Part shown: positions 1-64,000 of the stretch, in pieces
Numbering within the stretch: the first letter of the stretch is position 1
Layout: each line of letters begins with the position of its first letter
NCBI GenBank assembly: GCA_014534235.1
Contig: JACVRW010000002.1
Location: 27,257 to 91,256 of the forward strand
Direction of reading: 5' to 3'
From: Thermoleophilaceae bacterium
GTDB lineage: Bacteria > Actinomycetota > Thermoleophilia > Solirubrobacterales > Thermoleophilaceae
Length of the DNA stretch: 64,000 nucleotides
The notes under the pieces: generated by a model
Databases searched by the model: none
What the model saw: only the letters and a program-made list of their open reading frames with translations
Told to the model about the DNA's origin: nothing
Program-made: the position numbers and the translations under genes

Positions 1-437
1 ATCTTGTTCCCGATGAAGTTGAGCGGGGTCGCGGCGATCACGGCAATCGCCTGCGACGGCACCTTCGGCAGCCCCATGACGCCCACCAGTAGCTCGAGGA
101 CCGTCGCGGCGACCAGGAACGCGGCGATGCTCACCGTGAAGAAGCGGGCGGCCTGGAACGCGGCGTGGCCGCCGCGCGCGCTGAACGTCCAGTGGCGGTT
201 CCAGTAGAAGTTGTTGGTCACGGCCACCACGAAGGCCGCGGTCGCGCCGACGAGGTGGTGAAGCCCGATCGCCTCGACACACAGGGCGAACACGCAGAGG
301 TTCACCACGTACCCCGACGCGCCGACCGCGCAGAACTTGACCAGCTGGAGCCAGTTCTGGGGCCTCCGCAGGCCGGCGCGCACGCGGAGGTGGAGCGCGC
401 GCGTCTCGGCGACCGCCACCTCAACCTCGTCGCTCAT
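1..437 (-). CDS. GtrA-family membrane protein (3' end outside window)
   Basis: Minus-strand reading MSDEVEVAVAETRALHLRVRAGLRRPQNWLQLVKFCAVGASGYVVNLCVFALCVEAIGLHHLVGATAAFVVAVTNNFYWNRHWTF... matches the GtrA pattern; ATGA overlap with upstream gene. Confidence 0.85.
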   Translation of the reverse strand, partial: MSDEVEVAVAETRALHLRVRAGLRRPQNWLQLVKFCAVGASGYVVNLCVFALCVEAIGLHHLVGATAAFVVAVTNNFYWNRHWTFSARGGHAAFQAARFFTVSIAAFLVAATVLELLVGVMGLPKVPSQAIAVIAATPLNFIGNK

Positions 438-1903
438 CCGCCGAACCGTACACGGAAGTGCTCGAGCACAAGCGGGGCCACGTCAGCCACCGACCACTGC
501 TCTCGATCCGGCAGGTCGAGCCCGCAGAGCAGCAACACGCCCTCGGAGTCACCCCGGTGAAGCGAGCCGTGGCTGCCGCCCCCGAGGTGGTCGGCGCCGC
601 CCCAGTCGACGAACTCGAAGCCCGGCGAAGCCGAAAGCAGCACGTCACCCGAGTGGGGGCATTCGAGCGCGGACCAGAGCCGTCCGAGCGCGTCCGGATA
701 TGTCTCGCTCGTGGCCCGACCATCCGCCACGTCGAGCTCGAGCGCCGCGTGGTCGCCCTCCACGGTCCAGGAGCGCCCGCGGCGGTCGGCGACCTCGCCG
801 CCCGGGGCGAAGCGCAGCTCACCCCGAGCGGAGCGGACCACAGCCTGCCCGTTCGCGCGCGTGACCACGAGATCCACGCCTTCGAACTCCGCCGCAGCCT
901 TCACAGCCCTCGGCACGAGCGCCGCGTGCCTCGCCTCGTCGAGCACGTAGACCATCGCGGACCGCGCCGACGGGCACAGGGCTAGCTCCGCATCGGTAGG
1001 CGCCGCGTCCGCCGGGGCCAGGACGTGCCAGGACTCGAACGCGTCGCCGAGGTTCACGCGCTCCTCGACCTTCGTCTGCGAGTGGTCCGACATCACGATC
1101 ACCGCGTGGTCCTCGAGAAAGGCGTCGACGCCGCCGGCCACGTGCATGATCCGCTCGAGCGCGCGGTCGGCCTCGGCGATCGAGCGTACCTGGCCCTCGG
1201 GACCCACCCTGTGCGAGTGCGTGTCGTTGTCGGGCAGCGAGAACAGCAGGAAGTCGAACAGGTCGTGCTCGACCAGATACGCGCCCACGCAAGCCGTGTG
1301 GCGGTCCCGTTGGCCGGGCAGGCCCAGCGCCGAGGTGCACCCGGTGTTCCGCGAGTCGAACAGGTCGGCGTAGAACAGCTCCCGGGCGCCGTATACCGCG
1401 TGGTTGAACTGGAGCGCCTCGCCGATCAGGCGGTAGACGCTCTCGCCGGAGGGATCGTGGCGCGTGCGGCCGCGGTAGATCAGGTAGGTGGTGCACGCGG
1501 TCCTGAGCCCGGCGTCGTCGAGGTGCTCGAAGACCGTCTTCAGCGCACGGCTCAGGTGCGCCATGTTCATGTTGTACACGGTGTCGTAGAGCGAGCGGAC
1601 CAGCCCGAACGTGCGGCTGGCGGGGAAGGACGAGCCGTATTCGATGTAGCGCTCCTCGCCCCGGTGGAACCAGTTCATCGACGGGATGTGGTGCTCGCCC
1701 GGCCCGGCGCCGGTGGCGATCGCCGCCGACGCGACCGGGGTGACCGACGGGAACGTGGAGATGCAGTCGGGCACGTAGGTGCCGCGCTCGCGGAGCGCAG
1801 CCAGGGCCGGCGCGCGCCCCTCTTCGATCGCCGCGTCGAGCATCTCCGGCTTGAGCGAGTCGACCACGGCGAGCACCACCTTCTTCGGTGAGCGCGCCGG
1901 CAC
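434..1903 (-). CDS. alkaline phosphatase / nucleotide pyrophosphatase family protein
   Basis: ORF with VVLAVVDSLKPEML, FPSVTPVASAAIATG, SLPDNDTHSHRVGP and VIVMSDHSQT metal-site motifs; GTG start in TAGTG overlap with upstream ORF. Confidence 0.8.
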   Translation of the reverse strand: MPARSPKKVVLAVVDSLKPEMLDAAIEEGRAPALAALRERGTYVPDCISTFPSVTPVASAAIATGAGPGEHHIPSMNWFHRGEERYIEYGSSFPASRTFGLVRSLYDTVYNMNMAHLSRALKTVFEHLDDAGLRTACTTYLIYRGRTRHDPSGESVYRLIGEALQFNHAVYGARELFYADLFDSRNTGCTSALGLPGQRDRHTACVGAYLVEHDLFDFLLFSLPDNDTHSHRVGPEGQVRSIAEADRALERIMHVAGGVDAFLEDHAVIVMSDHSQTKVEERVNLGDAFESWHVLAPADAAPTDAELALCPSARSAMVYVLDEARHAALVPRAVKAAAEFEGVDLVVTRANGQAVVRSARGELRFAPGGEVADRRGRSWTVEGDHAALELDVADGRATSETYPDALGRLWSALECPHSGDVLLSASPGFEFVDWGGADHLGGGSHGSLHRGDSEGVLLLCGLDLPDREQWSVADVAPLVLEHFRVRFGG

Positions 1904-2532
1904 TAACGAAGCACCCGCAGCCCGGCGTACTTCTCGCCCTCGCGACGGCGGCCGCCGACCAGCAGGACCACGAACGCGACGAGCGCGAGGTACGAGACCG
2001 GCGGCAGTAAGATCGCGAGCGCGGCCAGCAACAGCGCGGCCCCCTCGGCGTACATGCCGAGCAGCGTCGCTGCGCCGCCCTGGAGGCGCCGCCGTGCGCG
2101 CTCCAGGAGGCCGCCTACCGCCAGCCACGCCAGCGCGGCGCAGGCGGGACCGGCCACGAGGCCGATCCAGCTCTCCTCACCTCCGTCGGCGAGCGCACCG
2201 GCGAAGAGAAACGCCCCGAGTACGAGCGCGATGATGCCGCCCCCGATCGCGAAGACGTCCCGCGGGGCGCTTCCGGGGGACCCGGGCGCCGCGCGCCCCG
2301 CGGGGGGTGCTCGGTTCGCGGCCGAACGTTCGGCCCCGTAGGCCAGAACCGCCAGCGCCAGCACCGCAAGCAGGAATACGGGGGACTCGAGGAAGCTCCA
2401 GTCCGTGCCGTCGAAGTCGATGCCCACGTCAGCCCGCGCCAGCGCGCCGGCGAGGAGCGGCGGCAGGAACGGGCGCACGCCGGTGGCGCCCGCCAGGCCG
2501 GCGCCCGTCCCGATGTCGAGGAAGAGGCTCAT
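1903..2532 (-). CDS. DUF4126-like membrane protein
   Basis: MSLFLDIGTGAGLAGATGVRPFLPPLLAGALARADVGIDFDGTDWSFLES plus hydrophobic helices. Confidence 0.6.
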   Translation of the reverse strand: MSLFLDIGTGAGLAGATGVRPFLPPLLAGALARADVGIDFDGTDWSFLESPVFLLAVLALAVLAYGAERSAANRAPPAGRAAPGSPGSAPRDVFAIGGGIIALVLGAFLFAGALADGGEESWIGLVAGPACAALAWLAVGGLLERARRRLQGGAATLLGMYAEGAALLLAALAILLPPVSYLALVAFVVLLVGGRRREGEKYAGLRVLR

Positions 2533-2665
2533 GGGAGGTCGGTACCCTGCGGCCGGTGAGGTTAGCTCCGCGGGCAGCCCGCCGGCGCTCCTCCGAGGAT
2601 CGCCCCGCTTCGGCGCGTGCGCCGGGGCCGGCAGGGCACCGCTCGTCCGACTCGAACGAAGCACG

Positions 2666-4018
2666 GTGACCCTCTCGCGGGATCTCGAGCGCTACGCGGG
2701 GCTGTTTGCGTCCCGCACGAAGGTGATGAAGTCATCGGCGATGCGCGACCTGATGGCGGTGACGGAGCGCCCCGAGGTGATCTCGCTCGCAGGCGGCCTG
2801 CCGGACACCAGCACCTTTCCGCCGGACACCTTCGCGGCGGTTGCCCAGCGCATAGCCGCCGAGTCGCGCGCCCGGGCGCTCCAGTACGGGCCCACCGAGG
2901 GGCTCGAGGGGACCAAGGCCTGCATCACGGCCGTCATGGCAGCCGAGGGCATGACCGCGGACCCGGAGGACATCGTGGTCACCACCGGTGGCCAACAGGT
3001 GATCGACCTGGTCACGAAGACGCTCATCGACCCGGGCGACGTAGTGATCGCCGAGGGCCCGACGTATCCGGGCGCCGTGCCGGTCTTCTCGACCTACCAG
3101 GCCACCGTGGTGCAGGTGGACATGGACGCGGACGGAATGCGCGTCGACCTGCTCGAGGAGACGCTCGACCGTCTGGATCGCGACGGCCGCCGGCCCAAGT
3201 TCATCTACACGGTGCCGAGCTTCCAGAACCCCACGGGCGTGACGATGTCGCTGCCGCGCCGCCGGCGGCTCGTGGAGGTGGCCCACGAGCGTGAGCTGCT
3301 CGTGCTGGAGGACAACCCGTACGGCCTCCTGCGCTACGAGGGCGACCCGGCGCCGCCGCTCTACGCGCTCGACGGCGGCGTCTACGTCATGTACCTCGGC
3401 ACCTTCTCCAAGATCCTGTCCCCGGGGATCAGGCTCGGCTGGATCGTCGCGCCGCCGCCGGTGCTCGAGAAGATCAAGCTCGGCAAGCAGGCCACGGACC
3501 TCTGCACCTCGACACTCTCCCAGCTCATGGTCCAGGCCTACTTCGAGCGCGGCCGCTGGCGCGATTACGTCGACTCGCTCACCACCGTATACCGGGCCCG
3601 CCGCGACACGATGCTCGACTCCCTCGTCGACCACTTCCCGCCCCAGGCCGAATGGACGCGGCCGGCGGGCGGCCTGTTCATCTGGGCGACGCTGCCCGAC
3701 TTCATCGACACGACCGACCTGCTGGCGCGCGCGCTGCGCGACAACGTCGCCTTCGTCCCGGGAGAGGCGGCCTTCCTCGACGGTCGCGGCCGCAGCTCCA
3801 TGCGGCTGAACTTCTCCGGTTGCGACGAGCACTCGATCCGCGAGGGCGTCCGCCGCATAGGCGAGGTGGTGAAGGAGCAGGTGGACCTCTACGGCACCAT
3901 CACCGGCGAGCACGAGGCCGTGTCGCCGGACGCGGCGTCCCGCCCGACCGAGCCGTCGGCCCAGGTGCTGCGGATGCCTACGCCCGGGGAGCGGGAGCGG
4001 CGGGCGGGCGAGTTGTGA
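2666..4018 (+). CDS. PLP-dependent aminotransferase (fold type I, 2-aminoadipate/MocR-C-terminal type)
   Basis: EVISLAGGLPDTSTFP, QYGPTEGLEGTK, PSFQNPTGVTMS, GTFSKILSPGIRLGWI motifs; GTG start chosen. Confidence 0.85.
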   Translation: MTLSRDLERYAGLFASRTKVMKSSAMRDLMAVTERPEVISLAGGLPDTSTFPPDTFAAVAQRIAAESRARALQYGPTEGLEGTKACITAVMAAEGMTADPEDIVVTTGGQQVIDLVTKTLIDPGDVVIAEGPTYPGAVPVFSTYQATVVQVDMDADGMRVDLLEETLDRLDRDGRRPKFIYTVPSFQNPTGVTMSLPRRRRLVEVAHERELLVLEDNPYGLLRYEGDPAPPLYALDGGVYVMYLGTFSKILSPGIRLGWIVAPPPVLEKIKLGKQATDLCTSTLSQLMVQAYFERGRWRDYVDSLTTVYRARRDTMLDSLVDHFPPQAEWTRPAGGLFIWATLPDFIDTTDLLARALRDNVAFVPGEAAFLDGRGRSSMRLNFSGCDEHSIREGVRRIGEVVKEQVDLYGTITGEHEAVSPDAASRPTEPSAQVLRMPTPGERERRAGEL

Positions 4019-4031
4019 CGGAGGCCGCGCC

Positions 4032-4970
4032 ATGAGCCGCGTCGCGGTCCTGAAGGGGGGACGCTCGCTCGAGCGTCAGGTGTCGCTTCGATCCGGGGCG
4101 CGCGTCGAGGACGCGCTTGGGCGCCTGGACCACGAGGTGGTGGCGATCGACGTCGCGCTCGACCTCGTCCGGCGTCTGCGCGAGGCGGAGCCCGACGTCG
4201 CGTTCGTGGCCATGCACGGCCGGGACGGGGAGGACGGCACCGTCCAGGAGCTGCTCGAGATCCTCGGCATCCCCTACACCGGCTCCGGCGTGCTCGCGTG
4301 CGTGCGCGCGATGGACAAGGTCCTCGCGAAGCACCTGATGGTCGAGGCGGGCATCCCCACGCCGGACTTCTTCGCGTTCAACGAGACCGCGTTTCGCGAG
4401 CTCGGTGCTGCCGAGGCCCTGCCCGCGATCGAGGAGCGGCTCGCGTTCCCCATCGTCGTCAAGCCGTCGAGCCAGGGGTCGGCGCTCGGGATCAAGTTCG
4501 CCCGCAGCGCCGCCGATGTCCCGGCCGCCCTCGTCGCGGCGTTCTCGTATGACTCGCGCGTGCTGCTGGAACGTCACGTCGACGGGCGTGACCTCGCCGT
4601 GTCGATCCTGGACGACGAGGCGCTCCCCGTCGTCGAGGCCGTGCCGCGCGAGGAGGAGTTCTACGACTTCGAGGCTCGCTACGAGATCGGTCGTACGGAC
4701 TTCGTCTGCCCGGCCGAGTTGGCGGCCGGCGTCACGCACCGGGCCCACGAACTCGCCCTCAGGACCTACGGGCTGCTCGGCTGCTCCGGGTTCGCGCGCG
4801 TCGACCTCATGCTCGACGCCAACGGGGAGCTGACGGTGCTCGAGGCGAACCCGATTCCGGGACTCACCGAGACGAGCCTGCTGCCGCAGGCCGCGGAGGC
4901 GGCAGGCATTTCGTTCGACCAGCTCGTGGGCCGGATCCTGGAGCTGGCGCTGGCGAAGGCACCGGCCTAG
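4032..4970 (+). CDS. ddl: D-alanine--D-alanine ligase (DdlB-like)
   Basis: VAVLKGGRSLERQVSLRSG, HGRDGEDGTVQELLEILGIPYTGSGVLA, VLEANPIPGLTETSLLP. Confidence 0.93.
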   Translation: MSRVAVLKGGRSLERQVSLRSGARVEDALGRLDHEVVAIDVALDLVRRLREAEPDVAFVAMHGRDGEDGTVQELLEILGIPYTGSGVLACVRAMDKVLAKHLMVEAGIPTPDFFAFNETAFRELGAAEALPAIEERLAFPIVVKPSSQGSALGIKFARSAADVPAALVAAFSYDSRVLLERHVDGRDLAVSILDDEALPVVEAVPREEEFYDFEARYEIGRTDFVCPAELAAGVTHRAHELALRTYGLLGCSGFARVDLMLDANGELTVLEANPIPGLTETSLLPQAAEAAGISFDQLVGRILELALAKAPA

Positions 4971-5042
4971 AGCGCGTGCCTACCGATCGCGCCGTCCGAG
5001 CGCCGGCGCCGGCTCAGCAACGCACCCGCTGCCGGGCGTCGC

Positions 5043-5534
5043 CTACTGATCGCCGCTGGCGAAGTCCTCCGGCGTCACGTTGTCGAGGAAGTCCTTGAAC
5101 TTCTCGACGACCTCCTCCGTGTCCTCGACCTCGTGCTCGAACTCGATCGCGGACTCGCTGATTACGTCCTCGGCGGCGAAGATCGGGGCGCCCGTGCGCA
5201 CCGCCAGGGCGAGTGCGTCGGACGGCCGCGAGTCGATCGGGATCTCCCGGCCGTTCAGCTGGAGGGTCACCTCGGCGTAGAACGTGTTCTCGCGGAGCTC
5301 CGTGACGGCCACGCGGGTGCAGGTCACCTCTAGCTCGGAGAGCATCTCGCTGATCAGATCATGGGTCATCGGCCGCGGGGTGTTGGCGCCCTGGAGCTTC
5401 ATCAGGATCGCGGCGGCCTCCGGGTGGCCGATCCAGATCGGCAGGAACTTGTTGCCGTCGCGGGTCTTGAGCAACACGATCGGCTGCTTGCCGACCATGT
5501 CGAAGCTCACGCCGTAGATGACCATCTCCTGCAT
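5043..5534 (-). CDS. bifunctional nuclease family protein (DUF151)
   Basis: MQEMVIYGVSFDMVGKQPIVLLKTRDGNKFLPIWIGHPEAAAI...RPSDALALAVRTGAPIF. Confidence 0.9.
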   Translation of the reverse strand: MQEMVIYGVSFDMVGKQPIVLLKTRDGNKFLPIWIGHPEAAAILMKLQGANTPRPMTHDLISEMLSELEVTCTRVAVTELRENTFYAEVTLQLNGREIPIDSRPSDALALAVRTGAPIFAAEDVISESAIEFEHEVEDTEEVVEKFKDFLDNVTPEDFASGDQ

Positions 5535-5633
5535 CCTGGACAGTCTAGACGTGGGGGGAAGCGCAGCCGACGATGGCCCCATACGGGTTATTCGCCCGCC
5601 AAGACGAGGGTGAGGTGCCGGGTCCAGATGACT

Positions 5634-5657
5634 GGAGCCCCGCGCTCGCGGGGCTCC
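5634..5657 (-). terminator. perfect 10-bp hairpin GGAGCCCCGC-GCTC-GCGGGGCTCC just 3' of tRNA-Ile (no U-tract)
   Basis: Direct reading; flanked by a further GTGCCGG...CCGGCAC pairing. Confidence 0.5.
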
Positions 5658-5672
5658 GGCACTCGCCTGTTG

Positions 5673-5746
5673 TGGGCGATCCTGGACTCGAACCAGGGAC
5701 CTCGTCCTTATCAGAGACGCGCTCTAACCGACTGAGCTAATCGCCC
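5673..5746 (-). tRNA. tRNA-Ile (anticodon GAT)
   Basis: Minus strand gggcgattagctcagtcggttagagcgcgtctctgataaggacgaggtccctggttcgagtccaggatcgccc+A; 7-bp acceptor stem, TTCGAGTCC T loop, CCA not encoded. Confidence 0.95.
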
Positions 5747-5789
5747 GTCGCGGCGATTGTAGCGGCGTCCGGGATCGCCCGGGCTGCAC

Positions 5790-6650
5790 TCAGGCGGCGT
5801 GCCGCACGTCGCGCCGCAGTAGCCGCTCAGCCAGCTCCATGGCTTCCGCAGGCGTGTCGAAGTCGAGCTGCGCGCGGCAGCCCTCGCCCCTCGCCCGCAT
5901 CGTCACCGGATGACCGAGGGCGGCGGTCAGGGCGTCCTCCGCCGCGCCGAGCGCCTCCTCGAGATCGGGGTGCAGCATCCTCCTGGTTCGGCGGGGCTCG
6001 TCGCTGCCAGTCTGCGCCTCCCGAGCCCGCCGCTCGGTCTCGCGTACCGACCAGCCGCCGTCGCGAGCCTCCCGGGCGAGGGCACGCCGGCGGGAGTGGT
6101 CCTTGCAGAGCAGGATCGCTCGTCCGTGACCCTCGCTCAGCTCCCCGCGCTCGATCAGCTCGAGCGCCTCCTCGGGGAGCTCAAGGAGGCGGATCAGGTT
6201 CGAGATCGCCACCCGGCTGCGACCGACGCGGCGCCCAAGCTCGTCCTTCGTCAGGCCGAGGTCGTCAGCCAGCATCGCGCAGGCGCGGGCCTCCTCCACC
6301 GGATTCAGGTCCACCCGGGCCATGTTCTCCGCGAGCGCGATCTCCAGCTGTCCGCGCTCGTCGGCCTCGCGGACCACCGCCGGGATCGACTCGAGCCCGG
6401 CGATCCGAGCCGCCCGCAGCCGCCGCTCGCCGGCGAGCAGCTCGTAGCGGCCGCCCGGCAGCGCCCGGACCACGATCGGCTGCAGCACTCCACGAGCGCG
6501 GACGGAATCCGCCAGCTCGGCGAGCGCGGCCTCGTCGAAGCTCCGGCGCGGCTGGCGTGGGTTCGGCGCCACGAGCTCGACCGGCACCTCACGCATGCCG
6601 TCTCCGCCGGCCTCACCGCGCGGCAGGATGGCGGAGAGGCCGCGCCCCAT
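5790..6650 (-). CDS. parB: chromosome partitioning protein ParB
   Basis: MGRGLSAILPRG...VPVELVAPNPRQPRRSFDEAALAELADSVRARGVLQPIVVR...YELLAGERRLRAA; possible alternative GTG start at 6671. Confidence 0.93.
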   Translation of the reverse strand: MGRGLSAILPRGEAGGDGMREVPVELVAPNPRQPRRSFDEAALAELADSVRARGVLQPIVVRALPGGRYELLAGERRLRAARIAGLESIPAVVREADERGQLEIALAENMARVDLNPVEEARACAMLADDLGLTKDELGRRVGRSRVAISNLIRLLELPEEALELIERGELSEGHGRAILLCKDHSRRRALAREARDGGWSVRETERRAREAQTGSDEPRRTRRMLHPDLEEALGAAEDALTAALGHPVTMRARGEGCRAQLDFDTPAEAMELAERLLRRDVRHAA

Positions 6651-6663
6651 CCCGCGGCGGTCG

Positions 6664-7422
6664 TCAGCCACGCGCCGCCACCTCCCGGGCCAACCGGAGG
6701 TAAGCCGCCGATCCTGCGCTGTTCGGCGCATGGCGGAGGACCGGGAGGCCGAAGCTCGGCGCCTCCCCGAGACGGACGCTGCGCGGGACGACCGTGTTGA
6801 ACACGAGGTCCGGGAAGTGCCGCCGCACCTCGCGCTCGACGTCGCGCGCGAGGCGCGTGCGTCCGTCGTGCATCGTCAGGATCATCCCGGCCACGGTCAG
6901 CCGCGGATTGAGCTCGCGCTGGATGAGTGAGAGGGTGTCGAGCAGCAGAGCAAGGCCCTCGAGCGCGAAGTACTCGGTCTGGACCGGCACGATGACCTTG
7001 TCGGCGGCCACCAGGGCGTTGACCGTCAGCGGGCCGAGCGACGGAGGGCAGTCGAGCAGCGTGAAGAGGTACCGCTCCCTGACGTCGCCGAGGGAGCCCT
7101 GCAGGGTGGCTTCGGATCCGGCGATCCGCGGGAGCTCGGCGTTCGCCCCGGCGAGCTCGGGGGTGGAAGGCACGACGTCGAGGTTCTCGATCCCGCTTGG
7201 GATCACGGCCGCGGGCAGCGAGCGCTCGCCGGAGAGGCAGCCGTAGACGTTCGGGCTGCCGTCCTTCGGCAGCCCAAGCGCGACCGTCGCGTTGCACTGG
7301 GGGTCGAGGTCAACCAGGAGCGTCCGATGCCCGGCATCCGCGATGCTTGCGCCGAGGTTCACGGCGGTGGTGGTCTTGCCCACCCCACCCTTCTGGTTGG
7401 CGATCGCGACCACGCTGCCCAT
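6664..7422 (-). CDS. parA: chromosome partitioning ATPase ParA/Soj
   Basis: MGSVVAIANQKGGVGKTTTAVNLGASIADAGHRTLLVDLDPQCNAT. Confidence 0.95.
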   Translation of the reverse strand: MGSVVAIANQKGGVGKTTTAVNLGASIADAGHRTLLVDLDPQCNATVALGLPKDGSPNVYGCLSGERSLPAAVIPSGIENLDVVPSTPELAGANAELPRIAGSEATLQGSLGDVRERYLFTLLDCPPSLGPLTVNALVAADKVIVPVQTEYFALEGLALLLDTLSLIQRELNPRLTVAGMILTMHDGRTRLARDVEREVRRHFPDLVFNTVVPRSVRLGEAPSFGLPVLRHAPNSAGSAAYLRLAREVAARG

Positions 7423-7625
7423 CGGGCGTCAAGCTACGGCGCGGTTCGGTCGGAAGCGCGCACCGCATCTTGGGTTCGGGCCCGAACGATGAAGTCCTTC
7501 GACCCGGCCACTCGACCGACCCTGTTCTCCGACGGTCTCTACGTTGATCCCCATCTTGCATCTTGGGGACAAACGCAGAATCAGCAGGCCTCGCGGGCGG
7601 CACGAACCGCGGGCAGGTACCGGGA

Positions 7626-8348
7626 TCACCCAAGCGGCCGCTTCGCCGCCGTGCCCGGACGCCGTGGAAATCGCCCCGACGTGGGCGCCACTTTGCAGTA
7701 CACGTGCAGGTAGCGGTTGCGCGCACCCTCGAACGGCTGTACGCGCAGCACCTTCTCGAGCGCCAACCCCACCTCCCGTGCGGCCCTTCTACCCTGCTGC
7801 TCCTCGGCGGCGTCCCGCGCCCCCTTCCAGGCGACCAGCACTCCGGTAGGCCGTAGAAGCGGCGCGGCGTACTCGACCAGCACGGCAAGCGGCCCGACGG
7901 CACGAGCTGTCACGACGTCGTAGGCCTCGCGACCGCCCCCGACGGCGGGCGGCATCCGAGCCCACTCCTCCGCACGCGCCACGATGCTCCGAGCGTTGGT
8001 CGCTTGAGCCGCCTGCCGCAGACGGTCGATCACCGCGGCCTTGCGGCGCGCGGACTCGATCAAGTCGACCGCGGTGTCGGGCAGGGCGATCGCCAGGACG
8101 AGTCCCGGGAAACCGGCGCCCGCTCCCAAGTCGGCGATCCGCCTGGCAATGCGCACCCGCTCGACCTCCAGCCCGCTCAGGCTGTCGGCCACATGAGCGT
8201 CGAGCGCCGCGGCCGGGTCGGTGACCGAGGTATGCGGATCCGGCTCGTCCGCGAGGGCGTCCAAGAGCCGCGCAAGCTGCCCGGTGGCGGTGGCCGGCAG
8301 GGAATAGCGACCGGTGAGAGCGCTCAGCGTTTCTCGTGAAACGCTCAG
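7626..8348 (-). CDS. rsmG: 16S rRNA (guanine527-N7)-methyltransferase RsmG; CTG start proposed
   Basis: HVADSLSGLEV, IADLGAGAGFPGLVLAIALP, VTARAVGPLAVLVEYAAPLL. Track start (TTG, 8264) drops 28 residues LSVSRETLSALTGRYSLPATATGQLARL. Confidence 0.85.
   Translation of the reverse strand: MSVSRETLSALTGRYSLPATATGQLARLLDALADEPDPHTSVTDPAAALDAHVADSLSGLEVERVRIARRIADLGAGAGFPGLVLAIALPDTAVDLIESARRKAAVIDRLRQAAQATNARSIVARAEEWARMPPAVGGGREAYDVVTARAVGPLAVLVEYAAPLLRPTGVLVAWKGARDAAEEQQGRRAAREVGLALEKVLRVQPFEGARNRYLHVYCKVAPTSGRFPRRPGTAAKRPLG
8328..8343. promoter_or_regulatory. parS: parS-like ParB site CGTTTCTCGTGAAACG
   Basis: Inverted repeat matching the TGTTTCACGTGAAACA consensus at most positions, close to parAB and dnaA. 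Confidence 0.8.
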
Positions 8349-9046
8349 CGACCCGCGAAGCCCCGAAGCGGGCTGACCACAAGGCGCCGATCGGGCTCGT
8401 CGCCCTCGCTGTGTGTCTCCACGTCCGTTCGACCCCGCAGGTACAAATGCACGATCTTTCGCTCGGCGGCACGCATCGGCTCAAGCTCGACGGCGCGGTT
8501 GTAGCGCAGAGCCTCGGCCGCGGCGCGGTCCGCCATGCGGTGGAGAGCCGCCTCGCGCCGGTCGCGGTAGCCCGCCGCGTCCACCGTTACCTGCTTGCGC
8601 GACTCGAGCCCGCGGAACGCCGCCCGAAACGCCAGGTGCTGGAGGGCGTCGATCGTCGCGCCGTGCTTACCGATCAAGAGCCCGAGATCGTCGCCGTTCA
8701 CCGTGGCGCGAATCTCGTCGTCGTCCTCGTGTATGTCCACCGTCGCCCGCAGGCCGAGGGCCTGCACGACCCGCGCCACTACCGCGCGTACCCTCTCGGC
8801 CGGCTCCTGCGGGATCCTCTCGGCGGCGGCCCGCCAGGCATCGAGCTGGACACTCGCCCGGACGCGCGCGGGCCGGTCGGGACCGGGCTCCTCGGCGACC
8901 TCGAAGCGCACGCAGTCGGCGGTGATGCCAGGGAAGCGCGGCTCGAGGGCCTTCATCGCCTCCCACTTCGCCTCGCCAAGGCTGTCGCCCTTGGCCTCCG
9001 CCACCAGGTCCTCCGGGCGCGGCTCCTCGCTTACGGACATGCTCAC
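8345..9046 (-). CDS. jag: Jag / SpoIIIJ-associated KH-R3H RNA-binding protein
   Basis: GDDLGLLIGKHGATIDALQHLAFRA (KH) and YRDRREAALHRMADRAAAEALRYNRAVELEPMRAAERKIVHLYL (R3H). Confidence 0.92.
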   Translation of the reverse strand: MSMSVSEEPRPEDLVAEAKGDSLGEAKWEAMKALEPRFPGITADCVRFEVAEEPGPDRPARVRASVQLDAWRAAAERIPQEPAERVRAVVARVVQALGLRATVDIHEDDDEIRATVNGDDLGLLIGKHGATIDALQHLAFRAAFRGLESRKQVTVDAAGYRDRREAALHRMADRAAAEALRYNRAVELEPMRAAERKIVHLYLRGRTDVETHSEGDEPDRRLVVSPLRGFAGR

Positions 9047-9053
9047 AGCGCGG

Positions 9054-9920
9054 TCAGCGGCGACGTCCCGAGCGCTTCTTCTTCTTGCGGGGCGAGCGCG
9101 GGGGCGGGGTCTTCCGTGGGCCGCCGTTCCCGCCGCCGGCCACGGCCGCCTTAGGCTGCTCGCGGGCGCCGTCCTGAGACGCTTCCTGCTCCACTGGCTT
9201 GCCGCGCGCGGGCTTCTGGGCCCCCGCTCTGGCCTCGGCCTCGAAGTCTCGCGGCGGTGGCTTCGGGTAGAGCTTTCGGACGAGCAGCTGCTGCCCGATG
9301 GTCCAGACGTTGGTCGTGATCCAGTAGACGATGAGCCCGGCCTCGAAGTTGATGATGAAGATCACGAAGACGAACGGCAGCGCAAACATGATCCGGCGCT
9401 GCATGGGATCCGCGCTGATCGCCGTGACCGCGCTGGCCGCCAGCTGCGTGGCGATGTAGATGACGATCAGCGTGACGAGCACCACCGGCTCCCCGGTCAC
9501 CGGCTCGGTCAGGTCGGGGATGAAGAGGAAGCTCTTGTTGTCGCCGACGTCCGCTGTGAAGTCGTCGGAGCGCAGGAGATAGAAGAGCGCTATGAAGAAG
9601 GGGATCTGCAGCAGGAGCGGCAGGCACGAGCCGAGCGGATTGACCTTCTCCCGCTGGTAGAAGGCCATGACCTCCTGGTTCATGCGCTGGCGGTCGCCCT
9701 TGTAGCGCTCCTGGATCCGCTTTATCTCCGGCTGCAGCTGCTGGAGCCGCTGCATGGACTTCACGCCCTTGAACGTGAGCGGCAGGATCACGAGCCGGAC
9801 GGTGAAGGTCAGCAGGATGATCGCGACCCCCCAGGACCCCTCGAAGTTCCCGATCAGGTCGTGCCAGAAGCGGAGGACCGCGTCGCAGGCGTCGATCAGG
9901 GGTCGTAGTACGTCTTCCAT
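9054..9920 (-). CDS. yidC: membrane protein insertase YidC
   Basis: WGVAIILLTFTVRLVILPLTFKGVKSMQRLQQLQPEIKRIQERYKGDRQRMNQEVMAFYQREKVNPLGSCLPLLLQIPFFIALFYLL. Confidence 0.96.
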   Translation of the reverse strand: MEDVLRPLIDACDAVLRFWHDLIGNFEGSWGVAIILLTFTVRLVILPLTFKGVKSMQRLQQLQPEIKRIQERYKGDRQRMNQEVMAFYQREKVNPLGSCLPLLLQIPFFIALFYLLRSDDFTADVGDNKSFLFIPDLTEPVTGEPVVLVTLIVIYIATQLAASAVTAISADPMQRRIMFALPFVFVIFIINFEAGLIVYWITTNVWTIGQQLLVRKLYPKPPPRDFEAEARAGAQKPARGKPVEQEASQDGAREQPKAAVAGGGNGGPRKTPPPRSPRKKKKRSGRRR

Positions 9921-9929
9921 GAAACCGGC

Positions 9930-10193
9930 TTAGGGCTGTGGCTCCGGCCGGGGTCGGGAGCGAAACAGCTTTTGGTCCTCCACGAAGTCGACGCCGCCAT
10001 GGCTCCACGGGTTGCACCGCAACAGGCGCCAGGCGGCGAGCACGGCACCCCGCAGTATGCCGTAGCGCCTGATGGCCTGGACGGCGTACTCCGAGCAGGA
10101 CGGATAGTACTTGCAGCGGGCGGGTAGCCCGGGCGAGATCGCCCGCTGATAGAAGCGCACGGGGGCCGTGACGATCCACCGGAGCGCGGTCAC
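9930..10193 (-). CDS. yidD: membrane protein insertion efficiency factor YidD
   Basis: FYQRAISPGLPARCKYYPSCSEYAVQAIRRYGILRGAVLAAWRLLRCNPWSHGGVD. Confidence 0.95.
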   Translation of the reverse strand: MTALRWIVTAPVRFYQRAISPGLPARCKYYPSCSEYAVQAIRRYGILRGAVLAAWRLLRCNPWSHGGVDFVEDQKLFRSRPRPEPQP

Positions 10194-10573
10194 GGATCCT
10201 TCCCCTCACGAGCCAGCCCGGCCTCCCGAAGCACGGCGGCAAGCGCGTCCTCGATGGCCCGTTCGCCCCCCTCACGCGCCAGATCGCCGGCCGCCGGACG
10301 AGCCACGATCACGAAGTCATGGCCGTCAGCCAGGCCGTCGGCGCGGGCCCAGAACGCCTCGCGTAGCAACCGCTTGACGCGATTGCGCTCGACGGCGCCA
10401 CCGACCTTGCGTCCGACCGAGACGCCCAGGCGCGGCTCGGCGTCGGCGTCGCCTCGCGGAAACGCGTAGACCACGAGATAACGACTGGCGTGCGAGCGGC
10501 CCTCGCGATAGACCCGCTCGAACTCGCCACTGCGCGACAGGCGGCGGCGCTTGCGGCGCGCGGAATCGGCCAT
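10190..10573 (-). CDS. rnpA: ribonuclease P protein component
   Basis: LSRSGEFERVYREGRSHASRYLVVYAFPR...RLGVSVGRKVGGAVERNRVKRLLREAF. Confidence 0.95.
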   Translation of the reverse strand: MADSARRKRRRLSRSGEFERVYREGRSHASRYLVVYAFPRGDADAEPRLGVSVGRKVGGAVERNRVKRLLREAFWARADGLADGHDFVIVARPAAGDLAREGGERAIEDALAAVLREAGLAREGKDP

Positions 10574-10577
10574 GGGG

Positions 10578-10712
10578 CTAGGGCGTCAGCCGCTTACGGC
10601 CCTTGTCCCGGCGGCGCCCCAGCACCTTGCGGCCCGCACGGGTGCGCATGCGCGCGCGGAACCCGTGCGTCCGGGCACGCTTGCGCTTCTTCGGCTGATA
10701 GGTCCGCTTCAT
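10578..10712 (-). CDS. rpmH: 50S ribosomal protein L34
   Basis: Minus strand [44 protein letters not shown]; too short for the ORF track. Confidence 0.97.
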
Positions 10713-10981
10713 GGAGTTCGGTCGCGCGGACGGGAAAGGTGAGGCCGCGCCCAGGGCAGGGTACCAGTGGCCGCTCGAGCTCCCCGGGGATCGCGCCGTG
10801 CCGTCCAGAGAGCCCCCCGACGCTTTTCACGCGTTTTGCGCGCTGGCGTCGGCGGAGCACGCGGCGAGCCGTCAGAGCCGTTGTACACTCGCTCGCGCCG
10901 AGGGCAGTGGCCGCGGCTTCGGCAGTTCCTCCGCAGCCAACGTCAGTCCCGCCAGACCCGCGAGGAGGGTCGCAACCGCCC

Positions 10982-12307
10982 GTGCCCACGCAGCCGGACC
11001 AGCTCTGGGAAGCGATCCGCGCCGAGCTGCGTCGTGAGACGCCGGACTTCAAGTTCCACATCTGGCTAGAGCCGCTGGAGCTCGCCGCGGTAGTCGGGCG
11101 CACGCTCTACATCCGCGCCCCCGACCACATTCGAACGTCGGTGGCGGAGCGATACATGCCACTTCTGCGACGCGCGGCCGCGAGCCGCCTCGGGCATGGC
11201 GCGACCATGGAGATCGTCGACACCGGATGGCAGCCGGCCGACGAGCACGCGGCCACCGAAGCGCAGCCGCGAACCGGGCTGAATCCCAAGTACACCTTCG
11301 AGCAGTTCGTCATCGGGTCCGGCAACCGCTTCGCCCACGCCGCGGCGCTTGCGGCCGCCGAGCTGCCGGCCCAGGCGTACAACCCCCTCTTCCTCTACGG
11401 CTCGCCGGGAACGGGCAAGACGCACCTGCTACACGCCATCGGCAACTACGTGAGCCGCTACGGCGCCGGCCTTCGCGTCCGCTACACCACGATCGAGGAG
11501 TTCACGCGCGAGTTCGTCGAGGCCCTGCGGGCCCGTCGGACTGCTGACTTCAAGGACCGGTTCCGAGCAGCCGACGTCGTGCTCATCGACGACGTCCAGT
11601 TCCTCGCCGGCCGCGTCAAGACGCGTGAGGAGTTCTTCCACACGTTCAACGTACTGCTCGACTCCGGACGGCAGCTGGTCATGACATCCGATCGCAGACC
11701 GGAGGAGCTGCGGGACCTCGAAGCCCGGCTCACCGAGCGCTTCCGCTGCGGGCTTGTCGCCGAGCTCGAGGCCCCTGCTCCAGAGGTGCGCCGCGCGATC
11801 CTCCACGCGCGGGCTCGGCTCGACGGGATCGAGGTCCCCGACGAAGTGCTCGAGGAGATCGCCATGGGGGTCGGCGGCAGCGTAAGGGCGCTCGAGGGGG
11901 CGCTGATTCGCGTGGTGGCCTACGCGTCGCTCAAGGGCGAGCGTCCGACGATTGACCTTGCGCGGCATGTTCTACGTCGCCTTGATCAGGCCACAGGTCA
12001 GACCAGGCTCGACGTGATCATCGATGCCGTAGCGGCCGAGTTCCGCATAGATCGCGAGGTCCTCCTTGGACGTGACAGGCGGCCTGAGGTCTCGCGAGCG
12101 AGACAGGTTGCGATGTACGTAGCGCGGGAGCTGGCCGGGCTCAAGCCCACCGAGATCGGTCGTGGAATCGGGGACCGGAGTCACGCGACGGTAGACCACG
12201 CGATCAAGTCCGTTCGCGCCGGCCTGCACAGCGATCCGGCTATACGCAGCGCCGTCGACAACCTTCAGAAACGTTTGCAGCAACCCGCTCACGGCCGAGC
12301 CGAATGA
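10982..12307 (+). CDS. dnaA: chromosomal replication initiator DnaA
   Basis: NPKYTFEQFVIGSGNRFAHAAALAAAE...LFLYGSPGTGKTHLLHAIGNY...VLIDDVQFLAG...C-terminal HATVDHAIK; GTG start chosen (MPTQPDQLWEAIRAEL). Confidence 0.95.
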   Translation: MPTQPDQLWEAIRAELRRETPDFKFHIWLEPLELAAVVGRTLYIRAPDHIRTSVAERYMPLLRRAAASRLGHGATMEIVDTGWQPADEHAATEAQPRTGLNPKYTFEQFVIGSGNRFAHAAALAAAELPAQAYNPLFLYGSPGTGKTHLLHAIGNYVSRYGAGLRVRYTTIEEFTREFVEALRARRTADFKDRFRAADVVLIDDVQFLAGRVKTREEFFHTFNVLLDSGRQLVMTSDRRPEELRDLEARLTERFRCGLVAELEAPAPEVRRAILHARARLDGIEVPDEVLEEIAMGVGGSVRALEGALIRVVAYASLKGERPTIDLARHVLRRLDQATGQTRLDVIIDAVAAEFRIDREVLLGRDRRPEVSRARQVAMYVARELAGLKPTEIGRGIGDRSHATVDHAIKSVRAGLHSDPAIRSAVDNLQKRLQQPAHGRAE

Positions 12308-13530
12308 CAGAATCAACAGCTTCCGGACAACCCGCCACCCGCATGCCAAGCGGATCTCCAACACCTATCGACGTTTCGACAGCACCCACAACATCAATTT
12401 CGAACAGGCAGCATCAGTTGAAGCTCACCGTTTCCCGTGAAACGTTCCTCAACAGCCTTGGCGTGGCTGTGCGAGGCGCCTCCACGCGTAGCGCTATCCA
12501 GACACTGTCGGGCGTCCTGTTGAAAGTCGACGACGGGCGCGCCGAGCTCCAGGCGACCGACATGGAGCTCGGTCTGCGTGTGCAGTTGGAGGCGAGCCAG
12601 TCCTCCCCCGGGGTGGCAGTGGTCCCGGGCCGTCTTCTACTGGATGTGGTGCGCTTCCTCCCGAGGGACGAGGTCAGTGTTGAGTACCGCAGCTCACACC
12701 AGGACGTGGAGGTGATAAGCGGACCCGCCCGCTTCCACCTGCGCACGCTCCCGCCTGAGGACTTTCCAAAGCTGCCGGAGAGGCCCGGTGAGAGTGCCCT
12801 GAACATGCCGGCGGGGGCGTTCGTGGACACGATCGCCCGGGTAGCGCGCGCTGCCTCCCGGGATGAGACGCGCCCTCATCTCACGGGCGTGCTGGTCATG
12901 GCAAGCGGGCGCGAGCTGCGGATGGTCGCGACTGACTCCTACCGCCTTAGCGTAAAGGAGACGACCCTCGAATCCGAGCTAGACGGCTCTCTCGAGGCAA
13001 ATGTCCCGGCCCGCACGCTTCAGGAGCTTGGGCGTATCGCCACGGCCGGCGGCGCTGAGAGCATCGGCGTCACGGCGCTCGACAACCAAGTCGTCTTCAC
13101 GGTCGGTGACGTGGTGCTCTCCTCGAGGCTTGTGGAAGGTCGATTCCCCAACTACCAGCAGCTCCTGCCCGAGTCGTACGAACACGAGATGCGGATCAGT
13201 CGAAGCGAGCTGCTGGACGTGGTGCGCCGCGTCGGGCTCCTGGCTCAGAAGAACGCTCCGCTGCGCCTGCGCTTCTCGGAGGGGACGCTAGACGTCTCGG
13301 CTCAGACGCCAGACGTGGGCGAGGCTAGCGAGTCGCTGCCCGTTCCGTTCTCGGGCGAACCGCTCGAGATCGGGTTCAATCCGGAGTTCTTCCGAGACGG
13401 CCTCGAGAGCGCCGAGTCCGACGAGCTCGTCCTAAAGCTGATCAGCCCACTGCGGCCGGGGCTGATCCAATCGGGCGGCGAGGGCACCGGTTTCCTCTAT
13501 CTCGTGATGCCGATCCGCCTGAACGTGTAG
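12304..13530 (+). CDS. dnaN: DNA polymerase III beta subunit (sliding clamp)
   Basis: LKLTVSRETFLNSLGVAVRGASTRSAIQTLSGVLL...; ATG in ATGA overlap with dnaA gives a 38-aa extension, alternative TTG start at 12418 gives canonical N-terminus. Confidence 0.94.
   Translation: MTESTASGQPATRMPSGSPTPIDVSTAPTTSISNRQHQLKLTVSRETFLNSLGVAVRGASTRSAIQTLSGVLLKVDDGRAELQATDMELGLRVQLEASQSSPGVAVVPGRLLLDVVRFLPRDEVSVEYRSSHQDVEVISGPARFHLRTLPPEDFPKLPERPGESALNMPAGAFVDTIARVARAASRDETRPHLTGVLVMASGRELRMVATDSYRLSVKETTLESELDGSLEANVPARTLQELGRIATAGGAESIGVTALDNQVVFTVGDVVLSSRLVEGRFPNYQQLLPESYEHEMRISRSELLDVVRRVGLLAQKNAPLRLRFSEGTLDVSAQTPDVGEASESLPVPFSGEPLEIGFNPEFFRDGLESAESDELVLKLISPLRPGLIQSGGEGTGFLYLVMPIRLNV
12429..12444. promoter_or_regulatory. 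parS: parS-like ParB site CGTTTCCCGTGAAACG
   Basis: Inverted repeat near-identical to the 8328 site (one base differs); lies in the dnaN 5' coding region. Confidence 0.8.
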
Positions 13531-13542
13531 GAGCGACGCGCA

Positions 13543-14652
13543 ATGCGGGTCACGCGGCTCGAGCTCCGCGACTTTCGCAACTACAAAGGAGCCGGCGTCG
13601 AGCTGGGCCGCGGCTTGACGGTTGTGGTGGGCGCCAACGGCGCCGGCAAGACGAACCTGCTCGAAGCGCTCTACCTCGGTTGCACCGGCAAATCGCCTCG
13701 GACTCCGAACCAGCGCGAGCTCGTGCGCCGCGGGGCCTCGGTCGCCCGAGTCGTCCTGTACACCGTCGATGGCGAGGACGCTCATCGCATCGAGGTCGGG
13801 TTCGAGCCGGGCGGATCCAGGCGCATCCGCGTGGACGGCGCAAGGGTGGACGGCCTGATCGGCTTCGAGGAGCGGCCCCTCGTTGGCGTCTTCATGCCTG
13901 AGCGGCTCGAGCTGATGAAGGGGCCGCCCGCGGTCCGCCGCGCCCACCTCGACCAGGTCGTCGCGGCGCTGTGGCCGGCGCGCGCCGACGCCCGGACGGC
14001 GTACTCGCGGGCGCTCGCTCAGCGGAACGCGCTGCTTGTGCGGATACGCGCGGGACGGGCGGGGACCGGTGCCCTCCATGCCTGGGATGCCGAGCTCGCG
14101 CGGCAGGGCATGAAATTGATGGACCACCGCCGGGGCGCTGTGGAGGCCCTGCGCCCGGCCTTCGCTGAGCTGGCGGGGAGGCTCGGGCTGGCGGGCCGCG
14201 CGGAGCTTCTCTATCGCCCGCGCTCGGACGCGATCGACGCGTCCGGGTTTGCCGCGGAGCTTCGCGAGCGCAGGCAGGCGGACGTCGAGCGCGGCTTCAC
14301 GGCGCACGGGCCACACCGTGACGAGCTGTCCCTAACGCTCGACGGTAACTCGCTGCGAATCTACGGATCACAGGGCCAACAGCGAGTGGCGCTGCTGGCG
14401 CTCCTCTTTGCAGAGCGGCGGTTGCTTGCAGAGCGCCGCGGCCGCCCGCCATTGATGCTGCTCGACGACGTGATGTCGGAGCTCGACGCCGACCGCCGGG
14501 AGCTGCTCGCCGAGCTGCTCGCCGAAGGGGGGCAGGCGCTCGTGACGGCTACCGAGCCGGATCAGCTACCCGAAGCCGCGCTGGCTCGGGCGCGGCTGAT
14601 CCGGGTCGAGGAGGGGAGGATCGTGCAGCCGATGCAGGTGGTGGCGGCATGA
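13543..14652 (+). CDS. recF: DNA replication and repair protein RecF
   Basis: MRVTRLELRDFRNYKGAGVELGRGLTVVVGANGAGKTNLLEALYLGCTGKSPRT...GSQGQQRVALLALLFAE. Confidence 0.95.
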   Translation: MRVTRLELRDFRNYKGAGVELGRGLTVVVGANGAGKTNLLEALYLGCTGKSPRTPNQRELVRRGASVARVVLYTVDGEDAHRIEVGFEPGGSRRIRVDGARVDGLIGFEERPLVGVFMPERLELMKGPPAVRRAHLDQVVAALWPARADARTAYSRALAQRNALLVRIRAGRAGTGALHAWDAELARQGMKLMDHRRGAVEALRPAFAELAGRLGLAGRAELLYRPRSDAIDASGFAAELRERRQADVERGFTAHGPHRDELSLTLDGNSLRIYGSQGQQRVALLALLFAERRLLAERRGRPPLMLLDDVMSELDADRRELLAELLAEGGQALVTATEPDQLPEAALARARLIRVEEGRIVQPMQVVAA

Positions 14653-14731
14653 ACGGAGCCGCGGGCGGCGCCACGCCGCCGGCGAGCTTGGCGGGGTAGG
14701 CGCGCGCGTGGTGCCCGCTTCTCGCGCCGCT

Positions 14732-14770
14732 GTGTCAAGCAGGTGTCGTAGGAGAACCTCAAAGTGACAC
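14732..14770. repeat. GTGTCA...TGACAC inverted repeat with nested AGGT...ACCT
   Basis: Direct reading of recF-DUF721 intergenic DNA. Confidence 0.35.
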
Positions 14771-14807
14771 GCCACGCCGGCATCGCCGGGCGACCTCGGC
14801 CGAGCGT

Positions 14808-15125
14808 ATGAGGCGTCCGGCTCCCCGTCCGCTTTCGGTCGCGCTCGAGCGCGCCACCGCCAATGCCGCCCCGCACACGCTTCTCGCGCGCGTGCAGACG
14901 GCGTGGCCGGAGGTCGCGGGGCCCGCCGTGTCGGCCGCGGCCATGCCCGTCGCGGAGCGCGACGGCGTCGTGACCGTGGCCTGCGAGTCGGCGACCTGGG
15001 CTCACGAGCTCGAGCTGCTCGCCCCTGATCTGCTGGGGCGGCTCCGTGAGCGCCTCAGCTTTGGAGAAACGCTGCATATTCGCCGCCTGCGGTTTGTCGT
15101 TGGTTCGCGCCCGAACCCTGTTTGA
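14808..15125 (+). CDS. DUF721 (DciA-like) protein
   Basis: LARVQTAWPEVAGPAVSAAAMPVAERDGVVTVACESATWAHELELLAPDLLGRL; between recF and gyrB. Confidence 0.88.
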   Translation: MRRPAPRPLSVALERATANAAPHTLLARVQTAWPEVAGPAVSAAAMPVAERDGVVTVACESATWAHELELLAPDLLGRLRERLSFGETLHIRRLRFVVGSRPNPV

Positions 15126-15219
15126 CGTCACCGTCGCGCGAGCACATTTTTGCTGGATTTGCGGGCATTTTGTAACACTCGGAGTCGTCCGGGGCGGGGG
15201 CTAGGCTGCTAAGATTGAT

Positions 15220-15271
15220 GGCGGTCTTATGACCGCCCCGACTCGCGCCTCAAGGCGGCGCGGCGTCGGGG
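15220..15271 (+). promoter_or_regulatory. tandem hairpins in gyrB 5' region
   Basis: GGCGGTC-TTAT-GACCGCC (15220-15237) and CCCCGAC...GTCGGGG (15236-15271) followed by CTTTTC; the two stems share 2 nt. Confidence 0.5.
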
Positions 15272-15304
15272 CTTTTCATGGCGCTGGCGGCCGCAATCAG
15301 GTAG

Positions 15305-17827
<2,523 letters not shown>

Positions 17828-17829
17828 GC

Positions 17830-20355
17830 ATGAGCATCGATCAGCTGACAGGCGGAAACATCGAGCCGCGCGGCCTCGAGGAGGAGATGCGCTCGTCGTA
17901 CCTCGATTACGCGATGAGCGTGATCGTGGGGCGGGCGCTACCGGATGTGCGCGACGGCCTGAAGCCGGTGCACCGGCGGGTGCTGTTCTCGATGCACGAG
18001 GCAGGGCTGCAGCCGACGCGGCCTTTCCGCAAGTCCTCACGCGTCGTCGGTGACGTGATGGGGCAGTTCCACCCCCACGGTGACGCCGCGATCTACGACA
18101 CGCTGGTGCGCCTCGGCCAGGAGTTCGCGATGCGGTACCCGCTCGTCGACTCGCAAGGGAACTTCGGGTCCATCGACAACGACCCGCCCGCGGCGATGAG
18201 ATACACGGAGGCCCGGCTCGCACGGCTCGCCACCGAGATGCTCCGCGACATCGACGCGGACACCGTCAACTTCGGGCCGAACTACGACGACTCCCGCCAG
18301 GAGCCGCTCGTCCTACCGTCGCGCTTCCCGAACCTGCTCGTCAACGGCTCCGCGGGGATCGCGGTCGGGATGGCCACGAACATCCCTCCCCACAACCTGG
18401 GCGAGGCGGTCAACGCGGTCGTCGCCTACATCGACGATCCGGACATCGACGTCAAGGGACTGATGCGTCACATCAAGGGGCCGGACTTCCCCACCGGCGG
18501 GATCATCGTCGGGCGTGGCGGTATCCGGGAGGCGTACGAGACGGGCCGCGGCCGGGTGTTCGTGCGTGGGCGCGCCCACACGGAGCCGCTTCGCCACGGC
18601 AAGGAGGCGATCATCGTCACCGAGATGCCGTACCAGGTCGCGAAGGGCGACGGGCGCGACGACGGCAGCGGCCTGATGAAGAAGATCGCCGAGCAGCACG
18701 ACAGCGGGCGGCTCAAGGAGGTCTCCGACCTTCGCGACGAGTCCGACCGCTCGGGCATCCGGCTGGTGATCGAGCTGAAGCGCGACGCGAACCCCAAAGT
18801 CGTGCTGAACAAGCTCTACAAGCACACGCAGCTCCAGACCACCTTCGGCGTGAACATGGTCGCCCTCGTCGACGGGGTGCCCCGCACGCTGGGGCTGCTG
18901 CCGATAGTCAAGAACTATGTCGACCACCAGCGAGACGTCATCGTCAGGCGCACGAAGTACGAGCTGCGCGACAAGGAGGCGCGGCTCCACATCCTCGAGG
19001 GCCTGCTCGTCGCGATTGCGAACATCGACGAGGTCATCGAGCTGATCCGCGGCTCGCGCGACCCGGAAACGGCTCGCGCGGGCCTCATGGAGCGCTTCGA
19101 GCTCTCTCGGATCCAGGCCCAGGCGATCCTCGACCTCCGGCTCCAGCGGCTCACCGCGCTCCAGACGAACGAGATCAGGCAGGAGCACGCCGACGTGGTC
19201 GAGCGCATCAAGGAGCTGCGCGAGATCCTCGGCGACGAGGCGAAGGTCATGGGCCTGATCAAGGAGGAGCTGCTCGAGATCAAAGAGCGCTACGGCGACG
19301 AGCGGCGCACCGAGATCACCCACTCCGAGGACGAGATCGACGTGGAGGACCTGATCGCCGACCAGCAGATGGTCATCGCGATCACGCACTCGGGCTACAT
19401 CAAGTCGCTCCCCCTCGCCACCTACCGCCAGCAGAAGCGCGGCGGCGTCGGCGTGACGGGCATGGAGATGAAGGACGACGACTACATCGAGCACCTATTC
19501 GTGTGCTCGACGCACGACTACCTCCTGTTCTTCACCAACCGCGGCAAGGTGTATCGGCAGAAGGTCTACGAATTGCCGGAGGCCTCGCGTACGGCGAAGG
19601 GCCGGGCGCTCGTGAACCTGCTTCCGTTGCGCGAAGGCGAGCGCGTGCAGGCGGTCCAGGCGACGCGCGATTTCAACGAGGGCAAGTACCTCGTCTTCGC
19701 GACGCGCAAGGGCCAGATCAAGAAGACCGCGTTCGCCGCGTACAACACCCCGATCAAGGCCGACGGCATCATCGCGATCAACATCCGCGACGACGACGAG
19801 CTCGTTGCGGTCCGCCGGACGAGCGGCGACGACGACATCATCATGGTCTCCCGCTCCGGGCAGGCGGCGCGCTTCAGCGAGGACGACGTTCGTCCGATGG
19901 GGCGCGATACCGCTGGGGTGAAGGGCATGAACGTCGACCGGGGCGACAACTGCGTGCTGGCCATGGACGTGGTCCGGCCCGACACGGACCTGCTCGTGGT
20001 CACCGACGGCGGCTACGGCAAGCGCACGGCGATCGAGGAGTACCCCGTGAAGGGCCGCGGGACCATGGGCGTGAAGACCATCAGCCTGACCGAGCGTAAG
20101 GGGGCCTTGGCCGGCGCGGTGATCGTCCGCGAGCACCACGAGCTCGTCTTCATCTCGCAGAACGGCATGGTCCAGCGCACGGCCGTGAAGGGCATCTCCA
20201 AGCAGGGCAGGCCGGCCCAAGGCGTGCGCGTGATGAACCTCCGAGAGGACGATCGCGTCAGCGCCGTGGCGCTCGTGATGGAGACCTCCGCGGACACGGC
20301 GGCGCAGGTCCAGGACGACCTGCCGGCGAGCGGGGACGGCGCCGCCGGCGGCTGA
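17830..20355 (+). CDS. gyrA: DNA gyrase subunit A
   Basis: [37 protein letters not shown]...[18 protein letters not shown]-type motif; gyrA C-terminal repeats. Confidence 0.97.
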
Positions 20356-20400
20356 CCGGCCGGTCCAGCCTCCCGGTCTGCTTTACTGAGCGGCACCAGG

Positions 20401-20604
20401 GAAAGGAGGTGGTCCGAGCTTGACTGACAGATCTTTTGGGACCCTGGAGGTGTCCGGCCGCTAGACCGGAGCTGGACCCCGTCAAGCGGAGTCCACACCG
20501 AGACACCGTCGGAGAGCCCTGGCCGGGAGTGGTCCCTCCGGTCGCCGGAGGGCTTCCGACAAGGTTCAGCAAACGTGACGAGGGGCGTCCGAGAGGGCGC
20601 CCTT
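20401..20604 (+). ncRNA. putative structured RNA / leader-peptide locus downstream of gyrA
   Basis: GAAAGGAGGTGGTCC (20401-20415), short ORF TTG ACT GAC AGA TCT TTT GGG ACC CTG GAG GTG TCC GGC CGC TAG (20420-20464), hairpin CCCTCCG-GTCGC-CGGAGGG (20534-20552), GNRA hairpin AGGGGCGTCC-GAGA-GGGCGCCCTT (20581-20604). Confidence 0.4.
20420..20464 (+). CDS. putative 14-aa peptide MTDRSFGTLEVSGR
   Basis: TTG start shortly after a near-complete anti-SD complement; in-frame TAG. Confidence 0.35.
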   Translation: MTDRSFGTLEVSGR

Positions 20605-20688
20605 CGCATGTAGCCGTCACTCGCCGGGGCGGCGACGAGCGCTGTCGGCAGAGACGCGCGCGCGGCGCTGTCACGGGCTCAACGAGAG

Positions 20689-20705
20689 GTCAACCCCGGG
20701 TTGAC
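20689..20705. promoter_or_regulatory. perfect 8-bp inverted repeat GTCAACCC-C-GGGTTGAC
   Basis: Direct reading. Confidence 0.4.
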
Positions 20706-20800
20706 GGACGTAAGGAGCTCCTGTGGCGGGCCCTTGGATGGCGGTCCTGCACGGCCGGAGCTCACCGCTCCCGGTCATCGAGAACGACTCCGCGACCGCC

Positions 20801-21376
20801 CTAAGGCGCCACGTTGCCGGGCATCTCCGTGTCCGTCTCCGTCTGAGTTTCGGCCTGGGTCTGCTCGAGCTGCTCGACCTGCTGCTCGATCCCGTCGAGC
20901 CGGCCGCTCAGGCCTTCCAGGCGGTCGGAGGCGGTCGCGGTCCGGGTCTCGACCTGCCTGAGGCGGTTGTCGAGGTCAGAGACGTCGTCCGACGTGGGTA
21001 GCTTGGCCACGCGCGCCTCGAGGTCGTCGATCCGGTCCTCGAGCGACCGCTGAGCGGCCCGGATCTGGTTGCCGCTCCGGGCGCTCAGCTTCTCTTCGTC
21101 GATGCGGTTGGCGATCACCAGCGCGATCACCGCGATGGCGGTTGCCGCTAGCGCCCAGACGCCCGTGACCACGAGCCAGCGGCGCAGGCTGCGTACGTCC
21201 TCGACCGTCGCCGGCGGGGGCACCTCCACGACCGGTCTCGGCTCGCGCGGCGGCTCCGCGGCTGCGGGTGGCGGCTCCGCGGCCGGTGGCTCGGCCGGCG
21301 GTTGCGCGCGGGTCGGGCCCTCCCCGGGTGGCGGGTTCGCGGGCGTGTCGGGCGGCCGGGCCGGTCCTTCGTGCAT
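20801..21376 (-). CDS. hypothetical Pro-rich, single-TM, coiled-coil protein
   Basis: MHEGPARPPDTPANPPPGEG...LRRWLVVTGVWALAATAIAVIALVIANRIDEEKLS...RLDGIEQQVEQLEQTQ; ATGA overlap with HNH gene. Confidence 0.6.
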   Translation of the reverse strand: MHEGPARPPDTPANPPPGEGPTRAQPPAEPPAAEPPPAAAEPPREPRPVVEVPPPATVEDVRSLRRWLVVTGVWALAATAIAVIALVIANRIDEEKLSARSGNQIRAAQRSLEDRIDDLEARVAKLPTSDDVSDLDNRLRQVETRTATASDRLEGLSGRLDGIEQQVEQLEQTQAETQTETDTEMPGNVAP

Positions 21377-21987
21377 CAAGCGGCCACGAGGTACTGCTCC
21401 CAGGCCTCTGGGATGCTGGGCGTGGCGACGTGGATGAAGACCGTCGGGTTCGGTGCCTTCGGCTTTCGGACAGGGAGCATGTTCACCTGCTGGGGGAGGT
21501 GATCGCCCTTGCGGCGATTGCACGGCGCACAGCACGTGACGATGTTGTCCCACGTGGATGTCCCGCCCTTCGAGCGCGGGACCACGTGGTCGACCGTCAG
21601 ATTGGCGCGCTCGTGCCCGCAGTACTGGCATGTCCAGCGGTCACGGGCGAACACCGCGCGCCGGGTGATCTTGCGGCGGTGGACGTTACGAGGCACGTGC
21701 ACGTAGGCGAGGAGGCGGATCACGACCGGGCGCGGCAGCGTCAGCGACTCCGCGTGCAGCGCCCAGTCGCCCTTCTCCAGGATCTCGGCGCGGTTCTTCA
21801 GGAGCAGGATGGCGGCGCGCCTGACCGTGCAGACGTTGATCGGCTCATACGACGCGTTGAGCACAAGGACCCGGCCGGACGAACCACCCCGCTGCGCAAC
21901 CCGGCCGGCCCCGGGCAGCGCAGCGGCAGGGCCTGGTTCCGAGTCACCCGCCTCGGCTGAGAAGGTGAGGTCCGCGCATGCTGCCAC
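21376..21987 (-). CDS. HNH endonuclease family protein
   Basis: VLVLNASYEPINVCTVRRAAILLLKNRAEIL...RWTCQYCGHERANLTVDHVVPRSKGGTSTWDNIVTCCAPCNRRKGD. Confidence 0.9.
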   Translation of the reverse strand: MAACADLTFSAEAGDSEPGPAAALPGAGRVAQRGGSSGRVLVLNASYEPINVCTVRRAAILLLKNRAEILEKGDWALHAESLTLPRPVVIRLLAYVHVPRNVHRRKITRRAVFARDRWTCQYCGHERANLTVDHVVPRSKGGTSTWDNIVTCCAPCNRRKGDHLPQQVNMLPVRKPKAPNPTVFIHVATPSIPEAWEQYLVAA

Positions 21988-22849
21988 GGTCGCGACCAGT
22001 GTAGCCAGAGGCCCCGCCGGTCGAGCCGTAGCAACCGAGGACCCGAATCGCCTCCACGCGCCCGCGCAGGGCCGCCAGGGCCTCGCTGACCGGAGGCCGC
22101 CCCTCCGCGCCCTCGAGATCGGCGAAGAACATGTAGTGCCCGAGTTGCGCTCTTCTGGGCCGCGACTCGATGCGGGTCAGGTTCACCCCGCGGTCGGAGA
22201 ACTCGCGCAGCACGCCCACGAGCCAACCGGGCGACCTATCCCCGCCGCCCCAGAACACGACCGATGTCTTGGCGTCGCGGCAGGGGTCGCTCACGGCGTC
22301 CGCGGGGGCGAGCCAGACGAATCGCGTGGCGTTGTCGGGGTGGTCTTCTACGTTCTCCGCCAGCACCACGCAGTCGTACAGGTCCGCCGCCAGCCTGGAG
22401 CCGAGCGCCACCGCCGGCTCGCGCCCACGCCGCACGGAGATCACGGCGTCGGCCGTGGAGGGTGCCACCACTCGCTCCGCGTGGGGGAGCCGCTCGCGCA
22501 GAAAGCGGGCGCACTGTGCCGCTGCCTGCGGGTGGGAGACCACCCGCGTCACGTCCTCGAGACGGAGACTGTGGGCGGCGACCAGGCAGTGGTGGATCGG
22601 GTGCACGACCTCGGCGGCGATACGCACCCGGTCGGCTTCGAGCGCGAGCGTGTCGAGCGTGACCGCCACCGCCCCCTCGAGTGCGTTCTCGATCGGCACG
22701 ACCGCCCGGTCGACGGCGCCGTCCTGGACGGCCATGACGGCGTCGCGGATCGTCGAATAGGGCACCTCCTCGACGTCGAACGGGGCCGACGTACGAAGGG
22801 CCTCCTCACTGTGGGTCCCGGCGGGCCCGAGGTACCCGACGCGCATCAA
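21944..22849 (-). CDS. pheA: prephenate dehydratase
   Basis: MRVGYLGPAGTHSEEAL...VVPIENALEGAVAVTLD...NLTRIESRPRRAQLGHYMFFADLEG. Confidence 0.93.
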   Translation of the reverse strand: MMRVGYLGPAGTHSEEALRTSAPFDVEEVPYSTIRDAVMAVQDGAVDRAVVPIENALEGAVAVTLDTLALEADRVRIAAEVVHPIHHCLVAAHSLRLEDVTRVVSHPQAAAQCARFLRERLPHAERVVAPSTADAVISVRRGREPAVALGSRLAADLYDCVVLAENVEDHPDNATRFVWLAPADAVSDPCRDAKTSVVFWGGGDRSPGWLVGVLREFSDRGVNLTRIESRPRRAQLGHYMFFADLEGAEGRPPVSEALAALRGRVEAIRVLGCYGSTGGASGYTGRDRGSMRGPHLLSRGG

Positions 22850-23358
22850 GCGTTGGTTGGCGAGGGCGCCATCGCGGTCTCGATGGCCTCTTGCTCCTCG
22901 GGCGAGAGCTCGAGCTCGGAGGTGCCCTCGCGCACGCGCTTGACGTAGACCCGCGCCTGATCGCGGTGCAGGATCGACGACACGACGACCCCGGTCCGAT
23001 GAGAGTCGAGCAGCGCCAGCGTGCTCGACTGCCGTCCGGACATCTCGTCATAAGCGTCGTACCGGATGACGGAGGTGTACGCCACGGAGGCCTCGATTCG
23101 GCGATCCGCGTCGTGCATCCGCTCGTCGAGCCGCGTGGCGGTCTCCTCCGCCCAGTCCCGCAGCCGGACGAATGCGTCCTGAAGCGACGCGGCGTGCTCT
23201 ACGAGGTCCGTCTTCGTGTTGCCCCCCAGCACCGCGCGCTGGGCCGTCCGCAGGCGTCGGAGCTTCACGCTCAGGACGATCAGCCAGAGGAGCGCGATCA
23301 GGGCCACCCCCGCGGCCGCGAGCGCGACGATCCCCTCTGTCGAGCTCAGCTCATCCAA
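22846..23358 (-). CDS. DUF4446 family protein
   Basis: N-terminal TM, then VRYDAYDEMSGRQSSTLALLD-type segment (SVIRYDAYDEMSGRQSSTLALLDSHRTGVVVSSI). Confidence 0.8.
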   Translation of the reverse strand: MDELSSTEGIVALAAAGVALIALLWLIVLSVKLRRLRTAQRAVLGGNTKTDLVEHAASLQDAFVRLRDWAEETATRLDERMHDADRRIEASVAYTSVIRYDAYDEMSGRQSSTLALLDSHRTGVVVSSILHRDQARVYVKRVREGTSELELSPEEQEAIETAMAPSPTNA

Positions 23359-23371
23359 GGCGCCAGCGTAC

Positions 23372-24370
23372 TTAGCTCGTGAAGATGACCGTGAACGTGC
23401 CGATGTTGTTGTCGGTCATGTCCTCACCCGGCACCGGCTCCACCTCGACCTCGATCGGCACGTTCTGGCCCGTCGGCGGGTTCTCGTCGAGCGGTATCGA
23501 CACGGTCTGTGTCTCTCCCGCGGCGATCTCGTCGATCGTCTCCTCCGCGGTGAACGCATCGCCGCCCTCACCCACGGTCGCACGGACGTTTACGTCCGTC
23601 TCCGTGCTCTCTCCCTGGTTGGAGACCTGGACCTCGAACGTGAGGTCACCGGTGACCGGCACGGTGGCGGAGCCGCCCGGGAGGAGCGCCACGCCGCCCA
23701 GGGTGACGGTGCCGAGTCCGTTCCCGTGCAGCCCGGGAGTGGCCTCCTGGTCGGCGTCTCCGCCGCCCCGGATGCCCGCTATCTCGTCGGCGACGAAGCT
23801 CGGCGACAGCCACTCCGGGTCCGGGATGAACGAGCTCTCCACGGGCTCCTCCGCGGCGACCTCCTCCTCGGCGAGGGCGTTCTCGAGCGCGGGCACGTAG
23901 CGGCCGGCATAGATTACGTCGCTCGCCGAGAACACCCGCATCATCTGCCAGACGCGATTCGCGCCCTCGCGGCGCTCCTGGTCCGCCAGCGCGCGCGGTA
24001 CGGCGTCCGCCACGCCGGCGATGCCGTCCCGGCGCAGCTCCAGGGTCTCCACCAGGTAGCGCTGCGCGGTGGAGAGCTCGTCCGGGACATCCAGGTCGCG
24101 AGCCTGGTCCACCAGGCCGCTCGACGCCACGCGCTCCCCGTTCAGAGCGTTCTCCGTGTTTACGGCCTGATCCTGGCCACCGGGCGCCTGCAGCACCCGG
24201 AAGAGACGCCGACCTCCCGAGTTCGACTGCCGCACCAGCTCGTTGGCCTCGGTCACGTAGTCCTGCATCGCCTCTTCCTGGCGGGCGTTCAGGCAGCCCC
24301 GGATCCCGAGGACGAGCAGGACCAGGACGACCAGCGCGGCGACGACGGCCAAGGTCCTGCGGACCATCAC
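23372..24370 (-). CDS. hypothetical membrane-anchored protein with C-terminal CARDB-like beta domain
   Basis: N-terminal TM MVRRTLAVVAALVVLVLLVLGIRGC; C-terminal LTFEVQVSNQGESTETDVNVRATV...DNNIGTFTVIF. Confidence 0.6.
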   Translation of the reverse strand: MMVRRTLAVVAALVVLVLLVLGIRGCLNARQEEAMQDYVTEANELVRQSNSGGRRLFRVLQAPGGQDQAVNTENALNGERVASSGLVDQARDLDVPDELSTAQRYLVETLELRRDGIAGVADAVPRALADQERREGANRVWQMMRVFSASDVIYAGRYVPALENALAEEEVAAEEPVESSFIPDPEWLSPSFVADEIAGIRGGGDADQEATPGLHGNGLGTVTLGGVALLPGGSATVPVTGDLTFEVQVSNQGESTETDVNVRATVGEGGDAFTAEETIDEIAAGETQTVSIPLDENPPTGQNVPIEVEVEPVPGEDMTDNNIGTFTVIFTS

Positions 24371-24534
24371 CGTCTGGCGGTCGACGGTCTGGCTATCCCG
24401 CGGCCGGCGTCTGCGGCGGCGGACGGGCTCGTCCGGTTCGTCGAGGAAGGACAGCAGAATCGCTCCTGGCGCTTGGGTGAGAGTATGAACGGCGGGCAGG
24501 ACGCGCTCACCGCGGCCCGAAAACGAAACCCGGA

Positions 24535-26406
24535 ATGAAACGCTTCGAGACCAGCGTCGGCGAGGAGCCCAGCACCCTGCCGCTCGGCAGCTGTGACCCT
24601 AGCGAAGGGCCACCCGGCGCTGCGGGATCACGTCTGGCTCTCGGCCGGTACCGGCTGGATCGGCCCCTCGGCGCGGGCGGCTTCGGGGTGGTCTGGCTGG
24701 GCTGGGACGAGAGGCTCGAGCGCGAGGTCGCGGTCAAGGCAATTCCAAACGAGGGGCAGGCCGGCCAGCGCGTGGAGCGTGAGGCGAGGGCGGCTGCGCG
24801 CCTCAATCACCCGGGAATCGTCGGCATCTACGAGCTGGCCTCGGATGCGCATGACGTCTATCTGGTCTCCGAGCTGGTTCGGGGCCGAACTCTGGCCGAG
24901 CTGGAGCGCGCGGGGGCGATCTCGGACCGCGACGTCGCCCGGATCGGAGTGGCGCTCTGCGACGCGCTCGAGCACGCCCATGCCCGCGGCGTCATCCACC
25001 GCGACGTCAAGCCCCAGAACGTAATGGTGGTTGCAGACCCAGCCGCCGGGGCGGGATTCGCGAAGCTGACCGACTTCGGCGTTGCCCACATTCGCGCCGG
25101 GGAGACGCTGACGCGGACGGGCGACGTGGTGGGCACGCTCGCGTACATGCCGCCGGAGCAGGCGGACGGGGAGCGCGTCACCCCCGCGTGCGACGTCTAC
25201 TCCCTGGGACTCACGCTGTACGAGGCGTGGACAGGCACGAACCCGGTCCGCGCAAACGGGCCGGCGGCCACGGCTCGACGACTCGGGCGGCCCCTCCCTT
25301 CCCTGGCGGCCGCGCGGCGCGATCTCTCGCTCGAGCTGTGCGACGGGATCGACGCGGCGCTCGATTCCGACCCGGCTCGCCGGCCGACCCTCGGGCGGTT
25401 GCGCGCCGCGCTCCGGGCCGCCGAGTCCGAGCTGGCCGATGAAGGCGGTCTCGCCGAGCCCGCCACGCGGCGGCGGGTCGGCCTGCCAAAGACCGAGCAG
25501 CGCGGCCTACTGCGGCGGCGCAGGGTCGCCGTGCCCGCCGGCGTCGCCGGGAGCGAGGACCCGTACCCCGCGCCGGCGGCCCCTCTGCGGCTCCTCCAGC
25601 GGATCGGCGCCGGAGCGCTGGGCGGCGCGCTCGTGCTGGCCGCGCTGAACGCGCTGGGGCCCGAGCCGCCGTTCTCGTCGCCCGCGGCGGCCGGCCTCGC
25701 CGCGCTTGCGATCTCGCTGATGCCGCGCATCGGCTGGCTCCTCGGGGTGGCCGGCGTATGCCTCTGGCTCGCGTCACCGGAGGCGGGTCGCCAGGGCACC
25801 GCCCTCGTGGTGGCCGCGGCCGCCGCGCCGGTGCCGTTCCTGTTGCCCAGGGCCGGCCTGCTCTGGTCGCTGCCGGTCCTGGCCCCGCTCCTCGGGACGA
25901 TCGCACTCGCGCCGGCGTTCCTCGGCGTGGCCGCGCTGGCCGGGACCTCGTGGCGGCGGACCGGGCTCGCGGCGGCCGGCTTGCTCTGGATCGCCGTGGC
26001 AGAGGCGCTCACCGGGGAGGCTCTGCTCTTCGGCTCGCCGACCGGGACGCTGCCCCGCGGAGCGTGGGAGGGATCGGTCACGGGCGCGGCCTCGAGTGCC
26101 CTCGAGCCGCTCCTGACGACGCCCGCGCTGGTGCTGCTGGCGGTCTGGGCGGCGTTCGCGGCAACGTTGCCGCTCGCGATCCACGGTCGCTGGATCACCC
26201 TCGACCTGATCGGCGCCGGACTGTGGACCGCGGGGTTCATCACAGCGCACTTTGCGGTCGGCGACATGCTGGCCGGCGACGTCCCGCTCGAGCAGGCCCG
26301 AGGAGCCGTGGCGGGCGCGGTGGGGGCGGCTCTCGTGGCGTTTTCGGTGTCCCGGGTGTCCGCGCCGGCGCAGGGGTGGCGGGCGCCGCGAGTCACGACC
26401 GCATAG
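24535..26406 (+). CDS. serine/threonine protein kinase with multi-TM C-terminal region
   Basis: GRYRLDRPLGAGGFGVVWLG, GVIHRDVKPQNVMV, KLTDFGVAH; several hydrophobic helices after residue ~350. Confidence 0.88.
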   Translation: MKRFETSVGEEPSTLPLGSCDPSEGPPGAAGSRLALGRYRLDRPLGAGGFGVVWLGWDERLEREVAVKAIPNEGQAGQRVEREARAAARLNHPGIVGIYELASDAHDVYLVSELVRGRTLAELERAGAISDRDVARIGVALCDALEHAHARGVIHRDVKPQNVMVVADPAAGAGFAKLTDFGVAHIRAGETLTRTGDVVGTLAYMPPEQADGERVTPACDVYSLGLTLYEAWTGTNPVRANGPAATARRLGRPLPSLAAARRDLSLELCDGIDAALDSDPARRPTLGRLRAALRAAESELADEGGLAEPATRRRVGLPKTEQRGLLRRRRVAVPAGVAGSEDPYPAPAAPLRLLQRIGAGALGGALVLAALNALGPEPPFSSPAAAGLAALAISLMPRIGWLLGVAGVCLWLASPEAGRQGTALVVAAAAAPVPFLLPRAGLLWSLPVLAPLLGTIALAPAFLGVAALAGTSWRRTGLAAAGLLWIAVAEALTGEALLFGSPTGTLPRGAWEGSVTGAASSALEPLLTTPALVLLAVWAAFAATLPLAIHGRWITLDLIGAGLWTAGFITAHFAVGDMLAGDVPLEQARGAVAGAVGAALVAFSVSRVSAPAQGWRAPRVTTA

Positions 26407-26422
26407 GACTACCCTGCGAGCA

Positions 26423-27187
26423 ATGAGCATGCTGCGCAACCTGGAGGCAAAGCTCGGCGGCCTCGTCGAGGGTGCCTTCGGGCGCGCGTTCAAGACCAAC
26501 GTGCAGCCGGTGGAGCTGGCAAACAAGCTCGCAAAGGAGATGGAGGACAACCAGATGGTCTCCGTCTCCCGCGTCTACGTCCCGAACCACTACCGGGTGT
26601 TCCTGTCGCCCGATGATCGCGCGCAGTTCTCGAGCTACGAGCCCGCGCTCCGGAAGGAGCTGTCGGACTACCTGCTGGAGCACGCCCGCCAGGAGGGATT
26701 CGCGCTCACGAGCCGGCCGCAGGTGGAGTTGCACACCGACGAGCGCCTCGAGCTCGGGGAGTTCGGGATCCAGGCACAGCTGCTCTCTCCGCCCGAGGAA
26801 GAGGAGCCGGGCGCGCGGGCGGAGGTTGCCCCGTCGGTCGGCGACTTTGGGCACACCATGGTGTACTCGCCGGACCGCGAAGCCCGCCGGCTCGAGCCCG
26901 CCGTCGACCGGCGCCAAGCGTTCCTGGTCGGGGACGATCGCCGCAACCTCCTGACCGGCAACCGGACCGTCATCGGTCGTAGCCGCGATTGCGACGTCGT
27001 CATCCCGGATCCGAACGTGTCGCGCCGCCACGCCGAGGTGCGCCGCGGCGACGACGGCTGGTGGGTGGTCGATCTGGACTCCACGAACGGGGTGAAGGTG
27101 AATGGACGCCGTGTGGACGAGGCTTCGCTGCGGCCCGGCGATCGCATCAGAATCGGCGTGACGGATCTGACCTTCGAGCTCGAGTAG
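26423..27187 (+). CDS. fhaA: FhaA-like protein (DUF3662 + FHA)
   Basis: MSMLRNLEAKLGGLVEGAFGRAFKTNVQPVELANKLAKEMEDN...TVIGRSRDCDVVIPDPNVSRRHAEV. Confidence 0.9.
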   Translation: MSMLRNLEAKLGGLVEGAFGRAFKTNVQPVELANKLAKEMEDNQMVSVSRVYVPNHYRVFLSPDDRAQFSSYEPALRKELSDYLLEHARQEGFALTSRPQVELHTDERLELGEFGIQAQLLSPPEEEEPGARAEVAPSVGDFGHTMVYSPDREARRLEPAVDRRQAFLVGDDRRNLLTGNRTVIGRSRDCDVVIPDPNVSRRHAEVRRGDDGWWVVDLDSTNGVKVNGRRVDEASLRPGDRIRIGVTDLTFELE

Positions 27188-27194
27188 GCACCGC

Positions 27195-27677
27195 GTGGAC
27201 GAGCCGCTCGCGGTCGCGCTCAAGTTCGGCTTCCTCGCCGTCCTCTACCTCTTCCTCCTCTGGGTCGCGCGCAGCGCGATGCGCGACCTGCGCCGGTACG
27301 AGGCTGGGTCGCCGGCGGCGGAGCCGGTCGAGGCGCCAAACCCGGCGAGGGGCCGCAACGGGGGTCCCGACCCGCGCGCGGGAGCACGGCCACGGCTCGA
27401 GGTGGTCGCCGCGTTGGGCCGCGACCCCGGAACGACGTTCGACGTGAGCGAGGGCGCGACCCTTGGCCGCTCGAACGGGGCGGACATCAGGATCGACGAT
27501 CCCTACGCGTCGTCCGCCCACGCGCGAATCTTCGCGCGAGGGGGCTTCATGTACGTGGAGGACATGGGTTCGACGAACGGCACCTACCTGAACGGGCGAC
27601 AGCTGCGGGAACCCGAGCGTCTGAAGAGAGCGGACGTGATCCGGATCGGCGACAGCGAGTATCGCTACGAGGAGTAG
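27195..27677 (+). CDS. fhaB: FhaB-like FHA-domain protein
   Basis: N-terminal TM, C-terminal ATLGRSNGADIRIDDPYASSAHARIF...GSTNGTYLNG. Confidence 0.88.
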   Translation: MDEPLAVALKFGFLAVLYLFLLWVARSAMRDLRRYEAGSPAAEPVEAPNPARGRNGGPDPRAGARPRLEVVAALGRDPGTTFDVSEGATLGRSNGADIRIDDPYASSAHARIFARGGFMYVEDMGSTNGTYLNGRQLREPERLKRADVIRIGDSEYRYEE

Positions 27678-27679
27678 CC

Positions 27680-28948
27680 GTGCTGCGGATCGTCGAGCAG
27701 GCGTGGAGGAGCGACGTGGGGCGCCAGCGCGACGTGAACGAGGACGATCTCGTCGTTCGTGCGCCGTTCTTCGCGGTCGCCGACGGCATGGGCGGCGCCA
27801 AGGCCGGCGAGGTCGCCTCGGCGATCGCCACCCGCGCGTTCGACGGCGAGGCCGACTCTGGCGAGCCCGCCCAGGCGCAGCTGACCCGCATCCTGCGCGA
27901 GGCGAACCGGCGGATCTACGAGCTGGCCGTGAGGGACGCGTCCCGCCGCGGGATGGGCACGACCCTGACTGCCGCCAAGGTCCACGGGGATGAGATCACC
28001 CTCGCCCACGTGGGCGACAGCCGCGCCTACGTCCTCCGCCGCGGCGAGCTCGAGCAGCTGACCACCGACCACTCGCTCGTAGCCGAGCTCGAGCGCAGCG
28101 GCCAGATCTCCCCCGAGGCGGCCGAGCATCATCCGCAGCGCTCGATCATCACGCGAGCACTGGGCCCGGAGCCGGACGTCGAGGTGGACACGTACACCGT
28201 CGCCGGCCGCGACGGCGACGTGTTCCTGCTCTGCTCCGACGGGCTCACGTCGATGGTCTCGGATGAGGAGGTCGCCTCCATCCTCCGCTCGGTCGACTCG
28301 CTCGAGGACACCGCCGAGGCGCTCGTACGGGCCGCGAACCAGGGCGGGGGTAGGGACAACATCACCGTCGTGCTCTTCCGGTTGGGGGCGGACGTGACGG
28401 CGGGCGCCGACGACGCCGAGACGATGGCCGGTGGCCTCCGAGCAGAGGACGTGCGGGCGGCCGCCGCCGACGCGCCGACTCCCGCTCGGGCCGGCGTGGC
28501 GGGCTCACCGGTGGCCTCTGGATTGCGTGACGGCCCGGCCGACGCCACGGCCGTGAGAGGAGCCGAGCGGCGCTCCGCGCGCGCTCCTCGGCGCCGTCGG
28601 CGCCGCGTCCGAGCGGCGGCCCGGGTCGTCGTCGGGCTCGGCCTGGTGGCGGCCGCGATCGGCGGCCTCTACGCCCTCAGCCGGCACGTCTACTTCGTGG
28701 GCACGAACGACGCCGGTCTCGTCACGCTCTACCGCGGGCTCCCCTACGAGCTGCCGTTCGGCGTGGACCTCTATCGGGAGGAGTACGCAAGCGGCGTTCC
28801 AGCCAGGGCGATCCCGGCGAGCCGCCGCGAGCACGTCCTCGACCACGAGTGGCGGAGCCGCGAGGATGCCGCCGACCTGGTTCGAGCCCTCGAGCGGGGT
28901 GAGCTCGACGGAGGGGCCGGCTCCCGGACGCGCGAGGCGTCGCCCTGA
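27680..28948 (+). CDS. PP2C-family protein phosphatase (PstP-like)
   Basis: SDVGRQRDVNEDDLVVRAPFFAVADGMGGAKAGEVAS, MGTTLTAAKVHGDEITLAHVGDSRAYVLR, C-terminal TM. Confidence 0.92.
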   Translation: MLRIVEQAWRSDVGRQRDVNEDDLVVRAPFFAVADGMGGAKAGEVASAIATRAFDGEADSGEPAQAQLTRILREANRRIYELAVRDASRRGMGTTLTAAKVHGDEITLAHVGDSRAYVLRRGELEQLTTDHSLVAELERSGQISPEAAEHHPQRSIITRALGPEPDVEVDTYTVAGRDGDVFLLCSDGLTSMVSDEEVASILRSVDSLEDTAEALVRAANQGGGRDNITVVLFRLGADVTAGADDAETMAGGLRAEDVRAAAADAPTPARAGVAGSPVASGLRDGPADATAVRGAERRSARAPRRRRRRVRAAARVVVGLGLVAAAIGGLYALSRHVYFVGTNDAGLVTLYRGLPYELPFGVDLYREEYASGVPARAIPASRREHVLDHEWRSREDAADLVRALERGELDGGAGSRTREASP

Positions 28949-30390
28949 TGTCCGCGCGCACCCGCGAGCTGTTCGGTCTCCTGCCCGTCTCGCTGCTCGT
29001 CGCCGCCGGGTTCGCGGCCGTGCTTGCCACTCGGACACAGGACGTGTCGAACGCCACGCTCACCTACGGCGCGGTGTTCCTTGCGCTGTGCGTGTTCGCC
29101 CATCTCTTCATCCGCGCACGGCTGCCGGATGCCGACCCGTACATGTTCCCGCTCGCGGCGCTGCTGGCCGCGGTCGGGCTCGTGCTGATCTATCGGATCG
29201 ACGCCGACCTCGCCCGCGAGCAGGCACAGTGGTTCGTGGTCGGCCTCCTGTTCTTCTGCGGCACGATCCTGCTGCTCCGCGACCACCACGTCCTCGAGCG
29301 CTACCGATACACGATCGCGGCCGCTTCGATCGCACTGCTAGCGATGCCGCGCCTGCCGGGCATCGGGGCGCAGGTAAACGGGGCCTTCCTCGCCATCAAG
29401 CTCGGGCCGATCCAGTTCCAGCCGGCCGAGTTCGCGAAGCTCGGGATCATCATCTTCCTCGCGAGCTACCTGCGCGAGACGGGCGACATCCTGGTCCGGC
29501 CCCGGCTGCGCCCGCTCCGGTTCCAGCGCGGGCTGCTGCTCTACGGCCTGCCCGCCGCGCTCACGGTGGTCGCCATCCTCGTGCTCGAGCTCGGCGTGGC
29601 CGGCTCGGTGCTCCTTGCGGCGTTCGTGGCCTCGCTCGTGGCGGTGCTCCGCGAGCGCCCGTCTCCGAAGCACTTCGGGCCGCTGCTCCTCGTATGGGGG
29701 CTCGCCATGCTGATGCTGATCGTCATTCGCGACCTCGGGAGCTCGCTGATGTTCTTCGGCGGGTTCCTCGCCTTGCTCTACGCGGCCACCGGTCGGCTGT
29801 CGCTCGTGGCGGCGGGGACCACGATGTTCCTCGGCGGCTCCGTGATCGTCGCGAGCAACGTCGCCCACGTGAAGGAGCGGGTGGACGTCTGGCTCGATCC
29901 CTTCAAGCGGGGGGTGGTCGACAGGGAGGGCTATCAGATCGCCCAGTCCCTGTTCGCGCAGGCGGACGGTGGGCTGTTCGGCCAGGGGTTCGGGCAGGCG
30001 CTCCTCGAGCTGCCCGGGGGCGGGACGATCCTTCCCACTCCCCAGACCGACCTCATCTACGCCGTGCTTACGAACGAGGCGGGCCTCTTCGGCGCGGTCG
30101 GCGTGATCGGCGCCTACCTCTTGTTCGCCTTTCGCGGGTTCAAGACCGCGATGCTCGCCCGCGACGGCTTCTCGAAGCTGCTGACGGTGGGGCTGACCGC
30201 CGTGTTCGCGCTGCAGGTGTTCGTGATCGTGGGCGGTGTTACGCGGGTTATCCCGCTGACCGGCGTCACGCTCCCGTTCGTCTCCTACGGAGGCAGCTCG
30301 ATCGTCGCGAACATGGTGCTGCTGGCGCTCATCCTGATCGTCTCGGACCATGCGCGCTCCGAGCGGATCAGACGGGGAGGACTGGTATAG
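28948..30390 (+). CDS. FtsW/RodA/SpoVE family glycosyltransferase
   Basis: Multi-TM; IKLGPIQFQPAEFAKLGIIIFLASYL, GVTLPFVSYGGSSIVANM. Confidence 0.92.
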   Translation: MSARTRELFGLLPVSLLVAAGFAAVLATRTQDVSNATLTYGAVFLALCVFAHLFIRARLPDADPYMFPLAALLAAVGLVLIYRIDADLAREQAQWFVVGLLFFCGTILLLRDHHVLERYRYTIAAASIALLAMPRLPGIGAQVNGAFLAIKLGPIQFQPAEFAKLGIIIFLASYLRETGDILVRPRLRPLRFQRGLLLYGLPAALTVVAILVLELGVAGSVLLAAFVASLVAVLRERPSPKHFGPLLLVWGLAMLMLIVIRDLGSSLMFFGGFLALLYAATGRLSLVAAGTTMFLGGSVIVASNVAHVKERVDVWLDPFKRGVVDREGYQIAQSLFAQADGGLFGQGFGQALLELPGGGTILPTPQTDLIYAVLTNEAGLFGAVGVIGAYLLFAFRGFKTAMLARDGFSKLLTVGLTAVFALQVFVIVGGVTRVIPLTGVTLPFVSYGGSSIVANMVLLALILIVSDHARSERIRRGGLV

Positions 30391-30395
30391 GGCCG

Positions 30396-31847
30396 ATGAA
30401 CCGCCAGATCGCACAGCTGTTCGCGCTCACGGCCGTGCTGTTCGGTGTCCTCGTCGTCTTCACCTCGCGCTGGACCGTGTTCGAGGCGCAGTCGCTCGAC
30501 GACAACGCCGCGAACCGCCGCCCGCTGATCGAGGAGCAGAAGACCCCGCGCGGGCTGATATACGCGCGCAACGGCCGGACGGTGCTGGCGGACAACCGCG
30601 CGTCCGGCCGCGGCGAGGACCGGATCTTCACGCGGGTCTATCCGACGGGCGGGCTGTTCGCGCATCCGATCGGGTATTCGTTCATTCGCAACGGCCGGCG
30701 GAGCCTCGAGCTGTCTCGAAACGATGACCTCGCCGGCGAGGAGGACGAGTTCGAGACGATCCTCTCCGAGCTTGAGGATCGAACGCGCGAGGGGTTTGAC
30801 GTCGTCACGAACCTCGACGTGGCGGCGACGCAGGCCGCGGTGCGCGGGCTCGGCGGGCGCAAGGGCGCGGTCGTGGCGGTCGAGCCGCAGACCGGCAAGG
30901 TCCGGGTGATGGTCTCGATCCCGGAGTACGACCCGAATGAGGTTCCCTTCGGCCTTCGCCGGATCGAGGCCGATCCAAACCAGCCGCTCCTGAACCGCAC
31001 GACCCAGGAGCTCTACCCGCCCGGCTCCACTTTCAAGGTGGTCACGGCGGCGGCGGCACTCGACACCGGGAAGCTGACCCCAACGACCGTCATCGACGGG
31101 TCCTCGCCCAAGATCATCAGCGGGATCCCGCTCCAGAACGCGGGCGGCCAGAGCTTCGGTCCGATCAGCTTCACGGATGCGCTGACGAACTCCGTCAACA
31201 CGGTGTTCGCCCAGGTCGGGCTGCGGGTCGGGCGAGGGACGCTCGTCGACTACATGAAGCGCTTCGGCTTTTACGCGGATCCCCAGCTCGACTATCCCGG
31301 CTTTCAGATGGTCCCGAGCGGGATCCTGAACGGCGACGGCGACTACGTTGAGGACGGGTTCGACCTCGGTCGGGTGGCGATCGGGCAGGGGGGCCTCGAG
31401 GGAGAGATCCGTGCCAGCCCGCTGCAGATGGCGCTGGTGGCGGCCGCGATCGCCAACCGCGGCCGGCTGATGAAGCCGCGGCTGACGGACCGCGTCCTTC
31501 GCCCGGACGGGCGGATTAAGGAGCGCGTGGAGCCGGACCTCCAGTCACAAGTCATGAAGCCGGAGACCGCGGAGCAGCTCGCGCAGATGATGAGCCGGGT
31601 GGTGGAGGAGGGAACCGGGACCGCCGCCGCCCTGGCGGGTATCAGGGTGGCGGGTAAGACCGGGACGGCCGAGCTGGGGGCCGCCGCCGAGTTCACGCAG
31701 CCGTGGTTCATCGCCTTCGCTCCGGTGGAGGACCCGCAAGTGGCGATCGCCGTGACCGTCGAGCGGCAGCCGCCCGGCTCGGCCGGAGGCACCGTCGCGG
31801 CGCCGATCGCGAGGAGCGTGCTCGAGACGCTTCTCGGTCGTGGATGA
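30396..31847 (+). CDS. pbpA: penicillin-binding protein (PbpA-like transpeptidase)
   Basis: ELYPPGSTFKVVTAAAAL (SxxK), SVNTVFAQ, VAGKTGTAELG (KTG). Confidence 0.92.
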   Translation: MNRQIAQLFALTAVLFGVLVVFTSRWTVFEAQSLDDNAANRRPLIEEQKTPRGLIYARNGRTVLADNRASGRGEDRIFTRVYPTGGLFAHPIGYSFIRNGRRSLELSRNDDLAGEEDEFETILSELEDRTREGFDVVTNLDVAATQAAVRGLGGRKGAVVAVEPQTGKVRVMVSIPEYDPNEVPFGLRRIEADPNQPLLNRTTQELYPPGSTFKVVTAAAALDTGKLTPTTVIDGSSPKIISGIPLQNAGGQSFGPISFTDALTNSVNTVFAQVGLRVGRGTLVDYMKRFGFYADPQLDYPGFQMVPSGILNGDGDYVEDGFDLGRVAIGQGGLEGEIRASPLQMALVAAAIANRGRLMKPRLTDRVLRPDGRIKERVEPDLQSQVMKPETAEQLAQMMSRVVEEGTGTAAALAGIRVAGKTGTAELGAAAEFTQPWFIAFAPVEDPQVAIAVTVERQPPGSAGGTVAAPIARSVLETLLGRG

Positions 31848-33766
31848 CCGAGGTCGCCGACAACACGCTGGTCGACGGCCGCTACCGGATCGTCCGCCGG
31901 ATCGGCTCGGGTGGCATGGCTGACGTGTACTGCGCCGAGGACACGCACCTCGGCCGCGAGGTGGCGCTCAAGGTGCTGCACCGGCGCTTCGCGCAGGACC
32001 AGGAGTTCGTCGAGCGCTTCCGTCGCGAGGCGAAGTCGGCCGCCGGACTCAGCCACCCCAACGTCGTCGGGGTTTTCGATCGCGGCGAGTACGACGGCAC
32101 CTACTACATCGCGATGGAGCACCTGTCGGGGCGGACGCTCAAGGACATCGTGGAGACGGAGGCTCCACTCGCCCCGGAGCGCGCCATCGACCTGGCCGAG
32201 CAGGTGTTGCACGCGGCGGGCTTCGCCCACCGCCACGGTGTCATCCACCGCGACTTCAAGCCGCACAACGTGATCGTCGACGACCGCGGCCACGCCAAGG
32301 TCACCGACTTCGGCATCGCCCGCGCCGGCGCCTCGGAGATGACCGAGACGGGCTCGATCATGGGCACGGCGCAATACCTCTCCCCGGAGCAGGCGCAGGG
32401 GCACGCGGTCACCGCGGCGTCCGACCTCTACGCGATCGGCGTGATGCTGTACGAGATGCTCACCGGGCGGCTGCCGTTCGAGGGTGACAGCGCCGTCTCG
32501 CTGGCGCTCAAGCATCTGTCGGAGCTCCCGGTACCGATCTCGCAGCTGCGCCCGGACGTGCATCCGGCGCTCGAGGCGGTGGTGATGGCCGCGCTCGCCA
32601 AGGACCCGGCCCAGCGCTGGGAGTCGGCCGAGGACTTCGAGCGGGCGCTCGAAGTGGCGCGCGAGCAGATCCAGTCCGGCACGGACGGTGGTCAGGATCC
32701 GGTCGCATTCGCGCCGATCGCCGCTCCGCCGCCGCCCGCCGCCCCGAGCCACGCGGGTGACGGGACTATCGCTCCCGTGGCCGAGCCGGAGCGGCGGCGG
32801 CGTCGCTGGCCGTGGTTCACGCTCGGGTTGCTCCTGCTCATGGCGGCCGGCGTGCTCGCCTACCTCGCGCTGACGGGAGCGTTCGCCCCGGACAAGGCCC
32901 AGGTTCCGCGGGTGACCGGCGAACAGCTGCTCCGGGCGCGCGTAATGCTCGAGCGCGCGGGCTTCCAGGTGAGAGAGACACGGGTCCGTAGCCGCCGGCC
33001 GTTCGACCAGGTGATCGATCAGGACCCGAATGCCGGCGAGGAGGCCGAGGAGGGCTCGATCGTCACGCTCGTGGTCTCAAACGGCCCAGGCGAGGTGCTC
33101 GTGCCGAGGGTGTCGGGCTTGCCGCAGAGGCAGGCCATCGACGAGATGGAGGACGCAGGTCTGCGAGTGAACCTCGAGCGCGAGAACTCGGACGAGATCG
33201 CCGCCGGCTACGCGATCCGCACGGTGCCTCGCGCCGGCGTCGAGGTCGAGCGCGGCACCCGGATCACGCTGTTCGTCAGTGAGGGACCGGAGCAGGTCGC
33301 GGTCCCGGACGTGATCGGGCTCTCGAGCGAGTCGGCCCAGTTGCGCCTGCAGGCCGAGGGCCTCCCTGCGGCCGTTCAGGAGCAGGAGTCCGAGGAGGCC
33401 GAAGGCACGGTGATCGCCCAGACGCCGGGCGGCGGCGCGCAGGTCGACATCGGGACGACCGTGACGATCACCGTCTCGATCGGCATCCAGCGGGTCGGCG
33501 TGCCGGGTGTGATCGGGCTGACCCCGGGCGCCGCGGAGGCCGAGATCGGTGCGGCCGGCCTCAGCGCGGTCCGCACCGAGCGCAATGTCAGGGACCCGGC
33601 ACAGGAGGGTGTGGTGATCGCCCAGCGCCCGGGCGCCGGCGTCGAGCTCGAGCCGGGCGGCCAGGTCGTGATCGTCGTCGGCGTGCTTCAGCCGGAGGAG
33701 GAGATCCGGCCGCTCGAGCCGGAGAATCAGCCCGAGGAGCAGCAGGAGGAGCCCGAGGCGCCGTGA
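31844..33766 (+). CDS. pknB: Stk1/PknB serine/threonine kinase with PASTA repeats
   Basis: GRYRIVRRIGSGGMADVY, GVIHRDFKPHNVIVDD, four C-terminal PASTA-like repeats (VPRVSGLPQRQAIDEMEDAGL etc.); ATGA overlap. Confidence 0.94.
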   Translation: MTEVADNTLVDGRYRIVRRIGSGGMADVYCAEDTHLGREVALKVLHRRFAQDQEFVERFRREAKSAAGLSHPNVVGVFDRGEYDGTYYIAMEHLSGRTLKDIVETEAPLAPERAIDLAEQVLHAAGFAHRHGVIHRDFKPHNVIVDDRGHAKVTDFGIARAGASEMTETGSIMGTAQYLSPEQAQGHAVTAASDLYAIGVMLYEMLTGRLPFEGDSAVSLALKHLSELPVPISQLRPDVHPALEAVVMAALAKDPAQRWESAEDFERALEVAREQIQSGTDGGQDPVAFAPIAAPPPPAAPSHAGDGTIAPVAEPERRRRRWPWFTLGLLLLMAAGVLAYLALTGAFAPDKAQVPRVTGEQLLRARVMLERAGFQVRETRVRSRRPFDQVIDQDPNAGEEAEEGSIVTLVVSNGPGEVLVPRVSGLPQRQAIDEMEDAGLRVNLERENSDEIAAGYAIRTVPRAGVEVERGTRITLFVSEGPEQVAVPDVIGLSSESAQLRLQAEGLPAAVQEQESEEAEGTVIAQTPGGGAQVDIGTTVTITVSIGIQRVGVPGVIGLTPGAAEAEIGAAGLSAVRTERNVRDPAQEGVVIAQRPGAGVELEPGGQVVIVVGVLQPEEEIRPLEPENQPEEQQEEPEAP

Positions 33767-34716
33767 GGGTGGCCGTCATCGGCGGGGGGCGCTCGAGCGA
33801 GCACCAGGTCTCGCTGGCCTCCGCGGAGTCGGTGCGCGCCGGTCTCGAGGCCGGCGGGCATGAGACGGTCGACGTGCGTATCGACCGCGCCGGTCGCTGG
33901 AGCGTCGACGGACGAGGCCTGGCGCTTGAGCCGGCGGGTGGGCTCCTCGGCGCGGACGTGACGTTTCCCGTCCTGCACGGCCCGTTCGGAGAGGACGGGA
34001 CCGTCCAGGGGCTCCTCGAGCTGCTTGACGTCCCCTACGTGGGGGCCGGCGTTATGGCCTCGGCGGTGTCGATGGACAAGGCGCTCTTCAAAGACCTGAT
34101 GTCGGCGCACGGAATCCCGCAGGTGGAATACGCGGTGGTCCGGGAGGGCGACGAGCCGTCGGTTCGCCCGCCGGTCTTCGTGAAGCCGGCCCGGCTCGGC
34201 TCGTCGGTGGGGATCTCGAAGGCCTCGTCCGAGGCCGACCTCGACGTAGCCCTACGGTACGCGTTCGAGTACGACTCGGTGGCGCTCGTCGAGCGGTTGT
34301 CGGGCGGCCATGAGGTGGAGTGCTCCGTGCTCGGCCACCGCGACCCGACCGCCTCCGAGCCCGGGGAGATCGTGGTCAAGAAGGGCGACTGGTACGACTA
34401 TGAGGCGAAGTACACGGACGGCGGCATGGAGCTCGTCGTCCCGGCTCGCGTGCCCGAGCACGTGCGCGAGGAGGTTCGAAGGCTCGCGGTCGAGGTGTTC
34501 GGCATCGTGAGCTGCTCGGGGATGGCACGCGTCGACTTCTTCGTGGAGGACGAGCGGGTGCTGGTCAACGAGCTCAACACCATCCCCGGCTTCACGCAGA
34601 CGAGCGTGTACGCCAAGCTCTTCGAGGCCGGCGGCCTCGCCTACGGGGAACTCCTCGACCGCCTCCTGGATCTGGCGCTGGAGCGCCACGCGGAGGAGCG
34701 CCGCTACCGGCACTAG
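33763..34716 (+). CDS. ddl: D-alanine--D-alanine ligase (second copy, DdlA-like)
   Basis: VAVIGGGRSSEHQVSLASAESV, FPVLHGPFGEDGTVQGLLELLDVPYVGAGVMASAVSMDK, VNELNTIPGFTQTSVY; GTGA overlap with pknB. Confidence 0.93.
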   Translation: MRVAVIGGGRSSEHQVSLASAESVRAGLEAGGHETVDVRIDRAGRWSVDGRGLALEPAGGLLGADVTFPVLHGPFGEDGTVQGLLELLDVPYVGAGVMASAVSMDKALFKDLMSAHGIPQVEYAVVREGDEPSVRPPVFVKPARLGSSVGISKASSEADLDVALRYAFEYDSVALVERLSGGHEVECSVLGHRDPTASEPGEIVVKKGDWYDYEAKYTDGGMELVVPARVPEHVREEVRRLAVEVFGIVSCSGMARVDFFVEDERVLVNELNTIPGFTQTSVYAKLFEAGGLAYGELLDRLLDLALERHAEERRYRH

Positions 34717-34817
34717 CGGTTGTCGGCCCCCGCGCTCGCGGCGGGGTTGGCCTCCGCCGTCCCGGTTTGGGCGGGGTAGGGGTGAGCTCCCGTTGCCCGG
34801 GGTCGCCCTCGGACGAC

Positions 34818-34864
34818 GGGTGTCAGGACTTTTTGTTCTATAACCCCACTTTCTCCTGACACCC
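34818..34864. repeat. REP/MITE-like inverted repeat GGGTGTCAGGA-25 nt-TCCTGACACCC
   Basis: 11-bp perfect arms, AT-rich loop ctttttgttctataaccccactttc, intergenic between convergent genes. Confidence 0.6.
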
Positions 34865-34997
34865 CGACGCAGGGCTTGCCGCGCGACTCGGGGGAGCGGG
34901 AACCACTCCCATACCCGCCCATGCCCGGCCCGCGGAGACAGCTTGGCCTGCGCCCACCGGGCCGGAGACCAACCCGGCTCGGCGGGCCGCTACGGCA

Positions 34998-36161
34998 CTA
35001 GTCCACGGTCCCCTCCCGGTCGAGCCAGAACAGCTCCCGAGCGGCGAACGCGGTGTTCGGGAAGTCCGAGAACACGCCGTCGATTCCCAGCTCGTAGAAC
35101 TGCAGGTACTCGTTTATCGGGTTGCCCCCGTAGTCGCTCACGAGCCGCTGCTGCTCGTTCCGGAACGTCCAGGTGTGAACGAGGAGGCCGTGGGCGTGCG
35201 CGCGCTGGATCAGGGCGGTGGGCGGAAGCAGCCTGCGCTGCGAGTCGGGGCCGGTGCCCGTGGTGCTCACGATGTAGCGCTTCCACGGGCCGATCCCGTC
35301 CGCGTAGGAGCGCACCTCCTCGAGCCCCTCGTCGGTGACGAAGAAGCCGAACGTCCGGGCCAGGAGCTCCGGGTCGCCGGACACCGTCCAGTCGTAGGGG
35401 CGGTCGTACGGCGGCGCGTAGGCGAGCGTTCCGTCGGGATTCACGTCGTAGGCGTCGACGAGCTGGACCAGCCGGACCGGCGTGATCCGGTTCAGCTTGA
35501 TCAGGTTGGACTGCTCGAAGGACTGGATGAAGACCGGTGCCCGCCGACGGTTCCATCCGGCGCGGCGCAGCACTGCGACGAGCCGGCGCTCTAGCGGCAG
35601 GCCGAGGTCCTTGTGGTACGTGGGGTGCTTCGTCTCCGGATAGATCCCGATCCTGCGCCCACGCTTCCGGGACTCGCGCTTCACCAGCGCGATGATCTCC
35701 CCGAGCGTCGGGATCTGGAACCGGCCGTTGAATCGCTGCGGCCGCTCGGGGAAGGACTGGACGGCGCGGAGCGTCTTGATTTCGGCGAGCGTGAAGTCCG
35801 ACGCGAAGAAGCCCTCCTCGGGGACACCGTCCACCACCGCGGTGCGCCGCCGATCCGCGAACTCGGGACGGCTCGCGACGTCGGTGGTGTTGATCATGTT
35901 GGGCTCGTGGCGGGCGATCAGGTGACCGTCCTTCGTGGCCACGAGGTCGGGTTCCACGTAGTCGGCGCCCAGCTTGATCGCGAGCCTGTAGGACTCGAGC
36001 GTGTGCTCGGGCAGGTAGCCGCTGGCGCCGCGGTGCCCGATCACAAGCGGGGTGGTCTCGCCCCTCCCGCTCCTCGAGTCGGCCGCGGCGCCGGAGGCGA
36101 CCCCGGCGAAGAGCGCCACCCCCAAGGACAGTACGGCCCAGATTGCACGTGCTCGTCTCAT
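34998..36161 (-). CDS. glycerophosphodiester phosphodiesterase (secreted)
   Basis: [50 protein letters not shown]; signal peptide. Confidence 0.93.
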
Positions 36162-36230
36162 CGCCCCGCTCTCCTCCGGTCGGTTAGGGCCGAACTTACC
36201 GCAGCGGCGGTAAGCCGTGTGAAGAGCCCG

Positions 36231-37715
36231 CTATTTCTCGAGGCGCAGCTCGCGGATGTCGGCCTTGCCACCTTCCGGGAGGTTCGTGATCCAAACGAGG
36301 TAGTAGCGAAAGCGGCGTTGCGCGGTGTCGAGCGGGATCTTCTGGTCCTGCCGGACCCTGGTGGTGGCGCTGACCTTCGTCCAGCCGCGGATCCCGCCGG
36401 GGACGGTGTTCGCCGCATAGACGGCGGCCCGGTAGCCGGGCGTGGAGGTTACGAGGTCGAGCTGGCGGGCCGCGACTTTCGTGTCAGCGTCGACGTAGAG
36501 GCCCACGCCGCGCTTGTTCGAGCCGGCGAGGCCGCCCTGGTAGGTCTCGGTGTCCCAGACGGTCGTGCGGTTGCCGTCGATGGCGAGCCCGGCCTGACCG
36601 CGTGATTCCTCGCCGTCCCCCTCGGGGTCGTAGTCGCTCGCGGCGTTGCCGGCCAGCTCCACGTTCGTAAGCCCCGGGCTGCTCGGCGCCACCGGGCTCC
36701 CCGCCCCCTTTTCGGTGCGGGTGGTCGCGAAGTACGTGACCGCTCCGCCCACGAGCGCGAGCAAGAGCACGCTCAGGACCAGCGCCCGCCGGGGGTGCCG
36801 CAGCCGCCCCGGCGCGAAGTCGGCCGTGTCGCCGGGCAGGTTGCGAAGCACCGTTGTGGCCTCGCCGGTCGTCTGACCGCTTCGAGCGGCCTCGATGGCC
36901 AGCACCTCCTCGAGGTCGTGCACCAGGTCGGTGACCGTCGCGTAGCGGTTGCGTGTCTCCTTGGCCGTGGCGCGCTCGACGATCGCGGCGAGGGCGGCCG
37001 AGATCTCGGGCCGACGGCGCTGGACGTCCGGCAGCGGCTCCCGCACGTGCTTCATCGCCACCGCCACCTGGGTGTCGGCCTTGAACGGGACCTCCCCGGT
37101 GAGCATCTCGTAGAGCACGATGCCGAGCGAGTAGATGTCCGACTGCTCGGTCACCTCGTGGCCGAGGGCCTGCTCGGGGGAGACGTAGTCGGTGGTCCCG
37201 AGCACGCGTCCGGGCGCGGTCAGGCGCTGGGCCTCGAGCGAGCGGGCGATGCCGAAGTCGGTCACCTTCGCCCGGCCGTCAGGGTCGATCAGCACGTTCT
37301 GGGGCTTCACGTCCCGGTGGACCAGCCGGTGCGCGTGGGCGGACTCGAGCGCGCGGCCGATCTCGATGGCGTAGGCGACCGCTTCCGCCACGGGCAGGCG
37401 GCCGTGGCGGCGGATCCGGTCCTTGAGCGTCTCCCCCTCTACGTACTCGAAGACGATGTACGGGGTGCCCTCGTCCTCGCCCGCGTCGATCACCGTGACC
37501 ACGTGCGGGTGGTTCAGCCGCGCAACGGCGCGGGATTCGCGCCGGAAGCGCTCCAGCTGGTCCGGGTCGGTCGAGATGTCCCGGTGCATGAGCTTGATCG
37601 CCACGAGACGCTCGAGCATGGGATCGAACGCGCGGTAGACGCTCGACATCCCGCCGGAGCCGATCCTCTCCTCTAGCCGGAAGCGGCCGCCTATGAGGGT
37701 GCCGATCACTGTCAT
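36231..37715 (-). CDS. serine/threonine protein kinase with extracellular discoidin (F5/8 C)-like domain
   Basis: GRFRLEERIGSGGMSSVYRAFD, RLVHRDVKPQNVLIDPD; TM LVLSVLLLALVGGAVTYFA; C-terminal LAIDGNRTTVWDTETY...RYYLVWITNLPEGGKADIRELRL. Confidence 0.88.
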   Translation of the reverse strand: MTVIGTLIGGRFRLEERIGSGGMSSVYRAFDPMLERLVAIKLMHRDISTDPDQLERFRRESRAVARLNHPHVVTVIDAGEDEGTPYIVFEYVEGETLKDRIRRHGRLPVAEAVAYAIEIGRALESAHAHRLVHRDVKPQNVLIDPDGRAKVTDFGIARSLEAQRLTAPGRVLGTTDYVSPEQALGHEVTEQSDIYSLGIVLYEMLTGEVPFKADTQVAVAMKHVREPLPDVQRRRPEISAALAAIVERATAKETRNRYATVTDLVHDLEEVLAIEAARSGQTTGEATTVLRNLPGDTADFAPGRLRHPRRALVLSVLLLALVGGAVTYFATTRTEKGAGSPVAPSSPGLTNVELAGNAASDYDPEGDGEESRGQAGLAIDGNRTTVWDTETYQGGLAGSNKRGVGLYVDADTKVAARQLDLVTSTPGYRAAVYAANTVPGGIRGWTKVSATTRVRQDQKIPLDTAQRRFRYYLVWITNLPEGGKADIRELRLEK

Positions 37716-37732
37716 CTATTTTCCGCCCTTGC

Positions 37733-38575
37733 TTGCCGGTACGCGCCCGCTATTACACGGATCCCGCCTGCTCGGCGTCTTGGGCCGCCGAACCGCGCCT
37801 CCGGGCCCTGCTCTTGGAGTTCGGTGCGGAGGTGGAGATCACCTACGTGATGGGCGGCCTCGCCCGCGAGTACGCCGGCGACCTCTCCTGGCTCGTCATC
37901 GAGTGGCTGGACGCGGCGGATCGCTCGGGGATGCCGCTTGATCCCCGCCTCTGGTACGACGGCCCGCCCCGTTCGACGTTCCCGGCGTGCATGGCGGTGA
38001 AGGCGGCGGCGGAGCAGGGGCGGGAAGCCGCCGGGCGCTACCTGCGCGCCGTGCGCGAGGGGATCATGTGTCGCCGGCGGCGCCTCGACTCCGCCGAGGC
38101 GCTCCTGGAGGAGGCCCGCGGCGCGGGCCTCGATGCGCAGCGGTTTCGCGTGGACATCGAGTCGCATGCGATCGTCGAGGCGTTCGGCGCGGATCTCGAG
38201 GAGACCCGTACGATTCCGGCGGCCGCACGCGAGCGCGGGCTCGCGCGCGAGGCGACCCACGGCTCGAAGGGGGAGCGCCTCGCGTTCCCGACCATCCGCT
38301 TCGGCGACGACTCCGGCGAGGAGTGGTGCGGCGGCGACCATTCCTATGAAGAGTGGCGCACTGCGGCGATGGCCGTGGGGGCCCGCCCCGCCGACGAGCC
38401 GCCCCGGGACGTTCTCGCCGCGCTCAGACGGTTCGGCAGGATGGCCACGCCGGAGGTCGAGACCGTCTGCCGGCTGCCCGGTCCACGCGCCTCCGCCGAG
38501 CTCTGGCGCCTCGCCGCCGAGTGGAGGGTGAGGCCCACCCGCGTGCTGACCGGCACGCTCTGGGAGATCGCCTAG
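37733..38575 (+). CDS. DsbA-family (thioredoxin-fold) protein
   Basis: VRARYYTDPACSASWAAEPRLRALLLEFG...ITYVMGGLA...LAFPTIRFGD; TTG start. Confidence 0.75.
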   Translation: MPVRARYYTDPACSASWAAEPRLRALLLEFGAEVEITYVMGGLAREYAGDLSWLVIEWLDAADRSGMPLDPRLWYDGPPRSTFPACMAVKAAAEQGREAAGRYLRAVREGIMCRRRRLDSAEALLEEARGAGLDAQRFRVDIESHAIVEAFGADLEETRTIPAAARERGLAREATHGSKGERLAFPTIRFGDDSGEEWCGGDHSYEEWRTAAMAVGARPADEPPRDVLAALRRFGRMATPEVETVCRLPGPRASAELWRLAAEWRVRPTRVLTGTLWEIA

Positions 38576-39636
38576 CTCGCCCGTGTGGGCTCGAAGCCCG
38601 CGCGGCCGCCGCGCAGTCCCTGGCGGGGCAGCTCGACGATGCCCGCGGCCGTCGTCGTACGCCCGATCGGCGCGGTCCCCGGATGCCGGGGCGCTAGCAG
38701 CTCGACCGTGCGCTCGGCGTCGGCGACCGGGACGACGCAGCAGAACCCGCAACCCATGTTGAAGACCTCGTAGAGCTCCGGCGCCTCGATGCCCGCACGC
38801 TCCGCGATGAGCTCGAACACGGCGGGCACGGGGAGGGGTGTGTCGATCCGGTACCCGACCTCGGCGTCGAGGCGGAGCAGGTTGAGGAGGCCGTCGCCCG
38901 TGATGTGGGCCAGGCCGCGCACGTCGACCTCGGAGGCAAGGAGCTCCCTGATGGCCGCGACGTAGATCGCGGTCGGCTCGAGCAGCATGTCGCCGACGGG
39001 GCGCCCGGCGACCTCCTCTTCGAGGTTCGGTAGGGCTCGGCGCGCCAGCGTCAGCCCGTTTGAATGGATTCCGCTCGAGGGGATGCCGATCACGGCGTCG
39101 CCCGGCTCGATGCGCTCCCCGGTGACGATCGCGTTGAGGTCGACGAGCCCGACGCAGAAGCCGAGCAGGTCGAAGCCACGCGGTGAGGGATGGCCCCGGA
39201 TCAGCTCCGGCAACACGGCGAGCTCGCCTCCGGGGATCTCGACCGCCGCCTCCACGGCACCCCGCCGCAGCCCGAGGGCGATCTGCTCCAGGGTCGCCGG
39301 GTCGGCCTGCTCGACGGCGATGTAGTCGAGGACGGCGATTGGGTCGGCGCCGACGCAGACCACGTCGTTCACGTTCATCGCGATGCAGTCGATCCCCACC
39401 GTGTCGAGGCGGCCCAGCTGCTCGGCCACGATGACCTTGGTCCCGACCCCGTCACACGCCAGCGCGAGCCCGCGCGAGTCGTCCACGCGCAGGACGGCCG
39501 CGTAGTGCCCGGGCGCGATCGCCGACCGCCGCTCGCGCCCGGTCTCGAGGCCGGCGAGGACCTGTACGAGGGCCGAGACCGCCGCGCCGGCGGCGGATTG
39601 GTCGACGCCCGCACGCGCGTACGCGCCCATCCCCAT
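38572..39636 (-). CDS. purM: phosphoribosylformylglycinamidine cyclo-ligase
   Basis: YARAGVDQSAAGAAVSAL, LACDGVGTKVIVAEQLGRLDTVGIDCIAMNVNDVVCVGADPIAVLDYIA, NMGCGFCCVV. Confidence 0.94.
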   Translation of the reverse strand: MGMGAYARAGVDQSAAGAAVSALVQVLAGLETGRERRSAIAPGHYAAVLRVDDSRGLALACDGVGTKVIVAEQLGRLDTVGIDCIAMNVNDVVCVGADPIAVLDYIAVEQADPATLEQIALGLRRGAVEAAVEIPGGELAVLPELIRGHPSPRGFDLLGFCVGLVDLNAIVTGERIEPGDAVIGIPSSGIHSNGLTLARRALPNLEEEVAGRPVGDMLLEPTAIYVAAIRELLASEVDVRGLAHITGDGLLNLLRLDAEVGYRIDTPLPVPAVFELIAERAGIEAPELYEVFNMGCGFCCVVPVADAERTVELLAPRHPGTAPIGRTTTAAGIVELPRQGLRGGRAGFEPTRAS

Positions 39637-39669
39637 CGCGGCGCATTCAAGCGGATGCACCCGGCGGGC

Positions 39670-40458
39670 CTACCCGCCGCGGGCGGCCACCAGCGAGACG
39701 GCTCCGACCCCGATCCTGTAGAGGCCGAGGGCGGTGTACGCGCGCGGCCGCTCCAGCCGGTTGAGGAGCGGGGAGGCCGCCGCAGCCGAGGCGAAGGCGG
39801 CGCCGGCGCCCGCGACGGCCGGGACGCTCAGCGCGCGCCCCGCCTCCCCGCTCGCCGCGCGCAGTGCCTTCAGAGCCACCGCGCCCAGCGTCACCGGCAC
39901 CGCCGCGGTCACCGCAAGCCGGAGCGACGCTGGCCGCGAGAGTCCCCGTAGGCGACCTGCGGTCAGCGCCGCGCCCGAGCGCGACACGCCGGGGACGAGC
40001 GCGACCGCCTGGGCCAGACCCACCGCCAGGTGGTCGCCGGGCGCACTCGCGTCGCGAGCCCCGCGCGCGCGATCGGCGACGAGCAGCGCGCCGCCCGCGG
40101 CGATCTGGGCGAGAGCCACGGAGCGCGTCCCGCCGAGCCGGTCCTCGATCGGGCGCTCGAGGAGGAAGCCGGCCACCGCCGCCGGCAGCGCGGTCAGCGT
40201 GAGGGCCGCCGGGGTGGGTGGCTCACCCGAGCGCGCGCCGAGGCGGATGGCCGCCGCCGCGAGCACCGGGACCGAGCCGGCGTGCAGCGCAACCTCGAAG
40301 GACTTGCGCGCATCGCCGGGGAGGTCCGCGTAGTCCCGGCCGAGGAGCCGGCCGAGCAGCGCGAGGTGCCCTGAGCTCGACACCGGAAGCAGCTCCGCCC
40401 CGCCTTGGACGGCGCCCAGGACGAGCGCCTCGTGAACCGACGGACTCCTCGAACTCAG
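39670..40458 (-). CDS. uppP: undecaprenyl-diphosphatase UppP/BacA; CTG start proposed
   Basis: VHEALVLGAVQGGAELLPVSSSGHLALLGRLLG and ALVPGVSRSGAALTAG; track start (GTG, 40383) would delete the (E/Q)XXXE motif. Confidence 0.88.
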   Translation of the reverse strand: MSSRSPSVHEALVLGAVQGGAELLPVSSSGHLALLGRLLGRDYADLPGDARKSFEVALHAGSVPVLAAAAIRLGARSGEPPTPAALTLTALPAAVAGFLLERPIEDRLGGTRSVALAQIAAGGALLVADRARGARDASAPGDHLAVGLAQAVALVPGVSRSGAALTAGRLRGLSRPASLRLAVTAAVPVTLGAVALKALRAASGEAGRALSVPAVAGAGAAFASAAAASPLLNRLERPRAYTALGLYRIGVGAVSLVAARGG

Positions 40459-41123
40459 GCCGACTCGGCGGCGGGCGAGCCGCCACGCCGCCGCCGGGAG
40501 CGCACGACGAGGTAGATCACGCCGATCACGATGCCCGCCGCCACCGCGTAGTCGACGTAGTGGAGGCTGTCCTTCCAGCGCTCCCAGTTGTCACCGGCCT
40601 GCTTTCCGATGAAGGTGAGCATCAGCACCCAGGGGATGCAGCCGGCGAGGGTGAGCGCGCTGAAGCGCCAGAAGGGCATCCGCGCCACGCCCGCCGGCAG
40701 CGAGATGAACGTGCGGATGATCGGCAGCATCCGGGTGAAGAAGACGGTGGCGTCGCCGTGGCGCTCGAACCAGCGGTCCGCCCACTCGAGGTGGGACGTC
40801 TTTACGTGGATCTTTCGTCCGTGCTTCTCGAGGAGGTCCACCCGACCGATGTAGCCGAGCCAGTAGGCGAGCCAGGAGCCGACGAGGTTGGCGAGGGAGC
40901 CCACCGCGGTGGCGGCAAAGAGGCTGTACTCGCCGCGCGATACGTTGAACCCGGCGAACAGCATGGTGGCCTCGCTCGGCACCGGAATGCAGGCGCTCTC
41001 CAGGAGCATCAGCACGAACACCCCGGGCAGCCCCATCGCGTCGACGACGTCCACGGCGACCTGGACGATCGGGTCCGTGAGCGAGGCGATGTGCACCTGG
41101 GACAGGAGGTCGAAGCGCATCAA
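40455..41123 (-). CDS. DedA family (SNARE-associated) membrane protein
   Basis: GVFVLMLLESACIPVPSEATMLFAGF...FTRMLPIIRTFISLPAGVARMPFWRFSALTLAGC. Confidence 0.93.
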   Translation of the reverse strand: MMRFDLLSQVHIASLTDPIVQVAVDVVDAMGLPGVFVLMLLESACIPVPSEATMLFAGFNVSRGEYSLFAATAVGSLANLVGSWLAYWLGYIGRVDLLEKHGRKIHVKTSHLEWADRWFERHGDATVFFTRMLPIIRTFISLPAGVARMPFWRFSALTLAGCIPWVLMLTFIGKQAGDNWERWKDSLHYVDYAVAAGIVIGVIYLVVRSRRRRGGSPAAESA

Positions 41124-41183
41124 TCAGAACGCGGGGCAGGATGCCCTGCGGCGGTACCGTCGAAGTAGCGTAGCTGGCTCTCC

Positions 41184-42224
41184 ATGACCGAAGTTCCATT
41201 GTTCGCAACGAGCCTGGCGCCCTACAACGATCGCCTGACGGAGGCGATCGCCCGCGTGATCCCGACCCGCAGGTTCATCCTCGGTCCGGAGGTCGAGGCC
41301 TTCGAGCGCGAGTTCGCCGACTACCTCGGCGTCGGGCACTGCGTCGGGGTTGGCAACGGGACGGACGGGCTCACGATCGCGCTGCGCGCTCTGGGGATCG
41401 CCCCGGGCGACGAGGTCGTGATGCCGTCGTTCACGTTCTACGCAACAGCAGAGGCGGCGATCACCGCCGGCGCCAAGCCGGTCTTCTGCGACATCGACCT
41501 CGACACGTTCTGCGTGACGGTCGACACGGTCCGCGAGGCCCTGACCCCGCGCACCAAGGCGATCGTTCCGGTCCACCTGTTCGGCAACCCTGCGCCGGTG
41601 CCGGACCTGCGCGAGTTCGGGCTGCCGATCCTGGAGGACGCCGCGCAGGCCGCCGGCGCGTCGCTCGACGGCGTCAAGGCGGGCGCGCTCGGCGACGCCG
41701 CGGCGTTCTCCTTCTTCCCCTCGAAGAACCTCCCCTGCCTGGGCGACGGCGGGGCGATCACGACCGACGACGACGACGTCGCCGAGCGCGCACGGGTGCT
41801 TCGGTTCCACGGCTCGAAGGACAAATCGACCTTCATCGAGGTCGGCTACAACTCCCGCCTCGACGAGGTGCAGGCGGCCGCCCTGCGGGTGCTGCTCCCC
41901 GAGCTCGACGGGTGGAACGCGAAGCGGCGAGAGGCGGCAGCGGCGTACGAGCGGGTGGGCCTTGGGGAGCACGTAACGCTGCCGAAGGCGACCGACGGCG
42001 CCCAGCACGCGTACCACCTCTATGTCGTACGCGGGGAGAACCTGCCGCTCGGGCGAGGCTACTACCGCGTGCCCGTGCACCGCCAGCCCGCGATTGCGTC
42101 CGACGCGGACCTACCGGCGACGGAGGAGGCAGCCCGGACCAACGTCGCGCTGCCGATGGGGCCCGAGCTGACCGAGGATCAGGTCCGGACGGTGGTCGAG
42201 GCGTGCGCATCTCGGTCGACCTGA
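41184..42224 (+). CDS. DegT/DnrJ/EryC1/StrS sugar aminotransferase
   Basis: VGNGTDGLTIALRALGIAPGDEVVMPSFTFYATAEAAITAGAKPVFCDID...FSFFPSKNLPCLGDGGAI...GYNSRLDEVQAA. Confidence 0.92.
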   Translation: MTEVPLFATSLAPYNDRLTEAIARVIPTRRFILGPEVEAFEREFADYLGVGHCVGVGNGTDGLTIALRALGIAPGDEVVMPSFTFYATAEAAITAGAKPVFCDIDLDTFCVTVDTVREALTPRTKAIVPVHLFGNPAPVPDLREFGLPILEDAAQAAGASLDGVKAGALGDAAAFSFFPSKNLPCLGDGGAITTDDDDVAERARVLRFHGSKDKSTFIEVGYNSRLDEVQAAALRVLLPELDGWNAKRREAAAAYERVGLGEHVTLPKATDGAQHAYHLYVVRGENLPLGRGYYRVPVHRQPAIASDADLPATEEAARTNVALPMGPELTEDQVRTVVEACASRST

Positions 42225-42573
42225 CGAAGGGCCCGCATGTGCTCGTCATGCGCCCGCTGATCGAGGCGATGCGGGGGGACGGGCACTACGGGTGGGCCGT
42301 GGCGTGCAGAGCCCCGTCGCGTACGCGCGCGTCGTCGTCCCCGCGGGCGGTACGATGAGCCACGAGGCCGTCGCCCTCGGGACTCCGGTCTACACGGCCT
42401 TCGAGGGGCGGCTGGGGGCCGTCGATGAGGTGCCTCTCCGCGAGGGGCGCCTGCGCAGCATCGATGATCCCCGGGAAATCGTGGTGGAACGGCGGCGCGC
42501 GAACGGAGAGTTGCGCGTCCGGCGCGACCCCGGCGAACTCGTCAAACTGCTGCTTTCCGCGACCGATCGATGA
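42203..42573 (+). pseudogene. DUF354-like glycan biosynthesis gene remnant (internal deletion)
   Basis: N-terminal frame VRISVDLTKGPHVLVMRPLIEAMRGDGH and, in a different frame, C-terminal YARVVVPAGGTMSHEAVALGTPVYTAFEGRLGAVDEVPLREGRLRSIDDPREI; central part absent. Confidence 0.75.
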
Positions 42574-44444
42574 GACACTTCGGCTCCTCCGTGACCGTGC
42601 GCCGCCTGGGACAGGTCGGCGTGGACGCGGCGCTCCTCGCCGCCGCGTACGCGCTCGCGTACGTCCTGCGCTTCGAGGACGGCATTCCGGCGCGTTACGA
42701 GGAGCTGCTCGAGGACACGATTGTGTTCGCCGTCGCGATGAAGCTCGTCATATTCGCGGCGTTCGGGTTGTACTCGAAGCTCTGGCGATTCGTCGACCAG
42801 CGCGACTTCGTCGCGATCGTCAAGGCGGTGGTGGTCTCGAGCTTCGTGCTGATCGCCGCTCTCTTCCTGCTCTCGTTCGGTCGCCACGACCCTCCGCGCG
42901 GTGTCATCGCGCTCGACTTCCTGCTCGCGCTGGCTTTCGTCGCCGGTTCCCGCTTCGTCGTGCGCGCCCTGTTCGAGCGTCCGGAACGTGGCACGTTGCT
43001 CGAGCGCGCCGCCCGAGAGGTGCTGATCGTCGGCGCGGGCAACGGCGGCCAGCAGGTAGCGGGCGAGCTGCGGCGCAACCCCGGTCTCCGGTCGGCGCCG
43101 ATCGGATACGTGGACGACGACCCGCGCAAGCAGAACATGCGGATCGCGGGGCACAAGGTGCTGGGCACCACGGCCGACCTCCCGCGGGTACTCGACGACA
43201 CGGAGCCGGACGAGGTCATCATCGCCATTCCGTCCGCCCCCGGGACGCTGCGGCAGCGGGTTGTCACCGCGTGTCGCGAGCGGGGCATCCCGGTGCGGAC
43301 GCTGCCTACCACCTTCGAGCTCCTCTCCGGGGGCGTGAACCTCATGCGCCAGGTTCGCGAGGTGCGGGTGGAGGACGTGCTCGGCCGCGAGCCCGTGCGC
43401 GTCCAGATCGACCGGGTGGGCGCCTACCTGAGCGGACGGGTGGTGCTGGTGACCGGCGCCGGAGGCTCCATCGGCGCTGAGCTCTGCCGGCAGATCGCCC
43501 GCGTGGGCCCTAAGCGGCTCGTCATGGTCGAGAACGCCGAGAACGCCCTCTTCGAGATCCGGCGCGAGCTGGAAGAGGAGCGACACTTCGCGCGCGCTGC
43601 GCCGGTGCTCGCGGACTGCAAGGACGCCACCCGCATGCGCGAGGTCTTCGACGAGCAGCGGCCGTCCGTGGTCTTCCACGCCGCCGCCTACAAGCACGTT
43701 CCGCTGATGGAGGAGAACCCGGTCGAGGCGGTGCGCAACAACGCGGTGGCGACCCGGATCGTGGCGGCGGCCGCCGGCGAGGCCGGCGCCGAGCGGTTTC
43801 TACTCGTGTCGACGGACAAGGCGGTCAGCCCAGCCACCGTCATGGGCGCCTCGAAGGCCCTTGCCGAGTGGGCGGTGGAGGCGGCGCAGAACCGCTGGAA
43901 GGGAACGCGCTACGCGTCTGTGCGATTCGGCAACGTGCTCGGCTCCTCCGGATCGGTGGTCGAGATCTTCCGCCGGCAGATACAGCAGGGCGGGCCGGTC
44001 ACCGTGACCGACCCGAAGATGACGCGCTACTTCATGACGATCCCCGAGGCGGTCCAGCTCATCATCCGCTCCGGCGAGCTGGCGACGGGCGGAGAGGTCT
44101 TCGTCCTCGAGATGGGCGACCCGGTGAAGATCGTCGAGCTCGCCCGCAACATGATCCGGCTCGCCGGCTACGAGCCGGAGGTCGACATCGCGATCGAGAT
44201 CGTCGGCCGGCGGCCCGGCGAGAAGCTCCACGAGGAGCTCTTCCACCCCGGCGAGCGGCCGCAGCCGACGCCCGCCGAGAAGATCGTGTGTGCGGTGCAG
44301 CGGCCGCTCGACCCGCAGTGGGTGGAGAGCGCGTTCGCGCGCATCGAGGAGCTCGTCTACGCGGGGGACGCGGCGGCGCTCGCCGCGGCGGTGACCGAGC
44401 TGTCCGCCGACCGCGCGCTGGCGATCTCGGGCGGAGGGCCGTAG
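42570..44444 (+). CDS. CapD/WbpM-type nucleoside-diphosphate-sugar epimerase/dehydratase (polysaccharide biosynthesis)
   Basis: N-terminal TMs, VLIVGAGNGGQQVAGELRRNP, VLVTGAGGSIGAELCRQIARVGPKRLVMVENAENALFEIRREL, VVFHAAAYKHVPLMEENPVEAV. Confidence 0.93.
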   Translation: MRHFGSSVTVRRLGQVGVDAALLAAAYALAYVLRFEDGIPARYEELLEDTIVFAVAMKLVIFAAFGLYSKLWRFVDQRDFVAIVKAVVVSSFVLIAALFLLSFGRHDPPRGVIALDFLLALAFVAGSRFVVRALFERPERGTLLERAAREVLIVGAGNGGQQVAGELRRNPGLRSAPIGYVDDDPRKQNMRIAGHKVLGTTADLPRVLDDTEPDEVIIAIPSAPGTLRQRVVTACRERGIPVRTLPTTFELLSGGVNLMRQVREVRVEDVLGREPVRVQIDRVGAYLSGRVVLVTGAGGSIGAELCRQIARVGPKRLVMVENAENALFEIRRELEEERHFARAAPVLADCKDATRMREVFDEQRPSVVFHAAAYKHVPLMEENPVEAVRNNAVATRIVAAAAGEAGAERFLLVSTDKAVSPATVMGASKALAEWAVEAAQNRWKGTRYASVRFGNVLGSSGSVVEIFRRQIQQGGPVTVTDPKMTRYFMTIPEAVQLIIRSGELATGGEVFVLEMGDPVKIVELARNMIRLAGYEPEVDIAIEIVGRRPGEKLHEELFHPGERPQPTPAEKIVCAVQRPLDPQWVESAFARIEELVYAGDAAALAAAVTELSADRALAISGGGP

Positions 44445-44509
44445 GCATATAGCGCCCGAGCAGGGTGGCGGAGCCCGCCGCCCCAGCGGCTAAGGTTCGA
44501 CCCTGCTCC

Positions 44510-46144
44510 ATGGAGATGATCGAGCAGATCGGCGCGTACGCCGGGCTCGCTTCCATCGTTGGCCTTGCGATCCTTGCGGCCCTCTACTTCTCGCAGGCGC
44601 GGGACGTGAAGCGGCTGCGCGAATGGGCCGGCCGAGCCCCTGAGCGGGCCGCGGAGCAGGCCTCGCCGCAGCAGCCGATCCGCGGTCGGGTGATCGCGCA
44701 GCCGCAGCCGCGGCCGGGGGCCGCCGACGGGCCCGCGCCAAAGCCGACGGGCGCACCGGCTTCGGCGCCCGCCTCCGGAGGTGCCCCGGCGCCCGCCTCC
44801 GGAGGTGCCCCGGCGCCCGCCTCCGGAGGTGCCCCGGCGCCCGCCTCGGCAGCAGCCCAGGGACGCACGCAGGCGGGACCGCCCGGAGCGCCGGGACCGG
44901 AACCCACCCCCGGAGGCACGCAGCGCCCGGCGCCCGCTCCCCGAGGCGCACCCGGGCCGGGGCCCGCGCCGGCCGGCGCTCCGCAACCAGCGCCCGGACC
45001 CGCGGCGCCGCAGCCTCCGGGCGTACCCCAGCCCGCGCCCGCCGCCGCGGCGGCGACAGGTGCCGGACCCGCTGCCGCCACCTCCGCCGCCGGGGACAGG
45101 CAACCCGCCCCGGGCGGAGCGAACGCGGGCACTGCCGCCTCCCCCACACCGGCCATGGCGGACGCCGCGCCGGCTCCGCAGACGGGGCAGCCCGCGCCGG
45201 CCGGCGGAAACTCGGACGGTGCTCCGGCGCCGACTTCGAGCGTCGGCCAAGCGGGTGGACAAGCCGCCGCGAAACAAGACGCCGCACCGGCGCCGTCGGA
45301 GCCGGCGGCGGCCGGTGGCGAGGCAAGGCCCGAGCCGGGTGGCGACGCTGGGCCAGCAGGCGCCACGCGGGCCGCCAAGCCGGACGGCGGCCCTGAGACG
45401 GCGGCCGGCACTCGCGCGTCCGTGGGGCCGGAGTCCCGCGCCCCAGACACACGTTCCGGGGCCGCTTCGGCACCTCCTGCGGCGGGTCCCGCCGCCGGGG
45501 TAAGGCCTCCCCCCGCGGTTCCCGGCGGCCCGGTTCGCCCCGCGCGCCCACCGTACCGAGTGCCCGAGGGCCCGGGCGGCCCGCCACGGCCTGCGTCACA
45601 GAAGACAGTCATGGTGCCACCGCCCCGCGAGCCGTGGTACAGGCGGCTCACGGCGAGCCCGCGGTACATGGTGCTGGCGATCGCGGGCGTGCTGATCGTG
45701 GGCGGCGGGGCCGTCTTCGGGATCGTGCAGCTGACCGGTGACGACGAGGCCGGCAGCGCGGGCCAGGAGACGCAAGGGACCGGCGGGGGAGCGAGTGCGG
45801 GCACTCAGGACGGTGACCGCGGGGGTCCCCGACGCGCCGCGGTCAATCCGGCGAACGTCACCGTGGCCGTCTTGAACGGCACCACGGTGCCGGGGCTGGC
45901 GGCCTCGATCGGCGATCGCGTGGAGCAGTTGGGCTTCCAGCTCGGCACGGTGGCCAACGGGCCCGACCAGGGACAGCAGCGGGCGGAGTCGGTCGTGATG
46001 TTCACCCCCGGCGCGAAGCGCGAGGCGGCAGTGGTCAGCCGGAAGCTCGGGATTCCGCAGCGCGAGCCGGCGGATCCCGCGAGTCAGGGCCTGGCCGGCA
46101 ACGCCACGGTCGTGGTGATCGCGGGCGCCGACCGGACGCAGTAG
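44510..46144 (+). CDS. membrane protein with long Pro/Ala/Gly-rich region and C-terminal LytR_C domain
   Basis: TM near N-term and YMVLAIAGVLIVGGGAVFGIVQL; C-terminal VTVAVLNGTTVPGLAASIGDRVEQLGFQLGTVANGP. Confidence 0.75.
   Translation: MEMIEQIGAYAGLASIVGLAILAALYFSQARDVKRLREWAGRAPERAAEQASPQQPIRGRVIAQPQPRPGAADGPAPKPTGAPASAPASGGAPAPASGGAPAPASGGAPAPASAAAQGRTQAGPPGAPGPEPTPGGTQRPAPAPRGAPGPGPAPAGAPQPAPGPAAPQPPGVPQPAPAAAAATGAGPAAATSAAGDRQPAPGGANAGTAASPTPAMADAAPAPQTGQPAPAGGNSDGAPAPTSSVGQAGGQAAAKQDAAPAPSEPAAAGGEARPEPGGDAGPAGATRAAKPDGGPETAAGTRASVGPESRAPDTRSGAASAPPAAGPAAGVRPPPAVPGGPVRPARPPYRVPEGPGGPPRPASQKTVMVPPPREPWYRRLTASPRYMVLAIAGVLIVGGGAVFGIVQLTGDDEAGSAGQETQGTGGGASAGTQDGDRGGPRRAAVNPANVTVAVLNGTTVPGLAASIGDRVEQLGFQLGTVANGPDQGQQRAESVVMFTPGAKREAAVVSRKLGIPQREPADPASQGLAGNATVVVIAGADRTQ
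44764..44847 (+). repeat. 24-bp tandem repeat GGCGCCCGCCTCCGGAGGTGCCCC x3.5
   Basis: Three exact copies (44764, 44788, 44812) and a half copy; encodes repeated APASGG. Confidence 0.95.
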
Positions 46145-46179
46145 CCCTCCGCCGGCGAGGCGAAGAAGGCCGCTCCCGC

Positions 46180-49100
46180 CTATCGCGGGGCGAGCGTCCG
46201 GGCACGCTCGGCGAGATGCGGCACGCCGAGCGCCTCGGTCTCCGCCGCGGCGACGTCGAGCAGCTCACGCCCACGTTCCGGATCGGCTGCCACGAGCACC
46301 TGGCCGGCGAGCAGGCGCGACCGTGCGGCCTCAAGGGGCCGATCCAGCGTCCGCCACGCCTGGGCGGCCTCGATGAGCAACCTCGCGCCCTCCTCGGGGT
46401 CGTCAGTCGCCGCCCCACGGGCCTCGAGCGCCGCGGCGCTTCCGACCGGATAGTGCAAGCGCTCGGCGAGCTCGGCGGCCTCCGCCGCCGCCTCCTCCGC
46501 GGCTTCGCGCCGGCCATCGAGCGCCAGGATGACCGCCCGCATGCTGGTCGCCTGGATCGACTGGGCGATCAGCCCCGCGCGTTCACAGACGTCGATCGCG
46601 CGGTCGAGGGCCGCGGTCGCGGCGTCGAAGTCGCCGGCGTCACGGAGCGCGAACGCGAGCCCGTACAGCGCCTGGAACGCCAGCTCGGACCAGCCCACCT
46701 GCTCGGCCAGCTCGTTGGCGCGCTCGAAGAGGAACGTGGCCTCCTGAAGCCGCCCCTCACGCCATCTGAGGAGCCCCTGCAACGTGTAGGGGAGGCTGAG
46801 CTTCCCGATGAGCCCCTCGCGCTCGGCGAGCTCGGTGCTCGCCTGGGTCCGCTCCTTTACCCGGTCCCAGTTGGCGCAGTACGACGCCAGCTGCGCGAGC
46901 GAGGCGTTCAACTCCACCTGTGCCGGCAGCACCCCGACTTCCTCCGCCAGCGCCAGCGCCTCCTCGAACGCCGCCTGGGCGCCGGTGATGTCCGCCTCGG
47001 CGATCTCGAGGTGCCGGCCGAGGGCCGACAGCGCGAGGATCGTCTCGCCCTGATCGGATCCGCGCGCCAGTTCCACGGCACGCTCCAGGTTCTCGCGCGC
47101 CTTCTCCGTATTGCCGATACGGCCGAACACCCGCCCGAAGATCCCGTGCGCGCGGCTGGCGGCGCTCGTCTCGCCGAGCCGCTCCGCGAGCCGGAGCGCC
47201 TTCTCCGACGCGTAGATCGCAAGCATGTTGTCGCCCGTGTGGAGATAGAGCCACGCGGCTTCCTCGTACAGCCGGACGAGCTCGAGCTTCGGCGGTCCGT
47301 CCTTCAACAGGTTGATGCCCTTCTGGTAGTGCTCGATCGCTGCCTTGCGCTCGCCCTTGTGCGACAGCGCGGCGCCGATCTTGCGGTGCAGGTCCGCCAC
47401 CCGCTCGAGGTCCTCCTGGCCGCGGTGCCAGTCGAGGCAGTCATTCCAGACCGTGATCGCCTCGTCCACGCGACCCAGGCGGAGGGACACGTCCCCCAGC
47501 TTCTCCCCGATCCGGACGAGCGTGGCGCGGTCCCCCGGCTCGCCGGGCTGGACCCCGCCGCCGACATCGAGGGCGTGGCGGTAGTGCGCTGCCGCCTCGC
47601 GGTTCGAGTAGAGCCTCGCCGCCGCGTCGCCCGCCTCCTCGAGGAACCGCACGCCGCGTTCGCGCATCACGCTCAGCTCGTCCGGCGGAAGCCCGCCCTC
47701 TCGACCGAGCGCCGCCGCCCGGCCGTAGTGCTCCGCGAGCAGCGCGACGACCTCGTCCGCGCGGTCGCCGGCGCGTTCCTCGATGAAGGCACCCACCTCG
47801 AAGTGCTTACGAGAGCGGACCGCCTTCGGCAGCATCCCGTACGCCACGTCGCGGGTCAGGACGTGCTTGAACGCCAGCTCTCGCTCGCCGGCCAGCCGGC
47901 CCCCCGCGCCGGGGACCAGGATGTCCTTCTCCTGCAGCGAGCGCAGGGCACGGCTCAGGTTGCGGCCCTCGGCGTGCGCGATCGCGGCAAGCGAGCCCTC
48001 CCAGAAGGTCCGCCCCACGACGGCCGCCTGCTGGACCAGGCGCCGCTCGAACGGGGCGAGCGCGTCGAGGCGGGCGGCGAGGACCGCCTGAACAGTCTCC
48101 GGGAGCTGCTCTGTCTGGCCGCCCTCCTCGCGGATCCGTCGGGCCATCTCCTCCGCGAACAGGGGATTCCCACCCGAGCGCTCGGCGACCGCCGGCACCA
48201 CCTCGTCGCCCTCCGGTATGAGCGCGGCGACCAGCTCGCGTGCCTCGCTCTCGCTGAGCGGGTCGAGCAGCAGCTGCGTCGCGGACCGGCGACCACCGCC
48301 CCAGCTGGGGCGGCGGTCGAGCAGCTCGTCGCGAGCGAGGCACACGAGCATGAGGGGCGCCCGCACCCACTGGGCCAGGTGCTCGATGGCGTCGAGCATG
48401 CCGTCGTCGGCCCAGTGGATGTCCTCGAACGCGATAACGAATGGCCGGCGGTTGGCGATAGCCTCGGTGCCGGCGCGGAGCGCCGAGAAGAACGACTCGC
48501 GCAGGCGCTCGGGATCCCGCTCGTCCGGCGCGAGCTCGGGCGGGACGTCCACGCCGAGCAGGCGTCCGATCAGCGCGGCCTTGCGCTCGCCCTCGCCGTT
48601 GCCGTCGAAGAGGTTACGCGCATAGCCGGAAAGCTTTCGCCACGCCTCCTCGGACGAATCCGAGTCGACGATGCCGCATTCCGCCCGCAGCACCTCGCCC
48701 AGTGCCCAGAAGACGATGCCGGTGCCGTACGGCAGGCACCGTCCCGTGCGCACGGTGGGTTCGCTTGGGTGCTCCGCGAGGCGGCGTTGGAACTCCTTCA
48801 GCAGCCGCGACTTGCCCACCCCAGCCTCTCCCACGATGGTAACGAGCTGTGGCGACCCCTCGCGGACGACTCGCTCATACAGGGTCTCGAGCGCGGCCAG
48901 CTCGTCGTCTCGACCGACGAGCGGAGACTGGCGTGCCGGCGCCGTCCGCCCAACCGCGTGCGCGGCGATCAGGCCGACGGCCTCCCAGGCCGGCACCGGC
49001 TCCGACTTGCCCTTGAGCTCGAGCGGCTCGAGGGCTGAGTACCGCACCGCCTCGCTCGACGCCCGCATCGTCCGCTCGCCAACCGTGACGCTCCCCGGAC

Positions 49101-49710
49101 GCGCCGCGCTCTGGAGCCGGGCCGCCACGTTGACCGTGTCACCCACGACCGTGTAGTCCTGGCCCACCGCGCCGGCGAGGACCTCGCCGGTGTTGACGCC
49201 CACGCGCAGGTCGAGGTGCTCGCCGGGCGGGAGGCTCTCGTTGATCTCCGCCATCGCGGCCTGCATGCCAAGGCCGGCACGCACGCTGCGCTCGGCGTCG
49301 TCCTCGTGGGCGACGGGCGCGCCGAAGATCGCCATGACGTTGTCGCCGATGTACTTGTCGACCGTGCCGCCGTAGCGCTCGACCTCCTGGCCGAGCCGCA
49401 TGAGCGCCCGGTCGACGAGCGCCTTAACGGCCTCGGGGTCCATCCGCTCGGCGACCGCGGTGTAGCCCGAGAGGTCCGCGAACAGCACGGTGACCTGACG
49501 CCGCTCCTCGGGAGGGGGCTCGGGCTGAGCCGGTACGGGGGCCTGCAGCGCGTCGAGCGCGCTGCCGCAGTTCATGCAGAAGCGCGCCTCGGGCGGTGCC
49601 GGCGTGCCGCAGGAGGGACAGCGGCGCTCGAGGCGAGCGCCGCACCCCATGCAGAAGCGGGCGCCCGCCGGGTTCTCGGTTCCGCAGGCTCCGCAGGTGA
49701 GGGCGCTCAT
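46180..49710 (-). CDS. class III nucleotidyl cyclase - AAA ATPase - TPR protein with N-terminal zinc ribbons
   Basis: CGACGTENPAGARFCMGCGARLERRCPSCGTPAPPEARFCMNCGS; VTVLFADLSGYTAVAERMDPE; VTIVGEAGVGKSRLLKEF; TPR-like C-terminus. Confidence 0.92.
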   Translation of the reverse strand: MSALTCGACGTENPAGARFCMGCGARLERRCPSCGTPAPPEARFCMNCGSALDALQAPVPAQPEPPPEERRQVTVLFADLSGYTAVAERMDPEAVKALVDRALMRLGQEVERYGGTVDKYIGDNVMAIFGAPVAHEDDAERSVRAGLGMQAAMAEINESLPPGEHLDLRVGVNTGEVLAGAVGQDYTVVGDTVNVAARLQSAARPGSVTVGERTMRASSEAVRYSALEPLELKGKSEPVPAWEAVGLIAAHAVGRTAPARQSPLVGRDDELAALETLYERVVREGSPQLVTIVGEAGVGKSRLLKEFQRRLAEHPSEPTVRTGRCLPYGTGIVFWALGEVLRAECGIVDSDSSEEAWRKLSGYARNLFDGNGEGERKAALIGRLLGVDVPPELAPDERDPERLRESFFSALRAGTEAIANRRPFVIAFEDIHWADDGMLDAIEHLAQWVRAPLMLVCLARDELLDRRPSWGGGRRSATQLLLDPLSESEARELVAALIPEGDEVVPAVAERSGGNPLFAEEMARRIREEGGQTEQLPETVQAVLAARLDALAPFERRLVQQAAVVGRTFWEGSLAAIAHAEGRNLSRALRSLQEKDILVPGAGGRLAGERELAFKHVLTRDVAYGMLPKAVRSRKHFEVGAFIEERAGDRADEVVALLAEHYGRAAALGREGGLPPDELSVMRERGVRFLEEAGDAAARLYSNREAAAHYRHALDVGGGVQPGEPGDRATLVRIGEKLGDVSLRLGRVDEAITVWNDCLDWHRGQEDLERVADLHRKIGAALSHKGERKAAIEHYQKGINLLKDGPPKLELVRLYEEAAWLYLHTGDNMLAIYASEKALRLAERLGETSAASRAHGIFGRVFGRIGNTEKARENLERAVELARGSDQGETILALSALGRHLEIAEADITGAQAAFEEALALAEEVGVLPAQVELNASLAQLASYCANWDRVKERTQASTELAEREGLIGKLSLPYTLQGLLRWREGRLQEATFLFERANELAEQVGWSELAFQALYGLAFALRDAGDFDAATAALDRAIDVCERAGLIAQSIQATSMRAVILALDGRREAAEEAAAEAAELAERLHYPVGSAAALEARGAATDDPEEGARLLIEAAQAWRTLDRPLEAARSRLLAGQVLVAADPERGRELLDVAAAETEALGVPHLAERARTLAPR

Positions 49711-49762
49711 GGACCGAGCCTACCCGCCCGGGACGGCGGCGCTATGTGACGGCCGACACATT

Positions 49763-50533
49763 TCACGGAATTCGCCCGGCGTCCCGGTAGACGTCGGCGA
49801 CCTCGGCGAGCAGCGCGTCGTCCACAAGCGTCAGCCGCCGCCCGTCCACGTCGAGCACTGCGCCGGGGTAGGGCGGATACCAGAAGGCGCGAAGCTTCCG
49901 CTCCAGGTCGTCGCCGGCGCGCACGACGCGCAGCCACTCGAACTCGGCCCAGTCGACGTACCGGCCGGGCGCGGCCTGGGGCTCCCGCGGCAGCTCCTCG
50001 CCGGCGAGCACCCTCGTCATCACCCGCCGGAACAGCGCGAGCAGCCGCTCCTGGCTGTGAAGGTCGAGCGAGAAGGCGGTCTCCGCCCGCTCGTCGATCG
50101 GGAACCGGTCGACCTCGACCAGGTCGCCGGTGTCGAAGCCCTCGTCGACGAAGTGGCAGGAGACCCCCCACTCGGAGCGGCCCTCGAGGATCGCGACGTT
50201 GTAGCCGCCGAGGCCGCGGAAGTCGGGCAGCGGGGCGGGATGGAAGTTGAGGCATCCGATCCGTCCAAGCGACAAGAGCGGCTCGCGGATCAGCTTCCAG
50301 AACAGGAACGAGATCACCAGGTCGACGTCGGCGGGCGGCGCGGCGTAGAGCTCGTCGTCCGTTACGAGCGGCAGCCCGTGGCGCTCGGCCAGGAGGTCGA
50401 GCCGCTGCTCCTCACGGGTCCATCGATCCGGTTGCGACGCCACGACGGCCAGGACCTCCACGCCCCGCTCCACGAGCGAGGCGAGGGCGCCCACCGCGGA
50501 GCGCTTGCACTTCCCCATGAACACGACCCTCAA
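49763..50533 (-). CDS. formyltransferase family protein (methionyl-tRNA/sugar formyltransferase fold)
   Basis: LRVVFMGKCKRSAVGALASLVERGVEVLAVV...LNFHPAPLPDFRGLGGYNVAILEGRSEWGVSCHFVDEGFDTGDLV; TTG start in TTGA overlap. Confidence 0.85.
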   Translation of the reverse strand: MRVVFMGKCKRSAVGALASLVERGVEVLAVVASQPDRWTREEQRLDLLAERHGLPLVTDDELYAAPPADVDLVISFLFWKLIREPLLSLGRIGCLNFHPAPLPDFRGLGGYNVAILEGRSEWGVSCHFVDEGFDTGDLVEVDRFPIDERAETAFSLDLHSQERLLALFRRVMTRVLAGEELPREPQAAPGRYVDWAEFEWLRVVRAGDDLERKLRAFWYPPYPGAVLDVDGRRLTLVDDALLAEVADVYRDAGRIP

Positions 50534-51627
50534 GCGAGCACCTCCTCGTAGACGCCGATCGTGGCCTGCGCGATCCGGTCCCAGGAGTACGGGCCCGCGG
50601 CCGCCGCGGCGGCGCGGCGCTCGAGTGCAGCTCGCTCCTCTGGATGCTCGAGGAGGTCGGTGATCGCGGCGGCGAGCGCGTCGGCATCGCCCGGGGGCAC
50701 CAGCCGGCCGGCGCGGTGGTCCTCCACCACCTCGCGGAAGCCGCCCACGTCGGAGAGGACCATGGCCTTGCCGAAGGCGAGGCCCGCGAACAGCACCCCC
50801 GAGACGTCCACGGTGCGGTGCGGCAGGACGAGGAGATCCGCGCGCCTGAGGAAGGCCGCCTGCTCTGGATCGCTCACGTAGCGCTCCACGAACCGCGCGC
50901 GGCTCGGCGGAGCGAGGCGCCGCAGCCGCTCCATCGAGACCCCGAGCGGACGGCCCACCACCCACAGCTCCGCGTCGTCCACTTCCTGGAACGCCTCGAC
51001 GAGCACGTCGACGCCCTTGTAGGGGCGGATGAGCCCGAAGCAGAGCACCACGGGCCCCTCGACCTCTGCGAGCTGTCCGGGAAGCCGACACTCGTCCGGC
51101 TGGCGCGTGAGGTGCTCGAACGCACCGTGCGGGATCACGTGGACGCGTTCATGGGCGAGGAGCTCGGCCCCGTGACGGGTGTGGACGATGACCGCATCCA
51201 TGCGGTGGGCGAGCCGCCGCGCCAGCGCCAGTGGCCCCGGCTCGCGGCGGATCACGTTGTGCATGGTGAGAACCCGCGGGCGGTGGGGCGGCAAGAGCCG
51301 CAGGTCGAGCCGCTCGACCGGCAGCCACTGGTAGTGCCGGACGTCGGCGGCTGCAGCGTGGCGCCGGTAACGGAGCATGTCGGGCGTGTGCTCGAGCAGC
51401 TTCAGCGCTCGCCGGCGGCGCGGGGCGTCGGCGCCGAGCCGGGTCGCCAGCCGGTAGAAGTCCTCGCGGAGGAGGTAGCCGTCGGGTGCCGGAGCGGGCC
51501 CGTGCACGAAGCGGGAGGTCACGACCTCCACCTCGGCTCCGCGACGGGCAAGCGCGGCGGCAAGTGCGTGGTCGTAGGGCGTCACGTCGCCCGAGGGATC
51601 CACCAGCTGCACCCGCATGTGGCCCAT
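50530..51627 (-). CDS. glycosyltransferase family 4 protein
   Basis: RVLTMHNVI, VLCFGLIRPYKGVDVLVEAF, ADLLVLPHRTVDVSGVLFAGLAFGKAMVLSDVGGFREVV. Confidence 0.88.
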   Translation of the reverse strand: MGHMRVQLVDPSGDVTPYDHALAAALARRGAEVEVVTSRFVHGPAPAPDGYLLREDFYRLATRLGADAPRRRRALKLLEHTPDMLRYRRHAAAADVRHYQWLPVERLDLRLLPPHRPRVLTMHNVIRREPGPLALARRLAHRMDAVIVHTRHGAELLAHERVHVIPHGAFEHLTRQPDECRLPGQLAEVEGPVVLCFGLIRPYKGVDVLVEAFQEVDDAELWVVGRPLGVSMERLRRLAPPSRARFVERYVSDPEQAAFLRRADLLVLPHRTVDVSGVLFAGLAFGKAMVLSDVGGFREVVEDHRAGRLVPPGDADALAAAITDLLEHPEERAALERRAAAAAAGPYSWDRIAQATIGVYEEVLA

Positions 51628-51666
51628 TTTGGGGCAAGGGCGTGATCACTACGCTCCCGCCGGGCA

Positions 51667-53490
51667 ATGACCCGGCCCCTCGTCCGCGTGGTGTTCGCGC
51701 TTCTCGTGCTCGTCACGATCGCCGCGTTCTTCGTGACGCAACAGTTGAAGAGCGAGTTCCCGCTCGTGCTCCGCTTCGCCACGAAGCCCTCGCAGTTCTC
51801 GCCGAACGGGGACGAGTTTCGCGACAGCTCGGTCGTCGGCTTCGATCTCTCGGAGCCCGCCGAGGTGACGTTCTCGATCACGGACAGCGAGGGCGGCGAG
51901 GTGCGCCGGATCGTCGACGAGCGCCGGCTCGCCGGCGACACCAAGCATCGCTTCCTCTGGGACGGCCGGGACGACGAGGGCCGTGTGGTGCCCGACGGGA
52001 CGTACCGGATGCGAGTCGTCCGCCGCGACGAGAACCGGGTGATCAACTCCGTCAAGACGATCACCGTGGACACGGAACCCCCGCGTGTGACGCTCGTGGG
52101 GGCGGATCCTTCGGTGATAAGGACCCGCCGCGTCGCGCAGCGCCCGCGCGTGCGCATTCGCTACCGGGGGCCTGTGAACGCCGCGCCGGAGTTCCGCGTC
52201 TTCCGCACCGACGACCGCCGGCCGCGTGTGGTGCGCCGGTTCCGCGGCGACGACACGAGAAGCGGGGTCTGGCGCGGCGAGGTCGCCGCCGGTCCGGACG
52301 CGACCAGGCCCGCGGATGACGGCATCTACGCGTTCACGGTGACCGTCCGCGACCGGGCCGGAAACGCGGCGGTCGCGCCCACCGACATCCCCACGCCGAC
52401 GGTCGCTCGCTCCGGGACCGGCGTGTCGGTCGAGAGCCTGACGCTGCGCGGACCGCTCGAGGCGGTGACCGCCGGCTCGGTCGCAGGCCTCGAGGTCGGC
52501 CCGGTCGACCGCAGATTCGACTTCGTCGTCTCGCGGCTCGGCGCGCCGAGCGAGGTGATCCGCCGCGCGCGCCGCGTCGGGGGTCGGTTCGGCTTGCACG
52601 TTCCCCCGAGGACCAGGACGGGCGTATACCTGGTCCGTGTCAGGGCGGGAGACGATCGGGCCGTGTGGCCGCTCGCCGTGGCCGGAAGCCCGCGGGGCCG
52701 GCGCGCCGCCGGCCGGCCGAGGGCGCTGGTCGTGCTTCCGATGATGACCTGGCAGGGGCTCAACCAGGTGGACGACGACGCCGACGGCTTCGCGGACACC
52801 CTGCCCGGCGGCGGCCCCATACGTCTCGAGCGCCACTTTGCGGGCGGTCGCGCGCCGCCCAGGCTGGGCGCCGAGGCCGCGCCTCTCCTGCGGTACGCGG
52901 ACGCCGCGCGCCTGGCGTACGACCTGACGACCGACGTCGCGCTGGCGGGAGGCCATGGACGGCGCCTCGGGAGCGCCCCGGGGCTGGTGTTCGCGGGGAG
53001 CGCGGTCTGGCTGCCGGAGCCGCTCCTGCGCCGCATGCGCCACTACGTCGTCGGGGGCGGGCGGGTCGCGTCGTTTGGAGCCGACGCCTTTCGCCGGGAC
53101 GTGACGCTGGAGGGTGGTTCTCTCCGCGCGCCGTCAGGCCGCGGACGGAAGGACGCCTTCGGCGAGCGAACCGAGCTGCTGCGGTCGGCGTCGTCGCCGC
53201 TGAGCGTGGTTCAGGACGACCTCGCACTGTTCGCGCGGCTGCCCGGCTCCATCGGCGAGTTCAGCGTGCTCGAGCTCTCCCGGGGACTGCCCCACGACGC
53301 GGACCGCGTCGCGGCCGCCGACTCCCGTGCGGGCGAGCCCGCGTTCGTCGCATACGAGCTGGGCGAGGGGCTCGTGATCCGAACCGGCACGCCGCAGTGG
53401 GCACGGGGGCTAACGGCCGCCTCGCGCGGCACGGACCTGCGGCAGGTGACGAACCGCGTCTGGCGCCTCCTGTCCGGCCGAGGCGGCTGA
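51667..53490 (+). CDS. secreted/membrane-anchored protein with FlgD-like Ig domains and N,N-dimethylformamidase-beta-like C-terminus
   Basis: N-terminal TM; FSPNGDEFRDSSVVGFDLSEPAEVTFSITD...LWDGRDDEGRVVPDGTYRMRV. Confidence 0.6.
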   Translation: MTRPLVRVVFALLVLVTIAAFFVTQQLKSEFPLVLRFATKPSQFSPNGDEFRDSSVVGFDLSEPAEVTFSITDSEGGEVRRIVDERRLAGDTKHRFLWDGRDDEGRVVPDGTYRMRVVRRDENRVINSVKTITVDTEPPRVTLVGADPSVIRTRRVAQRPRVRIRYRGPVNAAPEFRVFRTDDRRPRVVRRFRGDDTRSGVWRGEVAAGPDATRPADDGIYAFTVTVRDRAGNAAVAPTDIPTPTVARSGTGVSVESLTLRGPLEAVTAGSVAGLEVGPVDRRFDFVVSRLGAPSEVIRRARRVGGRFGLHVPPRTRTGVYLVRVRAGDDRAVWPLAVAGSPRGRRAAGRPRALVVLPMMTWQGLNQVDDDADGFADTLPGGGPIRLERHFAGGRAPPRLGAEAAPLLRYADAARLAYDLTTDVALAGGHGRRLGSAPGLVFAGSAVWLPEPLLRRMRHYVVGGGRVASFGADAFRRDVTLEGGSLRAPSGRGRKDAFGERTELLRSASSPLSVVQDDLALFARLPGSIGEFSVLELSRGLPHDADRVAAADSRAGEPAFVAYELGEGLVIRTGTPQWARGLTAASRGTDLRQVTNRVWRLLSGRGG

Positions 53491-53512
53491 GCCGTTTGTC
53501 ATCCTGCCACCC

Positions 53513-54865
53513 GTGACGAGACGCCGTCTTTTGACCGGCGCCGCGTTGATCGTCCTTGCCCTGGCGGGCGCGATCGGCGTGTACGCCTACAACCAGAACC
53601 AGCCAATCGAGAAGCGGGGGTCCGCCAAGGAGGAGTTCGTCGTGACGGACGCGCCGGAGCCGGAGCCCCCGCCGAAGAAGGAGAACCCCCGGCCCTGGCC
53701 GACCTATGGGTTCGACGACGCGCGCCAGCACATCTCCCCGTACGACCACCGACCGCCCTTCCGGCGCGTCTGGAAGATCGACGCCCACGACACGCTCGAG
53801 TTCCCACCCACCGTTGCCTATGGGCGGGTCTACCTGGCGCAGCAGAAGGGTATGTTCTTCGCCCTCGACGCGGAGACCGGGAAAGTCCACTGGAAGCACT
53901 CGCTCCGGCGCTGCGCGGCGTCCTCGCCGACCGTCGGCAACGGGCTCGTCTATCAGTCCTACATGCACCCCGTGGAGTGCCTGCAGGACCAGCCGGGCGC
54001 CGACGGCTTCCTGCTGGCCTGGGACGCCGATACCGGCAAGGAGCGGTGGCGCTTCAAGTCGGCGCCGATCGAGTCCTCCCCGCTCTTGCACGGGAAGCGG
54101 CTCTTCGTCGGGAGCTGGGACCACAACGTCTACGCGATCAACGCGAACAACGGGAGGAAGATCTGGAGCTTCCAGGCCGACGACCAGGTGAATACCTCGG
54201 CCGCCTACTGGAAGGGGCGAATCTTCATCGCATCCGACGGCGGCACGCTCTACGCGCTGAACGCGAGGAACGGCAAGCTCATCTGGAGCGCCCAGTCGAA
54301 CGCGACCCTCGGCGGGCGCGAGTTCTGGTACGCCACGCCCACGATCGCGTACGGGCGGGTCTACATCGGCAACACCGACGGCACCCTGTACGTGTACGGC
54401 GCCAAGAGCGGCAGGCTGCTCTGGGCGCGGCCGCTCGGCACATACATCTACGGGGCCGCCGCGGTCTACCAGCGCAAAGTGTTCGTCGGCACCTACGACG
54501 GGAAGCTCTTCGCCCTCGACGCCGCGACCGGCGACACGGTTTGGGAGATCCCGGCAAGGGGCGCCGTTCACTCGGCGCCGACGGTCATGGATGGCCTCGT
54601 CTACTACGCGGTCTGCTCGACCTGCGGGTCTGAGGCGCAACGCGCGGTCGCCCCGGGCCCCGACGCCACCTACGCGGTGCGCGCCCGCGACGGCAAGCGC
54701 GTGTGGCGCTTCCGAGACGGTAAGTACGCCAATCCCGTCGTGGTCGACGAGGAGCGCGTCTACGTGACGGGCCGGTCGCACCAGTACGCGCTGGCGCCAC
54801 GGGAGCCGAAGGCGGCGCGGGCCGGTCGGCGGGAGGATCGCTCAGAGCGTACGCGCGGTCGCTGA
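53513..54865 (+). CDS. PQQ-like beta-propeller repeat protein, membrane anchored
   Basis: Repeats GRVYLAQQKGMFFALDAETGKVHWKHSL, KRLFVGSWDHNVYAINANNGRKIWSF, GRVYIGNTDGTLYVYGAKSGRLLW. Confidence 0.9.
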   Translation: MTRRRLLTGAALIVLALAGAIGVYAYNQNQPIEKRGSAKEEFVVTDAPEPEPPPKKENPRPWPTYGFDDARQHISPYDHRPPFRRVWKIDAHDTLEFPPTVAYGRVYLAQQKGMFFALDAETGKVHWKHSLRRCAASSPTVGNGLVYQSYMHPVECLQDQPGADGFLLAWDADTGKERWRFKSAPIESSPLLHGKRLFVGSWDHNVYAINANNGRKIWSFQADDQVNTSAAYWKGRIFIASDGGTLYALNARNGKLIWSAQSNATLGGREFWYATPTIAYGRVYIGNTDGTLYVYGAKSGRLLWARPLGTYIYGAAAVYQRKVFVGTYDGKLFALDAATGDTVWEIPARGAVHSAPTVMDGLVYYAVCSTCGSEAQRAVAPGPDATYAVRARDGKRVWRFRDGKYANPVVVDEERVYVTGRSHQYALAPREPKAARAGRREDRSERTRGR

Positions 54866-55014
54866 CACGCAAGGGTCCGCGGAGCGCGCAGGGCGGGGTA
54901 ACGAAGCGGGCCGGTCGCCGCTCGGTGGACCGGCTAGACGGCGCCTAGCTGAAATAGGCGACCCCCGGGAGGATCACCACGCAGCGCACGGGGTCGCCCT
55001 CGTGGAGGAGGGCC

Positions 55015-56424
55015 TCACCCGGGCCGAGGTCGATCCAGCGCACGCGCCGAATCTATCGCCAGCAGCGCGGCGATCAGCGCGCCCGTCAGCGGCCACACCA
55101 GGTAGTAGTTGTTGAACGTGCGCGCGATGAACATCAACCACAGGATCGAGATCGCGAACGCGGCCGCGCCCACCCACAGGTCCCTCGCCCGGTTCTGCGC
55201 GTAGAGAAGCCAGGCGGTGAGCGGAACCCACGTCAGGAGGGCGACCAGCGCGAACGGGTAGTCGCCGTATCGGTCGTCGATGATCCCGAGGCGGACGAGG
55301 ATCGACGACAGCCCGTAGCCAACGATCCGGTAGGTGCCGGCGCCGTAACGGATCGTGTCGTCGTAGAAGGCGACGGGATCGGCGACCAGGAACGGCAGCA
55401 CGCCGGCTACGAGCACCCCTCCGAACCCGAGCGCGGCGCGCTTCAGCTCGTGCCGGTCGGCGCTCGCCTTGAGGAGCATGAGGGCCAGGAAGGGGACCGC
55501 CACCAGCGCGAACTGCTTGAGGAGCACGGCGCCGGCCAGCGCCGCCCCGGCCCACCCGAACCGCCGGCGGGCGACGAGCCCGAAGGCGACCACGAGCAGC
55601 AGCATGCTCGGGGCGTCGTTCTGGCCGAACCACGCGGAGCGCACCGCGATCGGGTTGCAGACGAGCAGCGCGCCGAGCCCGAGGCGCCAGCCGAGCGGGC
55701 CGGGGAAGAGCAAGGCCGCCGGAAGCATCGCGAGCGTGGTGAGCAGCACCAAGAGGCGGTAGTCGTCGAACGGTTTCGGGAGGAGCTGCCAGGCGGCACC
55801 CGTGATCACGGCCCCCGGGAAGTAGGCGAAGTGCTCTAGCGCCACCTCGCGCTCGCGCACGCGCTCAGAGACGGTCCCGTCTCGCGTGTAGAAGCGCTCG
55901 ACGCCGGAGTCGCGGTAGTCGTGGCCGTACGGGTTGTCCAGATGGAGCACCAGGTCTCCGCCGAGTTCGATCTGGTACGTGGAGTCGTTCGTGAAGAACC
56001 ACGGCGCGGTGGACTCGCGCAAGCCCAGCTGGAGGAGCGTCGAGGGCGCCATCAGGAGCACGCCCACGACCAGCACGAGCCCAATGCCCGCCCAGCGGGG
56101 AAGCGCTCGGGCGCCGCGCGGCCGGGCGAGCAGTAACGCCGCGACCGCGCCGCAGAAGAGCGCCGCGACGAACGCGGCCGCCCTGGCGATGCCCACGTCC
56201 CACTCCTCGCCGGCCGCGCGCACGAGCGGCGCAAGCGGTCCTTTCGGCTCGATCGTCCCCGGGCGAAAGCGCCAGGGATCGGAGCCGAGCTCCGGCAGCG
56301 TGATGGCGATGAGGGCGAAGAGGACTCCTACGAGGGCGAAGGCGCCGACCCTGCCAACCTCCTCGCGTCGGACCGGCCGTGCCTCCTCGCGGACGGCGGT
56401 CGGCTGCCTCAGCGGGATGCTCAC
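55015..56424 (-). CDS. multi-TM glycosyltransferase-like (GT87-type) membrane protein
   Basis: Many TM helices; SAWFGQNDAPSMLLLVVAFGLVARRRFGWAGAALAGAVLLKQFALVAVPF; GTG start in GTGA overlap. Confidence 0.7.
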   Translation of the reverse strand: MSIPLRQPTAVREEARPVRREEVGRVGAFALVGVLFALIAITLPELGSDPWRFRPGTIEPKGPLAPLVRAAGEEWDVGIARAAAFVAALFCGAVAALLLARPRGARALPRWAGIGLVLVVGVLLMAPSTLLQLGLRESTAPWFFTNDSTYQIELGGDLVLHLDNPYGHDYRDSGVERFYTRDGTVSERVREREVALEHFAYFPGAVITGAAWQLLPKPFDDYRLLVLLTTLAMLPAALLFPGPLGWRLGLGALLVCNPIAVRSAWFGQNDAPSMLLLVVAFGLVARRRFGWAGAALAGAVLLKQFALVAVPFLALMLLKASADRHELKRAALGFGGVLVAGVLPFLVADPVAFYDDTIRYGAGTYRIVGYGLSSILVRLGIIDDRYGDYPFALVALLTWVPLTAWLLYAQNRARDLWVGAAAFAISILWLMFIARTFNNYYLVWPLTGALIAALLAIDSARALDRPRPG

Positions 56425-57977
56425 GGGGTGACTCTGCCGCGCGGGGCGGTCGGACCGCGCCCGTCGCCGGCGCTCGCCTTCACTGCCGGCGCCCGCTGGC
56501 GTGCGGTGGGTACGGCGCGTCCCTCGGCCCAGGTGAGGTACCCCGCGCCGATCGCGAGCACGAGCCAGGTGATCGGGTCCTCCAGGAAGCCGCTGTAGAA
56601 GAGCGCGTGCACGAACAGCCCCAGGAACGAGGCTAGTAGCGCGAGGCCGAGGGGCTCGTCGCGGCGCCGGACGGCGTCGATCAGTCGCACGCCCCCGGCC
56701 AGCAGCCAGACGTAGAGCGCCAGTCCGAGCACACCGAGCTCCGCAGCCACCGTCAGCGGCGTCGTGTGCGAGACGAAGTTCGGCGTGGGGCGATCGCTGC
56801 CCGCGAGCACGCGGCTCGCGCGAGGTTGGCCGCCGATGCCGACCCCGATCAGCGGATCGCTCTCGATCACGCGCACGGTGTCCTCGACCCGCTCCGTGCG
56901 GTCGCTCGTGATTTGGTTGAGCGACTCGCCGTCGATCAGCTGGACCGCAACGTAGCCGCCGGCGGCAAGCGCGGCGGCGACGGTCAAGACCCCGACGGCG
57001 AGGCGAACGCGGCGCCCGCCCGTGGCGAACGCGAGCGCCAGCGTCACCACGAAGAGCGCGGCCATGCTCGACTGCGAGTAGGAGAACAACAGGCCCGCCC
57101 ACATGAGCGTGAGCGCGGCCACGAGTGCCCAGGCTCGCCACCGCCCGGCGCCGAGCAGCGCCAGCACGATCCCCATGCCCAGCACGAGATGGCGCCCGTA
57201 CAGGCTCGGGTCGCCGAAGAGCGAGGTGACCCGGAAGTAGTCCGTGTTCGCGTTCGAGATCTCGAGGTTCGGCGCGTAGAAGAACAGCTCGTGTGTCGCG
57301 GCCTGCCAGAGGCCCACCGCGGCGAACAGGCAGGCGAGCCCGATCGCGCCCGCCGCTAGCGCGCGGGGGACGGCGCCCGCGAACTCGGCCCTCGCCACCG
57401 TGGCGAGGAGCGCGACGAACGGGAGCGTAAAGAAGGCGAGGAGGTTGGCGCCGGCCTCGAGGTCGTCGGCCCAGAGGAGCGAGCAGCAGGCGAACGCGAA
57501 GAACCCGGCCGCCGGAAGCGCGACCGCCCGCGGCAGCGGGCGCAGCTCCGCGCCGCGCACGGCGCGCCAGGCGAAGGCCGCCACCGTGGCGGCGAGCACG
57601 AAGTACAGCGGGAGAAGACGGCCAAGCCGACCGTCGTCGGCGATCGATACCAGGAAGCGGTTCGAGGTGTCGAAGTCGAGCGGCGGGCGAAATGGCGCCG
57701 CGATCAACACCGCGACCGGCACCAGCGCGGGGCGCCGCGCGAGCACGGCCCCGGCCGCGCCGACGAGCACCAGCCCGACCGCCGCCGCCCCGGCGCCTGT
57801 CGCGCTGCCGAGCCTCTCGAACGGACCCGAGCCGAGGGACAGCGCCAAGCCCGCCTCCGCCAGCACCAGCACCGCGAGCCCGCCCGCAAAGGTGGGCCGA
57901 CCACGGCCCAACAGCACCAATACCGACCCAAGCGCGCCGCCGACCGCGGCAATCTGGGCGGTGTCCGGGTGCTCCAT
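56421..57977 (-). CDS. O-antigen ligase family membrane protein
   Basis: Multi-TM; LFSYSQSSMAALFVVTLALAF, PLIGVGIGGQPRASRVLAG...NFVSHTTPLTVAAELGVLGLALYVWLL. Confidence 0.85.
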   Translation of the reverse strand: MEHPDTAQIAAVGGALGSVLVLLGRGRPTFAGGLAVLVLAEAGLALSLGSGPFERLGSATGAGAAAVGLVLVGAAGAVLARRPALVPVAVLIAAPFRPPLDFDTSNRFLVSIADDGRLGRLLPLYFVLAATVAAFAWRAVRGAELRPLPRAVALPAAGFFAFACCSLLWADDLEAGANLLAFFTLPFVALLATVARAEFAGAVPRALAAGAIGLACLFAAVGLWQAATHELFFYAPNLEISNANTDYFRVTSLFGDPSLYGRHLVLGMGIVLALLGAGRWRAWALVAALTLMWAGLLFSYSQSSMAALFVVTLALAFATGGRRVRLAVGVLTVAAALAAGGYVAVQLIDGESLNQITSDRTERVEDTVRVIESDPLIGVGIGGQPRASRVLAGSDRPTPNFVSHTTPLTVAAELGVLGLALYVWLLAGGVRLIDAVRRRDEPLGLALLASFLGLFVHALFYSGFLEDPITWLVLAIGAGYLTWAEGRAVPTARQRAPAVKASAGDGRGPTAPRGRVTP

Positions 57978-58011
57978 CAGGAGGGGACAGCGTAGATGGC
58001 GCGGCGCACGC

Positions 58012-58968
58012 TCAGCCTGTCGTTACCGCCCCCGCTCGCGCGTCGAGCCGGCGGTTGTACGCCTCGGCGGCCTCCCGGATTCCCTCTCCCCGCTGCGGGA
58101 GGGCCTGCTGGCGGGCATGCAGCAGGTAGCGGCGCGGGTCGTGCCCGGGCAGCACCGCGGCCGCCGCGGCCCGAACCAGGTACGCCCAGGTCCAGCACAG
58201 CCTCCAGGCGAGGCGGGTGAGCGGCATGTGGTGCTTGCGGAAATAGAGGTCGCGGCCCCGATGGAACTCGACGATGCGCCGGCGCATCGCGGCCGCGTCG
58301 GTCGAGAGCTTGTCGTGGTGGACGGCCTGCGCGTGCGGGACGAACAGGATCCGCCAGCCCGCGTCGCGGAGGCGCTTGCAGAAGTCGGTCTCGTCCGAGT
58401 AGACGAAGAAGGCGGGATCGAGCCAACCGACCTGCTCGGCCGCCGCCCGGCGCACGAGCAGCGCGCTCGACTGCGCCCAGCCGACCTCGCGCACGTCCGT
58501 CCCGCGGCTCTCCACGGCCACGCGGTCGTGCAGGAACACGGCGGCCGCGAGCGCCCACGCCAGGTCCGGCAGCCGCCAGGCGCAGGCCGTGGGTCGACCG
58601 TCGCTCGTAAGCAGCTGGGCGCCGGCCGCCGCCGCGCCGGGGTCCGAGTCGAGCGCCTCGAGCAGGGCGCGCGTACAGCCCTCTCTGACCTCGGTGTCCT
58701 CGTTCAGCAGCAGGCAGTAGCGCCCGTGTGCCTCGTTCAGCAGGCGCGAGTCGTTCTCGGCCTTGCCGGCCCGCCGGTCGAGCGCGATCAGCCGGACGTC
58801 GCTGTTCAGGGCGCGCACGGCCTCCGCCGAGCCGTCGTCCGAGGCGTTGTCCAGGACGAGGACCTCGCGGGTGACGCCGGCGGGGTGGGTGTGCTCGATC
58901 GCGTCCAGGCACGCGAGCAGCTCGTCCCGCCCGCACGTGTTGACGACGCAGTAGGACAGCTCGGTCAG
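58012..58968 (-). CDS. glycosyltransferase family 2; CTG start proposed
   Basis: LTELSYCVVNTCGRDELLACLDAIEHTHPAGVTREVLVLDNASDDGSAEAVRALNSDVRLIALDRRAGKAENDSRLLNEAHGRYCLLLNEDTEV; GGAGGTGGCGCC-CTG. Confidence 0.88.
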   Translation of the reverse strand: MTELSYCVVNTCGRDELLACLDAIEHTHPAGVTREVLVLDNASDDGSAEAVRALNSDVRLIALDRRAGKAENDSRLLNEAHGRYCLLLNEDTEVREGCTRALLEALDSDPGAAAAGAQLLTSDGRPTACAWRLPDLAWALAAAVFLHDRVAVESRGTDVREVGWAQSSALLVRRAAAEQVGWLDPAFFVYSDETDFCKRLRDAGWRILFVPHAQAVHHDKLSTDAAAMRRRIVEFHRGRDLYFRKHHMPLTRLAWRLCWTWAYLVRAAAAAVLPGHDPRRYLLHARQQALPQRGEGIREAAEAYNRRLDARAGAVTTG

Positions 58969-60134
58969 GGCGCCACCTCCTCGAGGACCCGGAGCGCTCG
59001 GAGAGCGAGCGCGTCGCGATCGAACTCGCGCTCGGCCAGGGCGCGGGCGTTCCGGCCGAGCCGCTCGACCTCGGTCGGGTGCTCACGGAGCCATGCCACC
59101 TTCTCGGCAAGGTCCCGGGCGTCGCCCGGCCGCACGAAGAGGCCGGCCTCGTTCCGCTCGACCAGCTCGCGGATCCAGCCGGGCGTGTTCACGATCGCGG
59201 CGCGGCCGGCGGCGAACGTGTCAAAGAGCTTGTTCGGGGAGTTCGTTGCCAGGACCGGCAGGTCCTTGAACAGCGTGAGGCAGGCGTCGGACGCGGCGGC
59301 GAGGCGGGCGACCGAGCCCTTGTCGGGGACCGGGTCGAGGAAGCACACGTTGTCGGGCGCGCGGGCCTCGAGCTGTGGGCGGCGCTTGCCGTCGCCCAGG
59401 AGGACGAAGCGTACGTCGGGCACGAGCCGGGCGGCATCGATCAGCTGGTCGAGATCGTTCGCCTCGCCCATTGCGCCGAAGTAGCTGCACACGAGGCCGT
59501 CGCCCAGCCCGAGGCGCTCACGCTCCGCGCGCCGGGCGAGCGCGGGCGAGAACAGCTCGAGGTCGGACGCGTTCGGCACGAGCGCCACGCGCTCGGGCGG
59601 CACCCCGGAGGAGACGACGCCCTCGCGGATGCCCGGCGACAGCGCGACGACCCGGGCGCTGCACCGGTAGACCAGGCGTTCAAGCATGCGCGCCAGGCGG
59701 CGGAGAAGCGGGTTGCGGAGGGCCCCCATCTGGATCGGCGCCTCGGGCCAGAGGTCGCGGACCTCGAACACGAGCGGCGCCCTCCAGCGCGCCGCCGCGG
59801 CCAGCGCGGGCAGCGCGATCGTGAGCGGCGGCGAGCTGGCGTAGACCACGTCCGGGCGCGGGCCGCGCAGCGCCGCGACGGTCGCGCTCGACGCGAAGCG
59901 GGCGAACGCCAGCATGCGCCGCGGGTAGGAGAGCGCGGTCGCGCGCATGTAGTCCGCGTAGCTGCCGCGTGCGCCCACCACCTCGATGCCGTCCACGTGC
60001 GCGGATTCGCGGGCCGCGGTTACCATCCGGACGGCATGCCCGCGCGCCGCGAATCGGCGCGCGAACTCGTACGAGCGAGTGGCGCCGACGCCCGCACGGG
60101 TGATGAAGAACTGATGGAGGTACAGGATCCGCAT
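58965..60134 (-). CDS. glycosyltransferase family 4 (WbuB-like)
   Basis: MRILYLHQFFITRAGVGATRSYEFARRFAARGHAVRMVTA...VFEVRDLWPEAPIQMGAL...NKLFDTFAAGRAAIVN. Confidence 0.9.
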   Translation of the reverse strand: MRILYLHQFFITRAGVGATRSYEFARRFAARGHAVRMVTAARESAHVDGIEVVGARGSYADYMRATALSYPRRMLAFARFASSATVAALRGPRPDVVYASSPPLTIALPALAAAARWRAPLVFEVRDLWPEAPIQMGALRNPLLRRLARMLERLVYRCSARVVALSPGIREGVVSSGVPPERVALVPNASDLELFSPALARRAERERLGLGDGLVCSYFGAMGEANDLDQLIDAARLVPDVRFVLLGDGKRRPQLEARAPDNVCFLDPVPDKGSVARLAAASDACLTLFKDLPVLATNSPNKLFDTFAAGRAAIVNTPGWIRELVERNEAGLFVRPGDARDLAEKVAWLREHPTEVERLGRNARALAEREFDRDALALRALRVLEEVAP

Positions 60135-60197
60135 CCGGTACGCACGCCGCCGCGCAAGCGTGGACCGCGGGGGCGGCGCCCCGAACGGTAGTCGTCG

Positions 60198-60779
60198 GTG
60201 AGCCGCGCTCTCGATCTGGTCCTCGCGTCCGTGCTGCTCGTCGTGACCGCCCCGCTCATGGCGGCCGCGGCGATCGCGATCAGGCTCGAGAGTCGCGGGC
60301 CGGTCGTCTACCGGCAGCGGCGGGTGGGGAAGGACGGCCGGCCCTTCGAGCTGTGGAAGCTGCGCACGATGGTCCCCGGCGCGGAGTCGATGGGCGCGGG
60401 GATCTACGTGCTGGAGGGGGATCCACGCATCACGCGCGTGGGCCGGCTGCTGCGCCGCTTCTCGCTGGACGAGCTACCGAACCTGATCAATGTGCTGAAG
60501 GGCGATATGGCGATGGTCGGGCCGAGGCCGACCGTGCAGCAGCAGGTGGACCGCTACACCGAGCGCCAACGCCGCCGGCTGGAGGTCAAGCCGGGCATCA
60601 CCGGCTGGGCGCAGATCAACGGCCGCACCTCGCTGCCGTGGCCCGAGCGGATCGAGCTCGACGTCTGGTACGTCGAGCACCGCTCGCTCCGGCTCGACCT
60701 CGAGATCCTCGTCCGCACCGCTCGCATGCTGGCCACGGGGCACGGTCTCTACAGCGGGGATCTCACGCAGGGCTGGTGA
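60198..60779 (+). CDS. undecaprenyl-phosphate sugar phosphotransferase (bacterial sugar transferase)
   Basis: GPVVYRQRRVGKDGRPFELWKLRTMV...RRFSLDELPNLINVLKGDMAMVGPRP...VKPGITGWAQINGRTSLPW. Confidence 0.93.
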   Translation: MSRALDLVLASVLLVVTAPLMAAAAIAIRLESRGPVVYRQRRVGKDGRPFELWKLRTMVPGAESMGAGIYVLEGDPRITRVGRLLRRFSLDELPNLINVLKGDMAMVGPRPTVQQQVDRYTERQRRRLEVKPGITGWAQINGRTSLPWPERIELDVWYVEHRSLRLDLEILVRTARMLATGHGLYSGDLTQGW

Positions 60780-60780
60780 A

Positions 60781-62442
60781 TCAACCCGAGACGCGCAGCT
60801 CGTAGCGGTCCGAGCTGCCGCGGTCCGTGTCATCGTCGGGGACCGCCACCACGTAGAAGCGGTAGCGACCGTCCGACGGCGGAATGAAGGAGGTGGCGAA
60901 GCGCCCGCGCCGGGTGAGCACGGTCCGTGTTCCCACGGTCCGCCACGTCGCGCCCAGCCGCTGCTGGAGGACCAGGCGGAGCACCCGCTTGCGAGGGGAT
61001 ACTCCTCCGGTGATCGAGACGGCTAGCCCGGCCCGCGCGGCGGTCGGTGGTGGGTCGATCGTGACCACAGGGCGGAGCCGCAGGAGCAGCCTCGGCGACC
61101 CCGAGCCCCGCAGCCCGTTGCGTCCGGGGAAGCGGGCGCGGACGTACATCCGAAGGCGTGGGCGCAGCTCGGTCGCGAAGGCGCCGTCAGGCCCGGTCGT
61201 GATCGTGCGGGAGGTCCGCCAGCGGCCGCGGGGGCTCACCTGTAGCAGGACGGGTTCACCGGCCAGCGGGCGTCCGTCCGCGGCCAGGAGGTTTCCACTG
61301 ACCCACACCGGCTCCCCGTAGTCGACCGCTGTGTCCCGGAGCAGCGCCGACAGGCGCGTTCCGAACGGCGACGCCGGCGCGGGGACGGCAACGGTTCCGA
61401 CGAGCGCGCGGAGCTGTGGGAGCTGTGCGTAGAGCGCGTTGCCGGGGCAGGCCGTCCTGCCGGTGTCGCGGTGGCCGATCACCCGCTCCACCGTCACCCT
61501 CGCACCGGCGGCGTACTTCGTGAGCGAGCCGCCCGAGCTGGTCAACGTCACCCGCCCGGAGACGGGCTGGCCGTGAATCGGAAGCTTCCAACGGATGTAG
61601 GCGGCGATCGCGCGGAGCGCCGCGGGTGTCACCGGGGCGGCGGTGTGGTCACCGATGCTGGCGATGCCGGCAGTCTGCGCGTTGAAGCCCTGAGCCTGTG
61701 CCCCGACCACCGCCTTGTCGAGCCCGCCGGCGCGCCCCTCGTACAGCACGCCGTACTTGTCTACGAGGGCGTTGTAGCCGATGTCGTCCCAGCCGTTTGA
61801 ATAGCGGTGGTAGCGGCAGATGGCCAGCACCATCGCGGGCGCATCCGCGGCGCTGTAGGCGTTCAGCGAGACCGTGTGATGGACGTGGACAGCCTTGACC
61901 TCGCCGTAGTCCGGCGCGCTGCGGGGACGGCAGGCGCCGGCGCCCCATTGCCGGCGCGAGACGAACGCGGGCTGCGCGGCCTGAGCCACCCGGGCCCGGG
62001 TGGCCGCCCTGAATACGCGCACGAAGTGCAGCCGCAGCCCTGGTACCGGCCTGCTCAAGCGATACTGAACCGCCCCGCCGGTGCCCACCCACATCGGGTC
62101 CGAGGCGCTCAGCGCTCGCTCGCCGGTCGCAGGGTCGGGATTGTGCTCGGCGTGGGCCTCGAGCCCCTCCCAGCGGCTCCACCGGCCGCCGCGTCGGACC
62201 CGGAGGCGGATCTCCGGCTCGGCTCGCCCGGCCCAGCGCATCCCCACCAGGTTGAAGCGCCGAGGCGTCGTGAGCGGCCGCGAGCGAACCGGGCCCGCGA
62301 AAGCGGCGCTGGCCGCGCCGGCACGCGGGGCGAGCTCGAAGTCGACCGCGCGCGGGGCCGCGGGGGCCGGCGCCGGGACCAGGACCACGGCGGACGCCAG
62401 TGCAGCTGCTGAGGCGGGCAGCTTCACGAAGGGTCGGAACAC
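60781..62442 (-). CDS. PGRP / N-acetylmuramoyl-L-alanine amidase domain protein (secreted)
   Basis: SRRQWGAGACRPRSAPDYGEVKAVHVHHTVSLNAYSAADAPAMVLAICRYHRYSNGWDDIGYNALVDKYGVLYEGRAGGLDKAVVGAQAQGFN. Confidence 0.92.
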   Translation of the reverse strand: MFRPFVKLPASAAALASAVVLVPAPAPAAPRAVDFELAPRAGAASAAFAGPVRSRPLTTPRRFNLVGMRWAGRAEPEIRLRVRRGGRWSRWEGLEAHAEHNPDPATGERALSASDPMWVGTGGAVQYRLSRPVPGLRLHFVRVFRAATRARVAQAAQPAFVSRRQWGAGACRPRSAPDYGEVKAVHVHHTVSLNAYSAADAPAMVLAICRYHRYSNGWDDIGYNALVDKYGVLYEGRAGGLDKAVVGAQAQGFNAQTAGIASIGDHTAAPVTPAALRAIAAYIRWKLPIHGQPVSGRVTLTSSGGSLTKYAAGARVTVERVIGHRDTGRTACPGNALYAQLPQLRALVGTVAVPAPASPFGTRLSALLRDTAVDYGEPVWVSGNLLAADGRPLAGEPVLLQVSPRGRWRTSRTITTGPDGAFATELRPRLRMYVRARFPGRNGLRGSGSPRLLLRLRPVVTIDPPPTAARAGLAVSITGGVSPRKRVLRLVLQQRLGATWRTVGTRTVLTRRGRFATSFIPPSDGRYRFYVVAVPDDDTDRGSSDRYELRVSG

Positions 62443-62490
62443 CCTTTCGCGGCCGCGGTTGCGGCGGCGGGTCAGAGAGTTATGAGCCTC

Positions 62491-63207
62491 TTAGGGGATC
62501 GCCTCGGGCCCGTTCGAGCGGTGCTCGTCCCGGAAGGTGCGCAGCGCGTCGAAGATCTCCGGCGTCATGCGCCTGCAGAGGAGCAGCCGGCCGGTGCCGT
62601 TCGGCTCGGGGTCCCGGCTCCAGGCGCTCGCGGCCACGTCGTACCGCATGTTCCGCCGCGGCGCGAGGACCATCTGGTAGTCGTCCTCGTCGAAGAACGC
62701 CTTCAGATCGGCGCGCTGGTCCTCCGACAGCCTCGGGTTGAACCACACGATCACCCGGCCGTGCTCGAGCGTATGCACGAGCTCTTCGTCCTGTGGCGCC
62801 TCGGTGTAGGCGCCGTCGTCGGCGGGGAACGCGTAGTGGCGCCCCGAGGTCGGGGGATTCGTCGGGTAGTTGACCCGTGTCTCGAGGGTCCTCGTGTGGG
62901 TGCGATCGGTGGGCCTCGAGCTCCTCAGCTGGCAACCGGCGGCCCGCGCTGCCGCCGCCAGGTCGAACTCCTGCTGCTCGGGGACACTGCCGCCGTCGGG
63001 GAGGACCTCGGATGCCGCCTCGCCGCTGGCGCCGCCGCTGCCTCCTCCGGCGGCCACGACCACCAGCGCGACGATCAAGGCGACGACGAGTAGCCCGGCC
63101 GCGCCGAAGCCGACCATGCGCTTGCGCTGCCGTTCCTCCCGTGCCCTGCGCTCGCGTTCCTCGCGTTCGCGGCGAAGCGCCTCCTTCTGCTGCCTTCGAT
63201 GCGACAC
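62491..63207 (-). CDS. DUF3105 domain membrane protein
   Basis: Basic N-terminus, TM, VNYPTNPPTSGRHYAFPADDGAYTEAPQDEELVHTLEHGRVIVWFNP. Confidence 0.88.
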   Translation of the reverse strand: MSHRRQQKEALRREREERERRAREERQRKRMVGFGAAGLLVVALIVALVVVAAGGGSGGASGEAASEVLPDGGSVPEQQEFDLAAAARAAGCQLRSSRPTDRTHTRTLETRVNYPTNPPTSGRHYAFPADDGAYTEAPQDEELVHTLEHGRVIVWFNPRLSEDQRADLKAFFDEDDYQMVLAPRRNMRYDVAASAWSRDPEPNGTGRLLLCRRMTPEIFDALRTFRDEHRSNGPEAIP

Positions 63208-63222
63208 CTCGCCGAAGCGTAG

Positions 63223-63625
63223 CTACGACGGGCGCGGTGACGAGGCTGTGCGGCGGCGGCCCGCGGGCGCTCGCCGCCGGCTCGCCTGGTGTCGGCGCAC
63301 CGGCCTGAAGCGCTCCTCCACGAACGTCACTATCTCGCTTGTCAGCCGCTCCGGGGTACCCGCAGCTCGAGGATCGACGACGCCCGTACGAGCCGCGCCT
63401 TCGGCAGCTCGCGCACCAGCATGTCGGAGGCGGAGAAGGGGTGGGTCGGGTCGCGGTGGTGGCCGATCGCGAGCAGAGCGTTGTCGAGCACCGGCATCTC
63501 GATGAGGAGGCCCTCATCCGATCGGGTACGACGGCTCGCTGCCCGCTTCCGTACTCGTCGTATACCAAACGGTGGCCGTCGAACTCGAAATGGCGGGTCC
63601 TGGGCGTCTTGGGGCCGGCCGGCAT
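63223..63625 (-). pseudogene. alpha/beta hydrolase remnant (internal deletion + frameshift)
   Basis: N-term [33 protein letters not shown] joined to C-term MPVLDNALLAIGHHRDPTHPFSASDMLVRELPKARLVRASSILELRV / TPERLTSEIVTFVEERFRP in other frames. Confidence 0.75.
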
Positions 63626-63709
63626 ATTCCGTGCGACCGACGGCGTTCGCGCCGGCTTGCGCGTGGGAATAGCATCAAGGAAGCGAGGGAGCGACGAAGA
63701 GGAGGACGG

Positions 63710-64000
63710 ATGAGCGCGACGGTGCCTGTGCAGATCACCGTCAACGGTCAGAGGCACGAGTCTGACGTCGAACCGCGGCTCTTGCTCGTCCACTACCTAC
63801 GCGACACGCTCGGCCTCACCGGTACGCACGTGGGCTGCGACACGTCGAACTGCGGCGCGTGCACCGTCCACATGAACGGCGAGGCCGTCAAGAGCTGCAC
63901 GGTCCTCGCCGTGCAGGCCGACGGGGCCGACGTCACCACGATCGAGGGCCTGGGCGAGGAGGGCGCGCTGCACCCACTGCAGGAGGCGTTCTGGGAGCAC
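63710..64000 (+). CDS. (2Fe-2S)-binding protein, CoxS / xanthine dehydrogenase small subunit type (3' partial)
   Basis: [64 protein letters not shown]. Confidence 0.95.

Follow-up and report, generated by a model that had tools for sequence, protein, structure and literature searches.

The window analysed here, a stretch of 64,000 nucleotides from a Thermoleophilaceae bacterium, raises the question of where three of its genes begin. In rsmG, uppP and a family-2 glycosyltransferase gene (GT2), all on the minus strand and at coordinates that agree with a preliminary description of this DNA, the frame reaches a CTG that overlaps the TGA of the preceding gene by 4 nt:

7626-8348, minus strand: rsmG, 16S rRNA methyltransferase G, 240 amino acids from the CTG (PF02527, E 5e-31)
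8345-9046, minus strand: gene upstream of rsmG, KhpB/Jag-like RNA-binding protein with KH and R3H domains (PF13083, PF01424)
8345-8348, minus strand: CTGA overlap in the sequence, rsmG CTG 8348-8346 on the KhpB/Jag TGA 8347-8345
39670-40458, minus strand: uppP, undecaprenyl-diphosphatase, 262 amino acids from the CTG (PF02673, residues 11-254, E 6.8e-43)
40455-41123, minus strand: gene upstream of uppP, DedA/VTT-domain membrane protein (PF09335)
40455-40458, minus strand: CTGA overlap in the sequence, uppP CTG 40458-40456 on the TGA of the DedA gene
58012-58968, minus strand: GT2, 318 amino acids from the CTG (PF00535 from residue 14)
58965-60134, minus strand: gene upstream of GT2, GT4 glycosyltransferase (PF13579, PF13439)
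58965-58968, minus strand: CTGA overlap in the sequence, GT2 CTG 58968-58966 on the TGA of the GT4 gene
58975-58980, minus strand: Shine-Dalgarno GGAGGT in the sequence, 6 nt ahead of the GT2 CTG (anti-SD duplex -16.1 kcal/mol)

We consider it probable that rsmG, uppP and GT2 start at the CTG of the CTGA overlap, most likely via termination-reinitiation. At the level of sequence, CTG starts are supported by the lack of a canonical start, by a CTGA that is conserved or swapped for other NTGA, and by a coding pattern that sets in at the CTG. In none of the three frames is there an ATG, GTG or TTG between the upstream in-frame stop, which lies 44 (rsmG, at 8483), 44 (uppP) and 38 (GT2) codons 5' of the CTG, and the first listed canonical start (TTG 8264 for rsmG, GTG 40383 for uppP and GTG 58818 for GT2). 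Starting there would cost the proteins 28, 25 and 50 residues, respectively, and the conserved N-terminus of each cannot be obtained from any canonical start. In uppP the lost part includes QGGAELLP, which can be aligned with undecaprenyl-diphosphatases of solved structure, and the alignment of the product with PDB 5oon begins at residue 10. The earlier proposal that the three genes need N-terminal sequence 5' of the listed start is thereby borne out, since no ATG, GTG or TTG is found there and conserved protein is lost.

Counting junctions gave a different kind of answer. The window holds 15 junctions of the NTGA geometry (CTGA 5, ATGA 4, GTGA 3, TTGA 3), and the CTGA at 17824 and 28945, on the plus strand, are incidental, with an ATG directly after. 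Over 780 kb, ATGA occurred 47 times at the junction geometry against 1 and 3 times in the other frames, GTGA 75 times against 7 and 6, and TTGA 12 times against 2 and 3. CTGA was found 21 times at the junction geometry against 29 and 26, so the CTGA frequency above chance that had been looked for at junctions is not there in these 780 kb, and the support for these particular CTGs comes from conservation tests. As there is no excess over unrelated frames, counts alone cannot prove CTG use; the majority of CTGA junctions is incidental, and we estimate the share of CTG among 4-nt-overlap starts at about 3-4%. Comparable CTGA cases numbered 6/35 in the window genome, not all of them genuine, versus 0/39 in a 750-kb Streptomyces control.

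Conservation was followed across 31 genomes of a Solirubrobacterales/Thermoleophilaceae-like family. CTGA is the sole candidate for a start close to the conserved N-terminus in 28 gene-genome cases in four genes (rsmG 8, uppP 6, GT2 3 and a fourth gene, for a UDP-glycosyltransferase or UGT, 11), counts that are ascertained, the genes having been chosen because the window genome has CTGA, and that come from species that are not independent. In 26 of the 28, the nearest canonical start, if any, is more than 45 codons away. At the rsmG start column, 10 family genomes have CTG, 2 have TTG and 1 has ATG, and genus g3 shows all three at one column within the genus. The uppP start is CTG in most relatives, with CTGA in many sister-genus orthologues and GTGA in one; in genus g11 the frame relation is different, and the CTG stands in an 8-nt overlap. 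The start column of both rsmG and uppP is thus conserved with other start codons swapped in. GT2 keeps its CTGA in both other searched genomes of the genus, and in other genera it mostly has ATG or GTG at about the same place, a few codons away. That the CTG sits in the same 4-nt geometry as ATGA, GTGA and TTGA, as previously described, is confirmed by the coordinates and by the interchange of CTG, TTG and ATG at the rsmG column. The further suggestion that any NTG is accepted held in part: CTG appears to be used and swaps with other NTG, but the statement is too broad, CTG being a small minority of coupled starts.

Moreover, in the four genes substitutions turn third-position-biased at the CTG. 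Amino-acid identity rises from upstream to downstream of it, from 0.13 to 0.74 in UGT, from 0.17 to 0.52 in uppP, from 0.30 to 0.49 in rsmG and from 0.55 to 0.83 in GT2, and GT2 residues 2-50 show coding-type evolution. The gain in coding potential ahead of the first canonical start was weak for rsmG and uppP, a test too weak over such short gaps, and the comparative tests were used in its place.

How could a CTG serve as a start? A ribosome finishing the upstream gene at the TGA would remain on the mRNA, slip back by one base and restart on the overlapping NTG, using the usual initiator tRNA with its CAU anticodon. With the ribosome already positioned by the stop codon, the identity of the first base in the start triplet would become less important, and CTG could be tolerated beside ATG, GTG and TTG. 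We infer that the CTG is decoded as fMet, that these starts are coupled and that the overlap rescues a weak codon. The sole tRNA-Met found reads CAT at its anticodon and, like an initiator tRNA, has three G-C pairs in the stem of the anticodon arm; a search of some 780 kb of the 3.2-Mb genome gave no initiator-like tRNA with a CAG anticodon. The IF3 gene starts with GTG in the five relatives read, which is nothing unusual.

The CTG starts could also be real and yet be used by direct, Shine-Dalgarno-aided initiation, the TGA overlap being the usual packing of operons. GT2 fits such an account, since its orthologues have a strong Shine-Dalgarno (-8.7 to -16.1 kcal/mol), and possible CTG starts away from the overlap would mean that the overlap may not be required; putative CTG-like starts of this kind, without the 4-nt overlap, were seen in RsiG (genome G000) and a TrmA-like gene (second genome, G011). 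The other genes speak against it: rsmG, uppP and most UGT CTGs are without a Shine-Dalgarno, and their median anti-SD pairing (-3.2, -4.6 and -3.4, respectively, versus -3.5 at random sites) is little above, and not clearly better than, that of random positions. At NTGA starts of the window genome with A, G or T it is -5.6 to -6.4. Pairing like that of random sites points to coupling, and we regard direct initiation as a rather improbable account of the set. The re-initiation proposed for all three genes therefore remains likely for rsmG and uppP, which have no Shine-Dalgarno, and less so for GT2, which may not need it, as its strong Shine-Dalgarno could suffice without coupling.

Two further accounts do without a CTG start, and we give both very little credence. 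A programmed ribosomal frameshift could join the two genes so that the downstream one needs no start codon, as would suit the downstream frame being open into the upstream gene; however, it would be needed in four unrelated gene pairs, the uppP of g11 stands in a different frame relation, the rsmG of relatives has ATG or TTG in the corresponding column, and the downstream frame is unconserved 5' of the CTG for rsmG, uppP and UGT (identity 0.13-0.30) and partially conserved for GT2 (0.55). The missing start could instead be an artefact, either of assembly or indel errors or of a true start at the downstream TTG or GTG. The genome is indeed a fragmented metagenome assembly of 197 contigs, and a frameshifted GDPD gene in G011 did give a false CTGA case. 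Against this, the identical CTGA is seen in independent assemblies of several genera, and the region ahead of the downstream start is conserved protein that includes family-defining motifs.

Re-initiation at a conserved CTGA would extend what is described of such junctions. In one published account, -4 nt overlaps in bacteria and archaea are ATGA or GTGA and work by termination-reinitiation, start codons are said to end in G, and the text searched does not mention CTG (PMC10666635). Compared with the termination-reinitiation pairs covered there, ours have the same 4-nt stop-start overlap and operon arrangement, but the start is a conserved CTG rather than ATG or GTG (PMC10666635). In the window genome no ATG or GTG stands at the three overlaps; ATG, GTG or TTG does so only in some relatives. 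The CTG makes these genes weaker members of the described class of coupled pairs, not weaker candidates for working alike. E. coli infC, which starts at AUU, is a single gene whose non-canonical start serves IF3-dependent autoregulation; a near-cognate start kept by selection is common to both, whereas here unrelated genes share one junction geometry. In prokaryotes a CUG start is all but absent: of 61,358 ancestral AUG, 2 had switched to CUG (PMC5622118). The present cases are likewise CTG starts in ordinary protein genes, but concern at least four genes, across genera, mostly without a Shine-Dalgarno and in stop-start overlaps (PMC5622118). The open literature searched gave no description of conserved CTGA starts in bacteria, and we take conserved CTGA coupling to be new, 4-nt stop-start coupling itself being already known. 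The rsmG series of g3, with CTG, TTG and ATG in the same overlap, offers a ready-made comparison for asking whether it is the overlap, and not the triplet, that decides re-initiation, a wider question about translational coupling.

Gene finders generally admit only ATG, GTG and TTG. Consequently, annotation in this lineage of little-studied soil actinobacteria would deprive conserved enzymes like RsmG, UppP and MiaA of their N-termini and, in some cases, of catalytic motifs. The systematic misannotation that had been proposed is right in that standard starts would truncate these proteins, but it probably touches only a few genes per megabase.

Further CTGA cases in G011 are miaA, in which 77 codons pass without a canonical start, and a gene for a YfcE-like phosphoesterase. 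A glycoside hydrolase family 3 gene (C6:9402) is a plausible candidate, although its CTG is not conserved. Other candidates were dropped or are doubtful: a response regulator (G000:C6:53288) has an ATG upstream, a secreted protein (C159:27226) has a GTG upstream, a methyltransferase-like frame (C47:6600) lacks Pfam support, and the domain of a sulfatase (C39) begins after a canonical start.

Start choice at the stop-start junctions of this family might be relaxed more generally, to CTG in CTGA, ATA in ATAG and perhaps ATC, with the site of the restart set by the stop codon and not by the start triplet; we offer this tentatively, as the less probable case. In G011, ATAG at junctions was not significantly enriched (8/41 vs 6/84, p = 0.066). 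In one genus, four genomes have ATA in ATAG for uppP, as G011 does for gmk and the GDPD gene, and ybeY in G011 has a possible ATC start.

One more feature lies within rsmG, beginning right after codon 2:

8329-8342, plus strand: parS-like site GTTTCTCGTGAAAC, by pattern match

Shuffled sequences gave an expectation of 0 for this match, which is found in many rsmG loci of the family.

At three gene junctions in the window, we found a CTG start candidate that overlaps the TGA of the preceding gene by 4 nt, at the positions claimed in the preliminary description. The window has a GC content of 71%; its genome, 84% complete, comprises 197 contigs totalling 3.2 Mb, and UppP relatives assign it to the order Solirubrobacterales, close to Thermoleophilaceae. 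Canonical starts are ATG, GTG or TTG.

8348-8345, minus strand: CTGA of rsmG, after the gene of a KhpB/Jag RNA-binding protein; first listed canonical start TTG at 8264
40458-40455, minus strand: CTGA of uppP, after the gene of a DedA/VTT membrane protein; first listed canonical start GTG at 40383
58968-58965, minus strand: CTGA of GT2, after the gene of a GT4 glycosyltransferase; first listed canonical start GTG at 58818

The downstream products are RsmG, UppP and a family-2 glycosyltransferase (GT2). The in-frame stops upstream of the CTG lie at distances of 44, 44 and 38 codons, respectively, and from there to the first listed start the frames hold no ATG, GTG or TTG. Use of the listed starts would cost 28, 25 and 50 residues, including the QGGAELLP stretch of UppP, which aligns to solved undecaprenyl-diphosphatases from residue 10 on. 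The earlier proposal that these genes need N-terminal sequence upstream of the listed start, in a frame reaching the CTGA, is upheld.

Comparison of the window genome with CTGA-carrying relatives, in the downstream frame, included a UDP-glycosyltransferase gene (UGT) that had been picked up in the window genome through the same CTGA pattern. Upstream of the CTG the differences show little third-position bias and amino-acid identity is low (UGT 0.13, uppP 0.17, rsmG 0.30, GT2 0.55), whereas between the CTG and the first canonical start third positions are the most variable and identity is 0.74, 0.52, 0.49 and 0.83, the step being smallest for rsmG and GT2. This rise in identity, together with the third-position changes from the CTG on, argues, at the level of sequence comparison, that translation of the downstream frame starts at the CTG or very near it.

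The start regions of the four genes were read across the 31 genomes of the family, a CTGA being counted when the 25 codons preceding a conserved anchor held no in-frame ATG, GTG or TTG. By this measure CTGA is the remaining start candidate at 6 uppP, 8 rsmG, 3 GT2 and 11 UGT loci, and 26 of these 28 also lack a canonical start within 45 codons. At the rsmG start column ten genomes have CTG, two have TTG and one has ATG, all three codons occurring within genus g3 alone; one relative has GTGA at uppP, and most GT2 genes of other genera carry ATG or GTG at this position or a few codons from it. Of 68 uppP loci outside the family, 61 offer a canonical start inside the 25-codon limit, and one has CTGA alone. 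The rsmG of genome G025 has neither a canonical start nor CTGA between the upstream stop and its conserved N-terminus. A record titled Bifidobacterium breve (CAMCVN010000017.1) has a uppP that resembles Solirubrobacteraceae loci, and the record is probably mislabelled.

The expectation that CTGA be more frequent at junctions than by chance was not borne out. The sequence surveyed came from the window genome (about 780 kb), its relative G011 (796 kb), genomes G008 and G030 (200 kb each) and sister-family loci (978 kb), with gene calls from a self-trained codon model. With 1-nt overlaps set aside, TGA stops in the window genome were preceded in the NTGA frame relation by A 47, G 75, T 12 and C 21 times. 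In the other two relations the counts are 1 and 3 for A, 7 and 6 for G, 2 and 3 for T, and 29 and 26 for C; A, G and T are enriched and C is not. By the frequency test of the preliminary description the claim fails, because most CTGA junctions are due to chance and genuine CTG starts would be too rare to stand out as an excess. Case by case, about five CTG starts are plausible in the 780 kb: rsmG, uppP, GT2, UGT and possibly a glycoside hydrolase gene. They make up about 3-4% of the coupled starts, which roughly scales to some 20 CTG-started genes genome-wide.

The control was plasmid pCLA1 of Streptomyces clavuligerus (750 kb used; 71.5% GC). CTGA junctions with a coding-like stretch and without a canonical start numbered 0/39 in Streptomyces, 6/35 in the window genome, 5/49 in G011 and 2/47 in the sister families. 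For the window genome against Streptomyces, Fisher's p is 0.009 with all six hits, three of which were unconvincing on inspection, and 0.10 with only the three supported ones. Convincing cases in G011 are miaA (P-loop present, no canonical start for 77 codons), a YfcE-like phosphoesterase gene and rsmG; a GDPD gene (L192:1255-2072, G011:C24) was rejected, since a frameshift splits it and creates a false CTGA junction.

Median anti-Shine-Dalgarno pairing at the CTG sites of rsmG, uppP and UGT (-3.2, -4.6 and -3.4 kcal/mol) is little or no better than at random in-gene sites (-3.5 kcal/mol), and at GT2 the pairing is strong in each of the three species of its genus. A ribosome already positioned by the upstream stop could re-initiate at the CTG; a weak codon without a Shine-Dalgarno sequence fits such re-initiation, a step that we infer. 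The sole tRNA-Met found in about a quarter of the window genome is initiator-like: its anticodon is CAT and its anticodon stem contains three G-C pairs, so nothing there points to a special CAG initiator.

Initiation at CUG is known and very infrequent: across 36 prokaryote groups, a switch to CUG was seen for 2 of 61,358 reconstructed AUG starts (PMC5622118). Coupled overlaps of -4 nt are also known, but a 2023 survey of coupled pairs describes them as ATGA or GTGA (PMC10666635), unlike the CTGA seen here. The literature searched yielded no description of CTGA starts conserved through a bacterial family.

A possible lead extends the pattern to ATAG. In genus g4 the uppP junction reads ATAG instead of CTGA in 4/4 genomes read (L005, L010, L014, L016), and in G011 gmk (G011:C19:206595) and the GDPD gene (L192:1848-2072) have ATAG and no nearby canonical start. 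At these genus g4 overlaps ATA is the best start candidate. In G011, ATAG is weakly enriched in overlap geometry (8/41 vs 6/84, p = 0.066).

Other unusual frames were seen. The ybeY of G011 (L370:17376-17771) has no ATG, GTG or TTG for 65 codons although its match to the YbeY domain starts at residue 37, and its best start candidate is ATC, with GGGAG upstream. In genome G000, a membrane-protein-like frame with strong coding signal (L268:6355-6858, contig C50, minus strand) follows a TAG stop and has no ATG, GTG or TTG for 132 codons and no Pfam match; the NadA gene of the same genome (L256, about 9986, contig C38) is interrupted by an in-frame TGA directly ahead of a conserved stretch, for which mutation and misassembly are both possible causes.

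The window also holds two parS-like sites, GTTTCNCGNGAAAC:

8329-8342: parS-like site inside rsmG, just after codon 2
12430-12443: parS-like site

The former encodes the VSRET residues of RsmG, and a parS-like site embedded in rsmG recurs in many rsmG loci of the family.
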